Translations under genes and position numbers: made by a program
The notes under the pieces: model-generated
Database searches by the model: none
Seen by the model: the letters and a program-made list of their open reading frames with translations, nothing else
Told to the model about the DNA's origin: nothing
Shown: one piece after another, positions 1 through 64,000 of the stretch
How the letters are laid out: every line of letters starts with the position of its first letter
How positions within the stretch are numbered: position 1 is the stretch's first letter
Origin: Paralichthys olivaceus
Lineage: Eukaryota > Chordata > Actinopteri > Pleuronectiformes > Paralichthyidae
Direction: 5' to 3'
Length of the DNA stretch: 64,000 nt
Assembly (NCBI RefSeq): GCF_024713975.1
Contig: NC_091094.1
Coordinates: 12,881,001 to 12,945,000, forward strand

Positions 1-295
1 TGATATGTTTTATTAGGTAACTTTCTAATATTTAGCTTCGCCGTGTTTGTAGGAAAGCGACAAACCAGCTATGATAACATGCTAACTGCTGCTCGGCTCT
101 TTGCTTTGTTTCATACATTCGTGCTAATGCTAACGCTTCACTTCACACCACTACTGTAGTTGAGGATGAACAGATGAGCGGCCGATGTTCCCTTTAACCT
201 TTGTATGAATCGGGTCTAACCCGGGTCAGAATCCACACTGAGATGAACCCCTTTGTGCTGTTTTTGTAGCTAGCGGGCTAGCTTGTTGATTAGCA
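1..295 (+). promoter_or_regulatory. pbrm1: pbrm1 5' flank and 5' UTR
   Basis: This stretch lies immediately upstream of the pbrm1 start codon at 296. It contains several copies of the core GCTAGC/GCTAAC (about 81-87, 121-135 and 267-286). A pyrimidine-rich stretch ending TTTTTGTAG at about 268 could be the acceptor of a 5' UTR intron, so the true promoter may lie outside the window. No TATA box is convincing. Confidence 0.35.
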
Positions 296-3200
296 ATGTC
301 AGCGAGCTCGAAGAGGAGAAGGGCCACTTCACCCTCCAGCAGCGTCAGCGGAGGGGGAGACCTCGACGATACCTCCTCTACTCCTGGAAGTGGCAGGAAG
401 CGAAGAAGGATCTCCAATGTCCCTCCTGTAGATATGGTGAATACACTTGTATTTATTGAATTGATTTTAATGGCAGTCATCGTTGGATGTGCGTCCTCGA
501 CCTTAAATCGAATTGATTTGGAGTCTTCTCTCCTCTCATTCAACCATTTGCAAACATTTTCTCTGGTGCTGTCGATCTTTAATTTGTCCTCTGCCCTCTC
601 AGATCGCTGTTTGCCACGAGTTGTTCAATGCTGTCAGGGACCACAAGGATGATCATGGAAGGCAACTTTGTGACGTTTTTCTGAGGGTACCAAAGAGAAG
701 GTATTATTATAGCATTACAAACTGGCCAAGATAAATTCTGCGCCCATGAAAAAACCCTATTACACACGTATTACTGTATTCCATGCAGAGATTTGACACT
801 CTGATTAGTGCCTGTGTATTGTTATGAAATGCAGCCTGTGGTGATGTTTTTTGTCCTCTCTTGCACTTTTTCAGGAATCTGCCTGATTATTACGAAGTTG
901 TCTCTCAACCAATTGATATGACAAAGATTCAGTATAAACTCAAGTCAGAAGATTATAATGATGTGGAGCAGCTGACAGCTGATTTCCAACTCATGTTCAA
1001 CAATGCCAAATCATTCTACAAGGTATGGTATAGCAAAGAGAGTACTTGCATCATTAATAATTTATTCCTGTATTTACATGCCCTCTCTGAGTTTAAAATT
1101 AATTATTGTTAAAAACGTCTTTTTCAATGTTTCTTCTCTCCACATATTACTATACTAAGCTATGACTAGTCCTGTAGTAAAGAAATTATCTTTTAATTAA
1201 TAATTAATTAATCAATATAGTCTTATATATTATTGTACAGGGGAATTAGATTAATTTTTTTAATTAATATCATGCCCCTCAATCTTGATATATTCATTTT
1301 TTTTTCATGTACAACACTTCAGAGGGACAGTGAGGAGTATCAAGCTGCATGTAAGCTGTGGCAGGTGTATCTTCAAACAAGGAGTGAGTTTGTGCAGCCT
1401 GGAAATGGAGATGATGATGATGAAGATGGTGACGACATGATGGATAATCCAGGAATGTCAACAGAGGATGAGGCAAGTGATAGTACTAGTTAAATGTATT
1501 GTTCAGTTTCTTTGTCTGTCTATCAGTGAGTGAAATGTGTGAATATGCTTTTAATCTGCATTTTGTGGTGACTCGAGTTTATTGTATAGAAAAACAAGGG
1601 CTGCTGTGAAACCTAATTCATGCATAATTATCACCTTTCAGACCTCAACTGGTAGTTTGAAGGAGGTGTTGGAGCAACTCTTGGAGGCTATAGTGTCACA
1701 CGCTGATCCCTCAGGGCGTCTGGTCAGCGAACTGTTCCAGAAACTGCCTTCCAAAGTGGTAAGTCTTTGAACAGTCTTTGGGTAAACATCAATTCCCATG
1801 AAACTGTTATGTTTTTAACATTTATTTTTCAGCTCTAACAACAATACAAGTTTATGATCGATTAAGAAAGCCACATTCATGCTAAAGCAATCCATTCAGA
1901 TTTGTACTATAATCTACAACAGTTTAATAGTGCCAGTCATCTTCATCTCATCAGTTTATATTTGTCTTTCTTTTCTAGCATTACCCAGACTACTATGCCG
2001 TTATCAAGGAGCCAATAGATTTGAGAGCAATTGCTCAAAGAATACAGGTAGACATCAGACTCACTCACTGAATTAACTCTTGTCAGCACAACATATTTTA
2101 TTCTAACTAGCACCAACTTATTTCATTTGAATAGATTGGATACTATAAAGGTGTCAATGCGATGGCCAAGGACATTGACCTGATGGCCAAAAATGCCAAA
2201 ATGTACAATGAACCAGGATCTCAGGTTTTTAAGGTAAACTTGTCTTTTTGATTTCTTTTCCTTTTTCAATAAGATTTAACATAACTTCAAATAATAACAA
2301 TTGTTCTCTTACTGTACAGGATGCAAACACCATAAAGAAAGTGTTCATCCAGCGGAAGACTGAACTTGAACATGCAGAACCCACTAAATCAAGTCTTCGC
2401 ATCAGGTATTAAATAATAATAATAATAGTATTTAGGGTACAATTCTTTTTATCGCAAATAAGAGCAAATCACTCCCTGATCCAAGACGGATTCTTTCAAG
2501 ATCTACAATGGTGTAAGCCTTGTGTCATAACTGTTCTTATTCAGAAATCGCAGGTCTGGCCAGGGTGATCGACTTTCTGGTGTCAGCGTTGCTCTTCACT
2601 ACGGTTCAGAGAGTGAGGACGACCCTGTTCTCTCTGGTAAGTATTGTTGCTTCAAGATTAAATATTTTACCTTGTGTTTGTGTAACAGTTTACCATATGA
2701 ATGTTTGCAGGCTCTGTGTGTTATGATGAGGGAGAGTCAGAGGCTGAGAGTCAGAGTTCTAGTATGGAGATGAGTAACCCGATCTTCCAGCTGTATGAAG
2801 CTGTGCGGGGTGCCAGGAACAACCAGGGCCAGGTCTTCTCTGAACCCTTCCAGCACCTGCCATCTCGCAGGGAATATCCCGATTATTATCAGCAGATCAA
2901 ACAGCCCATCGCTCTGCAGCAGATCAGGTAAGGAACTCTCATTCAATATATACAAGTCAGCAGTGTAGAACATTTAAAAACCAAAAGGTCAAAATTGATT
3001 AATGTTCAATTCAATTTTAGTGAATTTTGTTTTGTTTTTAAGGACAAAGATGAAGAATGGGGAGTATGAAAGTGTTGAGCAGATGGACGCTGACCTCAAT
3101 CTAATGTTTGAGAATGCAAAGCGCTACAACATGCCTAACTCAAGCATTTACAAACGAGCCTTCAGGCTTCAGCAGATCATGCAGGTAATGATTTCTCAAT

Positions 3201-5710
3201 TAATCGCTGTCAGGTTGTGCTGGAAGATATTTCTATTCAATCCACATAATTTGAAACAGACCAGCAGAGATACCCCTTATCTTGCGTAGAAAGATAAGCA
3301 AACATGAGTGTCTATTGTGATACTATATGCATCTGTCTCTTGCTGTCTGGACAGGCAAAGAGGAGGGAGCTTTTAAGGAGAGATGATGAGGATGGAGACA
3401 GCATTCTGTCATCTGATGCAGGGAGTGTCAAGAGGAAAAGGTATAGCAGTTTTACATTTTCTAAAATTATCTATTGCTCTCTCTCTCAAACCACAGAAGC
3501 TTCTCTAGTCTGTTACCCTTAATTAGTTATTCTTGTATTCTGTTGCTCTGTATTTTCATGCGTGCTTATCCATATTATGCTTTTCTGTTTCAAGCCACAA
3601 GAAAAATGTCAAAAAGAACAGAATGAAAGCCCTTTACGCTGCAGTGACAGAGGCCAAGGAGTCAGGCACCAATCGGCGTCTCTGTGACCTTTTTATGGTT
3701 AAACCCTCCAAAAAGGACTACCCTGACTACTATAACGTCATCCTCGAACCTATGGACATGAAAACCATCGAACACAACATCCGCATTGAGCGCTATACCA
3801 CAGAGGAAGCTCTGATGGATGACATGAGGCTGATGTTCCGTAACGCCAGGCATTACAATGAAGAGGGGTCTCAGGTAGACTGTTTGAATCAGTTTTATTC
3901 AGTTCTGCCGATATTGTATCCATTGTATTCTTGTAACTCCCAATGTTTGGATTACATAGGTGTATAATGATGCTGATATCCTGGAGAAGATACTGAAAGA
4001 CAAGCGCAAGGAGTTAGGACCTTCCACTGAAGAAGAGGAAATGGGATCTCCAAAACTGAAACTAAGTAAGTTTGATGATATCAAGTTAAATTGCAGCCGG
4101 TTTAACTTTACATTGTTGCTGATCGTTTTCTAAAATATACCACATGTTCATTATGGTATAGAATTCACTAGAAGAGGTTTAAAACAATTAATTTCTCACA
4201 TAAAAATATTTGTTTGCTAATTATCCTTTGGTAATTCATGTATGAAGTCCAGCCTGCCCTTGCACCTCCATGTGGAAGAAAGATTTTACCCTTTTCTTTT
4301 TTTGCACAGGGTTTCATTTTTCAATCTACAGCAGTGTTTCTCATTAATTACAGAGACAGATGTTGGCCTGTCAGAGTCCCAATTTGTCCTCCCACAGTTT
4401 CATAATGAACCAAATATTAACACAGAATCTTCAGTATCTTTACCTGTTAAACACAAAATATTTGCAGGGCACATTCAGGATCACAGCAGCGGAGAAATCC
4501 TTTGTTTGGTGATTTTTCCATTCACCATGTACAATGGCAACAGTGAAAAGGCTAGCTGACAGATTATTAGGCCTTTGCAGTGGTCTGTGCTCTTTTGAGT
4601 GCTTTCATGTAGCTGTTAGTAACACTATTTTTTACAATACATGACCTAACTGTAATTTTTAGGAAAGAGTGGTGTTTCTCCAAAGAAGTCCAAATACCTC
4701 ACGCCCCTCCAGCAGAGGTTGAATGAGCTCTATGACGCTGTGCGGAACTTCACTGATCGCAGAGGACGGCGTCTGAGCCAGATCTTCCTCCGTCTGCCGT
4801 CTCGTGCCGAGTTGCCTGACTACTATGCTACCATCAAGAGGCCCATCGACATGGAGCGCCTGCGAAGTCATATGGCGGCTGGTCGTTACCAGGATGTTGA
4901 GGCCCTGGTTGAGGACTTTGTTCTCATGTTCAACAACGCCTGCATATACAATGAGCCAGAGTCTCTGATCTACCGAGACGCTCTGGTGTTGCACCGGGTG
5001 CTGCTGGAAACACGTAAGCAGCAGGAGGGTGGTGAGGACTCTGGGCCTCCTGCTGTTGGACTTCTGGTGAGAGAGCTGATCCGGAACCTGTTTGTGTCAG
5101 TGCTGGGCCACCAGGATGAAGAGGGCAGATGCTACAGCGACTCGCTGGCTGAGATTCCTGCTGTGGATCCAGCCTCTCCTGAGAAGCCACCACTCAACTT
5201 TGATGTCATAAGGATGAACGTGGACCGAGGCCGCTACAGGAGACTGGATGTTTTCCAGGAACACATGTTTGAGGTGCTGGAGAAGGCACGCAGGCTACAC
5301 AGGTATACAAATTTATTATAAAAAGACATGATTTATATACAATGTAGTCTGAGGCTGTGTCAGTAAAATGATTAGCTCTGTTTTGTTTTCTGGTTCGCTG
5401 TCAGCACATGTTATGCTTTTGTTACAACAAGTAACAACTTAAGTCACATCAAAATAGAGAAACCTTTCCCCTTTTCACTTTTGCAGGACTGACTCTGAGA
5501 TATTTGAAGACGCAGTTGAGCTGCAGCAGTTTTTCATTAAAATCAGGGATGAGCTATGCAAGAATGGAGAGATCCTACTGTCCACTGCGCTCAACTACAC
5601 GTCAAAACACCTGCACAGTGACGTGGATCAGGAGAAAAGGGAAAAAATTCCCAAAGAGATCGAGGAGGACGAGCAAAAGAAAGAAGAAGAGGACGAGGAG
5701 GATAATAAAG
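296..5710 (+). other. pbrm1: pbrm1 exons 1-16: six bromodomains
   Basis: Exons: 296-436, 603-700, 875-1022, 1323-1472, 1642-1758, 1979-2047, 2135-2233, 2320-2405, 2545-2636, 2711-2927, 3043-3184, 3355-3440, 3595-3874, 3960-4065, 4663-5302, 5487-5710. BD1 is exons 2-4, BD2 exons 5-8, BD3 exons 10-11, BD4 exon 13, BD5 and the start of BD6 the single 640-nt exon 15, with BD6 ending in exon 16. BD1-5 each keep a PDYY motif and the acetyl-lysine-binding Asn ([35 protein letters not shown]). BD6 has no such Asn and looks degenerate, as in other vertebrate PBRM1. Exon 9 ([10 protein letters not shown]) lacks the optional segment that human isoforms insert before it. Confidence 0.93.
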
Positions 5711-8700
5711 GTATATGAACTGTTTTTATAATGAAGAGGTCTAAAAATGTTGATGTGGTATCCATCTCAAATAAATATACATTTCTACCTCTAAGATGGT
5801 GAGAAAGCTGGAGACCTGCAAGGAGAAGCATGGCAGTCGGAGTCAGAGACAGAGCGTGTGTACAGTCAGGACTGCACCTTTGAAAACTGCACCTACTATG
5901 TGGGGGACTTTGTGTATGTGGAGCCGTCGAAACCAAACCTGAAGCCACACATCGTCTGTATTGAACGTCTGTGGGAGAATGAAGCAGGTACCACAATCAA
6001 CTATTTAAAAAAATAAATAAAATGACCACAATACCTATGTCACTTTACATACAGTTTGCTATGAATGGGACAATATGTTGTACCTTTTTTTTTTTTTTAA
6101 ATCAGCTGACAGGATTAATTTAAGAAATGTTTGTTTTGTACTCTAAATATTGATTATTGATGATTGCAATGGATCCATTAAAATGGTAAAATCTCAATTT
6201 TCCTGTACTGAATTTTGCTTGTATTTGTGTTTGAAGGTGAGAAGTGGCTGTATGGTTGCTGGTTTTACAGGCCAAGTGAAACCTTCCACCTGGCCACACG
6301 CAAGTTTCTGGAGAAAGAGGCCTTCAAGAGCGACTACTACAACAAAGTGTCCCTCAGCAAAGTCTTGGGCAAATGTGTAGTCCTGTGTGTGAAGGTAAGA
6401 CCTTCTACAGAACCTGAGCCACATGATGAAAAGTGTTTTTACTCTGCAGAACAGTGCTAACCTATTCATTACCTTTTCTGGTGCATGTAGGACTATTTCA
6501 AAATGCAGCCAGAGGGCTACAGGCCTGAGGATGTGTATGTCTGTGAATCCCGCTATGCTGCGAGGAACAAATCCTTCAAGAAGATCAAGATATGGGCCAT
6601 GCCTGCGAGCTCTGTGAAGTTGGTCTCACGAGAGGTGCCTTTGCCCGTTGTCCGTGTAGCCTCCATGTTCGCTAAGCCTAACCAGGACAAGCTAACAATC
6701 TCATATGCGGACAGTGGCAGTTTTGTGGAGAAGGTAAGGTGATACTGTATTAAACATGGCCTATGTAAACTATGTAGTCCAAGTTTTGATGGATAACTTG
6801 ATTCATTTGTTGTGAGTTCTGTTTTTTTGGTCTCACTGAGCTTATGAGCTTATGGACAAGCTTAATTAACTAATTAATTATTAGCTGTTTATTCAATAAT
6901 AATTAAATACAAAGTTTTACTGTAAAATAAATGGAGACAAAAAAGACAGATCTTAGACCCAGATACTGGAGATGATACTAGACTGAAAGGTTGGAGTTCA
7001 GGTATAAATGAAAAATAAAATCCAGAGTTTATTGTGTCCTAGCTGGTACATCGTCAGTTGGACTTGATTGCAGGGTTCAGTTGAATTAGGTAATCTTAGC
7101 TTAGTTTCAGGATCTTGGTGTAACAGTGGAGTAATGACTTGCAGGAAGTGTCGAGCAGGCTCAAACATTTTCAAACTCCTTTATATTAAGCACTTAACAT
7201 TAAACACTGAACCACACTGGTAACTGTCACACCACTGTTTCACATTGTTTAATTTTGACCGTTTTCCGTGCACCATCCAGGCTTCTAATGCACTTCATGT
7301 GCATTGTTGCCACACTTGTCAGTGGGACTTCACTTATACATAAAAAAAGGCAAAAGTAGGTATGGAAGTAACACAAATTGAGATATAGCAAGAGAGTGTA
7401 GTGACTCTACTCCACTTGGTGGCGGTAATGAGTGACATATTGTGTTTTATTTTTCCCAACAACCTTTTAACTTTGTCAGCTTCTAATTCAAAATGTTGCC
7501 ATATTGGCAGAGTTTTAGTTTTCTCTGAGGCAGCTCATCATCGTTCCATAAACACATGAACTTGTAACGAAACACATGTGCCATGTGAATCTTTCCCCCT
7601 CCTTCTAAAATGCGATCTATTTTATGTTGCCAGTCACCATCGGCTCCGTTAGTCTGCTTTGAAACAAATACAATATTAAATAACAGGTTGTGATACTACT
7701 TACTGCTAGTGCAATACAAGTTACATTTAGCTTTAGGTTGCTCATCACGTTCATCATGACAAATATCAGTTCAGCCATTTTGCATGAAATTAACCAGTTA
7801 AAGCTCCTACACCAGACCAGGCAGGCAAAACTGAAAATCAACCCAACTCTTACCTCGTATTTAAGTTTATTTGTCAAAATATAAACACCCACCTGGGTCC
7901 TCTTTGTTTCTTCTAAAAGGAGAAAGAGGATGTCCCTGTGGAGATGACTGGAGCTGAGCCCGGTTGTCAGCATTATGAACAGTTATACTACAACAACAAG
8001 TGGTTTAAAGTGGGAGACTGTGTTTACATCCAGTCTCACGGTCTGTCAAAGCCCCGGGTTGCCAGGTGAGTGAAAATATATTTTTCTCTCTAGTGTAAGA
8101 AGGCCTCCTGAGGTCTAATATGTCATTGGTGCTATATAAATATAATGGAGGTATCAATTAATGGAAATATGATTCCCTTGACTGCAGGATAGAGAAGCTG
8201 TGGGTGCAGAATGGAACTACTTACTTCTTTGGACCAATCTTCATTCATCCTGAGGAAACCGAGCATGAGCCCACAAAGATGTTCTACAAGAGAGAAGTTT
8301 TTCTGAGCCACCTGGAAGAGACTTTGCCCATGACCTGTGTCATAGGTACTGCCTTGATAACTTCCTAAAATTAATTTGAATGTTGGCGTCCATCATCAGT
8401 TTCATTAACAAACATGTTCTGTCCTTCCTCTCTGCTCTCCAGGTAAATGTATGGTTTCCTCGTTCAAGGACTTCCTGTCATGCAGATCCACCGAGGTCTC
8501 GGAGGACGACGTCCTGCTGTGCGAGAGCCGCTACATTGAGACTGAGAAGCAGATGAAAAAGTTCAAGGGTCTGAAACGCTTCTCATACTCCGCCAAGGTG
8601 GTGGAGGAGGAGATCTTCTATTTCAGGTTAGTCAGGGAACCAGACCGCTTAGTTTGTTCAATGTTTTCAAATTTTCTCAAAGTCTGGGTGTCTTTTCGGT

Positions 8701-11700
8701 CTTGCACAGAAAACTGGTGGTGCCCCAGAAGGAAGCTTCACCCTTTTTGGATAAGAAGATAGATGAGCTTGAGGTTAAACTGGCCGACATAGAGGACGGA
8801 GATGATGATATGGAAGATATGGACGATGAGGAGGCTCCAGTAACACCTTCTATGCCTCAGATACCAATGCCACATGCAAGCGATATGGACACGCTGCCAT
8901 ATACACCTTCTCAGGTACCTTGACACCTCTAAAAGCCTGAATCTTATATCCAAGGCTTAAACCCTCTGCTCCTAATATTAGCACAAACACTCTCACACAA
9001 CCAGTTTGATTTTTTAACTTGTTTGTTTTTCCATGAAGTCCACTCCCAAAGTGAAGGGCTTATCAAAAAAGGAAGGGGCCAAGAGAAAGATCAACATGAG
9101 TGGCTATATCCTGTTCAGCAGTGAGATGCGAGCTGTCATCAAAGCGCGACACCCAGACTTTTCCTTTGGGGAGCTGAGTCGACTCGTTGGCACCGAGTGG
9201 AGGAACCTCGAAGCTACCAAGAAAGCCGAGTATGAAGGTGAGAGCAAGAGCTTTATTTGTTGTGAAAGACCTTTTAATGTGAGCAGAAGTCAAAACTTTA
9301 AATCTTTATTTTTTTTTTATTTTGCAGAACGTGCGGCCAAAATAGTGGAGCAACAAGAGCGCGAGAGGCCGGCCCAGAAGCAAGCATCCCCTAGAGCAGG
9401 TACCCCAGTAGGGGCACTGATGGGGGTGGTGCCTTCGCCTAGCACTATGGGAATGATAAACCAGACCATGACACCTGTGTCAGGTAACCCCTCTCAGAGA
9501 CAGCACGAGTGTTTGGCAACAAGGCAGCAGAGGAATAAGGCGTGACTATTTAATCCTCTAATTTTCTAACCATTTTAAACGTAATATTTATCTAATAACT
9601 ACATTCACAAAGCAACATTTTCTCTTCTCTTGCTGCTGTTTCATATTGTTTTATGTTTCATAGTTCTATTATCACCAGCTTCATATGTGAGACTGCATGA
9701 CATTGACTGCATGATTGTTATTTTAACCAAGAATCTCTTAAATACAAAAAAACCTAACTTTCATGCTCATTTTATCCGCTAACATTTCTCAGACCCATTT
9801 GTATTTGTCTGCCCCTTTCACACACTGAACCTCTAACATCACTGGATGTGTTCAATCTGGTGGTTTTATCATACTGAAAACATTTTCAAAGGCAGCACAG
9901 CAGGAACAACAGAAGAGAGATGGATAGAGTAAAGCTGTACAAAGGGGCTCACTCTAAATTTTCAGTATACCTAAATGACTGAATCATATCAAATATTAAA
10001 TTTACAGTGATTAGTTTTACACTGTGGTATTGCTCCTTCTGCTCTCCCTAGAGCTGTAGTTACACATTCTGAGACCAACAAAGTAAAATAAGTGAGCATG
10101 AATGGCTCGCGGTGCATGTGTGAAAGGGGCCACAGTGTGCAGTAGTAGTGCATGTTATATTAGAGTCAGCTGCATGTCACTTATGCATGGATATGTTGTT
10201 GTCCTCTCCTCCGCCCTCTTCCCCAAGGCATGATGGGAGCTTACGGCCCACCTTATATGCCCATGCAGGGCCCCCATGAGGGCTTGTTGAGTGTGGCAAC
10301 AATGTCACCTCACTCTGCAGGGGGGTCCCACCTGCCTCTTCACCATCTCCAGCAAGGTATGCCTGGGTACCCTGGCATGCCTCATCAGGGTAAGGGCCAC
10401 TGTCCTAGCCACACCTGCTCAGTCGGTCACATCCAGTCGTGTCTCTCCTGCTGGAGGGGTTTACCTGGTGCAGAGGCTGCACTGCCAGATTTACTGAGCG
10501 AGCAGAGGCAAAGCTCTCTGGTCTACAACATCCTCTCTCAAAGTGTGCACACATCCCACAACAATAGTATACAGGATCCATACACACATTCACAGATACA
10601 GTGTAATGCATGTTAAAACTGAGACCAAATAACTAACATTCAACTGATATTCAAACTAACATTCAACCGGTATTTGATTATATTCAGAAACATTTCTACT
10701 GTACAAATAATCATTGTAGATCTAAAGAAAAACCAGTCTGAGTTTTCTCCAGGTGCTGAATGCAGAGAGAATAAATATTGTCATCAAACAGGTATGATGG
10801 GAGCTGGTATGAATGGCATGGCAGGAAGTCCGGCATCAGGAACCTTTATGCAACAGGTGAGGCCCAGTCCCGAAAACACTAGACCATATTGTTGAATTCA
10901 AATACTTGATGATAATTTTGTTCCCTCCATAATTTAGCATATAATTATCACATACTTCAATGTTGCACTTGTTGTCCACATCCTAATAAGTATATTGTCA
11001 TTGCTTGATTTTAGCCTGGGATGTTCAGCCCAGGACAACTCGCTCCTCCTCCATATCCAGGACAGGGCCAGTTAGGCCAGCCCTCACACCTGCAGCCCAC
11101 CACCCCCATGTTTGTGGCTCCACCACCAAAGACACAGAGGGTGCTCCACTCAGAGGCCTACCTGAAGTACATCGAGGGCCTGAATTCAGACTCTGCCACT
11201 GTCAGCAAGTGGGACCAAACACTGAAAGGTGGGGTCCCTTGAGTGGTCTTTTGTTTTTACTCACGGCCTCCTGGGTGAGGGGTGTTTTTCTGTCTCTGTA
11301 TGTGTGTGTACAGAATATCCTCAGAACAGAAACTTGATTTGAATCGTGGTCACATTAGTGTCTGTTTTATATTGATGGTTTTCTGCATAAATAAAGATTC
11401 CACATAAAGATTATGCTTCTGCATAAAGATTTGAATGGATTTCTTTTTAAAATGTTAAATTCATACTTAGCTGTTTTTTCTTTCAGTCAAGACGTGTATG
11501 TTGATGTTTAATGTTTCCTGTTACAGGTAATGTGATTATTGTTCACAAATGAAGAACAATAAGTGATAGAAATGGGTATGTAGATTTATAAATATACGTC
11601 AGAAAAGTATTTCAATATTATTCCCAACCTAATGCAGGGAGGTATAGTGATGGATGGGTCTGTCTATCCGTTTGTCTGTAATCTTTTCATTTTTGGAGCG

Positions 11701-12242
11701 GATTTTAAAATCATTTGGACTTTTTACATGAAAGTTTACAATTATGTTAATCAGGTAGTAAAGTGGTGCTTCTTGATATTTTGGGTTTCTTGGAATATTT
11801 TTCTCTGCATTTAAATAAAAATTTGTTTGACTTGTCTAAATTAAGAGTAGGCTGTCAACGCAGAATGTTTCTCCAATAAGCAACAGGGCCCTGGATCACA
11901 GGACCACTCAATTCTCTAGACCTAACCCTTGCTTTAAATCCACTATTTGATACCGTGATCAGAGACTGTTCAGCTTTGTTTCTTTATAGGCATAATTGTT
12001 TTACCCTTTAAACAGCTATTTCAAAAACCTACAGTTTATTTGTGTATTTTAATCCAGTACCTTTTGCGTTCACAACAGCTCATAGGCGAGATGCTCACCT
12101 GACCAAAGAGCAGGAGAGCAGGCTGCCAGCCCACTGGTTGAAGAGCAAGGGAGCCCACACCACCATGGCGGATGCGCTGTGGCGCCTGCGTGACTTGATG
12201 CTGAGAGACTCTCTGAACATCTGTCAGGCATACAACCTGTAA
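296..12242 (+). CDS. pbrm1: Polybromo-1 (BAF180), PBAF chromatin-remodelling subunit, complete
   Basis: PBRM1 is the nuclear subunit that defines the PBAF form of SWI/SNF; its bromodomains read acetylated histones. I joined 29 coding exons whose phases all agree, giving 4941 nt and 1646 residues; human isoforms run about 1580-1690. Domain order is a basic N-terminus with a [11 protein letters not shown] motif, six bromodomains (about 50-850), two BAH domains (about 925-1050 and 1115-1240), an HMG box (about 1340-1410), a Pro/Met/Gly-rich linker and a conserved C-terminus with [16 protein letters not shown] sequence (here AHWLK). The ATG at 296 was chosen because the residues after it match the vertebrate N-terminus. 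The protein stops at QAYNL, about three residues short of the human end. Intron 4 uses a GC donor. The exon coordinates are given in the three sub-entries below. The match is end to end, so the identity is close to certain. Confidence 0.97.
5796..8914 (+). other. pbrm1: pbrm1 exons 17-23: tandem BAH domains
   Basis: Exons: 5796-5987, 6237-6394, 6491-6733, 7920-8065, 8188-8345, 8443-8626, 8710-8914. Both BAH repeats show the family signatures: [11 protein letters not shown], then [13 protein letters not shown] and [13 protein letters not shown] in the first; [13 protein letters not shown], then [12 protein letters not shown] and FYKREVFLS in the second. Each ends with a CESRY-type motif. The 1186-nt intron 6734-7919 is the longest in the gene. 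It holds no coding signal that I can support, only a short fragment near 7400 (TTGGTGGCGGTAATG) of a type often seen in dispersed vertebrate repeats. Confidence 0.93.
9039..12242 (+). other. pbrm1: pbrm1 exons 24-29: HMG box and C-terminus
   Basis: Exons: 9039-9237, 9328-9483, 10228-10389, 10792-10856, 11015-11228, 12079-12242 (stop TAA 12240-12242). The HMG box spans exons 24-25 ([16 protein letters not shown], then [15 protein letters not shown]). Exons 26-28 encode the low-complexity Pro/Gly/Met linker followed by [14 protein letters not shown]. Exon 29 encodes the conserved end. Exon 27 has a second possible acceptor at 10753, which would add 13 in-frame codons. This part of the gene is commonly alternatively spliced in vertebrates. 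Confidence 0.92.
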
Positions 12243-12510
12243 TCCGTAGGAAACTCAAACCACTATAACCAGCTCTCCCACTGCTCTTATCCTCAAGCTA
12301 CAGCAGAGTTTAGAAAGCATTATAGACCACAGAAGCAATATTTTATAGTGAATCATGATCAGTTTTATATTTATTAGTTAACAAAATGAGCTTGATAGTG
12401 ATTTGTGTGTGTGTGTGTTTTTTTTTTACACCATTTAGATGAATTGTGTTGTAAAACCAGTGTTTTCTGGCTCACTGATACTTAAAATAAAAATCTGAAT
12501 ACCCTGTTGA
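12243..12510 (+). terminator. pbrm1: pbrm1 3' UTR with poly(A) signal
   Basis: The 3' UTR follows the TAA. An AATAAA hexamer sits at 12486-12491, about 245 nt after the stop, inside an A/T-rich stretch. It is the first good hexamer downstream of the stop and the likely cleavage signal. Confidence 0.6.
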
Positions 12511-12534
12511 TGATGTTTGTTACGTCCTGTCCAT

Positions 12535-12800
12535 TTTTTGGTTTGTAAGCAGACACAGTTTTCCACAAAACTTGGTGGAAGACTGCCGTTGGTCAGTAAA
12601 GAATCCATTCAGTTTGTTGTGGATCCAGGATTTTAATTTCTGTCCTTTACATTGGGAGATGAGACAGGAATAATTCATGGACATTGAAGAAAAAAAGGAT
12701 GTTTAGGAAACTAATTTCTGAGTGTGTGAAATGTTCTGCAGCTTGATTTAATTTAAGGGGACTGTTAGGCCTGGCAGAGGGTTGTGTTCTACTTAGTGTG
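12535..12800 (+). repeat. Dispersed repeat, family B, copy 1 (degenerate)
   Basis: This stretch shares blocks in the same order with 20096-20425: AAACTTGGTGGA, ATCCAGGATTTT, GGAATAATTCATGG, GTGTGTGAAAT, AAGGGGACTGTT and a GTGTTCTACT-like end. It is a diverged copy of the same element, lying just past the pbrm1 3' end. Class unknown; I cannot assign it from sequence alone. Confidence 0.6.
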
Positions 12801-12805
12801 TAGCT

Positions 12806-13115
12806 TTAAAGGGATAGTTCACTGAAAAATGTACTACTACTCACCACTGTGCCGATGGAGGTGACATGTTTGAGTCCAGAAAACACTTTTGGAGTTTCAG
12901 GGGTAACTTGGAGCAGCATGGAGGTATTTTTATCTGTTGTTGTTTTTACATTTGAAGAATCAGTCACCAGGTACTTTGCTTGTATTGGATTTGGCTGCAA
13001 AGCTGTTTTCCCCTGAAACTCCAGAAGTGTTTGCTTTACCCAGCTCCCCCTCCATCGGCATAGTGGTGAGTAGATACTGAGTGAATTTACATTTGTTGGG
13101 GAACTGTTCCTTGAC
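12806..13115. mobile_element. Foldback MITE-like element
   Basis: The two halves form a long imperfect inverted repeat. The left arm (about 12840-12905) contains CCGATGGAGG, then AACACTT, then TGGAGTTTCAGGGG. The reverse complement of 12995-13065 gives the same blocks in the same order. The outer ends (AAAGGGATAGTTCAC near 12808, and GGGGAACTGTTCCTT near 13099) are also imperfect inverted repeats. No coding capacity remains. This is the structure of a non-autonomous foldback element. Confidence 0.7.
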
Positions 13116-13382
13116 TTTGCTTGTACTGCTCAGTCTGTCTTCAGACAATCAGGACATTGAAGCACCTCTTCACGTGTAGTCAACCTGCTTTATTATGAAA
13201 TCACTTCCTGTCTGCGGATGTCACTTCCTGCAGACAGAACCGAGACGGGGCCATTCTCTTTAGTGTTTGCCGTGTCTTCCCAATGTCCATCTCCTCACCG
13301 CCCGCATTTTGATACAAACCCAACACAGACTGAGCCTCGAAACAGCCTCTAACGAAGGCACACGTTAGTAAACCAACGTGCC

Positions 13383-13422
13383 CCATGGAGAAACTAAAAC
13401 ACTGAAGTAAAGGAGCGACGAG
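13383..13422 (+). other. stau1: Candidate non-coding first exon end of stau1
   Basis: A good donor (ACGAG|GTGAGC) ends at 13422 in a region dense in GCTAGC motifs. The first coding exon of stau1 begins 1.36 kb downstream with an acceptor at 14786. A 5' UTR exon ending here fits, but nothing in the sequence fixes its left boundary. A second possible acceptor lies at 13634. Confidence 0.3.
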
Positions 13423-14786
13423 GTGAGCTTCACTTTGTGCTCTGACTGGTCGGGGTTAGCTAGCTAGCTAGTTTCACCGGCTGTTTCCACACTCATGGGA
13501 TTTAATGATACGTGGACTTGATTCAGTGAATGAACTAGTGTCAGGTCATAGAGTTGATGGCTTGACAGTCCCGCTTCCTGGAGACAGCTTTGCTGCAGTG
13601 TCTTAAATGTCAGGCTTTGTTTTTTCTTTTGCAGAGGTTGTTCCATCATTGTCATCCATCCCTTCCTCTGTAGCTAGCAAACCGGTTAGCTAACGTCTTC
13701 CTCAGGGAGAAGCTCGTCCAAGCACCCGGTGGACTCATATCATGAAGAAACAGCCACTGTATTTCAATGGGAGCGGTGTCTACTTTATAAGCCTTTGCAC
13801 AAACATGGTGGAATCACAATAAATTAAACGAGGAGAAAGTTTTGTTCATATTTGCAGCGGTCAACGCTTCACATTTGCAGGAGCTAGCTAGCTAACATGC
13901 CGGTTCATCCCTTTATGAAGCTAGCCAACTTCAAAGCAAACATTTTAACAACGTAGCTAGTTCGTGTAGCTAACATTGAGCTTCCAAATGCACGTTTTAA
14001 AATCAGTGCATATGAGTTGTATTTGTTGAATGACAGCTATCAGAGGCTCCCAGGGCCCTCAACGGCCAGGCTGGGGTCGAGACCTGGCAGACCTGCACCT
14101 TAAATGAGAATGAAATCATGCATAGGTTCCTGGATCAGCAGCATCCTCACTGACAACCAGAGCAAGAAGTGAGAGATAAGAACATGCAGACCAAGCTAGC
14201 AGTGGGGGGGTTATCTCACTGTTTCACCTGCTAACGTCAGTGTAGCTCCACACAGCACATCCAGTATTGTTCATGATCATCGTGAGTGGCCTTGTTCTTG
14301 TTGGGTGTGACTAACAAAGTTAGCTTTTAAATGTTGACATGACTGTTGGGATCATGAACAGATCCCTTCCTTCTATCTATAGGTGTGTATTATATTATAT
14401 GAGACCCTCATGATTTCAACACCAAGCAAATAAACATTTGCAAAGTTTGATGATGCTCATCATGTTGACCTGAATTTGCATGTGAATCTTCCAGCTCTAA
14501 GGTTAAACGTTGATGTTGTTAAAGCTCAGTAGGATCATTGTTGCCTCACAGCCAGAGGGTGCTGGTGTCAAACCTGATCCAGGGAGCTGAGGCCTTTCTG
14601 GGTAGATCTTTGCTTGTTCTCCTCATCTCTGCATACATTTATCCCACTATCCAAATACATTCCAGCCGAGTGAATTGGAAACTAAACCGTTCACATCAAG
14701 TAGAGGGGTTTTCTTAGTCTCAGGTGGTTGGTAACCCTTTCCAAGGTCTATCATTTATGCTTTTCCTGTGCATTTTCTTTTTCCAG
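13423..14786 (+). promoter_or_regulatory. stau1: stau1 5' region: TAGC-rich promoter/first intron
   Basis: There is no coding signal here. GCTAGC/GTTAGC/GCTAAC cores are clustered at 13455-13471, 13671-13694, 13881-13897, 13920-13926, 13951-13975 and 14228-14236. The same motif occurs just upstream of pbrm1. A dispersed-repeat fragment (family E) lies at 14541-14640. Confidence 0.35.
14541..14640 (+). repeat. Dispersed repeat, family E, fragment
   Basis: This fragment carries TGCCTCACAGC, a CTGGTGTCAAACC-type box and a CTTTCTGGGTAGATCTTTGC segment. They correspond in order to the left part of the longer copy at 29222-29467. Confidence 0.5.
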
Positions 14787-14901
14787 GCAGAGCTTGCATT
14801 CAAACCTCCTCAATCAACAGTTCCTCCCACTTTGGCATTCACCATTGCTGAACTGGTCAATTCTAATCTTGACCTCAGCCAACTAAGCTACACTAACAAG
14901 G

Positions 14902-17900
14902 ATGTCTCAGCTCCAGTTTCAGTGTCCATCTAGCCCCATGCCGGCTGCACCTGCCCCACTGCAGCTGGGGCAGCCACAGCCCGGTTACAGCATCCCCTGT
15001 GCCTCAGGCACCTTACCCTCAGAGAGTGCGAGCCAGCCCATCAGGAGCTCCGCCCTCCCTGCAGGCTCTGCCACCCCCTACAATACCACAGGTTTGTTTG
15101 TTTAGAATTTGTGTTTCTCCTTTTTTACATGAAATCTATAGTTTGGATGAGCTGTAAAGTGTCACCTCTTGTTCAGGCTCTAATATTTGAGGTAAATACC
15201 ACATTTTTTAAATTCTCCAAATAGTTCAAAGTACGTATGTGTTAGATTCTTTCTTCACATCTGACATTCTGTCAGTGAAGTGATATCTGCATCTTCTAGA
15301 CATTATGTTGAATTTAAGTTAAATATTTAAAATGTTATGCTAAATGTCAAACGTTCATAATATCTCTCAAGACTGTTTGTGTATTTGTTCACAGACTTTA
15401 GGACAAGATTCAACCATTCATGCTTGTGTTGACAATCATATCCATTTGCTTAGATGTGAAAATTTGGGATCTTTTTATGTTGTTATAGTATCTAACATGG
15501 CAAACCCTAAAGAGAAGACCCCCATGTGTTTGGTGAATGAGTTAGCCCGTTTCAACAAGATCCAACCTGAGTATAAGCTGCTTTGTGAGCAAGGACCTGC
15601 TCACTCCAAGGTATGTTGAGAGTAACATTAACAAACTAGCCTATAATGTGATTTCATCTGTGCTGTTCATTTGCAGTAGGTTCATGTCAGTGAGTCAGAA
15701 TTGATTTTTCTCTGTCTCTGCTTTGGTCAGATTTTCTCAGTGAGACTCACACTGGGAGATCAGCACTGGGAAGCGGAGGGGACCAGCATCAAGAAAGCCC
15801 AGCATTCCGCTGCCGCTTCTGCCCTCGCTGAGACAACGCTTCCCAAGCCCACCATGAGGACACCCCGCAACACAGGCAAGAACCCAGGTGGGCGGTTCCC
15901 ACTGTATCTGTCACAGTCTCTCTCACTGTTATGCTTTGCAGAAAGGGCTTACTCATTTGTATTCTTTATCTTTGGTGTGTTGGGCTTGTAGTAGATGGCA
16001 TGACACACACTATGGAGTTGAACGCACTATGTATGAAGCTTGGTAAAAAGCCTATGTATAAACCCATCGACCCATACCCGGGGATGAGACCACCAAACTT
16101 CAACTACAACGTCCGAGCTCCAGGGCCGTACCAACGCTCTATGCAACAGTGAGTTTCCTTTACTTGGAAATAGAATGAGGGCATTTGACTATGTGAACGT
16201 CATTGAGTCTCTTTGAGATGGAAAAAATTGATTCTCGTGTATGTCCAGGTACTATTACCCATTTCCTCCAGTGGGACCGATGTTATATCACATGGAGCTT
16301 TCCATTGGAGGTCAGCAGTTTGTTGGAAAGGGACGCACGCGGCAGTTAGCCAAACACGACGCTGCTGCCAAGGCCATGAAAGTGCTGCAGAAGGAGCCAA
16401 TATTGCAACAGTTGCCAGTGGTGAGAAAAGAAGCACAAGCACACTCTGCATAAGATAGTGTGAGAAACCCTCTGTGCAATTCTATTCAGACTTATTGCTT
16501 GTCTCTCTTTAATATACATTCTGCTGTTGACAGATGAATGGAGAGCCGGAGGAGGAGAACCTCAACAAATCAGAAATCAGTCAAGTTTTTGAAATAGCAC
16601 TTAAACGCAACTTACCTGTCAACTTTGAGGTGATTCCCACATTTCTTTTGATAAACTTTGATAAAATTAGCAATACAGTTTGAGCTGTGATGTTTTGGAC
16701 AGTTACAGTTTTTGTTCTTCAGTGTGAACTTTTTGTGTATGAACCAATACTGAAACAACACATGTGCCCAAGAAACAAGAAGTCAACTAAGACATCTGCA
16801 ATTTGTGCAAATTGCGTGTTATCCTATATTGATGTAAACCTGCTCAAATTAAAGCTGAGAATTGGGAGTTGTATATTTTATTTTATTTAATACCTTGAAG
16901 AACAAAAATTAAGAATTGGTTAATTGTCCAGACTGTATATATACAAAATGCATGACTTCCCCTGTTTCTTTTTCAGTTCAGTTTTAGAAGATCAGTGCTT
17001 TCCTGCACCCTATTCTGAGAGTAATTTGAAAACCCTGTGTTTCAAGGTTTTAAAGGAAGAGGGCCCTCCACACATGAAGAGTTTCTTAGTGTGTGTTACA
17101 GTCGGGGAGTTCACTGGCGACGGCGAGGGAAAGAGTAAAAAGATTGCCAAGAAGCTGGCGGCAGCAGCAGTGCTGATGGCGTTGAAGAGGCTACCCCACA
17201 TACCTAGCGTAGAAAAGACGTTGCCACGCATCAAAAAGAAAACCAAATCCATTATCAAGGTAATGATTCTAATGGGTTGGCATGAGGATAATCAATACAA
17301 ACCTAAAGATGCTTAATTAACTTGTCACACCAACAGCTGCAGACCAGCCCAGAGTATGGTCAGGGCATGAATCCCATCAGCCGCCTGGCCCAGATCCAGC
17401 AGGCCAAGAAGGAGAAGGAGCCGGAGTACAGCATGGTGACCGAGAGAGGTCTACCACGGCGCAGAGAGTTTGTCATGCAGGTGAGTCTGTAGTAAATGTC
17501 CCTGTAGTACGACTTACGGCTCTGTTTTCTTTTGCCTGTACATTTGTCTCCCATTCAGCTTTTGAGCTGTGTATGCTGTGTTCTGTGGCACAGGTGACCG
17601 TGTGTGGCCAGTCTGCCGAGGGACTGGGACCGAGCAAGAAGGTGGCAAAGAGGAACGCAGCCGAGAAAATGCTGGACCTCTTGGGATACAAAGTGCCTCA
17701 GCCTCAGCCCCCAAAACCGGCACTAAAAACTGACGAGAAGGTACAGCCAGACCTTTGACAAGCAAGTCTTATACACATGGTAAACCTTCATGTACTTACA
17801 GTGTTTTGAAATATTTAGACCCCAGTGAAAAAACCTGGTGATGGGCGTAAAGTGACCTTCTTTGAACCTGGCTCCGTAGAGGACATGGCACTGAGTGAGT

Positions 17901-19176
17901 TTTATTTTCTTTGGAAGGAGATCTCTTTCAGAGTTTCGGCTTTATTTTGTTGAATTCTATTATTATTTTTCTTTTGAAGTTTCTAAGGAGGAGGACTACC
18001 GGCTGCCTTACCTGAGCCACCAGCAGCTGCCTGCAGGTATCCTTCCCATGGTACCTGAGGTGGCTCAAGCAGTCGGGGCCTGCCAAGGATCCCAGGTCAA
18101 TCGACCTTTGCCCAACCCAGGCAAAGCCACAATCACTGCCATGATTGCCAATGAGCTGCTTTATGCAGGGGCATCTCTGACTGCTGAGACTATCCTAAAG
18201 AACAAAAATAACCTGAACCAACTGCCCCACGGACCTCTCACCAGGCCTTCAGAACAGCTCGGCTATCTTGCATCTGTGCAGGCCCTGCAGGTAAACAACA
18301 TCTTTAAACTCAGTAAAGCCACTGATATTCATGCATTTGATTTAAAGAGACTAAAATATTATATCTTATTACAGGTGGAATACAAAGATTTCCCCAAAAA
18401 CAATAAGAACGAGTTTGTGTCACTGATTAACTGCTCATCCCAGCCACCGCTCATCAGTCATGGGATTGGGAAAGATGTAGAATCCTGTCATGATATGGTG
18501 AGTCTGAAAAGCACAAATTATGTTCAATTTTTAATATTCCACAACAGTCTGATGTTTCCGTCGCCTCTGTACAAATTCATGGTGTGAAGAGTGAATTTGT
18601 GAGCTCCATTAACCTGGAGAGAAGAACAATCCAGCAGGAGTGTGTTCACTGAAATGAGCAGAAATGTCCTAAAATGATTGTTTGAGTTCCGCCCAAAATA
18701 AATGTGTTAATAAGAAATTGGTTCAGATTGACTACTTCCTGAACACCAACTCCTTTTTGATAAAAGAGCATCTGCTACACAGACAATGTACCTTCTTCTT
18801 TGCAGGTTGTTGCTCTAGTGAGCAGCATCTGACTCGCTCACTACTGTAACTTAAATGATTCCTCATCTCCACAGGCTGCACTGAATATACTGAAGTTGCT
18901 TGCAGAGTTGGACCAGCAGTCAAATGAAAGAACAGGAAATGGACCAGTCTCTGGGTAAGCTCTGTTAGACACTCTCTCTCCACTTACCTATAGATGTGCT
19001 CACTCTAAGCCTTTTATTGCACTGATACTTGAATTATATACAACCTCAGTCCGAAATCGAAAGGCACTGACACTAAATCTTTTCGCAGGTGTGGCAAGCA
19101 GGAAATGGAAGGTGACATGCACCTCAAACAGGCTAACTCAAGCACATTGGCACAGACCCTGGATGGCACTGTTTAA
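14902..19176 (+). CDS. stau1: Staufen-1, double-stranded RNA-binding protein
   Basis: Staufen-1 binds dsRNA and acts in mRNA transport, translation and Staufen-mediated decay in the cytoplasm. There are 14 coding exons: 14902-15091, 15489-15610, 15731-15887, 15992-16148, 16249-16420, 16534-16629, 17047-17259, 17337-17480, 17594-17740, 17820-17894, 17980-18290, 18375-18497, 18875-18954, 19089-19176. The N-terminus MSQLQFQ matches vertebrate STAU1. Five dsRBDs follow: dsRBD1 about 67-140 ([10 protein letters not shown]), dsRBD2 165-262 ([17 protein letters not shown]), dsRBD3 285-360 and dsRBD4 385-456 ([13 protein letters not shown]), then a tubulin-binding-type region and dsRBD5 575-655 ([17 protein letters not shown]). 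The family choice over stau2 rests on [10 protein letters not shown] and the region after dsRBD4. Adding one base at the 17740/17820 junction gives 691 aa; as written the frame breaks there (see findings). The C-terminus runs about 25 residues past the human end. Confidence 0.95.
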
Positions 19177-20095
19177 ATGATCAGGTTTGGTTGTCTGTAA
19201 AAGCACTAGAGAAAACTCAGACACTGTGTTCTTTGTCAGTTTTAGAAGGTTACAAGAAGCATTCAGCTCCGTAATCTCTAAACCGTCACTTTTCATAATC
19301 ATTGTTCCAAAAAGTTCACAGTTAAACAAGACTGATAGAAAGCATATAGTTTCATCTCCTTGACATTGTTTAATTGGACGTATTATTTATTTTCTTGCTT
19401 TGTAGTTTTAGCTGCATCCTAGTCAAGTTTACTCGGTGGGGAGTAAATGAAGCGACTAACTGTGAACTCTTGTTTTGCCTAGAATTTGTTTCCTCTCTGT
19501 GAGACCTGCTAACTCTGGTTTTTAAGTGTTTTATGTTTTATCCCCCACTGAAGTGGTTCATTTAACATGAGGTTTGGACCTCTTCTCTGTCTCGGATGCA
19601 GCTCGCGAACCTCTGTTGAATTTCCTAGAGTGCTTTATATCAACAACCACAAGTGAAGTGTTATTGACATTACCATGTAGGGCTGGGAAGAATTTGTGAC
19701 TAAATGTAGCGTGTGATGTAATGTGATGTTGTCCCTGATGTGGGTGCCAGGGAGGTCTTCCCTGTTGCATCAGTTCTCCTGATTCTCCTGTTTCCTCCCT
19801 CATGTCAACCTCCCTTCTCTCTCTGCTCCCCATGGTAATTAAACCTACGTGCTTATGTGCACAAAACAAACACTTTAGTTATCTTGTCTTTTTCTTTAGT
19901 TACCAATGGCTGGATCAGGAAAATATCTCTGACCGGGTGATTATGAAGAATTGTAAAATTCGATTGTAAATTGATATTGTAGAAAATCTAAGATGAACTA
20001 TTGCAGGCTTGACCACTGCTCACATTTGATCTTGAACCCTGGTTCTGATATTCTATATACTAAAATTTATTTACACCTCTTTTCATTTGCATTTG
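19177..20095 (+). other. stau1: stau1 3' UTR / intergenic
   Basis: This non-coding stretch after the stau1 TAA at 19174-19176 is probably 3' UTR for a good part of its length. I see no AATAAA in the first few hundred bases. A good AATAAA sits farther on at 20375-20380, inside repeat family B. Reading frames here are short and unlike any protein I know. Confidence 0.4.
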
Positions 20096-20425
20096 TTTGT
20101 TTGTAAATTATAGTTATGGACTTGTACCAAAAAAAACTGCTGGACGGATAACCATGAAACTTGGTGGAGGAATGTGGTGAGGGTCAGGTAAGAGCCGATT
20201 AAATGGATTCGGATCAGGGAGCAGATCCAGGATTTTTTTTCTTCACTTTCTTCATTGTTGTGCGAAAATCTATCGCACATTTTCCCAGGGGAATAATTCA
20301 TGGCTCTTTAAGATAACAAATCAGGCATGTTAAGAGGACTGAAATGTGTGTGAAATTTGGTGCAGCTTTATTGCAATAAAGGGGACTGTTGCATGGGCCT
20401 TGGTGGAGGTATGTGCTCTACTGAG
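20096..20425 (+). repeat. Dispersed repeat, family B, copy 2 (fuller)
   Basis: This is a better-preserved copy of the element at 12535-12800. It begins near an AAACTGCTGGACGGAT block, continues with AAACTTGGTGGAGGAA and AGCAGATCCAGGAT, and ends with GGGCCTTGGTGGAGG and GTGCTCTACTGAGT. It contains an AATAAA at 20375-20380 on the + strand. It lies between the convergent stau1 and rdh10-like genes. Confidence 0.65.
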
Positions 20426-21228
20426 TATCTTAGTTTTCATAATGAAGTATTCGGTAATTTGCTTTTCGTATGAAGCTAAAATTAAGAGAGATGTAAATAA
20501 TAAATCTTGTGACCAGAAATGTTTATTTCATTTTTCAAAAAGCTAATTTAGGGACATCACTATCTTGGAAGGAGGAATTGCAAACAGCAGCACATTTTAA
20601 CATGATGCTGCAGGGAATGACTCATTAGTCATACCTCCTTCCTTCGCATGAGAGCATTTCTAGGCACTGATTATGTTTTACTGGATCGCTGCTGTCTTCC
20701 GAGATTAACCACATTTTTTGAGCACAGTCTCGTAAACACACTGCACATGTGCACTGACACAGGCATAATCCACAAGCAGGCCAAGGATGTTTTCTTTTTC
20801 CAGTTCACGCCCAGTGCCCTGTGTTTTGGTCATTTGCATATCTTGTGCAGTTTGAAAAAGTACACAGTGCAACACGCAACCCACTGGCTGTGGTGTGATT
20901 GTGTGTGTTTGTATCAGTGGTTTTTAATCATTTAATGTAAACGTAACACAGCACAATAATCATTTAATAACAGATATTCAAGACAGTTCCCATTTTGATC
21001 AGGATTTAATCACCGTTAAGAAGGGACTTTAACCTTTGTCTTAGAAATAGTTTTGTTGTACTGATGACCACCTGGCAGAGTCATCATCTAGTACAAAATC
21101 TAAAGTCACTTCGGTTTGAGAGTAATTCTGACTTTACTCATGTTGTGATTGAATCCTGGTTATAACTTATATATCATAGACCTCTATAAACCCTTTTAAA
21201 TGATATTTTATCTCAAGGCTGAAGGTTA
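20426..21228 (-). other. rdh10-like 3' UTR / intergenic
   Basis: This is the non-coding stretch downstream of the rdh10-like stop on the minus strand. A TTTATT at about 20522-20527 is an AATAAA on the minus strand and could end the transcript about 0.7 kb after the stop. Nothing else recognisable is present. Confidence 0.35.
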
Positions 21229-22316
21229 CTATGCAACCTTAATGCAGCCATTAGACGCCTGTTTCTTGGTATCGATGAAGGGGTACATGCACTTGTCGGA
21301 GCCCATGAAACGATACACAACAACATTGGATTCCCACGGCAACAACCTGAAAAAGAACATGTGCAATGGGCTGATTAGAGAAATTCTCCAAAGAAGACGT
21401 ATTTATGTGAAGCCGTGGCTTTGCACTTACGCTCTAGAGAGGAAGGGGAGGTAGGTGAGGCGAGGGATGCACACCAGTGGTTGGTCTATCAAGATGGCGT
21501 TCATTGCCTGCTCAACGCAGTACTGGGGCTCCAGAGGGGGGAGCAGCAGTTCCACCTCCTCCCTAAAAGCACCAAAGTACTTTGATGAGTCAGTGTGGGA
21601 TTTTTGACAGCAAACACATCTAAATCTAAACATAGTTTGCCGGTGTGATGGACGGCCACTTCATTCAGCTATCAACTACTCGTTCTTCACTTGGAGGCAA
21701 TGCATTTGCATAGTGAACATTCTGCTAATATTCGAAGCTTAATTACTGTTATATGTTGGTATATTGGTATGAGTTGGTGAGTTTACAGGCAGATACAATA
21801 GCCTACTTGACTTAACCTAGTTTGTTAGTCAGTCCATTCAAAAAGCAAAATGGCAGGTTGAAGTAAAGCACAATTGTCATACATGATTATTTTGTGGACG
21901 TACCGTATCTTGCAGCCTTCAAACATGCCTGTTTCTACAATATAGGGACAAACAAGTGTAGTCTTCACTCCTTCAATCTCCTCTGCCAGAAGCTCATGGG
22001 CCAGAGACTCATGAAAACCCACTGCAGCAAACTTACTGGCACAGTAATCCTGTCACAAACCAAACACAACACTTTTCTTTCTGTTTGCATGATGTGCGTA
22101 TGACTTAGTTACATGTTGTAAACCTGTTCAGAGAGATGTGTCACAGAGTTTCACAGGAAATCATTCATATCTTAGTGATGCAGGGATTTGTTCTCCCCAC
22201 CAAACCGGTTCACCTCAACGCAAGCTGTGCTGAAGAGGCCGAGGACGCTGGCGATGGTCACGATGTGACCGTGATTCTGGGCCTTCATCTGGGGGAGGAA
22301 GGCTTTCGCTGTCTGA

Positions 22317-22363
<47 letters not shown>

Positions 22364-23678
22364 ACACACACACACAGACGTTTGTTTGTTTTGCAGTATG
22401 AGGCGACAGTGTTCACATTACTTGCAGAGACTTAAATATTGCTCAATGTGAAGGAAGATTATGTTGCAAGAGCAGCTTCATATTAAGAGGATTTCTATGG
22501 GAATCCTATAGCACGTACAGGGTGAAGGGGATAAAGCTTTTAACATTATATATTTGACATGTGATGTGTCAGACTGTACACTATCCTGCTTTGTTTGGCT
22601 GATGATGGAAAATATCTTGACTTGAATCGGTGCTGAATTATTGTCCGTGCTGGAGTGAGACAATGAGCCATACCAGCCCTGGCTATAATGGTTTTTACTG
22701 GGTGGCTGTGGCTCAGGAGGTGGAACAGAAGTTCGGTAGTTCGATCCCTGGCTCCTCTTGTCTGCATTATAAAGTGTCCTTGGGCAAGATGCAGAGTCCT
22801 CAAGTGCCCCTGATGGCTGTGCTCACAGTGTATGTGTGATACAAAAAGTGCTGTGTATAGAAGCCTTGTGTGAATGTGACTTGTACACTTAAAATGGTTG
22901 ATAAAACTGTAAAGGTGCTATACAGTCATTTACTAACAATGCCACATACTTTTTGATGTTCTATAGAACCGATTCACCAAAATTACAAAATATAAAATGT
23001 TGCCAGCTGCACAAACGTCTAGTATTACTGTCACTTCCGATTGTATTTTCCTTTGCAGTTATAATGAACAAGACACTGCAGATAATCTACAGATAATGGA
23101 CTAAAAAAATATAATAATTTGACAATAATTACTGTAAGATATATTCAAATCAGTTTTCAAGCCCTCTCTTCATCATGCATCACTTCATCCCTACGTCAGT
23201 GCCACATTGACTTGAGAGATCTCACCCAGAAGAGGGCGTGACAGTTGACTTTCATGGTCTTCTCAATCAGTTCATCGGGACAGTCTAACATGCGCTCCCC
23301 TGCCACCACTCCGGCGTTGTTCACCAGTATCGTAACATCTCGGCCCAGGTCCTTCCTCACGAGCTCTGCGTTGCGGTACACATTCTCCCTATTGGTCACA
23401 TCCACCGTGTAGGTGTGCGCCTTGCCCCCCATCTCATGCACCAGCTTGGCTGTCTGCTCATTGGAGCTGCTGTTGATGTCCCACAGCACCACCTCTGCCC
23501 CATGCTTGGTGAATTCCTGAGCAAAGAGACGACCCAGGCCTCCTCCTGCACCAGTGATCAGCACCAGCTCACCATCAACAGGCTTGGTGCGTGGGCGAAG
23601 GAAGACCCGCACAGAGTTACGCAAGATGAAGTAAATCACATCCAGCAGCATCATCTGGAGGTCCATTAGAAAAATCAT
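21229..23678 (-). CDS. rdh10: Retinol dehydrogenase 10 family (short-chain dehydrogenase/reductase)
   Basis: RDH10 is a membrane-bound SDR that oxidises all-trans-retinol to retinal, the first step of retinoic acid synthesis. There are five minus-strand exons: 23678-23226, 22312-22214, 22049-21904, 21562-21431, 21346-21229 (stop TAG), with consistent phases, giving 315 aa. Visible parts are an N-terminal hydrophobic anchor ([17 protein letters not shown]), the cofactor motif [12 protein letters not shown], catalytic Ser in TIAS 13 residues before Tyr, [15 protein letters not shown], and the RDH10-type tail [19 protein letters not shown]. Human RDH10 has 341 aa; the difference is mainly an insertion between the first beta strands that is absent here. 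The ATG at 23678 was chosen by alignment to the family; an in-frame ATG at 23783 also exists. SDR16C5 is the next-best family, but the C-terminus favours RDH10. Which rdh10 paralogue this is cannot be settled here. Confidence 0.9.
22315..22378. repeat. (CA)n microsatellite at an rdh10-like splice acceptor
   Basis: About 59 nt of CA/AC dinucleotides (22318-22376), with one GA interruption near 22359. On the gene strand it reads as (TG)n and ends 3-4 nt before the exon-2 acceptor TCTCAG at 22313-22318. Confidence 0.95.
22701..22933 (+). repeat. tRNA-like SINE, family D, copy 1 (in rdh10-like intron 1)
   Basis: The head GGTGGCTGTGGCTCAGGAGG resembles a pol III A box and is followed by GGTAGTTCGATCCCTGG, a good B box. 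The body contains GTGTCCTTGGGCAAGAT and CCCCTGATGGCTG. The end is AAGGTGCTATACAGTCATTT. It matches 51841-52109 in order. Confidence 0.75.
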
Positions 23679-23824
23679 TTTGATCTGATGCTCCTGACAA
23701 GATGTATGTGTATAAAATGAATTAGGCTTCACACCTGTGTCCTCCTGCCTCCAAATGTTAGGATGTGTGATGCAGACAGCCAAGCTGGTGTTTCTCTCCT
23801 GTGACCCTAACCCTCCAACCTCGG

Positions 23825-23834
23825 TTTATATAAA
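23825..23834 (-). promoter_or_regulatory. TATA-like element of the rdh10-like gene
   Basis: The palindromic TTTATATAAA lies about 147 nt upstream of the favoured start codon on the minus strand. A start site about 25-30 nt downstream would give a short 5' UTR of roughly 120 nt. Inferred from spacing only. Confidence 0.4.
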
Positions 23835-26595
23835 CACTCTCCTCCCTGGATTAGAGGAAATACCTTGAGCTCCAAATAAAACCACTTTTGTTGTAAGCTG
23901 TGAATGTATGCATATTCACCGTCACTGCACAGGAATTACAGTGAGTCACAGATTCTTGAAGTTTGAGCGTCTTTGTAAGGAACTTTTCACACCTCGAACA
24001 TACTGGACACGTGAACATTTCATATGTACCAGTTCAAATCATTCCCCCCAATCAGGCTTCATACCTCTATGTACCCCGTTTGTGTAAAATCAGAAAGGAA
24101 TGGTGGCTTATGTAGGTGTTATTGTTTGATCAGAATAATTTTTAAACCAGCTACCACTAGTATTTTAGCTACAAAATGAGAAAAGTAAAATTAAAGTTGG
24201 TGTAAAAATGTCACCAGTAAAGTTCAAATACAACCCTATAAACTCTTCATTGAAAAAAGGGCATTAGGGTGGCCCGTGGTCATATCTGTGCTGTGAGCTC
24301 AAGTTGAATTAAATTTGGTGTTCAGTGAAGGGACACCATTCAGGGATAAGGTCCTGTACAAGTTCCCTGCTGCAGTCAGAATCATATTAAATGAGAACAT
24401 AAGGAGATTATGCATATGAACTGTAAACCTCTGCATTGTTAAGTCCCAAGAAGGAACTGCTTGTTGTGTATCACGTTCCTGTTTTCTAAGTGAACACAGA
24501 CGTCCTTGTTTGCTCTCGGGTGCATATATGAGCCGTGTTTTTTTACAGTATGCCTCAGGAGATATTTGTCATGAGTTTCAGATCTGTGCATCTTTGTTGT
24601 GAGTTCAGATACGTTTTATTCAGTGTAGCAATGATATGACATGTAGTTCCAAAAATCTACAAAAACAGTCATGTAAAGCTTATAGCATAACCTGGAGTGC
24701 AACAAGGTGATATGTGAACAAATGGACTTTAAGATACAGAACATGTATCAACAACTGGGTCAATGCTGGAAGAATGAGGTTGGTTTAAACGCCTCGTTGT
24801 GAGTCTGTAAAACAGCAGCAAAGATTGCATCAAACAAAGGCCTTAAATTTTGATATCTGATCAAATGGTGCAGATCCCGAGTGGAGCTGTGTCTTTCTCT
24901 GTAAGAAATTCATTTTTTGAATTAAATGGGAAGCGGTTCCACCCTGAGCTCTTTCTGTCTTATGTCTACTGGGTTTATTAACTCACTTTAACTTGTGAGA
25001 CATGATAAACAACCTATATCCATATAACTTCCTATGATAAGAACACAACAGGTTTAAATTAGTTTAAATTGCATTAGAACCGCTACCCAATCTAACTGCA
25101 CTGCCCCTCCTCCTCCTTGATTGGAAAACTAACTGTTGTGAGAGCTGCATTAGAAATTCAGGCTATTATTATTTTATTAAGTTTTTCTGGCACCGAAGAT
25201 TTTGTAGGATGGGGAATGTATTATAAGTGCATGGTGTCTACATGGACCCTTGTTTGTTCTGACTGTCTGTTTACTGGAGCTGTAAATGGGAACCACTACT
25301 GATGGGTTAATACCTTTGCTGTGTATATCCGTGCACGTAAACTGGGACTAGTCGTTGAGCTGTAAAATGAATCATTCAGCTCCACTCGTCCTGTCACTAA
25401 CCTCCCTCTCTACACACACATTAGTACGATTCTGGGAAACTGAGCGTGAGTGGAGGCCGACACTGTCCACTGTTTTTCTTTTTGCATGAATAAGCTCAGC
25501 CATAGGAGTTTCATTAATCCAGCCCTTTCACATGTTGAGGCCAGGGAAGAGAGACTGTGGAAGGAGGCGACGTGAGCAAACACACCACTCGCTCTCTAAC
25601 AAGGAACTTTGGACCTTTCCATTTGAACTTTCTTTTCTTTTCTACTCACTCCAAGAGACCTTTTCCCCCTGAAAGTCTCCAAAATAAAATGCCCTCTCCA
25701 AAAATACAGCTCTTTGTGGGCCTATGTATATCTTTCTGTGTTTCTTTCACTCTGCACTGCTTTGGTCATCGTTTTATTTCATCTTCATTGTGGCTACAGA
25801 ACCACACAGTTTATTTAGAAGATGAGGCCTAATATCTTCTGAATGCAGAGCAAAATATTTTTAAAAAAATAACAATGCAGAGATTTTCTTACCGGTTTAG
25901 TTTCATCATTTTTATGCAAGATAAGCAAAGCTTCAATGCAGAGTTTACAAATTTACTATGAACTCCTGTGGAAAGAGTTTAAGATAAGAATAAAACAAGA
26001 TGAGACAAGATCATCCTTTAACAGTCCCATTATGGGGAAACAGACCATGTTACAGCTCCAAAAGTTAAACTAAAAATAATGTGCTTCATAGTAAAAGTAA
26101 TAAATAGTTTTTTAAAAAAGTGCAATACAAAGACAAAAGATATTGTAATATATATACAATGAACATGGGGTTGCACATAATACGGTTTTGAAGAAATTGA
26201 GTTAAATGAAGTTAAACCTGAGTGTTTGTGGTGCAGTCCCACATTTTTGGTGCATGTGATGGAGTTGGAATTATTGATATAATCATTTATATATTGATTT
26301 CCATCTCATATTGGTCATGAGTAATAATTACCTATGGTGGCCTCACACAGCCACATGACTGTAGTTCGGTGGACCACCTGTTTGAGTCCTCTCTTTGGGG
26401 AGCTGTTCCTTTAAGAGATGCAGAGTTGACACATGCATAACTTCCATCTGACTGATCAGTGTTTGAGTCCCTGTGTGTTTCAGTGCTGCTGACCTGACTG
26501 ACCACAGATCAGCATCTCTGACACTCTGCAGGGGGGGGGGGTCACCTCAGACTGAGAGGCTCAGTGGGGCTGTGACTGCAGCAGCCGGGGTCGTG
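23835..26595. other. Intergenic between rdh10-like and sbspon-like (divergent pair)
   Basis: No coding exon is recognisable. The two genes are transcribed away from each other, so this 2.8 kb must hold both promoters. A segment at 25976-26045 resembles the common fish repeat tail with AGATCATCC and CCCATTATGGGGAAA. A run of eleven G at 26531-26541 lies just before the sbspon start. The rest is AT-rich and unassigned. Confidence 0.4.
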
Positions 26596-29500
26596 ATGCC
26601 AGGTTCAGGTCTGAGGAGCAGCGGCTCCGTCACGTTGCTTTGTCTCGGTGTGTTTGTGTTCCATGCCGCTCCGGGCCGGGCGGACTGCCGGGCCGCGGGC
26701 CTGTGCTGCTCCGGCCGCGACCCGTCCTGCACCAGTGAGGGCTGGAGGTCTGACCGCTCCTACGGCCCCTGCTACTGCGACCAGGCCTGCGTCTCCACCC
26801 GGGACTGCTGCCACGACTATGAGGCCGCCTGTCCGGGTAAATATCTCAGGAACTTCTATATAGTGGACAAAACATGGACAATTACAAACTAACAAATCAC
26901 AATTCCAACACACTGATTTGAAATAGTTGGTAAAACACGTGGGTTGAATTTGTTTTTAAAGGAAATTCACCAAATCATATCAGACATTATCTTTTATTGT
27001 TTACACATGTCAGTGTTTTTTAATATTATATATGAATATTCATATTTAAAAAATCATACTCTTTCAAAAACTTCCATCTCGTGTGATCCACCGGCTCCAG
27101 AACACAACAAATGTCTTCTCATTGAATTTTAATTCTTCTAATATATATTAATGTATATAATGTTTTTACATTATATACATTAAAACAGCTTTTCAACAGA
27201 CAAACAGATTTTAGGGCTATTTATAATTTATATTTTTTCAGTAGCTTCCATGTCATATGGCCCACTGACTTCAGACCAATGCCTATCTCATATTATTATT
27301 CTAGATAACAAGACGCTCTGGTTTTGATTGGATTTTCGTGCTTCACATATTTTTAATAATCGTATTTTTTTAAATAGCGTCCATGTGACTTTTAGTTCAG
27401 AGTCAGTCTGGAGGTGTGTTCTATTTGCCTATGGCAGCAATAACATCTGATATGATTTGGAGTCAGTGAGTCACATGAGATGGAAGCTATTGAAAACAAG
27501 GAATTATAGATGATCCCTAAATGAACTGGATGAATACATCCTTAGTGATCTAGTACTGTAATATACTATGAGTCCAGAGACTTGATCTCTACTGAGAGCT
27601 GTATTAGCTGAAATAAATAAATAATATCTGATTCTTCAGATGAAACAATCAAACAGGTTATTGGACCCACATTCTAAGTGACAATATTCAGATTTGTCTT
27701 GATCAATATATGTAATGAAAACTAATAGTCAATAATATTACTGTAAGTTTATCCTCTGGTGTTTGTGCTCGGTCTCTTTTCTCTCAGCGGTGTCCTGCGT
27801 GGTGAGTGAGTGGACGGAGTGGTCCGGCTGTGCTGAGCCGTGCAGGGCCACAGTTCGCAGGCGGAGCAGGGTCATCGTGCAGGAGCCGCTCAATGCAGGG
27901 AAACCCTGTCCCCATCTGGAGGAACACGCTGGCTGTGCAGAGTACTGGTCAAATCACGGGAACTGTCACAGCTCACTGGGTGAGAAAATATCCAGCTGGA
28001 TTCTTTTACAACATTTTCTAAACCGTACTCATAAGATATCATTATCAAATCCTTTTGACAAAGAAATTTGACTGAAGCTATAGATATTTAACTGATAAAC
28101 CATAAACCAACTTTATCATAACTATAAATATAAAGAAAACACAAACTGACAAATATAAATTAGGATTTTTTTCTGCACTGTTTATTCTGTAAAGTAACAT
28201 TTTTAATGTTGGTACATAAAGATAAAAATAAACACAGATATGTCTGTGAAAGACGCCAACTGATAAAACTGTCAGGTTAGACATTTGATTATCACTTCAC
28301 TATCCACATGTAAATAACTGATTAGGAGATTAGAAGAAATGTTATTATACATATGACTCTTTAAGTCATATAAGTCATTTAAGTTTTGGTCCTTTCAAGG
28401 AAAATATTCAGTGATCACGGATACACTTTTCTATTTCTGCTTTGTTGTCACACAGTGTTAGATTGTAGAAATGTAGACTTAATGAATATTAAGTTATGAT
28501 AATCCCACATCTGTCGTTACTTATCATTGAATGAAAATGGATCATAAAACTCAATAAGATGCTAAATCCCAAGTGCAGATTTCCAGCTTCTGTCATGCAA
28601 ATATGAAACATTTCTAGAATCCTATTTTTATGTGCATTTAACCAAAACATGTACATTTCATTTTAAATGTATGAGACCCATCTTGCAACATATGGTTTCA
28701 TGTAATGGTCTCATGATGGATGCTCCCTCTGCAGTTCCAGCTCTTATAACCACAAGTGGCTATGGCAACACGAGGAAGAAAAGAGACATCCTCGACAGCG
28801 GCGACATTATCGGGTAAAACCTTCTCTAGGATCAGTGAAATGTGAAATTACAGTCTATTTATTTCTGATATTTTCTCTCATATGTATTTAGCTTTGTGTG
28901 TGTATGTGTGTGTATGTGTGCGTGTACGTGTGTGTTTAAAATAGGTATTGTGTCCAGTTTCAGTTGACCTCTCTGACAAAAGGGTGCCAGGAGAGTCTGG
29001 GCCCACACACCCAGTGGATGCAGTACCTGAGGCAGGGCCACCATGTGTGTGTGAGGTGCCAGCCGCCTGCTCTCGCTAATGGGCAGCAACACTGTGCTGG
29101 AGACGGTGAGGAAAACACAGACGACAGGTAAGAATGTAAAGAATGGAGAACATGATTCATAATGATGTGGCATCAAGAAAGTTTTCTATCAATATAGCAC
29201 CATTGTGACATCACTGTTCTGACACAGTAGAGCTGCCTCACAGCGAGAAGGTTCTGGGTTCATAGCCGCTGGCTGGTTGTTGTGCTGGTGTGTGGAGTTT
29301 GCATGTTCTCCGTGTCTGTGTGGGTTTTCACTTGGTACTCCCATAGTTCATGTGATACACTGGCGACTTGTCCTGGGAGTGTACCCCGCCTCTCGCTCTG
29401 CTGATTGGCTACACCCCCCCACAGCCCTCAAAGCATAAGCTGTTTAGAGAATGGATGGATGGATGAACAAGTCACTGCTTGTTTTAAAATCTGCCTCAAA

Positions 29501-30583
29501 ATGTAAACTCGTGTTGTTCAGGAAACATTAATGAGCACAACAGATAATGTATTTGGTTTTATGCTCAGCTGAGAGTTTATTCATGCATGAAATTAGCTTG
29601 AAGTTCATTTGGCTTATGAAACCACTGTCCTACTCACTGGAATGGGAATCTTTGGATCCCACTGTATGTGAAGAAACAACATAACGCTTCATAACACTAA
29701 TAAAATGAAGTTTCACCCTATATGGAGCAGTGACAATAAGTATTATGCAATTACCAGCTGAAAGCAGCATATAGAAATTTCAAAGTGTTTGGAGTGAATT
29801 CAACATGATGGCTCCACTCAGCAAAGTGATTTATAATTTATACCTTGAAGCCAGGCTCGCTGTACTGTGTACTCTTCATGCTAAACTTACCGGCTGCTGG
29901 TTGTAGCTTTATACGCAGACTTATCGCTCTGCTCTTGGCAAAAAAAAAGCAAAAGTGACACAAAATGTCAAACTGTTCTTTTAGGGATATTCCTAATTAT
30001 ACATTTTAATTAGGATTAGAATAATCCTTCCAACCACATTTACCAAACAAGGCCAATGCAAAAAGGCACAAGATAACACTTATATTATTGTGTGTAATTT
30101 GATTGTTGGCATAAAAAACATGGTTGTATCTTACTTAATGGTTGCAATGTGTTAATTATTTTTAAAAAAAGGAGTTATGCTCTGACCGTTAAGACCTTGC
30201 CCCTGGCGTCTGAAAAGTGGGGCACATTGAACACATGTGTCTGACACTATACCTACCTGTGTGTATTCTCAGATTCTCTGCAGTGGTGTATGGAGTGTGT
30301 CAGATCAGATGCTTTTTTCATCCCATCAATTCCACTGATCTATTCTGCACCATATATCACAGATCTGATGACTAACAGTTAGAACCACCACTAGAGGGCA
30401 ACATTGTTTATCTCTTGGATTTTAAGGGGACTTCTGAATTCCTCCTCCTGCTCTTCTCCCTGCAGGAGACAGTCTCTCCAGTGGCAGGCGGTGGGAAACC
30501 CTCGATGTAAGGGAGTGTGGAGACGTGTGGGCAGGTTGGAGGCCTGCTCCTGCCCAACAGTCCACAGCTTCCTCTTCATCTGA
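26596..30583 (+). CDS. sbspon: Somatomedin-B and thrombospondin type-1 domain protein (SBSPON family)
   Basis: This is a small secreted extracellular-matrix protein family; the molecular role is poorly known. There are five exons: 26596-26836, 27788-27979, 28735-28813, 28945-29127, 30466-30583 (stop TGA), giving 813 nt and 270 aa (human 264). Residues 1-29 form a signal peptide (hydrophobic core VTLLCLGVFVFHAAPG). The somatomedin-B domain follows (about 30-80, CRAAGLCCSGRDPSC, CYCDQAC and DCCHDYEAAC). A thrombospondin type-1 repeat is at about 83-135 (WTEWSGC, RRRSR). Then comes VPALITTSGY and a Cys-rich tail (WMQYLRQGHHVCVRCQPP, QWQAVGNPRCKG, CSCPTVHSFLFI), which matches human SBSPON to the last residues. 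The ATG at 26596 was chosen because it starts the signal peptide; an upstream in-frame ATG at 26473 is less likely. It could be the 20q-type sister copy and not the direct orthologue (see findings). Confidence 0.92.
29222..29467 (+). repeat. Dispersed SINE-like repeat, family E, copy in sbspon intron 4
   Basis: It reads GCTGCCTCACAGCGAGAAGG, then TTCTGGGTTCATAGCC, GGAGTTTGCATGTTCTCC, CTGGGAGTGTACCCCGCCTC and ends in ATGGATGGATGGATGA-type repeats. This is a typical fish dispersed repeat. A pol III B-box-like segment is visible. Confidence 0.7.
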
Positions 30584-30604
30584 TTGCCTCCTTCCCTCTA
30601 ATGT

Positions 30605-30619
30605 CCCCCCCCCCCCCCC
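30605..30619 (+). repeat. C15 homopolymer
   Basis: A run of about 15 C lies 22 nt after the sbspon stop codon, in the 3' UTR. Lengths of such runs are unreliable in assemblies. Confidence 0.85.
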
Positions 30620-30744
30620 ATCCCTCTGTAGATATCCACTTAGACACAGTCTGCCAGCATGATTACAAATCTCTAGTAAAGCGTGCTTCCTTTTCAGTCA
30701 GATGACCACATACAGTCTGTGAGAATACAACAAATATTTTACAC

Positions 30745-31031
30745 ACGACAGTGTTTCATCTAAATTGTACAAATTGTTGTTTTCTTTAGCCTAGAATGGG
30801 GCCTTTATATTTAAATACTTTATATTTACATCAAGAGCGGGTCCTCTCTACGGAGGGCGCCATGTTTTTTACAGTTGTTCAAACACAACAAACTAAACAT
30901 CTTTTGAATTTTTTTATGACAACTGAAGCCACCCCAGGTTCTCTTTCATGTTTGGAAGGAGAGGGTGAGGTGAGGGGTGTTCAGCTGCAACACACAACTT
31001 CACCACCAAATTCGACACACTGAAGCTTTAA
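30745..31031 (+). repeat. MITE-like repeat, family C, copy 1 (5'-truncated)
   Basis: It shares TTTATATTTAAATACTTTAT, CCTCTCTACGGAGG, GCCATGTTTTTTACA, TTTTATGACAACT and GGAAGGAGAGGGTGAGG with 40132-40487, in the same order. The left terminal inverted repeat is missing. The right end degenerates to ACACACTGAAGCTTTA. Confidence 0.7.
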
Positions 31032-34000
31032 TGATCTATGTTCCTGTCTACTTTGGTTTGCAGTACAAAAACAGTAAAATGAAAGTCAACAATTCCTAAT
31101 CAAAATGTAAAGTGATCTGATTTATTTAGTCTTGAGTCATCAAAGGGAAACGTTGCGTCTTTCTTAAGAAATAGAAATATCTTGGGACATTGAGACATGT
31201 TTTTTTTCTTTTACAAGACAAGGCTCTGGCTCTGAGTGAATCACAACCAGTCACAACGCCAAAGTTACAACATGCACTGAACAGTAGAACATTTATACAG
31301 AAACAACAGCATAGAAAGTCAACAGGTAAAAATGTTCTCTTTTTTTGTTTTACAAAACAGACAGCCTCGGGACCTACAAACAACATTGTATAAGAGCTGA
31401 CTAAGGTCATTCAAATATCTTTTTTCAATTCCCTGGAAACAGTGTACTTTACAAAGACTGATGGCTTAGGCAAGGTTGGGGTCAATTCCACTGAGAGCTT
31501 AAAATGTAGAAAAAATATAGTTTACGTTTTTGACTTGTACCAGGTTTAATTTGTCTCATGCTGTAATACTGGTTCCTGTTATAGTGTCTTGTGTACTGTG
31601 TGTTTTTTTTACATAATCAAGGCATCTTGAATCGACCCCAACCCTGTAATACAGTGTTTGATTCAGAGTGTGTGGACTTAGGCTACTTGCTAAAGCAGTG
31701 GATCTCACTGGGTTTTGGAAATGACCACGTGTCCCTGAAAAGGGCCCTATGGGGTTCTAACAAAAATGAAAAAGACTTGAAACTCTTCACATTTAAAGCA
31801 GCTAGCGCAACAACCAAATTCTATTTTAGCATTCTGCTAAATGCATTTACTATACAGTTGGGAGTCTTGTAATGGAAAGTGTTGAGAATCTGTGCTCTTC
31901 ATCTTCGTTTGTATCAACAAACGAGAAATAAAACCAGTCACTTGATTGTGTTTCTTCATAAAACATGATGGTTTAGTCCGTTGATTCGTGTCAGAATTCC
32001 TCCACAGGGATCGCAGTAAAATTAAAACCTCTTTTACACAACTAGATTTTGTAAATTTGAATGGCTCCCAAGGAAATGGAGGAGAGTAAAGTGTGTGCCC
32101 AAATAAATGAAAAAAAGAATGACTTGTAAAAATAATTACTTTGCTTTGTATAATGGTGGTATCATGTCACAGTATCACAGTCTGGTATCAAATTACAATG
32201 TCATGCGCAATGATTTTTCATACTAAAAGCTTAGGAGTATCAATACTAGTGTCAGGATTTCAATACTTGTGTGTATGTCTGCGCACGATGCACATTTGCC
32301 CGTAATTAATCTCTTAGACACATAAATTAGTCTTGACAGTAGTGCATGCTGCCTATTCATGAACTATTGATTGTCATCATTTTTGAGAGCTACTTGGTCC
32401 CTGACTACCGTAACATAGAAAACCCCAAATATGGGACAGAAGCTCACATGATCCTTCAGGACGGGATATGTGATCTCAATGTTGTTTCCATTAGAGTTAA
32501 TGACATGTCTGACTGAAATTTGTTTCAACATCTAAATCACCTAAATCGTTTCAATGTAACAGATTTGAAATGTTTCGCATACATTGGCCTTGACTTTTCA
32601 CGAGCTAAAACATTAATGTGCAATAAAATGTTCATCGGAAACTAACCTATGCCTCAATTGTTCCTCTGCTTGAGTCTGATGCTGTCTTCAAAGAAAAACC
32701 ATGCCTGTCCAACCTCACAATGTAATATGAAGAATTATACATATTTATTGAGGAAAGTACCTTCTTAAATACATATAATCAGAACTACAAGCCATTCACT
32801 TCAAGGTTTTTTGAGGGAGACTATGAATATGATCCAATCTGAATGTCATCATCTGGAAAATGTTAAATATCTGCAGTCAGTTGTTAAAATCTTTTTTGAG
32901 GATGATGGTTATTTTCTTTGGGGGGGGATGACTTGGCTTCTCACTGCTGACTTTATTTTGTGTTCAATACTTTGTAATTTCACCAGAATACAAAGAAAAG
33001 CTGACACTATGATGCTGCATATAATAGATTGTTCAAACCATCCACCCTAAGTTATTCAAGAATGTGATTGGTTGCTAACTAAGATTCATGTGATGCACCT
33101 CCCATCCCTCTGCTCACAGCTGTAAATTAATAGATTCATGTGTCAAATTAATCTTAATTTCTCATATGATTACAGTTCTCTTGGTAATAAAATTGGTTGC
33201 TGCTGCATGTTACAGTCAAATCTGCACATGAAGAACACAAAAGCAGGATTCTCCTGACATGCATGCATTCATATCAGAAACACATTCTTCTTATTCTTCT
33301 CCATTAAGTGGCAGCCACACAAGTGTAGTTACGGAAGCCTCACACACACACACACACACACGGTTCCCTTTGCCTCTCGCAGTCATTGCTATTCCTTTCA
33401 CACCCCAGCTCCTCTCACTATGTTGAGCAATATGAATTGGTTCAACTCTGATTAAAACAGGAAATGAAATCAGGGTTTGTGATTAGACTTTTAACACAAA
33501 AAGAATGTCAACCACTTCCTGTTGACTTTCTGAACAAATATCACCTGACACCTACATGTATAAAAGTGCAATGGCTTCTTCAGTGCTATCTCTAACTGTC
33601 TTGAATTTGCTTCAGGAAGTGGCTAAGAGAGATTTCACTGTTTGCTCAGTTTTGTTTGAGGATCTGTTCAGTTGGCAGTGAGGTTGTTCTCCATTCAGCT
33701 CGTCAACATCAGAGAAACTGTGATTAAAGGCAATATATTCTTCTTGAGATTCTTAAAATTCACTTTGGTTGTAACTGCTCATGTTGGCATGATCGTATTA
33801 GATGTAAAAGCAAATAGTAGCTATTATTTAATTTCAATTCTCAAGATAGTATCAGCATATTAAATGTCTTGATTTGTCTTTGTGTTTTTATGTCATATTT
33901 TTATTTCATGTTCCTGTGGCGCCTTTCTGCGAAAAAAAGAAGGTCTTCATTTCTGTGATAATATATACTCTTCATTTGGAGATTACACACTTTCCTCCCT

Positions 34001-35709
34001 TGGTCAATCTTTAATTTAAACTGCAGCGAGTGACAGTCACATGTTATAGAAGATTGTTTTTCTTTGTTATGTGACCATATAAAAGAGAAATGCATTGTGG
34101 GTTTCTAACTGTCAAGAATCTAAAACTAATTTATATTGCGTGGTATTATAATTATTTATGGGATGCTACGAAGATTTAAGACAAGCATTAAAAGTACAAG
34201 ATCCTCGCGTCATAATGTTGCATTTACACTCATGAATGTGTACAGTGAGTAGTGACTCGGTTAACATGTTACTACATGTTCAGGTTATGCACGTCTGTGT
34301 GTGTAGGCTATATATGTACGTGTGAATATATGTTACATGCAATCAAACCATTTCATGTCCAATAAACAAACTGCTGCCAGCCTTTGAGGGCTGCTGCACT
34401 CGCTATGGAAACTAAATGTATCTATGTATTCTGAATATCGACTTCTGTAACTGCATGGTTCTGCTGTGGGTGTGAGTTTGTGCTCATGCATGAGTTTCCT
34501 CAGTTCAGGCATTACAGCTGATACATATGAAAGTTAACCTGCTTGTGTATATTCAGTGACTTTATTTTGAACCCTGCTCTCTTGGAAGGCCAATGCATGC
34601 TGAACATCTGTTACACAAACCTAAACATGTCAATAAGCTTTAAATAAAAAACATAAATAATTCTTCCCACATATTATGTTTTTGTACGTTGACTGATTGG
34701 CTGCATGCATGCTCCATAAATGTCCGCTTGATGCTGCAATCAAGACTATAATCTCTGACTCTTATTTTTATATCAAAAAATCTTGGTCCACCACTATCGT
34801 CCTTAAAAATTATAACAGGGTGCAAAGAACAATGTTCACCAATGGAGATTTGAAAGTATCATCCAATCTTACTATGGCATGATAACATTGGGGACAGCAA
34901 AATACTGTTCAAGACCGAGTACTCAAGATAATGGATGAGTTGAAGCCTCTGATAACTGCAGACATTGAACCTTATAGATGATTTTGACACAGCAGACTAG
35001 CAAATCACATATTTCAATAAGGACCTCTCTCTTATCTACTGTATATAAAAATAAATCAGATAAGACAATCTCAAGAGTGTGGATACATGAATTTGCATTA
35101 CATCACCCATCAGCCTTCACACTCATACACATGCACACACATACACACCCCTACAAATGTTAATGACTAAGGCCAGGTTTGGGAAGAGAGGGCACAAGTA
35201 AGTAGCTTATAGGCTTCTAGGTCCTCTTCTGTATTTCTATCTGTAAGACTACAGAATAAACTTGGACTCTGTAACGGGACAGTCGGCAGCTGGGATTGTT
35301 TTTCCTAGAGAATATATAGAGATAAACCCCTGCAGCTAAAACCACATCATTCAATTGGGTTACACCAGTATCAACCACAAAACTAGATTTCTCTGACTAC
35401 CCTTGATTCCACAGGGATCTCTGACCAGGCCTGTTGGCTACCCAGGAGTGCTTCTTTGTATTGTGGGTGTGGAATACCGCTAAGAGGAATGAGCTGAAGG
35501 ATGGGCAGTGACATTCTCCAATTTAGAAATGTTTATTCTCCCAGAGTATTCACCACACATGTTCACTTGGAGCTCATTGCCCAGCAGCATGCTAAGGTAA
35601 TTCGTGAAATGTTTCAGTGAGACCCTTTTTCTTCTCTTTCCGTTGTCTACCGTGTTTATCACAAACACTCTGGCCCGGGCTTCCCATTTGTTTCTGTTCC
35701 ACTTTTACC
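31032..35709. other. Intergenic between sbspon and kcnb1 (convergent)
   Basis: About 4.7 kb without a recognisable gene. Part of the right end should be kcnb1 3' UTR: an AATAAA on the minus strand lies at 35532-35537, 173 nt past the kcnb1 stop. A (CA)n tract lies at about 33341-33361. Open frames here are short and AT-rich and look random. Confidence 0.45.
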
Positions 35710-38700
35710 TCAGAGGCTTTTATCCAAAGTATTTTGACGCCCTCTCTCAACCTTTGGTCTATGTGCCATTTCATGTCCTACATGATTCTCATGAGCTACC
35801 CCACGAATCCCTTCAAGGGGGAACAAGCAATTTTGGCCCAGCATTTTCTGGGCTGCCTCTAAATGGTTGGTGCCCCTCTGGTAATTGATGTTGATGCTGC
35901 GTTTTGGGCTGTTTCCTGCCAACAGACATTCTGAGGGACTTGCGTCAGAGATGTCGCGCAGGTGCTCGTCATCATCTGTGTCGGCGTCAATGTACTTGCT
36001 GATGGAGGAGTCGTGGAAGGTGAAGACAGTTGGAGCCAGGGCAGTGCTCTCTGGGGACTTCGGTGGGGTCCTGCTGCTGGCAGTGGTGTAGATAGAAACT
36101 TCAGGACTTAACAGAGAGTGGTCTGAAAGGACTGAGCTGTCTGAGAGCGGGGACAGGCCTGACTCCCCATCACTGCGGCAGCCCCCCTTAGGTATAAGAC
36201 TTTTCGTGGAGTTTCCAGAAAAGAAGAATTTCCTTGCATTATCTGAGTATGAGGGCTTTGTAACAGACACAGGAGTCAGCATGGGCTGACACTCCCTAGT
36301 GGTCTGCTGACCTGTTCTCGCACTGGCACGCTGGGAGAACGCTGTTGCCGGACTGTGGGAGAGTCGGTTACCTTCCTGAAGGCCAAGGTCCATTGCTGGA
36401 CTTTGGAGGAAACGTGTATTCTCCTGGAAGTCTGTTGCACAACTGATGTAGCTGTCAATGCTAGACAAGCTTTTCATGTCCCCTACTCCCTCTCTGGTTC
36501 CTAACACTGGTGGCCCGTGATCTTGTATGGCCCCCAGCTCTATCTCATCTCTCTGTTTGCTGACTCTAGTGCCTCTGTCTTTGGCATTTAGGTTGGGTTG
36601 TGACTGTGTCTTTGCCATCTGGTTGTACATCTCCTCTAGCTTCTGCACATTTAGCCTTTGGGGACTGTTTGCTCGGGCCTTGCTGGGAGAACCTAACTCC
36701 TGGGCGTTGAAGGAACGGTTTGAGCTTGTCTCTGATGTAGCCCTCTTAGCCGTCCATTTCCAGCGACTTGGAGAGAGATGGTTGTCATGAGGCCTCTCAC
36801 TTTTCTCTACAACCACATCCATCAGTTCGGCACTACGAGCAAATGCCTCTTTTAAGTTCATGGAGACAATGCTGCCATTTCTCTTTGCCCTATCAAGGGC
36901 TTCTCTCCGTTTGAGTGCTTTTTCCTGCCTCTTTTGCTCCTTATAGAATTCAGAGAAGTTATTTACAATAATGGGAATGGGCAGGGCAATCACCAGCACT
37001 CCAGCTATGCAGCACAACCCCCCCACAATCTTTCCCAGGAGAGTTTTGGGGTATATATCTCCATAGCCTACTGTGGTCATAGTAATAGTAGCCCACCAGA
37101 AAGAAGCTGGAATGCTCTTAAACTTTGTATCCTCTTCATCCTTTTCAGCAAAAAACACCAAACTGGAGAAGATCATGATACCCATTGCCAGGAAGAGGAT
37201 AAGCAGGCCCAGCTCATTGTAACTCCTCCTCAGGGTAAAGCCCAGTGACTGAAGGCCTGTGGAGTGACGCGCCAGCTTCAGAATACGAAGGATACGCATG
37301 ATCCGAAAAATCTGGACCACGCGGCGGACGTTCTGAAATTGAAGCACACTCTTGTTGGATTCTGTTAGAAAAATGGTGACATAGTATGGCAGGATTGCCA
37401 GAAGGTCAATGACATTTAGGGGACCCTTAAAGAACTTCCACTTGTTAGGGGAGGAGAGGAAGCGAAGCAGGTACTCCATGGTAAACCAGGCAATACACAC
37501 AGCTTCCACATGGGCCAGTTGTGGGTTGTCTGTGGACTGGCCAAACTCGTCTGTGTCCTGCAGCTCTGGAAGGGTGTTCAGAGACAAGGCAATGGTTGAT
37601 AGCACAATGAAGAGGATGGAGATGATGGCCAGGATCTGAAAGACAAATGAGTTTAATATCAAACATCAGATTTGAACTTAAGCATACATTTCTTAACTAA
37701 ATCAGAAAATTAAAAATATAGAAAATAAAACATATACAAATACAGTGTATTCATAAGCGTTTTGATTACAGCAAGAAACTGCAGAGTAATTGAATTCCAA
37801 TGACCTTTCAGTCAAAACAAAACCTTGATAAATGCCCCACAAAGTGTGTGATTGGCTGAGCGCTAATGGATTGGATTGACTTTGAGCACTTATTTATTCA
37901 TGACTCACTTATCGGGCTTATCCACATGAGTGAGCGTGCTTCAATGAAGAATAATGTTTGCAACCAATAAGCAAACATTCAAATAGCTCACAAAATAAAA
38001 TCTATTTATTAGAAAAAAAGAAAAACCTCATCACACTTATAAGAGATCTTTACCCGATTGGAGTCAGGATGTCTGCATATGACATTTTCACAGCAACAGT
38101 TATTGTCGTGCTTATCCTGCTCACAATGACAATACTTACATAAGTGGGAAATATCTGATTCTGCCAATGTAGCTGATGTTAGGTGAATATTATATATATT
38201 GGCAGATATGAAGCAGTTCAAGTAACTCAGTTTTTTGGGCGAGTGAGGGGAAGATGGACAGGTGGAATGGTTTGTTGTCATCAGTATTGTAGGGGTTGTA
38301 CCGGACCATTGTGGTTAAGAAGCAGCTGAGCCAGAAGTCAAACCTTTCAATTTAACAGGTGATCTACGGTCTGATTCTCACCTATAGTCAAGAACTTTGG
38401 GTAGTGACTGAAAGAATATAACAGAAGTGGAAACAGAAGCTGAAAATAAGCTTTTTCTAAATGGGGGCTAGGCTTAAGCCTAGTTTATGCTTCTGCGTCA
38501 CGTCTACGGCGTAGCTACGCCGTAGCCTGACGTGCGCCTCCCAAAAATCCTAACTACGCGGACGTCGACGCGGACCGTAAGCGCTGTGATTGGTCCGCTC
38601 AGAACGTAAGTTCCGGCAGTTGCTTTTCCGGTCTTTCTTCCCCGTCGTAAAAACCAACTCCGCAAACGTTTTCTTTGTAGCTTGCGCTTCAACATTTGCA

Positions 38701-41700
38701 ATATAAGCATTTGTTCTTCATTTTTGATGAGCTCCAACAACAAAAACAGCTGCTCCACCTCGGTCACCATTGTTTACTGTTGTTTACTTTACGGAAGAAA
38801 AAGCGAGGATTCGGCTATAACCACACAAACACACCGCTACACCCCCTAGTGGCATGGCAGTGAATTGCAGAGCAACGCGTTCCCTCGACGCAGAACTTCG
38901 AATGCTCAACGACCTACGGCGTAGGTACGGCGTCGACGTGACGCAGAAGCATAAACTAGGCTTTAGCCATCCAGTGAGCACTCTGAGTATAGCTGCTGCT
39001 CTTTCATGTCCAATGGAGCCGATTCGGACATTTGAATACGATGTCTCCTGGGCACCTTCCATTGGAGAATTTCTAGGCACACCCATCTATAGGGAGCCCC
39101 GGGGTAGACCTAGAGCTCTCTGAAGAGATTGTATGTCCCATCTGGCCTGGGAACGCCTTGGGATCCCCCAAGAAGAGCTGGAAATCAAGGAAAGGAGCAC
39201 TCTGCTTAGTCTAGTACAACAGCGACCCGACTTGTAGAAGATGTTGCAGAATTCTGATTGGGACTTCAGGGCCATACATTACAGTGGAGTAGTGCTTACT
39301 TCATAAACAAACGGTTAGCACTTGTTATATTCACCCCGAATGAATCCAAACAATCCTGACACACTACCAAACAGCACAATTTAGAGGATGAGTAGGAGGC
39401 TGTAGCTGGAACACAGCATGTTTGGGAACGGCCCACACAAATGAGGCTTGGATGTTATATGCGGGAAGAAATCATAGAACAGTTTGAATAAATACTTGCT
39501 TCTAAAACTGAGTGCAGCTGAGCCTTAAACCACACACTAAACATTCATAAGACACCCATGTGACACAAAAAAAGATCAGAATGAAATTAATTATATCAGT
39601 GTGAGTTCATTTGATCATGGATCTACTGGTTAAACACATAGTCATTTGTTTAAACAATCAGAGCACATGATGCAGGGTTTCCCTAGGAATTGCCCAGAGG
39701 AAATGAAGGAACTGAGGGAGAAATAGGGCAATAGGAGGTGTCTGTAAGCGTGGGCCTTGACAATGGCCTAATAAGTTGAAGTCCACTCCCAGGAGTAAAA
39801 GTGATGGCTAAAGAGGCAACCTTATCTATGACCAATCAGAGAAGGAGGACACTGTTTCCATAGCGTTACGGCAGACATGAATAATGACCCATGTGTTTTT
39901 CTTCCCTCTGCGCTCCTCTCCTCCTGCTCTGGTGGAAATCTATTTGAATCAAACACTTCAAGAGCAGAGTGCTGCAACCAGAGAGGGAGGGTGGAGCGGG
40001 TGGAAATGACGAGGGCAACACAAGACACAAGAGAGCAGCCTTGTCAAGAATGGAAAATTATTATCATTGAAGGAAGGAAAAAATAATCACACAAAGTAGA
40101 TAGTACTCTGCATTTGCAAGAACAACCGATTTACAGGTCCAGTGTGTAAGATTTAGGTGAAAGGGATCTATTGGCAGATATTTAATTTAATTTTCACTAG
40201 TTTGTTTAATCTAAATTGGATTAATTGTAATTTTCTTTACCCCAGAAACAACCCTTTATATTTAAGTACTTTATATTTACATCGAGGGGGCCCTCTCTAC
40301 GGAGGCCGCCATGTTTTTTACATTAGTCCAGACTGGGCAAACCAAAAACCTTTTGAGTTTTTATGACAACTAAAGGCTTCTACAGTTTCTTTTTCACTTT
40401 TGGAAGGAGAGGGTGAGGTGAGGGGGAGGCTGCCACATGCAATTTTAACACTAGATTTCACAAAATTATACACACTGTACCTTTAAGTTCACCTCTTGTT
40501 AAAATACGTGCTGCTAACATATTCCAAACTTGAAGCCATGGAGATTGTAGCCATGGAAGAGTAGTGAGGTAATAGGATTGAGATGCTATAAAAAGATCGC
40601 TAATGAAGGCTGCTCCTGTATGCCTATGGTTATGAGGTCAAGTTCCACCAGGAAACCCTGCACATCTCCCACTGGCCAATGCTCTGGTTGATCCCTGTCT
40701 CTGCAAAAGGTGCTTTCTCTCAAACCACCTTGCTTGTCCTTACTTTTTCTTTCTTGGACTGTTTAATGTCAAGAAACCCTAATTTCATCAAACCTATGCA
40801 CTGAAAATCTGAGATAAAGGAGGCTGCAAAAAAACATGCCTCAGAAAAGGTTGAACTAGGCTCCATAATGACATCAACGTAGTTACTTATTCATAGACTA
40901 ACAGTGGATTGAGGCGCGCAAATAACCAGATGTTAGTAGCAGCCATGTGCAAGATTATGGCCCAGTTTTGCAAGTGTGACAAATGCTCTATTTTTGTAGT
41001 ATATGGACACCAAAACTGAGAGTGGCCAGCAGCATCATTTTGTTATGTACTGGAACGGATGAGGACCCAAATGCAGATTTCAAATGAGTACCTTGACTTA
41101 CGAGTAGGTGAACAGGTCGGCACTACAATCCAAAAGGTCTGCCAGCTGAAAGCAAGGTCAAAAATTTTAAGTTGGTAAAAAAAACATGAAGAATATCACT
41201 CGGAAAAATGTTGGAAAACTAACAAGATACTGACGAAACAAACTGTCACTGACAAAAAGAAAAAAATTAAACAAATGAAGCTGGTCCAGTCAGTCCAACT
41301 GATTAATTCCAAATTCACTAACAATAATTGTACAGGACTCTAAGAGGTTCTTTTTTTGTCGCTTGCCTTCCTTTTAAAAAACCTGGTAAAGCCTTGGTCC
41401 AGTTCACCGACATCTACCTGTATGTGATGGCTGCTTTGCAAACTGCTATGATACTTTCTATACTGAGTTGACCTTTGATAATTGCTATCAATAATAGAAT
41501 GTTACATTTCATTTTTCAATCATGTGGATTTTGTTTACCCTTGTTCGCCGCAGGCAAGCGAGAGAGAGAGAGCATTAAAACTGCCTATGGGTTTATTGCC
41601 CTGTGAACCTCTGTTAACTTATTAACATAATATAATCATATCTTTCATGAGGTCATATAATTGCTTCAGCCCCCCCACAACCCTCAAAAGGATTAATGGT

Positions 41701-44700
41701 ATAGATAACCAATGGATGGGTGGATGAATGAGATCACATAGCTGACACCTTTCATCATAGTTTCAATGTCTATATCTACAGAATATGTCACAGCTATGAA
41801 ATATATCACTGTTACTATTTTTTAACAATTTTAGCATGTTATTAGAAAAAGAGGGGAGGGGCTACATGTGTATTATAGTCAGTAGGGTATTATGTAGGGT
41901 ATTATATATGTTAATACATTGACAGAGCAGCAGTAGTGTCTCTCAGTTACGACGGAGACATTAATGAAATTGTGATTAAACATGGATCGTGTTTTGTTCC
42001 ACCTCGGGTATGTGAAAGACTTTTGAAATCAAAATGTCACCCCTGGGAGGGACTGACTACTGGCCAACTCCTGTTGGTGGCCTACAAAAAGGATGGAAAG
42101 ATGAAGGGAAGGAGATATTTTTATCCAGAGGAGAGGAAACACAACATATATGCTTCAAAGATGGACAGAGAGACAGAGATAATAATCCACACCCCCATCT
42201 TTTATAGGCCAAGGTGACACAAGTCATCTTGAGGCTGGCGATATTCAGGACGGGATTTTTGTGGAGAAAATAACAAAAGATTTATACAACCATTTGTCAC
42301 TGACTGTAACATTCCCCTCTGAGTTATGTATGGAAGATCATTCATTTCACATGTAGAGGAGAGAACAAGCCTTCGGACATGACAGTCTTTACACAGAGAC
42401 AGTTTGCTCATTCACTACACACACACCAAAACTAATTCAGATCTCCAGAGGCTCCCACACTTGGGGACTTATAGAGAGGGGAAACTCCTTCCTGGGCATC
42501 TTACTGCAGATGTGCCACCAGCTCTTGTTTATTTACGATGGCCTGGTTTTATGTTGGCTGCATCCCAGCTACTATGATTAATTTCCTCTGTTCTACATTG
42601 GCTTAGGGTCAGGTCCATTCATCTGTCTTCCCAGCGCTTGCCCGACAAGCATGAAACCTTGAACTTTGACCAATTTATACAGACTTTTGTTTTTTACATA
42701 ACAATATGTACCTAACGCCACGATAAATAAATAAAGAAAGAAAATAAGAAAAATGTCTGTCCTTTCCCTAATGTCCTTCCTCGAGAATAAAGTTGAAATG
42801 TTAACGAAATCAGAGTACGTTTTTTATTCCGTGAATAAAGTCTGAATATTTTAAAACTTTAGTCTTGATGTGCAAAATAAAACATCTCCTTAGATTTATT
42901 TTGACTTTTCAAAACATTATTCTAAAAAAGAAAATGAGAAAAAAATCTTCCTCTACTGATTTTTTCTTGCCTGGCCCTTGAACTACCAGAAAAAGTATAA
43001 GGCTGTAGCAGCAAAACAAAAAAAACCTTGGGTGTTTTGAGGAAGAATGATGATATAATAATATATATATATAATTATTATTATTATATAATATATATAA
43101 TTTTTAAGAAGAAAACCAGTCCATTGTCACTTTAAAGGTTTCTGCACGGTTGCTGGTGGGTTAGTTGGCTTAGACTGAGGCTGTAAATGATTGAGTCATT
43201 TACTCCACTTGGTTAGGAGGCTATAGGCTTAGTGTTCTCACACTATTAAGTCTAGTGCCATCCCATGTGACAATTGAGGAACTCCCAGACTCCCAATGCT
43301 CCGCCTGGCACCTTTCTCATTAGCAGCAACAGGAGCAACAGACACACTGCAGTGGTTTACAGAGGAAGCTCCTGTTCCTGTGAGTCCTAACACCATTGTC
43401 TGTCAACTCTCCCAGCTCTCACCCAGGGAAACACAAGACCCAGCACCTAATGATAGGCTCCACTACGCTATAATAGTCACGGACTGACGAGTTTTTGGCA
43501 AAAAGGTTACTGGAGAGTAAATGCTGCTTTTGCTTGATCGCTGAGATCCCTCCACCAGTGGACTTGCTTTCCCATCATCCCCTGAGCCACATCTGAGGCC
43601 ACAGGGATAACCATGCAACACTCTCCCAGCCTCGACTGCCAGCCACTGTCACCATGACAACCCCCTTGAAGCTCGACAGGAGGTGGCTACGTGGACCTGC
43701 TTGTGAAAAGCAAGTCTGACAGTCTCCTTCTCTCTGTCTTTCCCTCCCCCTCCCCTATCCTTCCTTCTCTCACTGATTTGTACCATAATCAAAGCTCATC
43801 CAGCTTTGAACCATCTGTAGTGCTCTCGTCTGTTAGGTCTATATGTTTCTCTCCACATTGTGTCAGACTGTTTGCATTTCAGTTGCATCTCATAAATAAG
43901 TTCCTAAAACCACCCGACAGCATTCATCCTGTGCAGATGTTTGCAACGTATGCCACACTCCTGCAGTAGTATCACTTGATATGATGAACAGTCATCACAC
44001 AAACACACAACCGCACTTAATGTCAGTGGTCGATTGCATGCGAGTAACGTTGCGAGCGTTAAATAATGGGGAATAATTCACACCCCGGATTCCGAATGTA
44101 AAAGGGTTCTGCCTCTCTGCCAGTGAGAGAGATGGGGTTTCCATGGAGACGGGAGGAGACTGCGTCTTCCACATTTCCCCCAGCATGATAGCTTGAAACA
44201 CACAGGCACATTTGCAGTGGCTCAGCTATAGTCTCCACACCCTCCACCACTTCTCCTTCTAACTTTGAGCAGATCTTTGTATTTCCTAACCTACCACATA
44301 TTTACCAAATGAACATGTTGTGTCCTGTGACTCTTAAAGGGAGCAACAGCCAGAATCTGTAGATTCAAACTGGTGACCTATCATCATGACCTTGTTTCTT
44401 TTACCTAAAGGATACTGCATTTCAAACCTGATGTGTCTTCTTCAGCCTCCTCCTGAAGAAGGCTTAGTCTCTACAAATACTTTATGATAGTTAAGAGTCA
44501 TTTCATTATATGATCTGCACATTAAATGCAAAAGACAATGTGAACATCACAGTATTTCTTTAGATCAATACATTTTATAATTCTACAAATTTAACTCAGG
44601 GCATTTTCACACCTGAAAGGCCAAACCATGTTACAACCCAGGATTAATGTCTATTTTTACATTGTTTACATTTAATCTGGTTAGTTTCAGTTCCTCGTTG

Positions 44701-47700
44701 CAATTAAGGGAGCGTATTGCTTGATAACATACGTATGTCCTGTTATCATCACCATCGTGGGCTGTGTCTAACTATACTTGGTTTGTCGACTGACATGTTG
44801 GATGTCAGCGTGTTATTAATTCAGCTATTGTAGAAGCTAAAAAAATGGTTTCTCTTTTTTAATGGAGAAAATGAATGAACCAGTTCACTTTGTTAATTTG
44901 TTGCCACTTTAATATCATTTTGGTTTTAAAACCAGCAAAATTAACTTTTTTTTCAAACATTATAGGCCATCATCATAGAATACACTACAGGCAATCCTGT
45001 GAGTGGCTTCTGCTTCTTTTTACTCGTTTGTTAATTGATTTAGTTGTAAAATGACCTCCTGTTATTGGTCTGGAAAAAAACTATCCAACTAAACTTTTTA
45101 TACTGTAAAAGATCCAATCCATGGTTCAGTTTGATCAGGACCAAGACCATCGCTCTAGTCACACTAAACTGAAAAATCCACAAAGCAGGTGTGACACATT
45201 TGAAATATTCTGTCGTTGAAAACATTCGATTTTCATAATATTGGAAGATGTAGATATGTGGGTGTTAGTGGCAGTATTCAAATCATCAGCAACATTTAAT
45301 ACTGCAGGCATCCCTCTGAAAATAACTATTTCCAATATGTAGCGCCCTTAAACACACTGTATGTTGAGGTCATAGAAAAGTCTGAAAGAGCCATTTTGGG
45401 GGCATTCAACAAACTTTACACTAACTCGTAGCGCTTGCATGCACAAAGTGCACCACAACTCGATTCAGCAAACCACAAATGTTGGTAGGAAATCTATGCC
45501 TGGACCATCCATCTCTTGAATGAATCCCACCTCATCTCCTCTCCCTCTCAATTATTCATGCATTTCAGATGAAGAAGAGAATCCAGACTCAGCATCTATA
45601 TTTAAACTCTGGCTGGTCCACGGTGGCTGTATAAATAGAAACAGTATAGGGTCTGGTCTGGTGCACCAAAGGATGCAGTTTTCATCAGGAATTTCCACTC
45701 AGAGGACACAGCATTTATGAGGACTGGAGAGAGATGAAAATACCTTCGTCAGTGTTGTGTAGAGACATTTCAGGAATGAGGAAATATCATATAGAGCAAT
45801 AATAGAGGTGAGGTAATATGTGGAAAAGCTTCATCTATTTCCACTGTTTCTTGAATACCATCAAAATCTCATCTTATCGCCATGGTATAAATTTCACACT
45901 GCATAAAAACAGTGTTGGCACAAATATAGCGGCAGGTCTGTCATATTGTTCAGGAATATTGCTTCCATATTGTCTAATAATAAATGTATGATGCAGTTCA
46001 TGCAGTCTTACAGTCTGTATGATAGTGTCTTTATTACAGAAATCAGAGATTGTCATGGCAAAAGGCTCCTCCAGTCTGCATGTCAATGTGTCCTGGGTAA
46101 GCTGCGGAACCTCAAATTGGCCCTGATGCCTGTGGCGTCAGTGTGTGAATGTGATGAATGAGTGACAGAGATAGCGACAGAAAGGCTGTATGAATGGGTG
46201 AATGTGATTTGTAGTGTAAAGAGCTTTGAGTCGCTGTTGAGCCTAGAAATACAGGATATAAGTGCGGTCCATTTATCCTCCACAGACAGGGAAAATGTAG
46301 TCATGAGAGAGGCAACAGTTTGAAATACGAAGAAGGATGGAGACAGAGAAAGAAGCACCCATCATGATAAGGTTTCTCCCTCATGTTTGTGGATACTGTG
46401 TCTGTCTCTGTCCTTCGTACTTTCCACAAAGTTATTCGTTCACCTTTCTACAAAAACTTGTGGTAAGTGGAGTAAAATACACCAACAAAGACAGCTGTAA
46501 TAGCTGCCACTAAAGGAGCAGTGTCTGGAACTGTGAGTTCTGATTTATAGAGCGTGTTGTTCTCTGTTCACATAAATGTTCAAGATTTGTGGTCTTGCGA
46601 AGGGGGGTTACATTTGAGAGTAATGGGTACACAGCCTCTCTGCAGGGCCATGGCCACCATGTCTCGGGGACAATCTGCATTTGCATTGTCTGTGAGAAAT
46701 GGTAAAGAAGAGAAATCAAAGAATGGAATGGAGAGATTCTATGCTAATACTGGTCAGCAGCAGAAACACAACATAATATACTGTTGGTATATAAAGTGTT
46801 CTATATTCCTAATAGAGAACAAGGCCTGTGAGCTAATTAAGTAAGACGAGTTGAGCTGCATGGTGAAGTCTATGTGATGGAATGTAGAGTACAGTCAAAA
46901 AAGTCCAGTCCACTGTTCTCCTCTGCTGTGCTCATGCTTCACGGCTCATTTGCAAACAGTGCTTTAACAGTGATGCAAACACTCGTTAATGCTGTTGCTG
47001 CTGTAGCTCATCAGCACGTTTTGTAAAACCCCCTCTCCATCTATAGGGTCTGATCTTAAGTTACTCTGCAGGGAAGTGTATTACTGACACTCCTCAGAAT
47101 CAGTTATGCTCAGCCTGGTGGAAGCTTTATGCAAATGGAGGCGAGAGACCATACTAAAATTCACATGAAATAAATCCATTCGAAAATCAGTGGATGGACT
47201 GAAATGGTAAATGGTTTGTATTTATAAAGTGCTTTTCTAGTCTTGATAACCACGGCCGACCTTCTGGTTAGAGGATGCTCCTGCTCTGTCCCCTGAGCCA
47301 CAGTCGCCCCATGTTGATCATATTGACGCAGTTGAGAAAGTGCCAAATCCCATTTCTGATCCATTTGAATCCACAGCTGCACAAACTGAACCATGATGGT
47401 TGTTCAATTCTGGGTGTATTGTTTACTGAACAGATGATTTATAGCATGTGTAGTTTTTTATAGTGTGTGTTGGCAATGAGTCACCACATGCTATAAAAAT
47501 CACTCCTGGCATTGATTAAAACCTGTAAGACACATCTCTGTTCCTCAAAATTACTTAGAGGTATTTTCTATGGAAACGAATCCCTTTATAATGGCTTGTA
47601 TGTATCTCGACACCTTTGCCTCATTTAGTATTTGTGGAACTATGAATATGCGAATGAACTCTGTCTCTCAGCCCTGGTTGGTCAGAATCAGAATCAGAAA

Positions 47701-50700
47701 TACTTTATTAATCCCCGGAGCGAAATTCCAAATGATCCAACACTTAAAGAGAGACATTTTAAAAGAAAGTTAAGTATAAGGAAAGTATACAAAATGTAGA
47801 AGAGTATCGGGAACAGGCAGCACACAACTTCACGCATGCACACTACTCTTTGAAAAAATCCTGCCCGGTTTTCTGTTTTAGCTACTTCACTACACAATGG
47901 CAAGTTGTAATGTAGGAGTCATCCAGTAACCGACTCTGAAGACAAACAGGGAAATGTGCAATATTATGGTCAATCTATCAGAATGGTAGGCGTGTATCAC
48001 TCTCTACAACATTAGCATTAAGCATAACAGTAACAGATAACATGAGACTTCAGCTTGATTGTCAAACAGCTACTGTATAGCTACAGTGTTGATTTAAGAC
48101 TAATTTATGCTGCCTTAACATATGAAAAGAGATATGTCTGTTTCAAACAATATAACTGTCCGTCACTGCCCACATACTTACGCAAGAGTTTCTGGTGACA
48201 ACAAAAGTGGTGACGGCGGAGGAGGTTGTGATAATGTACCTCTTCAGAAAACTGCCTGTTTGTCCACGTGCTAAGTAACATCTTATAGATGCCTGTAGTT
48301 TCTTACCAAATTTGTCCCTTGTGTTCTATGATTGTCTCGCTTGAAACACTGGCTACCCTGCCCCGCAGGATTTCCTGTGTCACTGCTTGATTTCATCTGT
48401 CTTATCAGTATCTGTAAACTTTAACAAAATGAGCACAAAAACTTTATCAATACAGAGTATGTCTGTTTCTATATTAAATGTAGAGCATAAATGAGCTAGT
48501 GTAGCTAACGTAGCTTGCAAATTACCTATAATTTAAGACACTCCTCTGAAACCCCCGTCCATGTTAAAATCTAAAATTTGAGTTAATACATTGTATAGAA
48601 AACTGCACAGCATTTCAAGGCTTTTTTGTTCTTCTGTCATTTGTTTGAATTAAACTCTAACACCTTGACCCCAATGGTCTAAACCAAAGCAAAGCAAAAA
48701 AAGCAGCCCCTCATTCAATCTTTCATTCTGCAATGGGCTTCTGCACATTAGAATATCACAATCTTTAGGAGAGAGGATACAACTATGGCTTTCTTCAGTT
48801 GTACAATCAACAAAACCATTTTAAGTTTGTCTGTTTTTGTCTCAGGGTCCCTGCTGACTGTGAGAGAAGGTAACATTGTTTCTCAGTCTCCGAGCTCTTG
48901 AGTGTTGCTAAAACAACATCATTGTTTTACAGCATACCATGTCATGTGTTCCTGTATGATTCAGCAGCTGTGTCAGTTGATGAGCACTCCTCAGAGTTAG
49001 CACTGACTTGGGGAAACTGACGCAGAGTTTCAATATTAATCACTCACTCACAGACTTAGACAGTAAAGTTGTGACTCTTAAAGTGTAAATCTATTTGACT
49101 GTACAGTATGACCACTACGTCATGCCTCCAGTAAGATCAAAACTAGAGTGTCTTTAATAAAATATTTAACAGTATGCTGCAATGTTCCTCTTTTTACAAA
49201 GAAGGACGTATACATAACACATGATGTATATCCATGCTAAGGCTACACAGGTTAGTCACTTGTTTTTCTCATGATACATTTTGCAGTACAGAAAACGGAG
49301 ACAAACATTGAACCAGCCTCTTGCATTAGTCTTTTCTTCTCCAAGCTGCTAAATATTTTATGGTTATTTTAACTATACAGTACATTAGTACTCTCCTGTG
49401 AACAGCAGGGAATCTGTGTCCCAGAATATCTTTTGTTTCATTTCAGCATGTCTATTGAGATGCCTCTTGATGAGAATTTATTTCAAAGATTTGTGTTTTC
49501 AGTGCTGCACTTCTGTTTTCTTCTTTCACAGCAGAAACAAAATACCAACCAGATGCTTTTGTTTTTTAGCCTCTGGGAATGTGGATGATTGTCCCGAATA
49601 TGAGCCATTTGCTTGGAATTTAATCTGGTCCGAAGGCAACTCTCATCTGTGACACTCCCCATGAAAGTGATTATCAGAGGTCTCTCCACAAACTTTTCAG
49701 GTTATTCAGGTTCAACTGATTCTAACGTGTTAGGAGTTATGCAAGTTAGTTGAGAGACCATGTATCTCTGAACATTTTCCAGGTTCAAGATTTTTCTGGC
49801 ACTGAAGCACATTTTAGTATCTTAACTATGCTCTCACTGAACTCACATGAATACTTTGGAGGAGTCATCATAAATGCTGCTCATTCACTTTGAATGAGTT
49901 GTCTAACTGTGGTTTCATTGTGTCACGTTGCAGCTGAGCTCAACTTTAATCAAACCGTGTTTCAGCTAACACTCAAGCACGTTAATGGAGTCGGAGGCGG
50001 CTGGTTAAACTGGTGTGTGTTCATCTGATTGTGGATTTTATTCCCATGTACTTCTCTTTAGCATTAGCATGGTAGGTTAGCATGAAAGCTGGCTATGTTG
50101 TGTGTCCAAAGCATGAAACTGTGATGATCGTGCTGACACCATGCGTCAGACATGCCCACCAAGCACAATGCATATGGGTGAGTCTCGCGTTACATTCAGT
50201 CTACCATCAAATTAGTATTCTATACAATTTAGTATTTCTTTACTAAATTGAAGGAAGGAAAAATGTCCTGTATGATATCTGAATAAAAGCTCTTGATATT
50301 TATTAAATTAAATCAGATAAAGAGCTATATGAAAGCAGGCTAACGTATTAATCAGTCAGTTAAGTCGTTTTTTTTTATTAATAAAAGACTGAATGAAATG
50401 TGAAGGTCTAAACACAATAAACTGACCATAACAATTAACTGAGGAAGGAGGAAATTTTGAAATAGTCAAACAATAGTCAAATATATTTAAAAAATATTGT
50501 TGCATGGCTTTACAAACTCTATTCAATAGGAAATGGAAATTAGTCATAAGTCCTAAGTTGAACATTCAGCGATCGTTATCTGCTCGATTCTATGTCTCTC
50601 TTAGTCACAAACCTGTTTTCTTTCTCTCTGGCTCAGATTCAGCTTCCGTGTCTCACAGTAATTAGTTTACAATCTTTAACTCTCCAGATCTCTTCATCTA

Positions 50701-53700
50701 TCTCTGTGTTTTTTTCCCTTATGGTCTTTGCTCCTCAGGCTTTCCTCCTCTCTGGGGTTATGCGTTAGTGTCTTTTGCTCGATGCTCACATAACCGCTCG
50801 ATGCTAAATTGAATGAACAAAGGAGCTGTCTAGCTTTGCAGATGTGGAATACATTTTTTATTTCTAACTGATCTGTGCAATCACCTCTCTGCGTGAACTC
50901 CAGGATCGTTGCTCGGACCACACCTAAATTATTTATAACACACTTTTAACACAATTTTACAATTTTACCCAGAACATGTCCACTGAGATAAATTCTGCAA
51001 CAATAAATAGAGCAAAACAAACAAAGTCTGTATCTGTCTTCACCAAACTTTTCCTGCAGCAGTGACGCATGCTATGCTATGAGTCTGAAAGGCTGAGATG
51101 ACTCCACAAATACGGAGCTCTCCACTACAAAATACATGACATGACTTGTAAAATGCTCACAGACAAGACTCAACCACTAGATAATCAGACTTCTCCACAT
51201 TATTCATGAATGAGCTCTAAATTATGCAGCACAATGTTAAAACAACTACTGAATAGACTTTCCAAAAACCTCAGTCCAAGTTGTACCAATTTAAAATCAA
51301 AATGAAAACAAGAAGGAAATGATGGTAAAACTAATAATTATAATCTTAATAATTATCACTGAGCCTTAATCAACACACTTATTTTTGATCCCGTAATATA
51401 CACCTTATTAATCAAATGATAATTCCCACTACAAAGGTGCCTATATGCAGGGGCAGATCCAAAGGCCAGGGGGACGCCGGCCCTAGCTGAAATCTGATTG
51501 GCTCCTGAAGTGCCCCTGTTTTGAGAAAAGAAATGACTTGCACTTACCAACAATACTGACAGTAAATATGACAATTTGTTAATAATTAACAAGCTGACTT
51601 GGGATACAAAATGTATAGGAGGAACAATTAAATGCATTAAATTATGTTTTGCTTTGCTCAGAGCTATAAAGCTATTAGTAAACAAGGAATGACTGGAATG
51701 TTATTGAATCAGGAATCATGTTTGGAAGTTCTACATATAACTGGCCCCTCTGTGCAAATTGTGGCCCCTTTTTGGCCCCCAATTTAGAAAATCCAAGAAC
51801 TGCCACTACCACTATATGTATAAACCTCAGTTCCCTTATTGGGGGGCAGCTGTGGCTCAGGGGGTCAAGAGGGTTGTTCACTAGAGGGTCGGTTGTTTGA
51901 ACCCCGGGTTCTTCCAGCCTGCTCTCCTAAGTGTCCTTGGACAAGATACTGAACCCCAAATTGCCCCTGATGATTGCCGACAGTGTATGAACAGTGTGTG
52001 ATAGCACAAGCGTTGCATATGAAAGCTCTGTATGAATGTGTGTGAATGGGTGAACTGGCATTGTACAGCACAGAGTGAAAAGTGCTATATGACTACAGCC
52101 CATTTTCCAATTAATTTGCTTGTGTGTTTTCTTGTGACTGAGTCAATCTGAAATTAATCCTCCTCAAGGAGAAACATAGATTCTCAGGAGACCCACATGA
52201 CCTTTCAATCTTTTGCCACCATCCTCCCAAACGTTCTCTACTGAGCGTGTCTCCTGACCGAAGCGAAATGTTATCTATGCAGCCAAAAGAAAGAAACCCA
52301 CTGATACTGAGAATCCCATCACCTTTCCCACACTGTTACCATCTAGACAAACGTCTACTAATATTGAAAAATCTACCTACCATCCATCTGGCCAAAAGTT
52401 GGGTCGCTTTCTGACTCACAACTTTATTGGACAAATTGGAAGGATCAAAATGTCCAAATGTGTTTTTTTTTCAGTTTTGAAACGAAAACCTCAGTTAGCG
52501 ATTGGAGACATTAATCCTTTTCCCTTTGAATGTGCATGTTTTTAGGCTCTGTTAGTATTTTACAGTCACGGTTCTTATTTCAGCACCATTAATTAAATTA
52601 CTTACTTACTTTTACTCTGAATGTCTAAATATCGCCAGGCTTTCAGTCTGTCTGCATATAGGCAAGCCATTTATGTATGCCTGTGTAAAAGGTACATTAT
52701 AGAAAGAGAAATCAGAGACAGTGAGTTATATTTACACATTGAGCATTGTCATGAGAATCTATAATAAACTCCCAGGATCATATGTCACTACACCAGAAAC
52801 TGGGCGTTATGCAAATATAGGTGTGTGTGTGTTTGCTTGTGGACTCTTGATAGTGAAAACTGGTCATAGGTCAGAGCTGTTAATCAGTTCCCTTCCTCAT
52901 CTGTCTGTAAATCTATTCTTAACTGTAACAGATACACAGAATGAGGTTTGAGCTTATTTCGACTTTAACCTTCAGAGGTTACAGGAGTTTTTATAGCTGC
53001 ATTTGAATCTGACTTCGGGGCAAGTTAGACGAGACATAACCAGTCACAGGCACTGCTGTTGAAGAGAAGACAGTGTGACAGGCAGAGAAGGAAACCGACA
53101 TGAAAGCAATCGCTGAGTGCACATGATCCTGGCTTATATCTCTGCACCACACCAACCCAGACATAATGGACAAACAACCTGAGAAACCTGTGGTATGTTA
53201 TGTCCCCCCTTAATCCTCCTATCAAGCTCAAATTTGTGACTTCAGTATTGCATGGTCACACTGCAGCTTTCTGCCAGAGACACTCGACCCCCCCCCGGGT
53301 CTACCTCTTTCTCTCTGTGGTGTTTGCAACATACAAGACTTAAAGTCGGGGAACCTCGGGCCTCTGGGTTGTACACCACATATGAGACAATTTGATCCAG
53401 AGAAAGTGATTCAGAAATACGAATACAAATCACCTCAGGACAGCATTAATATTTTTTGAGAGCTAAAAGAGAATAGTAGACATGTCCTTCAGAGCGGTCC
53501 CTTCTGGTTGTCTGCCTGTCAGGTCATGGTCAGGTTGATGTGTGTTCCCAGAGAAAAGGACAAAAGACTATTGTTTTTGTCAAAGTAAAGGTCTAGGTTG
53601 AAGGGATGCACTCGCAGTGATGTAAAAGGTCAATCTCAAGAGTCGTTACAGCTGGAAACAAGCTAAACTGCTTGAGTTGAAAAGACAAATGTACTTTTAC

Positions 53701-56700
53701 AAGTTTAGAGTTCGGGTGCCCAACAAGCATCTTTCACAAAATCTCACTCTGATAGAGAAAATGCCATGTGGACAAGCTCGGTAGTGAGGGAGCTATTATC
53801 TAAGAAAATAAAACATCAATCAAAGGCAGAACTCTATCACACCATCTGTCAAGGATTTAGTAAAATGAAATGACCCTTGATAGGAAAAAGGTTATGGCTG
53901 ATATAGACACTTCACTGACACATACTGCAGTAATCAAGCATCATCCCAAACATTGTCTCCACCTACTTAAATGTTGGATGGGAACAACAAGTTTGACAAA
54001 GTGGGTAAATTATTCATTATTCAACTGTTCTGGGGACTTTAGAGATTAGAAATATACTTTACACTCTGTACATGAATAGGCAGAGTTTGTGTTTTTTGTC
54101 ATACATAATAGTTTACAATCATAGCCCCAGTCCTACACATATATTTCTTTTCTGTGGTAGATTGAGTATGATAGCTCATATGTTAATTATGATCATTGGT
54201 GACCTTGAAAGAACGAGTTCAGGTCTGGATCCTAATGAGGATATGAAGGCTATACTGAGTATGTGCATCTGACCCCGATGAGGGTGTCTAGCCTTGGTGA
54301 TGATTGCCTGAATACTCCAGCCTCTGCACAATAGTTTCATGGGATTTGGGAAAATGTGTCCAAAAGAAACCCACAGACAACAGGGCCCTTTAATATAGGA
54401 CACGCTTCTCTTTAGGAGATATTCCTTCTAAATATATGCAGATTGGATGATCCAGCCCCAACTGGGACACAGCATTCTCGACTCGCTGTACATTATTGTC
54501 CTGGTTGTGACTTTTCAGCTGTCAGATGTTGTGATAGATTCTAGTCTGGCATCTTCATGCCTTGGATTTGGCTGCAGACTGATTTATGAGCAGGAATACG
54601 GCCAAAGCACATTTATATGTCATCTTAAGTGTGACATGAGAGGAGCATAATTGGAATTTGTTGCCTGCCATCTGATGCACAATACCTCCTGACAGAGGAG
54701 GAAGTGGTATTTCTCAATTTTTTGGATGCATGGTGGACAAAAATGACAGCAACATTCATGTTCAGCTTGGGTTTCCTCAGATTTGAAGCCAAACTCAGTC
54801 CTAAAAATATGTGTAAACTATCTCAAATGTGATTTCCTAGGTGTGATGCATGTTTGATGTATCTCAGTGATGAATGTATGGGGTGAGGGAAAAAAATTTA
54901 CCTATGTCCTTGAAATAAAAGTTTCTATGGACACAGAGAATAAATTGGTGTGGCAGTATTTTATGACACTGAAAACAGAACTTCACCCTTGAAAGAATTC
55001 AGGGTAAAGATTTTCAGGAACTGCATCTTTAATTGTTCCTGAAGACAGTGAAATCTGGCTAATTGGCCATCATGGCTTTAGATTTACGGTTATATTCACA
55101 TGACATATTCTTGACAGAACTTCACCGTTTCAAACCCATGTATATTTGATTAAGATATGTCCTTTTTCACTGCCAAATAAATTTTACTTAAAATTGTAAA
55201 TCTTAGACTATAATTAGCCTAATGATATATATTTACATCACCACTTTTTAAATTCCTGCTTTTCTGAATGTGAGACTGTAAATGAAGATTATTGGCTTGT
55301 TACGTTTTATTCCCAGCCTCCTGTCAATCAGTTCCTGTATTAGTAATGACAGAAACCACTCAATCTCGGCTGTTGTTACATAAACACTACTGCAGGGGAA
55401 AAGAAGATTCTTGGCGCTGATCTTATGATCAGGAAGCCTCCTGCTTTGCCAGCCAGGGGTCAGACAATCTCATTTAATGGGGACTCAAATCTGATTTGAG
55501 CAAAAGACAGACAATGCTGTGGTTTAGAACGAGGAGGTAAACAGAAGGAAGCTTCAAATTGGGCCCGGAATCTCCAGGAGAATAATTAATGTGACATTTC
55601 CCTGACATTTAGTCTGTGGTATAGTGGAGGAGCCCGAAGACGGGGAGGAAGGAAGCGGAGCACATATGTGAACCTTTGAGGGAAAGAGAGAGACAGGAAG
55701 GACGACAGGGCCGAAAGAACACAGGCAGCCACGCCGACTCTTTGCTCCTGAAAATCTTGACAAATATTGCAGCTACAGTACAAACATTTAAATACAGGAA
55801 CCAAGCCGCAGTGTGCGGTTTTACACACACACACACACAGAAGCACAAATAGACCCACTTCAATACCTACTCCTTCAATGATGATAAAATTGTACTTTAG
55901 TTGCTTGGTAACAATTTGTTTTGTGCTCAACTCCAGCATCCACCATCTGCTTATGGTCTGTTTCACATACATTTCCATCTCTGACCCAGGATCGGCAGCA
56001 CAGCTGGACACAGCTGGGAAATGCTGTGGTCGAGGCTGGGCGGCTATTTAAAGTAGTTTGCTCTTCTTACTGTTTTAAAGCTGAATAGTTACTGATACAC
56101 TCTGCTTCTTACAGAGTCACTGTTTCTCTGCATCCTTTGCTGTAGTCTCTAAAAGAGATGATGAACACTTTAATGGTAATTACTGCACCCACACTCATCA
56201 ATGAGTAGCTATCGAGAACTATAGATTCACAGGAAACAATATGCACAAGCCCTTTGCTGCGTCATTATTCACAGTCACGAGCGCCCATCTTGATGAAGCA
56301 CTTCAAAACTGTTCTCCAGTGATATTTTGATATATTGCAGATATCAGGGCGCGATAATGGACACAGCAACGTATGGTTGAATCAGAGTGGTCATCTCCTT
56401 TTTGTAGGCTACAGCACTTTCTTAGCTCTAACACAATAGACATTGATTTTGCATCTATTTGATTCCCATGACGGAGACATTTCACTGACAGACTCGCAGC
56501 ACTCATCCCAGTCTGTTTGCGGTGTGTGAGCGCTGACATCTCTCACAGTAACCTGCACCATAACGGCTGCAGCCAGCACAAACTGCAAAGTTTAATTTCC
56601 ATTTTACAATCCTGATTGCTGGAAGCCAAAAAAGGCTCATTACAAAAACAGCAGTGGCAAAAAGACAGACTTCCTCTTTGATCCCTTCAATCCAACCAAG

Positions 56701-59108
56701 AACAGGGCGATCAAAGGCTGCTCATGTTTAACACTGCTGCGGTTTCCCAGGTTGCAGGTGTGGCTCCCTGAAAGGCCTGCTGAGGGCAAACTGTCTTTGT
56801 GCGCCAATAAACGTGGGAACAGCTGATCAAAGTCGACAAAAAAATTGGCCTTCAGATAATGAAATGATGTGCAGCACAGTGAGGATCTCAACATCGAATT
56901 ATGACCAGGGCAAAGGGACATGGCTCTTAAAAACTAAATGCAGGCTTAAGTGTTCATTCAACCAAATATCGCAATAGTGTTGACACACAATCAGGATTTC
57001 AATCCAGCAGTTCTTCTACCTGATTTCTTCTCTAATTTGCTTTGACCTATCAAGCTTGTCTGAGAGCCTCATATTTACTATATATTATGACTTAACTCCA
57101 CATTTATTAACTTACCCTTCTCTGGGTTTCTACATTCTTCTCTTGCTCTACTCTTTCATTTAAATATACCTACTATTACTGAAAGATCTTCCAAGTGCAT
57201 TTATCCAAATGTTTAAAACAATCCTGAATAACATATATGTTATGTATATTTAATTATATTAATGCTATTTATGCGAACTAACGTATAATTCAATATCCCG
57301 GCCTCAAGCAGAATATCTCAAATCAATTAAATCGACTCAGGATGACGCAGGAAGGGGTTGTCATAAACAAACAATTGACAAAATGCAGGGAATAGATATG
57401 TATAGATCATATTGTAAGAGAGGGCAGCTAGGAGACATTCCAATGACTTAATGGTGCACGACCAGTACATAAGTTTAAGAATAATGTGTGTTTGAAGGTG
57501 TTTTTGTTTGTTCTGCAGTGGAGAACAGATGGACATGTTTTCAAATGTGAGCTAATGAAACAGCAATGATAACATGAGCTTCACAAGGGCCAAAGATAAT
57601 GAGCCCTGTGTCAGGTTTTAAAGATGCTTCATTGTGATGCTTTCCCCGAGTCATTCTCCCTGTTACAAAACTCATCTGACTGTCATGACTCTCTAGTTTT
57701 TGGATAACAATAATGGCAGATAAAAGCAAAGACATCCCACACTGACAAATCACATCCACTGGCTTTTCCTATCATTCCCACTCTTCACCTTCTGCTCCAA
57801 CACTTGAGGAAATAAAACATAAGCAAACAGCAAAAGAAGAACATGTGGGTTTGTCCTGAATGTTGTGCAACCACACACTACATACAGTATGTAACATACT
57901 TCAATTTCACTCTTCAAAAACTCTTATTAGTGAAGAAATTGTAATCACCTGTATTCAGTTCACCATATTACTAACACAGCACTTGCACACACAGGCTCCT
58001 TTATGTTAGCCTTATTGATAAAGAACCATCATGCTCGAGAATCTTAAATGATAAGAGGTATAGATAATGGGTGGATGGATGGATGAACAAACAAGTCTCT
58101 GTAAAGCTGAAAGTGCTGCTGAATGCTAATATGCTCACAACGTTTAAGTGTTTTCCATGCCTGCCATCTTAGTTTAGCACGTTACCATTGTAACATTTGT
58201 ACTTAAGACTAAGTACAGTTGATGTACTGAAAATGTCCATCTCTGAGTGGCGCTAGGTGAAATGTCAGGGCATCCTACACAGTCAGATGATTTAGACATA
58301 TTTGCACCATGAATGTCAATCTCAAATGTCGTGGCAATCCAGCCAGTAACTGTTGAGACAGACTGACAGACCCACACTGCAATAGATCCACGCTGCTGAA
58401 AACATGTGTCTCTGTGCGTCTATCTTCGTGTGGCTGTGTACAGGCCTGTATAGACAATCATCACTGAAGTGTGAATATTTCCCCAACCAATCACACACTT
58501 ATCTCTTTCACATATCCACCAATGAAAATTACCTTTGCTGCAACGGATGAGCTGGGCTTTTCCAAGAGGTCCCAAAGTTTTTTCCGTTTTTCAGCACAGC
58601 AGGTGTTGTCAAATTCTTCCCCATCTCTGTCTTTTAAATTGTCAGCCTCTCTTTTCAGCTCCTCGTTCATTTGCTCCTTTTTCTGGTGGTACCTCGCCTG
58701 GCAACAGGACTCCAGGTAGATCTCATCAATTCCCCAGTAGTCGAGCTCTTGACTGAACGAGAGTGCGCACATCTCTTCCATCATGTGCAGCTTCCCTGTG
58801 CGGTAGAAGTTCAGAATTGATGTGAATGCCCCCGGGTGTCGGTCAAAGAAGTACTCGTTCTCCTCGAGGTTGTAGTCATCACACACTTCCATCAGAGATT
58901 CATGGGTGTTGCAGTCTCTTAACTTCCCCAAACGTGTTCGTGGTAGCCTGTCTAACGTTCGCCACAAGACCTCATGAGGGAGACCCCCTACATTCAGCCT
59001 GACTCTGCGGAAACATGTCTTGCTGCGCATTATGTCCACTGGTTCAGGTTGTAGCGAGGACATTGAGCGGGAGCCAGCTTTATTTAACTCAGCCAAGGAT
59101 TTCTCCAT
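35710..59108 (-). CDS. kcnb1: Voltage-gated potassium channel Kv2.1 (Shab type)
   Basis: This delayed-rectifier channel alpha subunit sits in the plasma membrane and also forms ER-plasma membrane junctions. Two coding exons, 59108-58533 and 37635-35710, join in phase to give 833 aa (human 858). The T1/BTB tetramerisation domain is at about 30-140 ([19 protein letters not shown], with C...CC zinc ligands). S1-S6 occupy about 193-415, with S4 arginines ([15 protein letters not shown]), filter TVGYGDIY and the S6 PIP hinge. A long C-tail carries the clustering motif [13 protein letters not shown] near 583-595. The C-tail decides for kcnb1 over kcnb2: [38 protein letters not shown] and the final DKSL fit Kv2.1. 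A 20.9 kb intron separates cytoplasmic T1 from the membrane part. The position beside ptgis matches human KCNB1. Confidence 0.96.
38477..38962 (-). mobile_element. PIF/Harbinger-like non-autonomous DNA transposon
   Basis: The 486 bp element is bounded by terminal inverted repeats (left AGCCTAGTTTATGCTTCTGC; the right end is its reverse complement) and flanked by TTA at 38474-38476 and 38963-38965, the 3-bp target duplication typical of PIF/Harbinger. The subterminal parts are packed with CTACGGCGTA/CTACGCCGTAG palindromes. It is GC- and CpG-rich against its surroundings. On the minus strand, 38770-38504 is open for 88 codons. Its start ([18 protein letters not shown], then [13 protein letters not shown]) resembles the N-terminus of fish Harbinger transposases, so it is probably a deletion derivative. 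The transposase catalytic domain is absent. Confidence 0.8.
40132..40487 (+). mobile_element. MITE-like repeat, family C, copy 2 (full length)
   Basis: The terminal inverted repeats are visible: left AGGTCCAGTGTGTAAGATTT, right ACACACTGTACCTTTAAG, whose reverse complement is CTTAAAGGTACAGTGTGT. The core contains CCTCTCTACGGAGGCCGCCA. It is about 355 bp and non-coding. The other copies are at 30745-31031 and 59377-59640. Confidence 0.75.
41665..41735 (+). repeat. Family E tail fragment
   Basis: CCCCCCACAACCCTCAAAAG, then GGTATAGATAACC and ATGGATGGGTGGATGAATGA match the 3' end of the repeat at 29222-29467. The 5' part is missing, a pattern expected of truncated retroposition. Confidence 0.55.
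43050..43102. repeat. AT-rich palindrome
   Basis: ATAATATATATATATAATTATT followed by its near mirror complement can form an AT hairpin. It is probably a simple-sequence expansion. Confidence 0.7.
46090..46276 (+). repeat. Family D SINE, copy 2 (3' part)
   Basis: It contains GGCCCTGATGCCTGTGGC, then GAATGGGTGAATGTGA and TAAGTGCGGTCCATTTATCC, corresponding to the body and end of the SINE at 51841-52109. The tRNA-like head is missing. Confidence 0.6.
47204..47310 (-). repeat. Family D SINE-related fragment, reverse orientation
   Basis: GGTAAATGGTTTGTATTTATAAAGTGC and, at the right end, GTCCCCTGAGCCACAGTCGCCCC read on the minus strand as the head (GGGGCGACTGTGGCTCAGGG) and end of a related element. 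It is internally deleted. Confidence 0.55.
47684..47740 (+). repeat. Dispersed repeat tail (family F)
   Basis: AGAATCAGAATCAGAAATAC, then TTTATTAATCCCCGG and AGCGAAATTC form the well-known fish dispersed-repeat tail. Only a short piece is present. Confidence 0.6.
51841..52109 (+). repeat. tRNA-like SINE, family D, fullest copy
   Basis: The head GGGGCAGCTGTGGCTCAGGG includes an A-box-like TGGCTCAGGGGG, followed by TTGTTTGAACCCCGG, a B-box-like segment. The body is GTCCTTGGACAAGATACTG, CCCCTGATGATTG, GTATGAATGTGTGTGAATGG. The end is AGTGCTATATGACTACAGCCC. It is non-coding. The same elements occur at 22701-22933. Confidence 0.75.
55820..55842. repeat. (AC)n microsatellite
   Basis: A short ACACAC tract within the kcnb1 intron. 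It makes a spurious frame on the minus strand and is otherwise unremarkable. Confidence 0.8.
58020..58090 (+). repeat. Family E tail fragment
   Basis: TAAGAGGTATAGATAATGGG followed by TGGATGGATGGATGAAC matches the end of the repeat at 29222-29467. Only the 3' tail is present. Confidence 0.5.
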
Positions 59109-59181
59109 GATGACTTTATGGCGTGGGAGTCAGCAAACATCCAGTGTTATGGACTGCACTTGGTCCTGTCTTCTTCCATTA
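59109..59181 (-). other. kcnb1: kcnb1 5' UTR part of the first coding exon
   Basis: Upstream of the ATG at 59108 the minus strand has a good acceptor (TTTATTCCTTTAG at about 59182-59194), which would make 59181 the 5' edge of this exon and place the promoter farther right. Inferred from the splice consensus only. Confidence 0.4.
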
Positions 59182-59376
59182 CTAAAGGAATAAAAAAGGA
59201 CATAATTAGTTTTCTTAAATCAGGCCAAAATCTCTGAGTCCATCAGTCAGAACCCCACAACGGCCCTAGGACACAACTACTGGGACACAAGATGAGTTAA
59301 GAAAAAAAATAAAAATGTCTTTGTTACTCTCTGTTATGTTCTTTCTTTTGTTGTGATAAACTTTTATTAATTAAAG

Positions 59377-59640
59377 GTTCAGTGTGTAGAATTTAGTGAC
59401 ATCTATTGGTGAAGTTGCATGAAGCAGCTTCAAAACATGATAGAGAACCTGTGGTAGCCTTCAGTTGTCATAAAAACTTAAAAGGTTTTTAGTTTGTCCA
59501 GTGTAGAAAAAACATGGCGGCCTCCGTAGAGAGAAGCCGCTGAAGATGTAAATACAAAGTATTTGAATATAAAGGGCCTGTTCTAGGGTGAATAAAACAA
59601 CAATTTGTACAGTTTAGATGAAACACACTAGTGAAAACAT
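59377..59640 (-). repeat. MITE-like repeat, family C, copy 3 (reverse orientation)
   Basis: It opens with AAAGGTTCAGTGTGTAGAATT, the terminal inverted repeat. It contains ATGGCGGCCTCCGTAGAGAG, the reverse complement of the core seen in the other two copies, and AATATAAAGGGCCTGTTCTA. It lies upstream of the kcnb1 coding start. Confidence 0.7.
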
Positions 59641-61835
59641 ATATAATAGTTCACTATATATACCAACAATGCTGCAATAGATTGAAAATCAGGAAGTAAT
59701 TAAGGATTCCGCATCTAGCATTTCCTGCCATTTGTTTAAAAAGGTCCACAGCAGCAAAATGATGCACAGATTTTTACAGTAAATTATTATTTCAGGCTGT
59801 TTACTGTCATTGGTTCATATCCTGTGTTTTCATCCTTCCCTGAATCAACAATAAAGCTATCCTCAGATTGATGATGTTGAAATGACTCACACGTTGGGAA
59901 TTAACAAGGGAAAGATTAAGCCTGAAAATTTTTGTTTTGTTTTCAGCTAAGCGGGAACTGAGAGAACCACCATACAATATAAAAGACTCTTAACAGAACG
60001 ACATTCAAACCTACTCAGATAAAAAGACAGCAGGTTCAAAGGAAGTTTAGGAGAGATAACTAAAATGATTATCTCCGCTGTTATCACATAATATATCGTC
60101 CTCTGAAATCTTTTTAAATTGTGCATTGAACTGAGCTAATAAACATACCCTCAGATAGAGCTGCTAGAGATGACTCACACCCACTAGCAGGCTGCAGAAT
60201 CAGAATCTCGAGGTTTTCTTTTCTTAGGCTTAGCAGGAAAAAAATTTGGAAAGCATAACTAATACTTAGAATCTGATCTTGTTTTAATCATCACCCTGCA
60301 GCTAAACCAAGCATTAAAATAGGCCTTATTGAATATGAATATATCAATAAGTTCTTGTGAAAACAGCTCTACTGTACATGGCATTTTAATTGTTTCCCCA
60401 GACACCTGGAACCTGAACCTGGAACCTAAGAAAAAACTTCTCAAATGCAAATATTTGTGTTTTTACATGTCAGTACACTCTATACAATAGTTGGGCTGGT
60501 GACAAACAACAATATTTAAACTATGTCAACTTGAGCTGCAGTATAATTGGCTATTTTCTGTTTTAAACACTGCACAGCAAACCAATTAAGACCTGCGCAG
60601 CCTCAGTTCTCCCAAACGATGGAATAATCATGCCAAAGTCTGCATAAGGTACAACTTGTCACACAGAAAAACTGCAGCGGTTTGAACGACAACTTTACTA
60701 CAAATGTGCATCAAATACAAACAAATCAGGCACCGTTTGTTTGTTTTCGGGCCCTCGAACTCTACCTGTGCTCATTGGAGTCTGTGCGGTGCAGTGGGTG
60801 GAGACGCAGGACACCACAGTGATGACTGTGGGACAAAGTGAGCGCTGTCCAGTCTAATGGTGCTGAAACACCAGGACACTGCTGCTCACTCCCTGAATCA
60901 TGACATGCTCCCATGGGGATGCTGTGTGGAGGAAACCTAAATTATTACATCTCCTCCTCACAAAAGGAGAAAATAACAGTCGTGTCCATGTCATGTATGA
61001 AGAGATGTGACCACTGTCACACAAAGTTTTCAACACTTCCCAAACAATAAGCCTGAGTGTAATGTCAGCTTACATTACAATGCACATACAGCACTGAAAC
61101 ATAAACAGGGGGTGTGTATGTGATGATATAGACGTTGTAATGTTGGATTTCAGGCGTGCACAAGCAGGCAGAGGAAAATAAATAACGATTAGAAGCAGTT
61201 TCCATCCTGCTGTTGCATTAAAATCAAGGTTTGTGTAACACTTATTCAACAGTCAACGATGCACAATAACGTAATATGCATTTCCTCCACACTGCAGCGC
61301 TCACTGAGGATGGCAACAAGCTCACTGGGATATTTGGATCATCTCAAACTGCGATGTTGTCAATGCAAATCCCCCATCGTTGTTCAAAGGCTCCATATTG
61401 GTGCAGAGTATGTGCCTCTGATCATCTATTACAATTCACAGGTTACATATAAAGAAAGCTGTTAGAAATAATAATATACCGTGGTGAGTTGTTGTTGTTG
61501 TTGTCATCCTGCACCGAATCAAACCGGCACGTTCCGCTCTGTGGAACAATCAATCCGCTGGAGCACACACACAAGAAGCAGCAGCATTTAAAAAAAGGAG
61601 GTGCCGTTATTGGTTTACTATTGCAAAGGGTCTGAGCCGATGCTTCTCCCCCTCCTCTGCCTCCGACATGGCACAGAGATCCTCAGCACGATCCACAGTC
61701 CACCCGCCGGCTCGTCGCTCCGCACATCGCCCCGCTGATCCGCCCGATGATCAACAAGTACGCGCCGGGAGGGAGGGAACCAATCCGGACACATTACCTG
61801 TGTTCCCGGTCAGCTGTGCGAGGAGGCGCCGCATC

Positions 61836-61888
<53 letters not shown>

Positions 61889-62937
61889 ATCCATGTCAGC
61901 TCTTCCACATCCCATTAACTCCTTCAGAGCCGCCACAACGCGCCTCTCTACTGTGCAATGCAGACTTTAAGTGTTGGTGTGAATGATAAGGAGCATGCAT
62001 GATGTCATGTGCACATGGATGCTTATGATCTCTGGAGGCACAGAGGCAACAACATGAGTGAAAACTGTCAGTAACCTAATGTATGTTCAGGGATTAAAGA
62101 ACAAACAAACCCTAATGTGGAAATGAATGCCACTTAATTTGACACGGGGTACTTTGGTTTCCTGTAGAAAATGTGTGATTATTATGAAGCTGTTACTATT
62201 TTACTGTCGTAGCTGGCTAAAAAATACTGTTTTAATCTATTTTGGCTTTGCACTGTTAAATGGATGAAAACATCTTAGAGGTTAAAAATCACTCTGAGTC
62301 ATATGTAACTTTACAATGGGTCCAATGTTCCTCTTTTGTAATTGGCAATAAGTCATAAAGTTTAGGAACTTCTGGTTTAATTATAAACAAGGCAGTCCAC
62401 ATATTTTTCATTTAAAATTTTACTCTGAAATAAATTAGGAACAGTATATTTAGCTGTTGGAGTGTAGCAGAGTGAAAAGTATAATAATTCTCTCAAAAGA
62501 TGAAGCATTATAAAGATGCATGAAATGAAAATAATTTAGTAAAAGCACAACTAAGTTACTGGTGTACTTTAGTAAAATGTTTGAGAAAATGTACATAGAC
62601 AATTAATAAAGTCTTCTTCCATAAGAAGCACACATTAGCTTCATTGTTTATTTGTGAATTCTGTTTCTTCTTCTCCATTATGAAGGAACCTCATGTTAAT
62701 GTCTTTATTTCACAAAAAAAGAAAATTCATTTGGTGAAGCTCAAAATATGGAGGTCATTTGTGGTCTGTCAAAAATGACACATGTCAAGTTAAATTGTAT
62801 ATTTTTTTAATTAAAAACACTTCTTACACACAGCAAAGTTAAATATGATATATACAGGAGGAACATTGCATAGAATAAATAGTGCTACAGTGCTGACAAA
62901 AAGGTTTACCAATTTGTACACTTGATCAATGATCAAG
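59641..62937. other. kcnb1 upstream and ptgis downstream spacer
   Basis: Apart from the CpG-rich part described separately, this stretch shows no coding exon. Near the right end, TTTATT at 62704-62709 is an AATAAA on the minus strand, about 230 nt past the ptgis stop, and is the probable poly(A) signal of that gene. Confidence 0.4.
61500..61990 (-). promoter_or_regulatory. kcnb1: GC/CpG-rich candidate promoter and non-coding first exon of kcnb1
   Basis: Base composition changes to CpG-rich at about 61640-61830 (CACCCGCCGGCTCGTCGC, GTACGCGCCGGG). This is the only such island between the kcnb1 start codon and ptgis. On the minus strand a good donor, AACACAG|GTAATG, ends an exon at 61798. A (GT)n tract of about 45 nt lies at 61841-61887. 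A first exon here joined to the acceptor at 59182 would fit, but this is inference. Confidence 0.35.
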
Positions 62938-63781
62938 TCATAATTCATACAGCGTCTCCTTCAGTCGGTATCGAACCTGCAGATCTCCGTCCGGCTGCAG
63001 CATTCCAAAGCCGTAGCGACTTGGATTTACGGGTGGCAGTTTGTCCCCCGGGTCACACATCTCCATGTCAAGAAGGGTCAAGAGCAATAGCACAAATCTA
63101 AAGACACAAAGGGTAAAGTAGTTTAGAAGAAGAGACAAACCACAGACAGATAAACTTAACTTGTTAAGATTTGTATATGCAGATTTCCAACATCCAGACA
63201 CTATGTGACTGAAAGTAAATAAACTGGTCTGATAAAAAAAGCAAAATGCATAAAAACGACAAACTCTCCAGATCAGCATTGAATAACCAGATCTTCTGTT
63301 TTGTATGTTATGGATTCAAATGATTGACCTTTAACCTTTGTAAATGGATATGATGTCTGACAAAGACATGCTCTCCAAAATGCCTGTCCTCTGTTACCCT
63401 TCGCCCCTTTCATACAGTTCATTTCTGAGTGAAGGCCATTACTACATTACAGCTTGTGGCGAATGATGATAGAGGACATGAAAGCAGGATTGAAAAGATA
63501 ATGGGGGGAGTATTATATAAAAATGGATTCTGCTGGTCTGATCTGGTAATCAGGGTGAAATTGTAGGAAATACTTTGATCATGGATGCATCGTTAAAAAC
63601 GAAAAGATACAACATGGATTTCAACTCACTGTTTAATGGTTGTAACAGCAAACTCCTTCCCAATGCAGGTGTTTCTCCCTGCACCCCAAGGCATGCTGTA
63701 GTACTTCAGTCTGGTCTCCTCCTTGTAGAATGTATCCTTCACTGTATTATCTTCATTTAAGAAGCGATCGTACTTGAAGAT
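62938..63781 (-). CDS. ptgis: Prostacyclin synthase / CYP8-type cytochrome P450, last two exons (partial)
   Basis: Two minus-strand exons, 63781-63630 and 63097-62938 (ends at a stop), join in phase and encode the C-terminal 102 residues of a P450. The heme-binding loop is MPWGAGRNTCIGKEF, with the Cys that ligates heme. Before it lies FKYDRFLN and FYKEETRLKYYS. After it lies FVLLLLTLLDMEM and the ending PPVNPSRYGFGMLQPDGDLQVRYRL. The ending and the WGAG loop fit CYP8 (PTGIS, CYP8B1) and not CYP7A1 or CYP7B1, whose tails differ. PTGIS is preferred because KCNB1 and PTGIS are neighbours in the same orientation on human 20q13. PTGIS isomerises prostaglandin H2 to prostacyclin at the ER membrane. 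The rest of the gene lies beyond the right edge. Confidence 0.82.
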
Positions 63782-64000
63782 CTATTGAGAGGAGACGGAT
63801 GAAAAAAAGATGACAACACAAGTTACATGTGTGCATTGTAATATCATCAAAACAGGCTTGATCGTATGTGCACTGCTCTTCTGTTAGAAATAGCATGCAG
63901 TTATCACATCTATCCATTGAAGACAAATAAGCAGAATTAACTTTGGGAATATATCTAGCTCGCCTTCAAATCAACTCCTAGTTGTTTAATCTGCCGATGT

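What the first reader, a model, noticed from the sequence alone, without database searches (positions are those of the whole stretch)
14902..59108. stau1 / rdh10-like / sbspon-like / kcnb1 is the sister block of human STAU2 / RDH10 / SBSPON / KCNB2
Seen: four adjacent genes with orientations + - + -. The stau and kcnb members are clearly stau1 and kcnb1 (20q13 type). Known: on human 8q21 KCNB2, SBSPON, RDH10 and STAU2 lie in this order with orientations + - + -, which is this window read in reverse, while human 20q13 has STAU1, KCNB1 and PTGIS but no RDH10 or SBSPON. Inference: the window keeps the complete ancestral block on the stau1/kcnb1 copy, including rdh10 and sbspon ohnologues that human 20q13 lost. 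These would be duplicates easily mistaken for the plain orthologues.
Basis: partly seen in the sequence, partly recalled or inferred. Interest (0 to 1): 0.75.

Follow-up and report, generated by a model that had tools for sequence, protein, structure and literature searches.

The report
Second vitamin-A enzyme block in fish
This fish chromosome keeps a sister copy of a four-gene block, including an extra retinol dehydrogenase gene and an extra secreted-protein gene that appear to date from the whole-genome duplications at the origin of vertebrates and to be missing from the matching human region.

Summary
Confirmed. The window carries open models of stau1 (+), rdh10-like (-), sbspon-like (+) and kcnb1 (-) at the stated place. 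Contig C17 of the same genome holds the mirror block: kcnb2 (+), sbspon (-), rdh10 (+), a second staufen (-); 4 of 4 families, same order and orientation. The window rdh10-like protein is 57% identical to C17 rdh10 and groups with another rdh10-like gene outside C17 rdh10 plus human RDH10; the recent-teleost-copy topology is rejected (p-AU 0.005; 0.038 without one recalled outgroup). So rdh10-like and sbspon-like are best read as 2R ohnologues of the 8q21-type genes. Limits: human RDH10, SBSPON and DHRS3 sequences and human gene order are recalled; sbspon could not be rooted; the C17 staufen is stau2 mainly by position; no gar, shark or tetrapod genome could be searched. A new member of a well-known kind.

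The parts
14902..19176 (+). stau1, 14 exons, 691 aa
   Evidence: Gene model, 13 of 13 introns GT-AG; STAU1 over STAU2 in dsRBD4 (55 against 49 of 70), STAU1 structures 6htu and 4dkk; Pfam dsrm x4 and Staufen_C
21229..23678 (-). rdh10-like (rdh10l), 5 exons (23678-23226, 22312-22214, 22049-21904, 21562-21431, 21346-21229), 315 aa; TGAG, NNAG and YCASK motifs present
   Evidence: junction 3/4 shifted by one base to meet GT-AG; same protein; Pfam adh_short; motifs; tree
26596..30583 (+). sbspon-like (sbsponl), 5 exons, 270 aa, TSP1 and SBSPON_C domains
   Evidence: 24 of 25 cysteines of (recalled) human SBSPON kept
35710..59108 (-). kcnb1, 2 exons (59108-58533, 37635-35710), 833 aa
   Evidence: KCNB1 9o10; Pfam Kv2channel; C-terminal tail 45.0% to human KCNB1 against 25.5 and 26.1% to the C17 and C16 kcnb genes
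290..10616 (+). polybromo-like gene (bromodomains, HMG box), left flank; limits approximate, from open frames
   Evidence: two of its frames scanned; one further copy at C2:17,676,271
62941..63315 (-). open frame holding the 3' end of a ptgis-type gene (prostacyclin synthase), right flank
   Evidence: 3b98, E 6.2e-12; next 7lyx, a 12-alpha-hydroxylase, E 1.4e-10; typed on about 50 residues

Best explanation
The window is the 20q13-type (stau1/kcnb1) member of a block of at least four genes that was duplicated in the early vertebrate genome duplications. Its rdh10-like and sbspon-like genes are 2R ohnologues of RDH10 and SBSPON, not teleost-specific copies. The teleost genome duplication then doubled both blocks. 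The two 20q13-type copies now share contig C2: the window kept stau1 and sbsponl, its partner at 17.62-17.70 Mb kept cse1l and a second rdh10l. The 8q21-type block survives whole on C17; of its partner only a second kcnb2-type gene on C16 was found. Shown: gene content, order, orientation, typing of stau1 and kcnb1, and the rdh10 tree. Inferred: the timing, the loss on the human line, and the function. Inferred function: rdh10l is a membrane-bound SDR16C dehydrogenase that turns retinol into retinaldehyde, with cofactor and catalytic motifs present; sbsponl is a secreted matrix protein.
For: Same genome, C17: kcnb2-type (+) exon 2 at 5,294,616; sbspon (-) 5,307,234-5,310,335; rdh10 (+) from 5,327,287; staufen (-) 5,390,148-5,421,431: the mirror image of the window, 4 of 4 families and orientations. 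The C17 staufen gives no match to query residues 458-691, a part that window stau1 shares with human STAU1 (4dkk), so it is not a plain second stau1. rdh10l: 56.7% to C17 rdh10 and 59.2% to recalled human RDH10, while those two are 81.4% identical. UFBoot 96 for the rdh10l pair and 100 for C17 rdh10 plus human; FastTree 0.98-0.995. The two rival topologies lose 19.5 log units, p-AU 0.0050 and 0.0048 at 10,000 resamplings. 20 of 20 runs with 5 or 10% random errors in the recalled rows still reject both. At 45 columns where human and C17 RDH10 differ, window rdh10l sides with human 13 times, with C17 5 times, with neither 27 times. rdh10l lacks an insert of 23-25 aa and an intron of C17 rdh10; the three outgroup rows lack the insert too. 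Window sbsponl is less like C17 sbspon (45.6%) than like recalled human SBSPON (51.6%).
Against: Human RDH10, SBSPON and DHRS3 were recalled, not fetched. Without DHRS3 the rejection weakens (p-AU 0.038 and 0.002). Fixed differences between rdh10l and RDH10 are not polarised by outgroups (12 against 12); the SDR16C5-like outgroup row is partial (231 columns). SBSPON has no outgroup, and human SBSPON is equally far from both fish copies (51.6 and 51.5%). A 38-residue piece of the C17 staufen is as close to STAU1 (33) as to STAU2 (32), so it is called stau2 mainly by position. The KCNB1 pair and human KCNB1 are an unresolved trio: site patterns 5/4/3, tails 47.6/45.0/44.3%, and two FastTree runs place the second kcnb1 outside window plus human (0.902, 0.868), which does not favour a 3R date for the second block. 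Two 3R partners on one contig is unusual.
Confidence: 0.9

Rival explanations
1. rdh10l and sbsponl are teleost-specific (3R or later) copies of the 8q21-type genes that came to lie beside kcnb1 and then evolved fast.
For: Only one fish genome was searched; rdh10l branches are longer than the RDH10 branches; without DHRS3 this topology is rejected only at p-AU 0.038.
Against: Both genes would have to land between stau1 and kcnb1 in the order and orientation of the C17 block. AU test with all rows. rdh10l sides with human over C17 at 13 against 5 of 45 columns. A second kcnb1 block also carries rdh10l.
Confidence: 0.07
2. The two C2 blocks are two different 2R copies, or an old segmental duplication inside one chromosome, rather than teleost 3R partners. 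(This concerns the second block and leaves the 2R reading of rdh10l intact.)
For: Both lie on C2; window kcnb1, second kcnb1 and human KCNB1 are about equidistant, and FastTree joins window and human (0.868, 0.902 for the same split).
Against: stau1 was found only in the window and cse1l only in the partner, while human 20q13 has both (recalled): reciprocal loss after a late duplication. A kcnb2-type gene is also doubled, on C17 and C16.
Confidence: 0.3
3. The window rdh10-like gene is another SDR16C member (DHRS3, SDR16C5 or HSD17B11/13 type).
For: All share the fold; a review gives RDH10 and DHRS3 54% identity (PMC7022914, passages seen).
Against: rdh10l joins RDH10 at 0.98 (FastTree) and 98 (UFBoot) against the four outgroup rows; it shares 37 of 81 RDH10-specific columns and the RDH10 C-terminal tail.
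Confidence: 0.01

Closest known systems
Human 8q21 block KCNB2-SBSPON-RDH10-STAU2 (recalled) and its counterpart on C17
   Same: Same four families, same order and relative orientation (C17)
   Different: STAU1/KCNB1-type members; RDH10 member 57% identical, without the 23-25 aa insert and its intron; flanked by ptgis-type and polybromo-like genes
Human 20q13 CSE1L-STAU1-DDX27-ZNFX1-KCNB1-PTGIS (recalled)
   Same: stau1, kcnb1 and ptgis in that order; cse1l in the partner block
   Different: rdh10l and sbsponl between stau1 and kcnb1; stau1 opposite in relative orientation to (recalled) human but as in the 8q21-type block
Fish rdh10a/rdh10b (zebrafish, PMC4578954, passages) and the Nile tilapia rdh10 set (PMC8073704, section 6 and passages)
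   Same: Extra rdh10 genes in fish are known; tilapia has three, with rdh10-b twice on LG5
   Different: Tilapia rdh10 is not in that paper's list of 2R duplicates, and the LG5 pair is called a tilapiine tandem duplication; whether those are rdh10l was not checked

Membership tests
2R ohnologue of RDH10/SBSPON | Sits in a paralogous block beside ohnologue pairs (stau1/stau2, kcnb1/kcnb2) | tested here: met
   the C17 staufen is typed mainly by position and by lack of a STAU1 C-terminal match
2R ohnologue of RDH10/SBSPON | rdh10 duplication older than the fish-tetrapod split | tested here: met
   AU tests with a recalled human row
2R ohnologue of RDH10/SBSPON | sbspon duplication older than the fish-tetrapod split | tested here: inconclusive
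   No outgroup; identities 51.6, 51.5 and 45.6%
2R ohnologue of RDH10/SBSPON | Present beside stau1/kcnb1 in gar, shark or a tetrapod | not testable with these tools
   No other vertebrate genome was available to search
STAU1 | Closer to STAU1 than STAU2 in a dsRBD, with the SSM-dsRBD5 C-terminus | tested here: met
KCNB1 (Kv2.1) | KCNB1-type C-terminal tail | tested here: met
RDH10 (SDR16C4) | Joins RDH10 rather than other SDR16C members; SDR motifs present | tested here: met
RDH10 (SDR16C4) | Insert of 23-25 aa after about residue 84, with an intron in C17 rdh10 | tested here: not met
   Absent in both rdh10l, present in C17 rdh10 and recalled human RDH10; so a sister of RDH10, not RDH10 itself
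RDH10 (SDR16C4) | Retinol dehydrogenase activity, control by DHRS3 | not testable with these tools
   Needs enzyme assay
SBSPON | TSP1 and SBSPON_C domains, SMB-type cysteines | tested here: met
   TSP1_spondin and SBSPON_C above cut-off, Somatomedin_B below it; 24 of 25 cysteines

The most novel reading that the evidence does not exclude
Vertebrates began with two RDH10-type retinol dehydrogenases. The second, rdh10l, lacks the RDH10 insert, survives in ray-finned fish (twice in this genome) and was lost on the line to humans, perhaps in the same rearrangement that turned STAU1 round and put DDX27/ZNFX1 next to KCNB1. It would give fish a retinaldehyde source that may work outside the RDH10-DHRS3 control complex.
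Probability: 0.3. Interest if true: 0.6.

Novelty: new member of a known kind. Interest (0 to 1): 0.42.

Why it matters
RDH10 makes the retinaldehyde from which embryos make retinoic acid. If fish carry a separate, 2R-old RDH10 lineage, fish genes labelled rdh10 need sorting into orthologue and ohnologue before knockouts are compared with mouse or human. The block is also a clean, ordered example of a paralogon in which the human side (from recall) lacks two of four genes.

Tried and rejected
Rejected: DHRS3 or SDR16C5 identity for the rdh10-like gene. Recent teleost copy. The C16:22.937 Mb match as a third rdh10: it groups with HSD17B11/13 and not with RDH10, is SDR16C5-like by recall, and served as a partial outgroup row.

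Led nowhere: a solved-structure search with a cse1l fragment gave no match, so cse1l was named from Pfam CAS_CSE1, Cse1 and IBN_N. A 200-replicate bootstrap timed out; its alignment was used. Typing the C17 staufen on its dsRBD4 piece was undecided. KCNB trees could not date the second C2 block. Paper searches: rdh10a/rdh10b (25 of 9,588 listed), kcnb1/stau1/rdh10/ohnolog (1 paper), rdh10 with sbspon (3 papers), rdh10 with ohnolog (none), rdh10/sdr16c5/phylogeny/teleost (12 of 22 listed), kcnb1/stau1/synteny (none), pbrm1l (6 of 134 listed). No title or abstract start in these listings names this ohnologue; only open-licence PMC papers are covered and I saw listings, plus the four papers named in the report.

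Full report
What is there. The window is contig C2:12,881,001-12,945,000 of a 588 Mb genome in 25 contigs. Open models were built for all four genes: stau 14902-19176 (+), rdh10-like 23678-21229 (-), sbspon-like 26596-30583 (+) and kcnb 59108-35710 (-). To the left lies a polybromo-like gene with bromodomains and an HMG box, to the right the end of a ptgis-type P450 gene (prostaglandin I2 synthase best, a CYP8B-type enzyme close behind).

Typing. The stau protein matches human STAU1 dsRBD3-4 (6htu, E 5.6e-83) and SSM-dsRBD5 (4dkk, E 3.8e-55). In dsRBD4, the one domain with a STAU2 structure in that list, it has 55 of 70 identities to STAU1 and 49 of 70 to STAU2. The kcnb protein matches KCNB1 over residues 7-805 (9o10); its C-terminal tail is 45.0% identical to human KCNB1 and 25.5 and 26.1% to the kcnb genes of C17 and C16. 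Pfam finds the expected domains; the Somatomedin_B hit of the sbspon-like protein is below the curated cut-off.

The sister block. Searches of the own genome gave: rdh10 (first 152 residues), 7 matches at 5 places, 23 of 23 candidates scored; sbspon, 21 matches, 50 of 50 scored: 5 in the window gene, 4 on C17, and 12 elsewhere that all fall in residues 74-176, mostly the thrombospondin repeat; kcnb (exon 2), 60 matches, 69 of 76 candidates scored, of which four stand out (the window, C2:17.65, C17 and C16) and the next are at about 50% over the channel core; stau, 22 matches, 30 of 30 scored, in the window gene, in one gene on C17 and one weak hit on C10. On C17 they line up as kcnb (+) 5.295 Mb, sbspon (-) 5.307-5.310, rdh10 (+) 5.327-5.337 and staufen (-) 5.390-5.421. 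This is the mirror image of the window and, from recall, the human 8q21 order. The C17 kcnb has a tail only 25.5% identical to human KCNB1 and pairs with C16 kcnb (FastTree 1.000), hence kcnb2-type. The C17 staufen gives no match to query residues 458-691, where window stau1 matches human STAU1; a 38-residue piece of its dsRBD4 is undecided (33 identities to STAU1, 32 to STAU2) though it carries the STAU2-like SERGM. So one genome holds both blocks, four families each; the name stau2 rests mainly on position.

Trees. C17 rdh10 is 81.4% identical to recalled human RDH10. The window rdh10-like protein is 56.7% identical to the first and 59.2% to the second, and 67.5% to the second rdh10-like protein at C2:17.66 Mb. 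Outgroups were the SDR16C5-like gene of the same genome (partial), HSD17B11 and HSD17B13 (from PDB) and DHRS3 (recalled). On 314 columns the rdh10-like pair (UFBoot 96) lies outside C17 rdh10 plus human RDH10 (UFBoot 100); FastTree, on the full alignment, gives 0.98-0.995. The topologies that make rdh10l a sister of C17 rdh10 or of the human gene lose 19.5 log units; p-AU is 0.0050 and 0.0048 at 10,000 resamplings (one search gave 0.00097 and 0.0012 at 1000, with a warning that these are too few). With 5 or 10% random errors in the recalled rows, 20 of 20 runs reject both (p-AU at most 0.0103); without DHRS3 the values are 0.038 and 0.002. At the 45 columns where human and C17 RDH10 differ, the window protein agrees with human 13 times, with C17 5 times and with neither 27 times; the second copy 16, 7 and 22. 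A gene born in teleosts should share C17 states. Results against: columns fixed between the two clades are not polarised by the outgroups (12 against 12). For sbspon there is no outgroup: window to human 51.6%, C17 to human 51.5%, window to C17 45.6%. This argues against a recent copy but does not say which fish gene is the human orthologue; the neighbours do.

A structural difference. C17 rdh10, like recalled human RDH10, has an insert of 23-25 residues after about residue 84, interrupted by an intron in C17. Both rdh10-like proteins lack insert and intron; the three outgroup rows lack the insert. The following three exons have equal lengths (99, 146 and 132 bases) in the window gene, its C2 partner and C17 rdh10. 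The simplest reading is that the insert arose on the RDH10 line after the split; loss in rdh10l is not excluded. The TGAG, NNAG and YCASK motifs are present, so the inferred function is retinol oxidation at membranes. Whether DHRS3, which controls RDH10 (PMC7022914, passages seen), also controls rdh10l is unknown.

A second 20q13-type block. At C2:17.62-17.70 Mb lie ptgis (+), a KCNB1-type gene (+), rdh10-like (+), cse1l (-) and a polybromo-like gene (-). Read in reverse, this is the window without stau1 and sbspon and with cse1l. stau1 was found only in the window, sbsponl only in the window, an 84-residue cse1l piece only here, and the polybromo HMG region at both places (100 and 91%; six other matches at 36% or less). 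Reciprocal loss of this kind is what the teleost duplication leaves. Against a 3R date: the KCNB1 tails of the two fish copies and human are about equidistant (47.6, 45.0, 44.3%), FastTree places the second copy outside window plus human (0.902; 0.868), site patterns are 5/4/3, and both blocks on one contig is unusual.

Relation to what is known. The 8q/20q paralogy of KCNB and STAU genes is recalled textbook matter. Fish rdh10 duplicates are known: rdh10a/rdh10b in zebrafish (PMC4578954, passages) and three in tilapia, of which rdh10-b is called a tilapiine tandem duplication, two copies on LG5, and rdh10 is not in the list of 2R-derived duplicates (PMC8073704, section 6 in full; passages). 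Polybromo duplicates pbrm1 and pbrm1l are listed in tilapia (PMC9454494, passages). In the listings no title or abstract start describes an rdh10 or sbspon ohnologue beside stau1/kcnb1; the listings were partial (25 of 9,588 and 12 of 22), only open-licence PMC is covered, and gene databases may already label these genes rdh10-like.

Human side (recall and inference). Human 20q13 has CSE1L, STAU1, DDX27, ZNFX1, KCNB1 and PTGIS. In the fish window and in the 8q21-type block stau and kcnb point towards each other; in human 20q13 STAU1 and KCNB1 are both on the minus strand. The human interval between them is thus rearranged where rdh10l and sbsponl are missing, which suggests one event, untested.

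Verdict. It is a new member of a known kind, of moderate interest.

Noticed in passing
C2:17.62-17.70 Mb (L008-L015): A second, reduced copy of the window block (ptgis, kcnb1-type, rdh10-like, cse1l, polybromo-like) lies 4.7 Mb away on the same contig, with reciprocal gene loss.
   Followed up: partly
C17:5.327 Mb (L018) against window 23226-23678: C17 rdh10 has an insert of about 23 aa with an intron that both rdh10-like genes lack.
   Followed up: partly
C16:22,505,375 (L049): A second kcnb2-type gene; no sbspon or staufen match on C16, and the only rdh10 match there is an SDR16C5-like gene 0.43 Mb away.
   Followed up: partly
C4:6,810,981-6,811,274: A weak sbspon-like match (30% over residues 75-176), longer than a single thrombospondin repeat.
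   Followed up: no
PMC8073704, tilapia LG5: The rdh10-b pair called a tandem duplication in tilapia may be the two rdh10-like loci that share one chromosome here.
   Followed up: no
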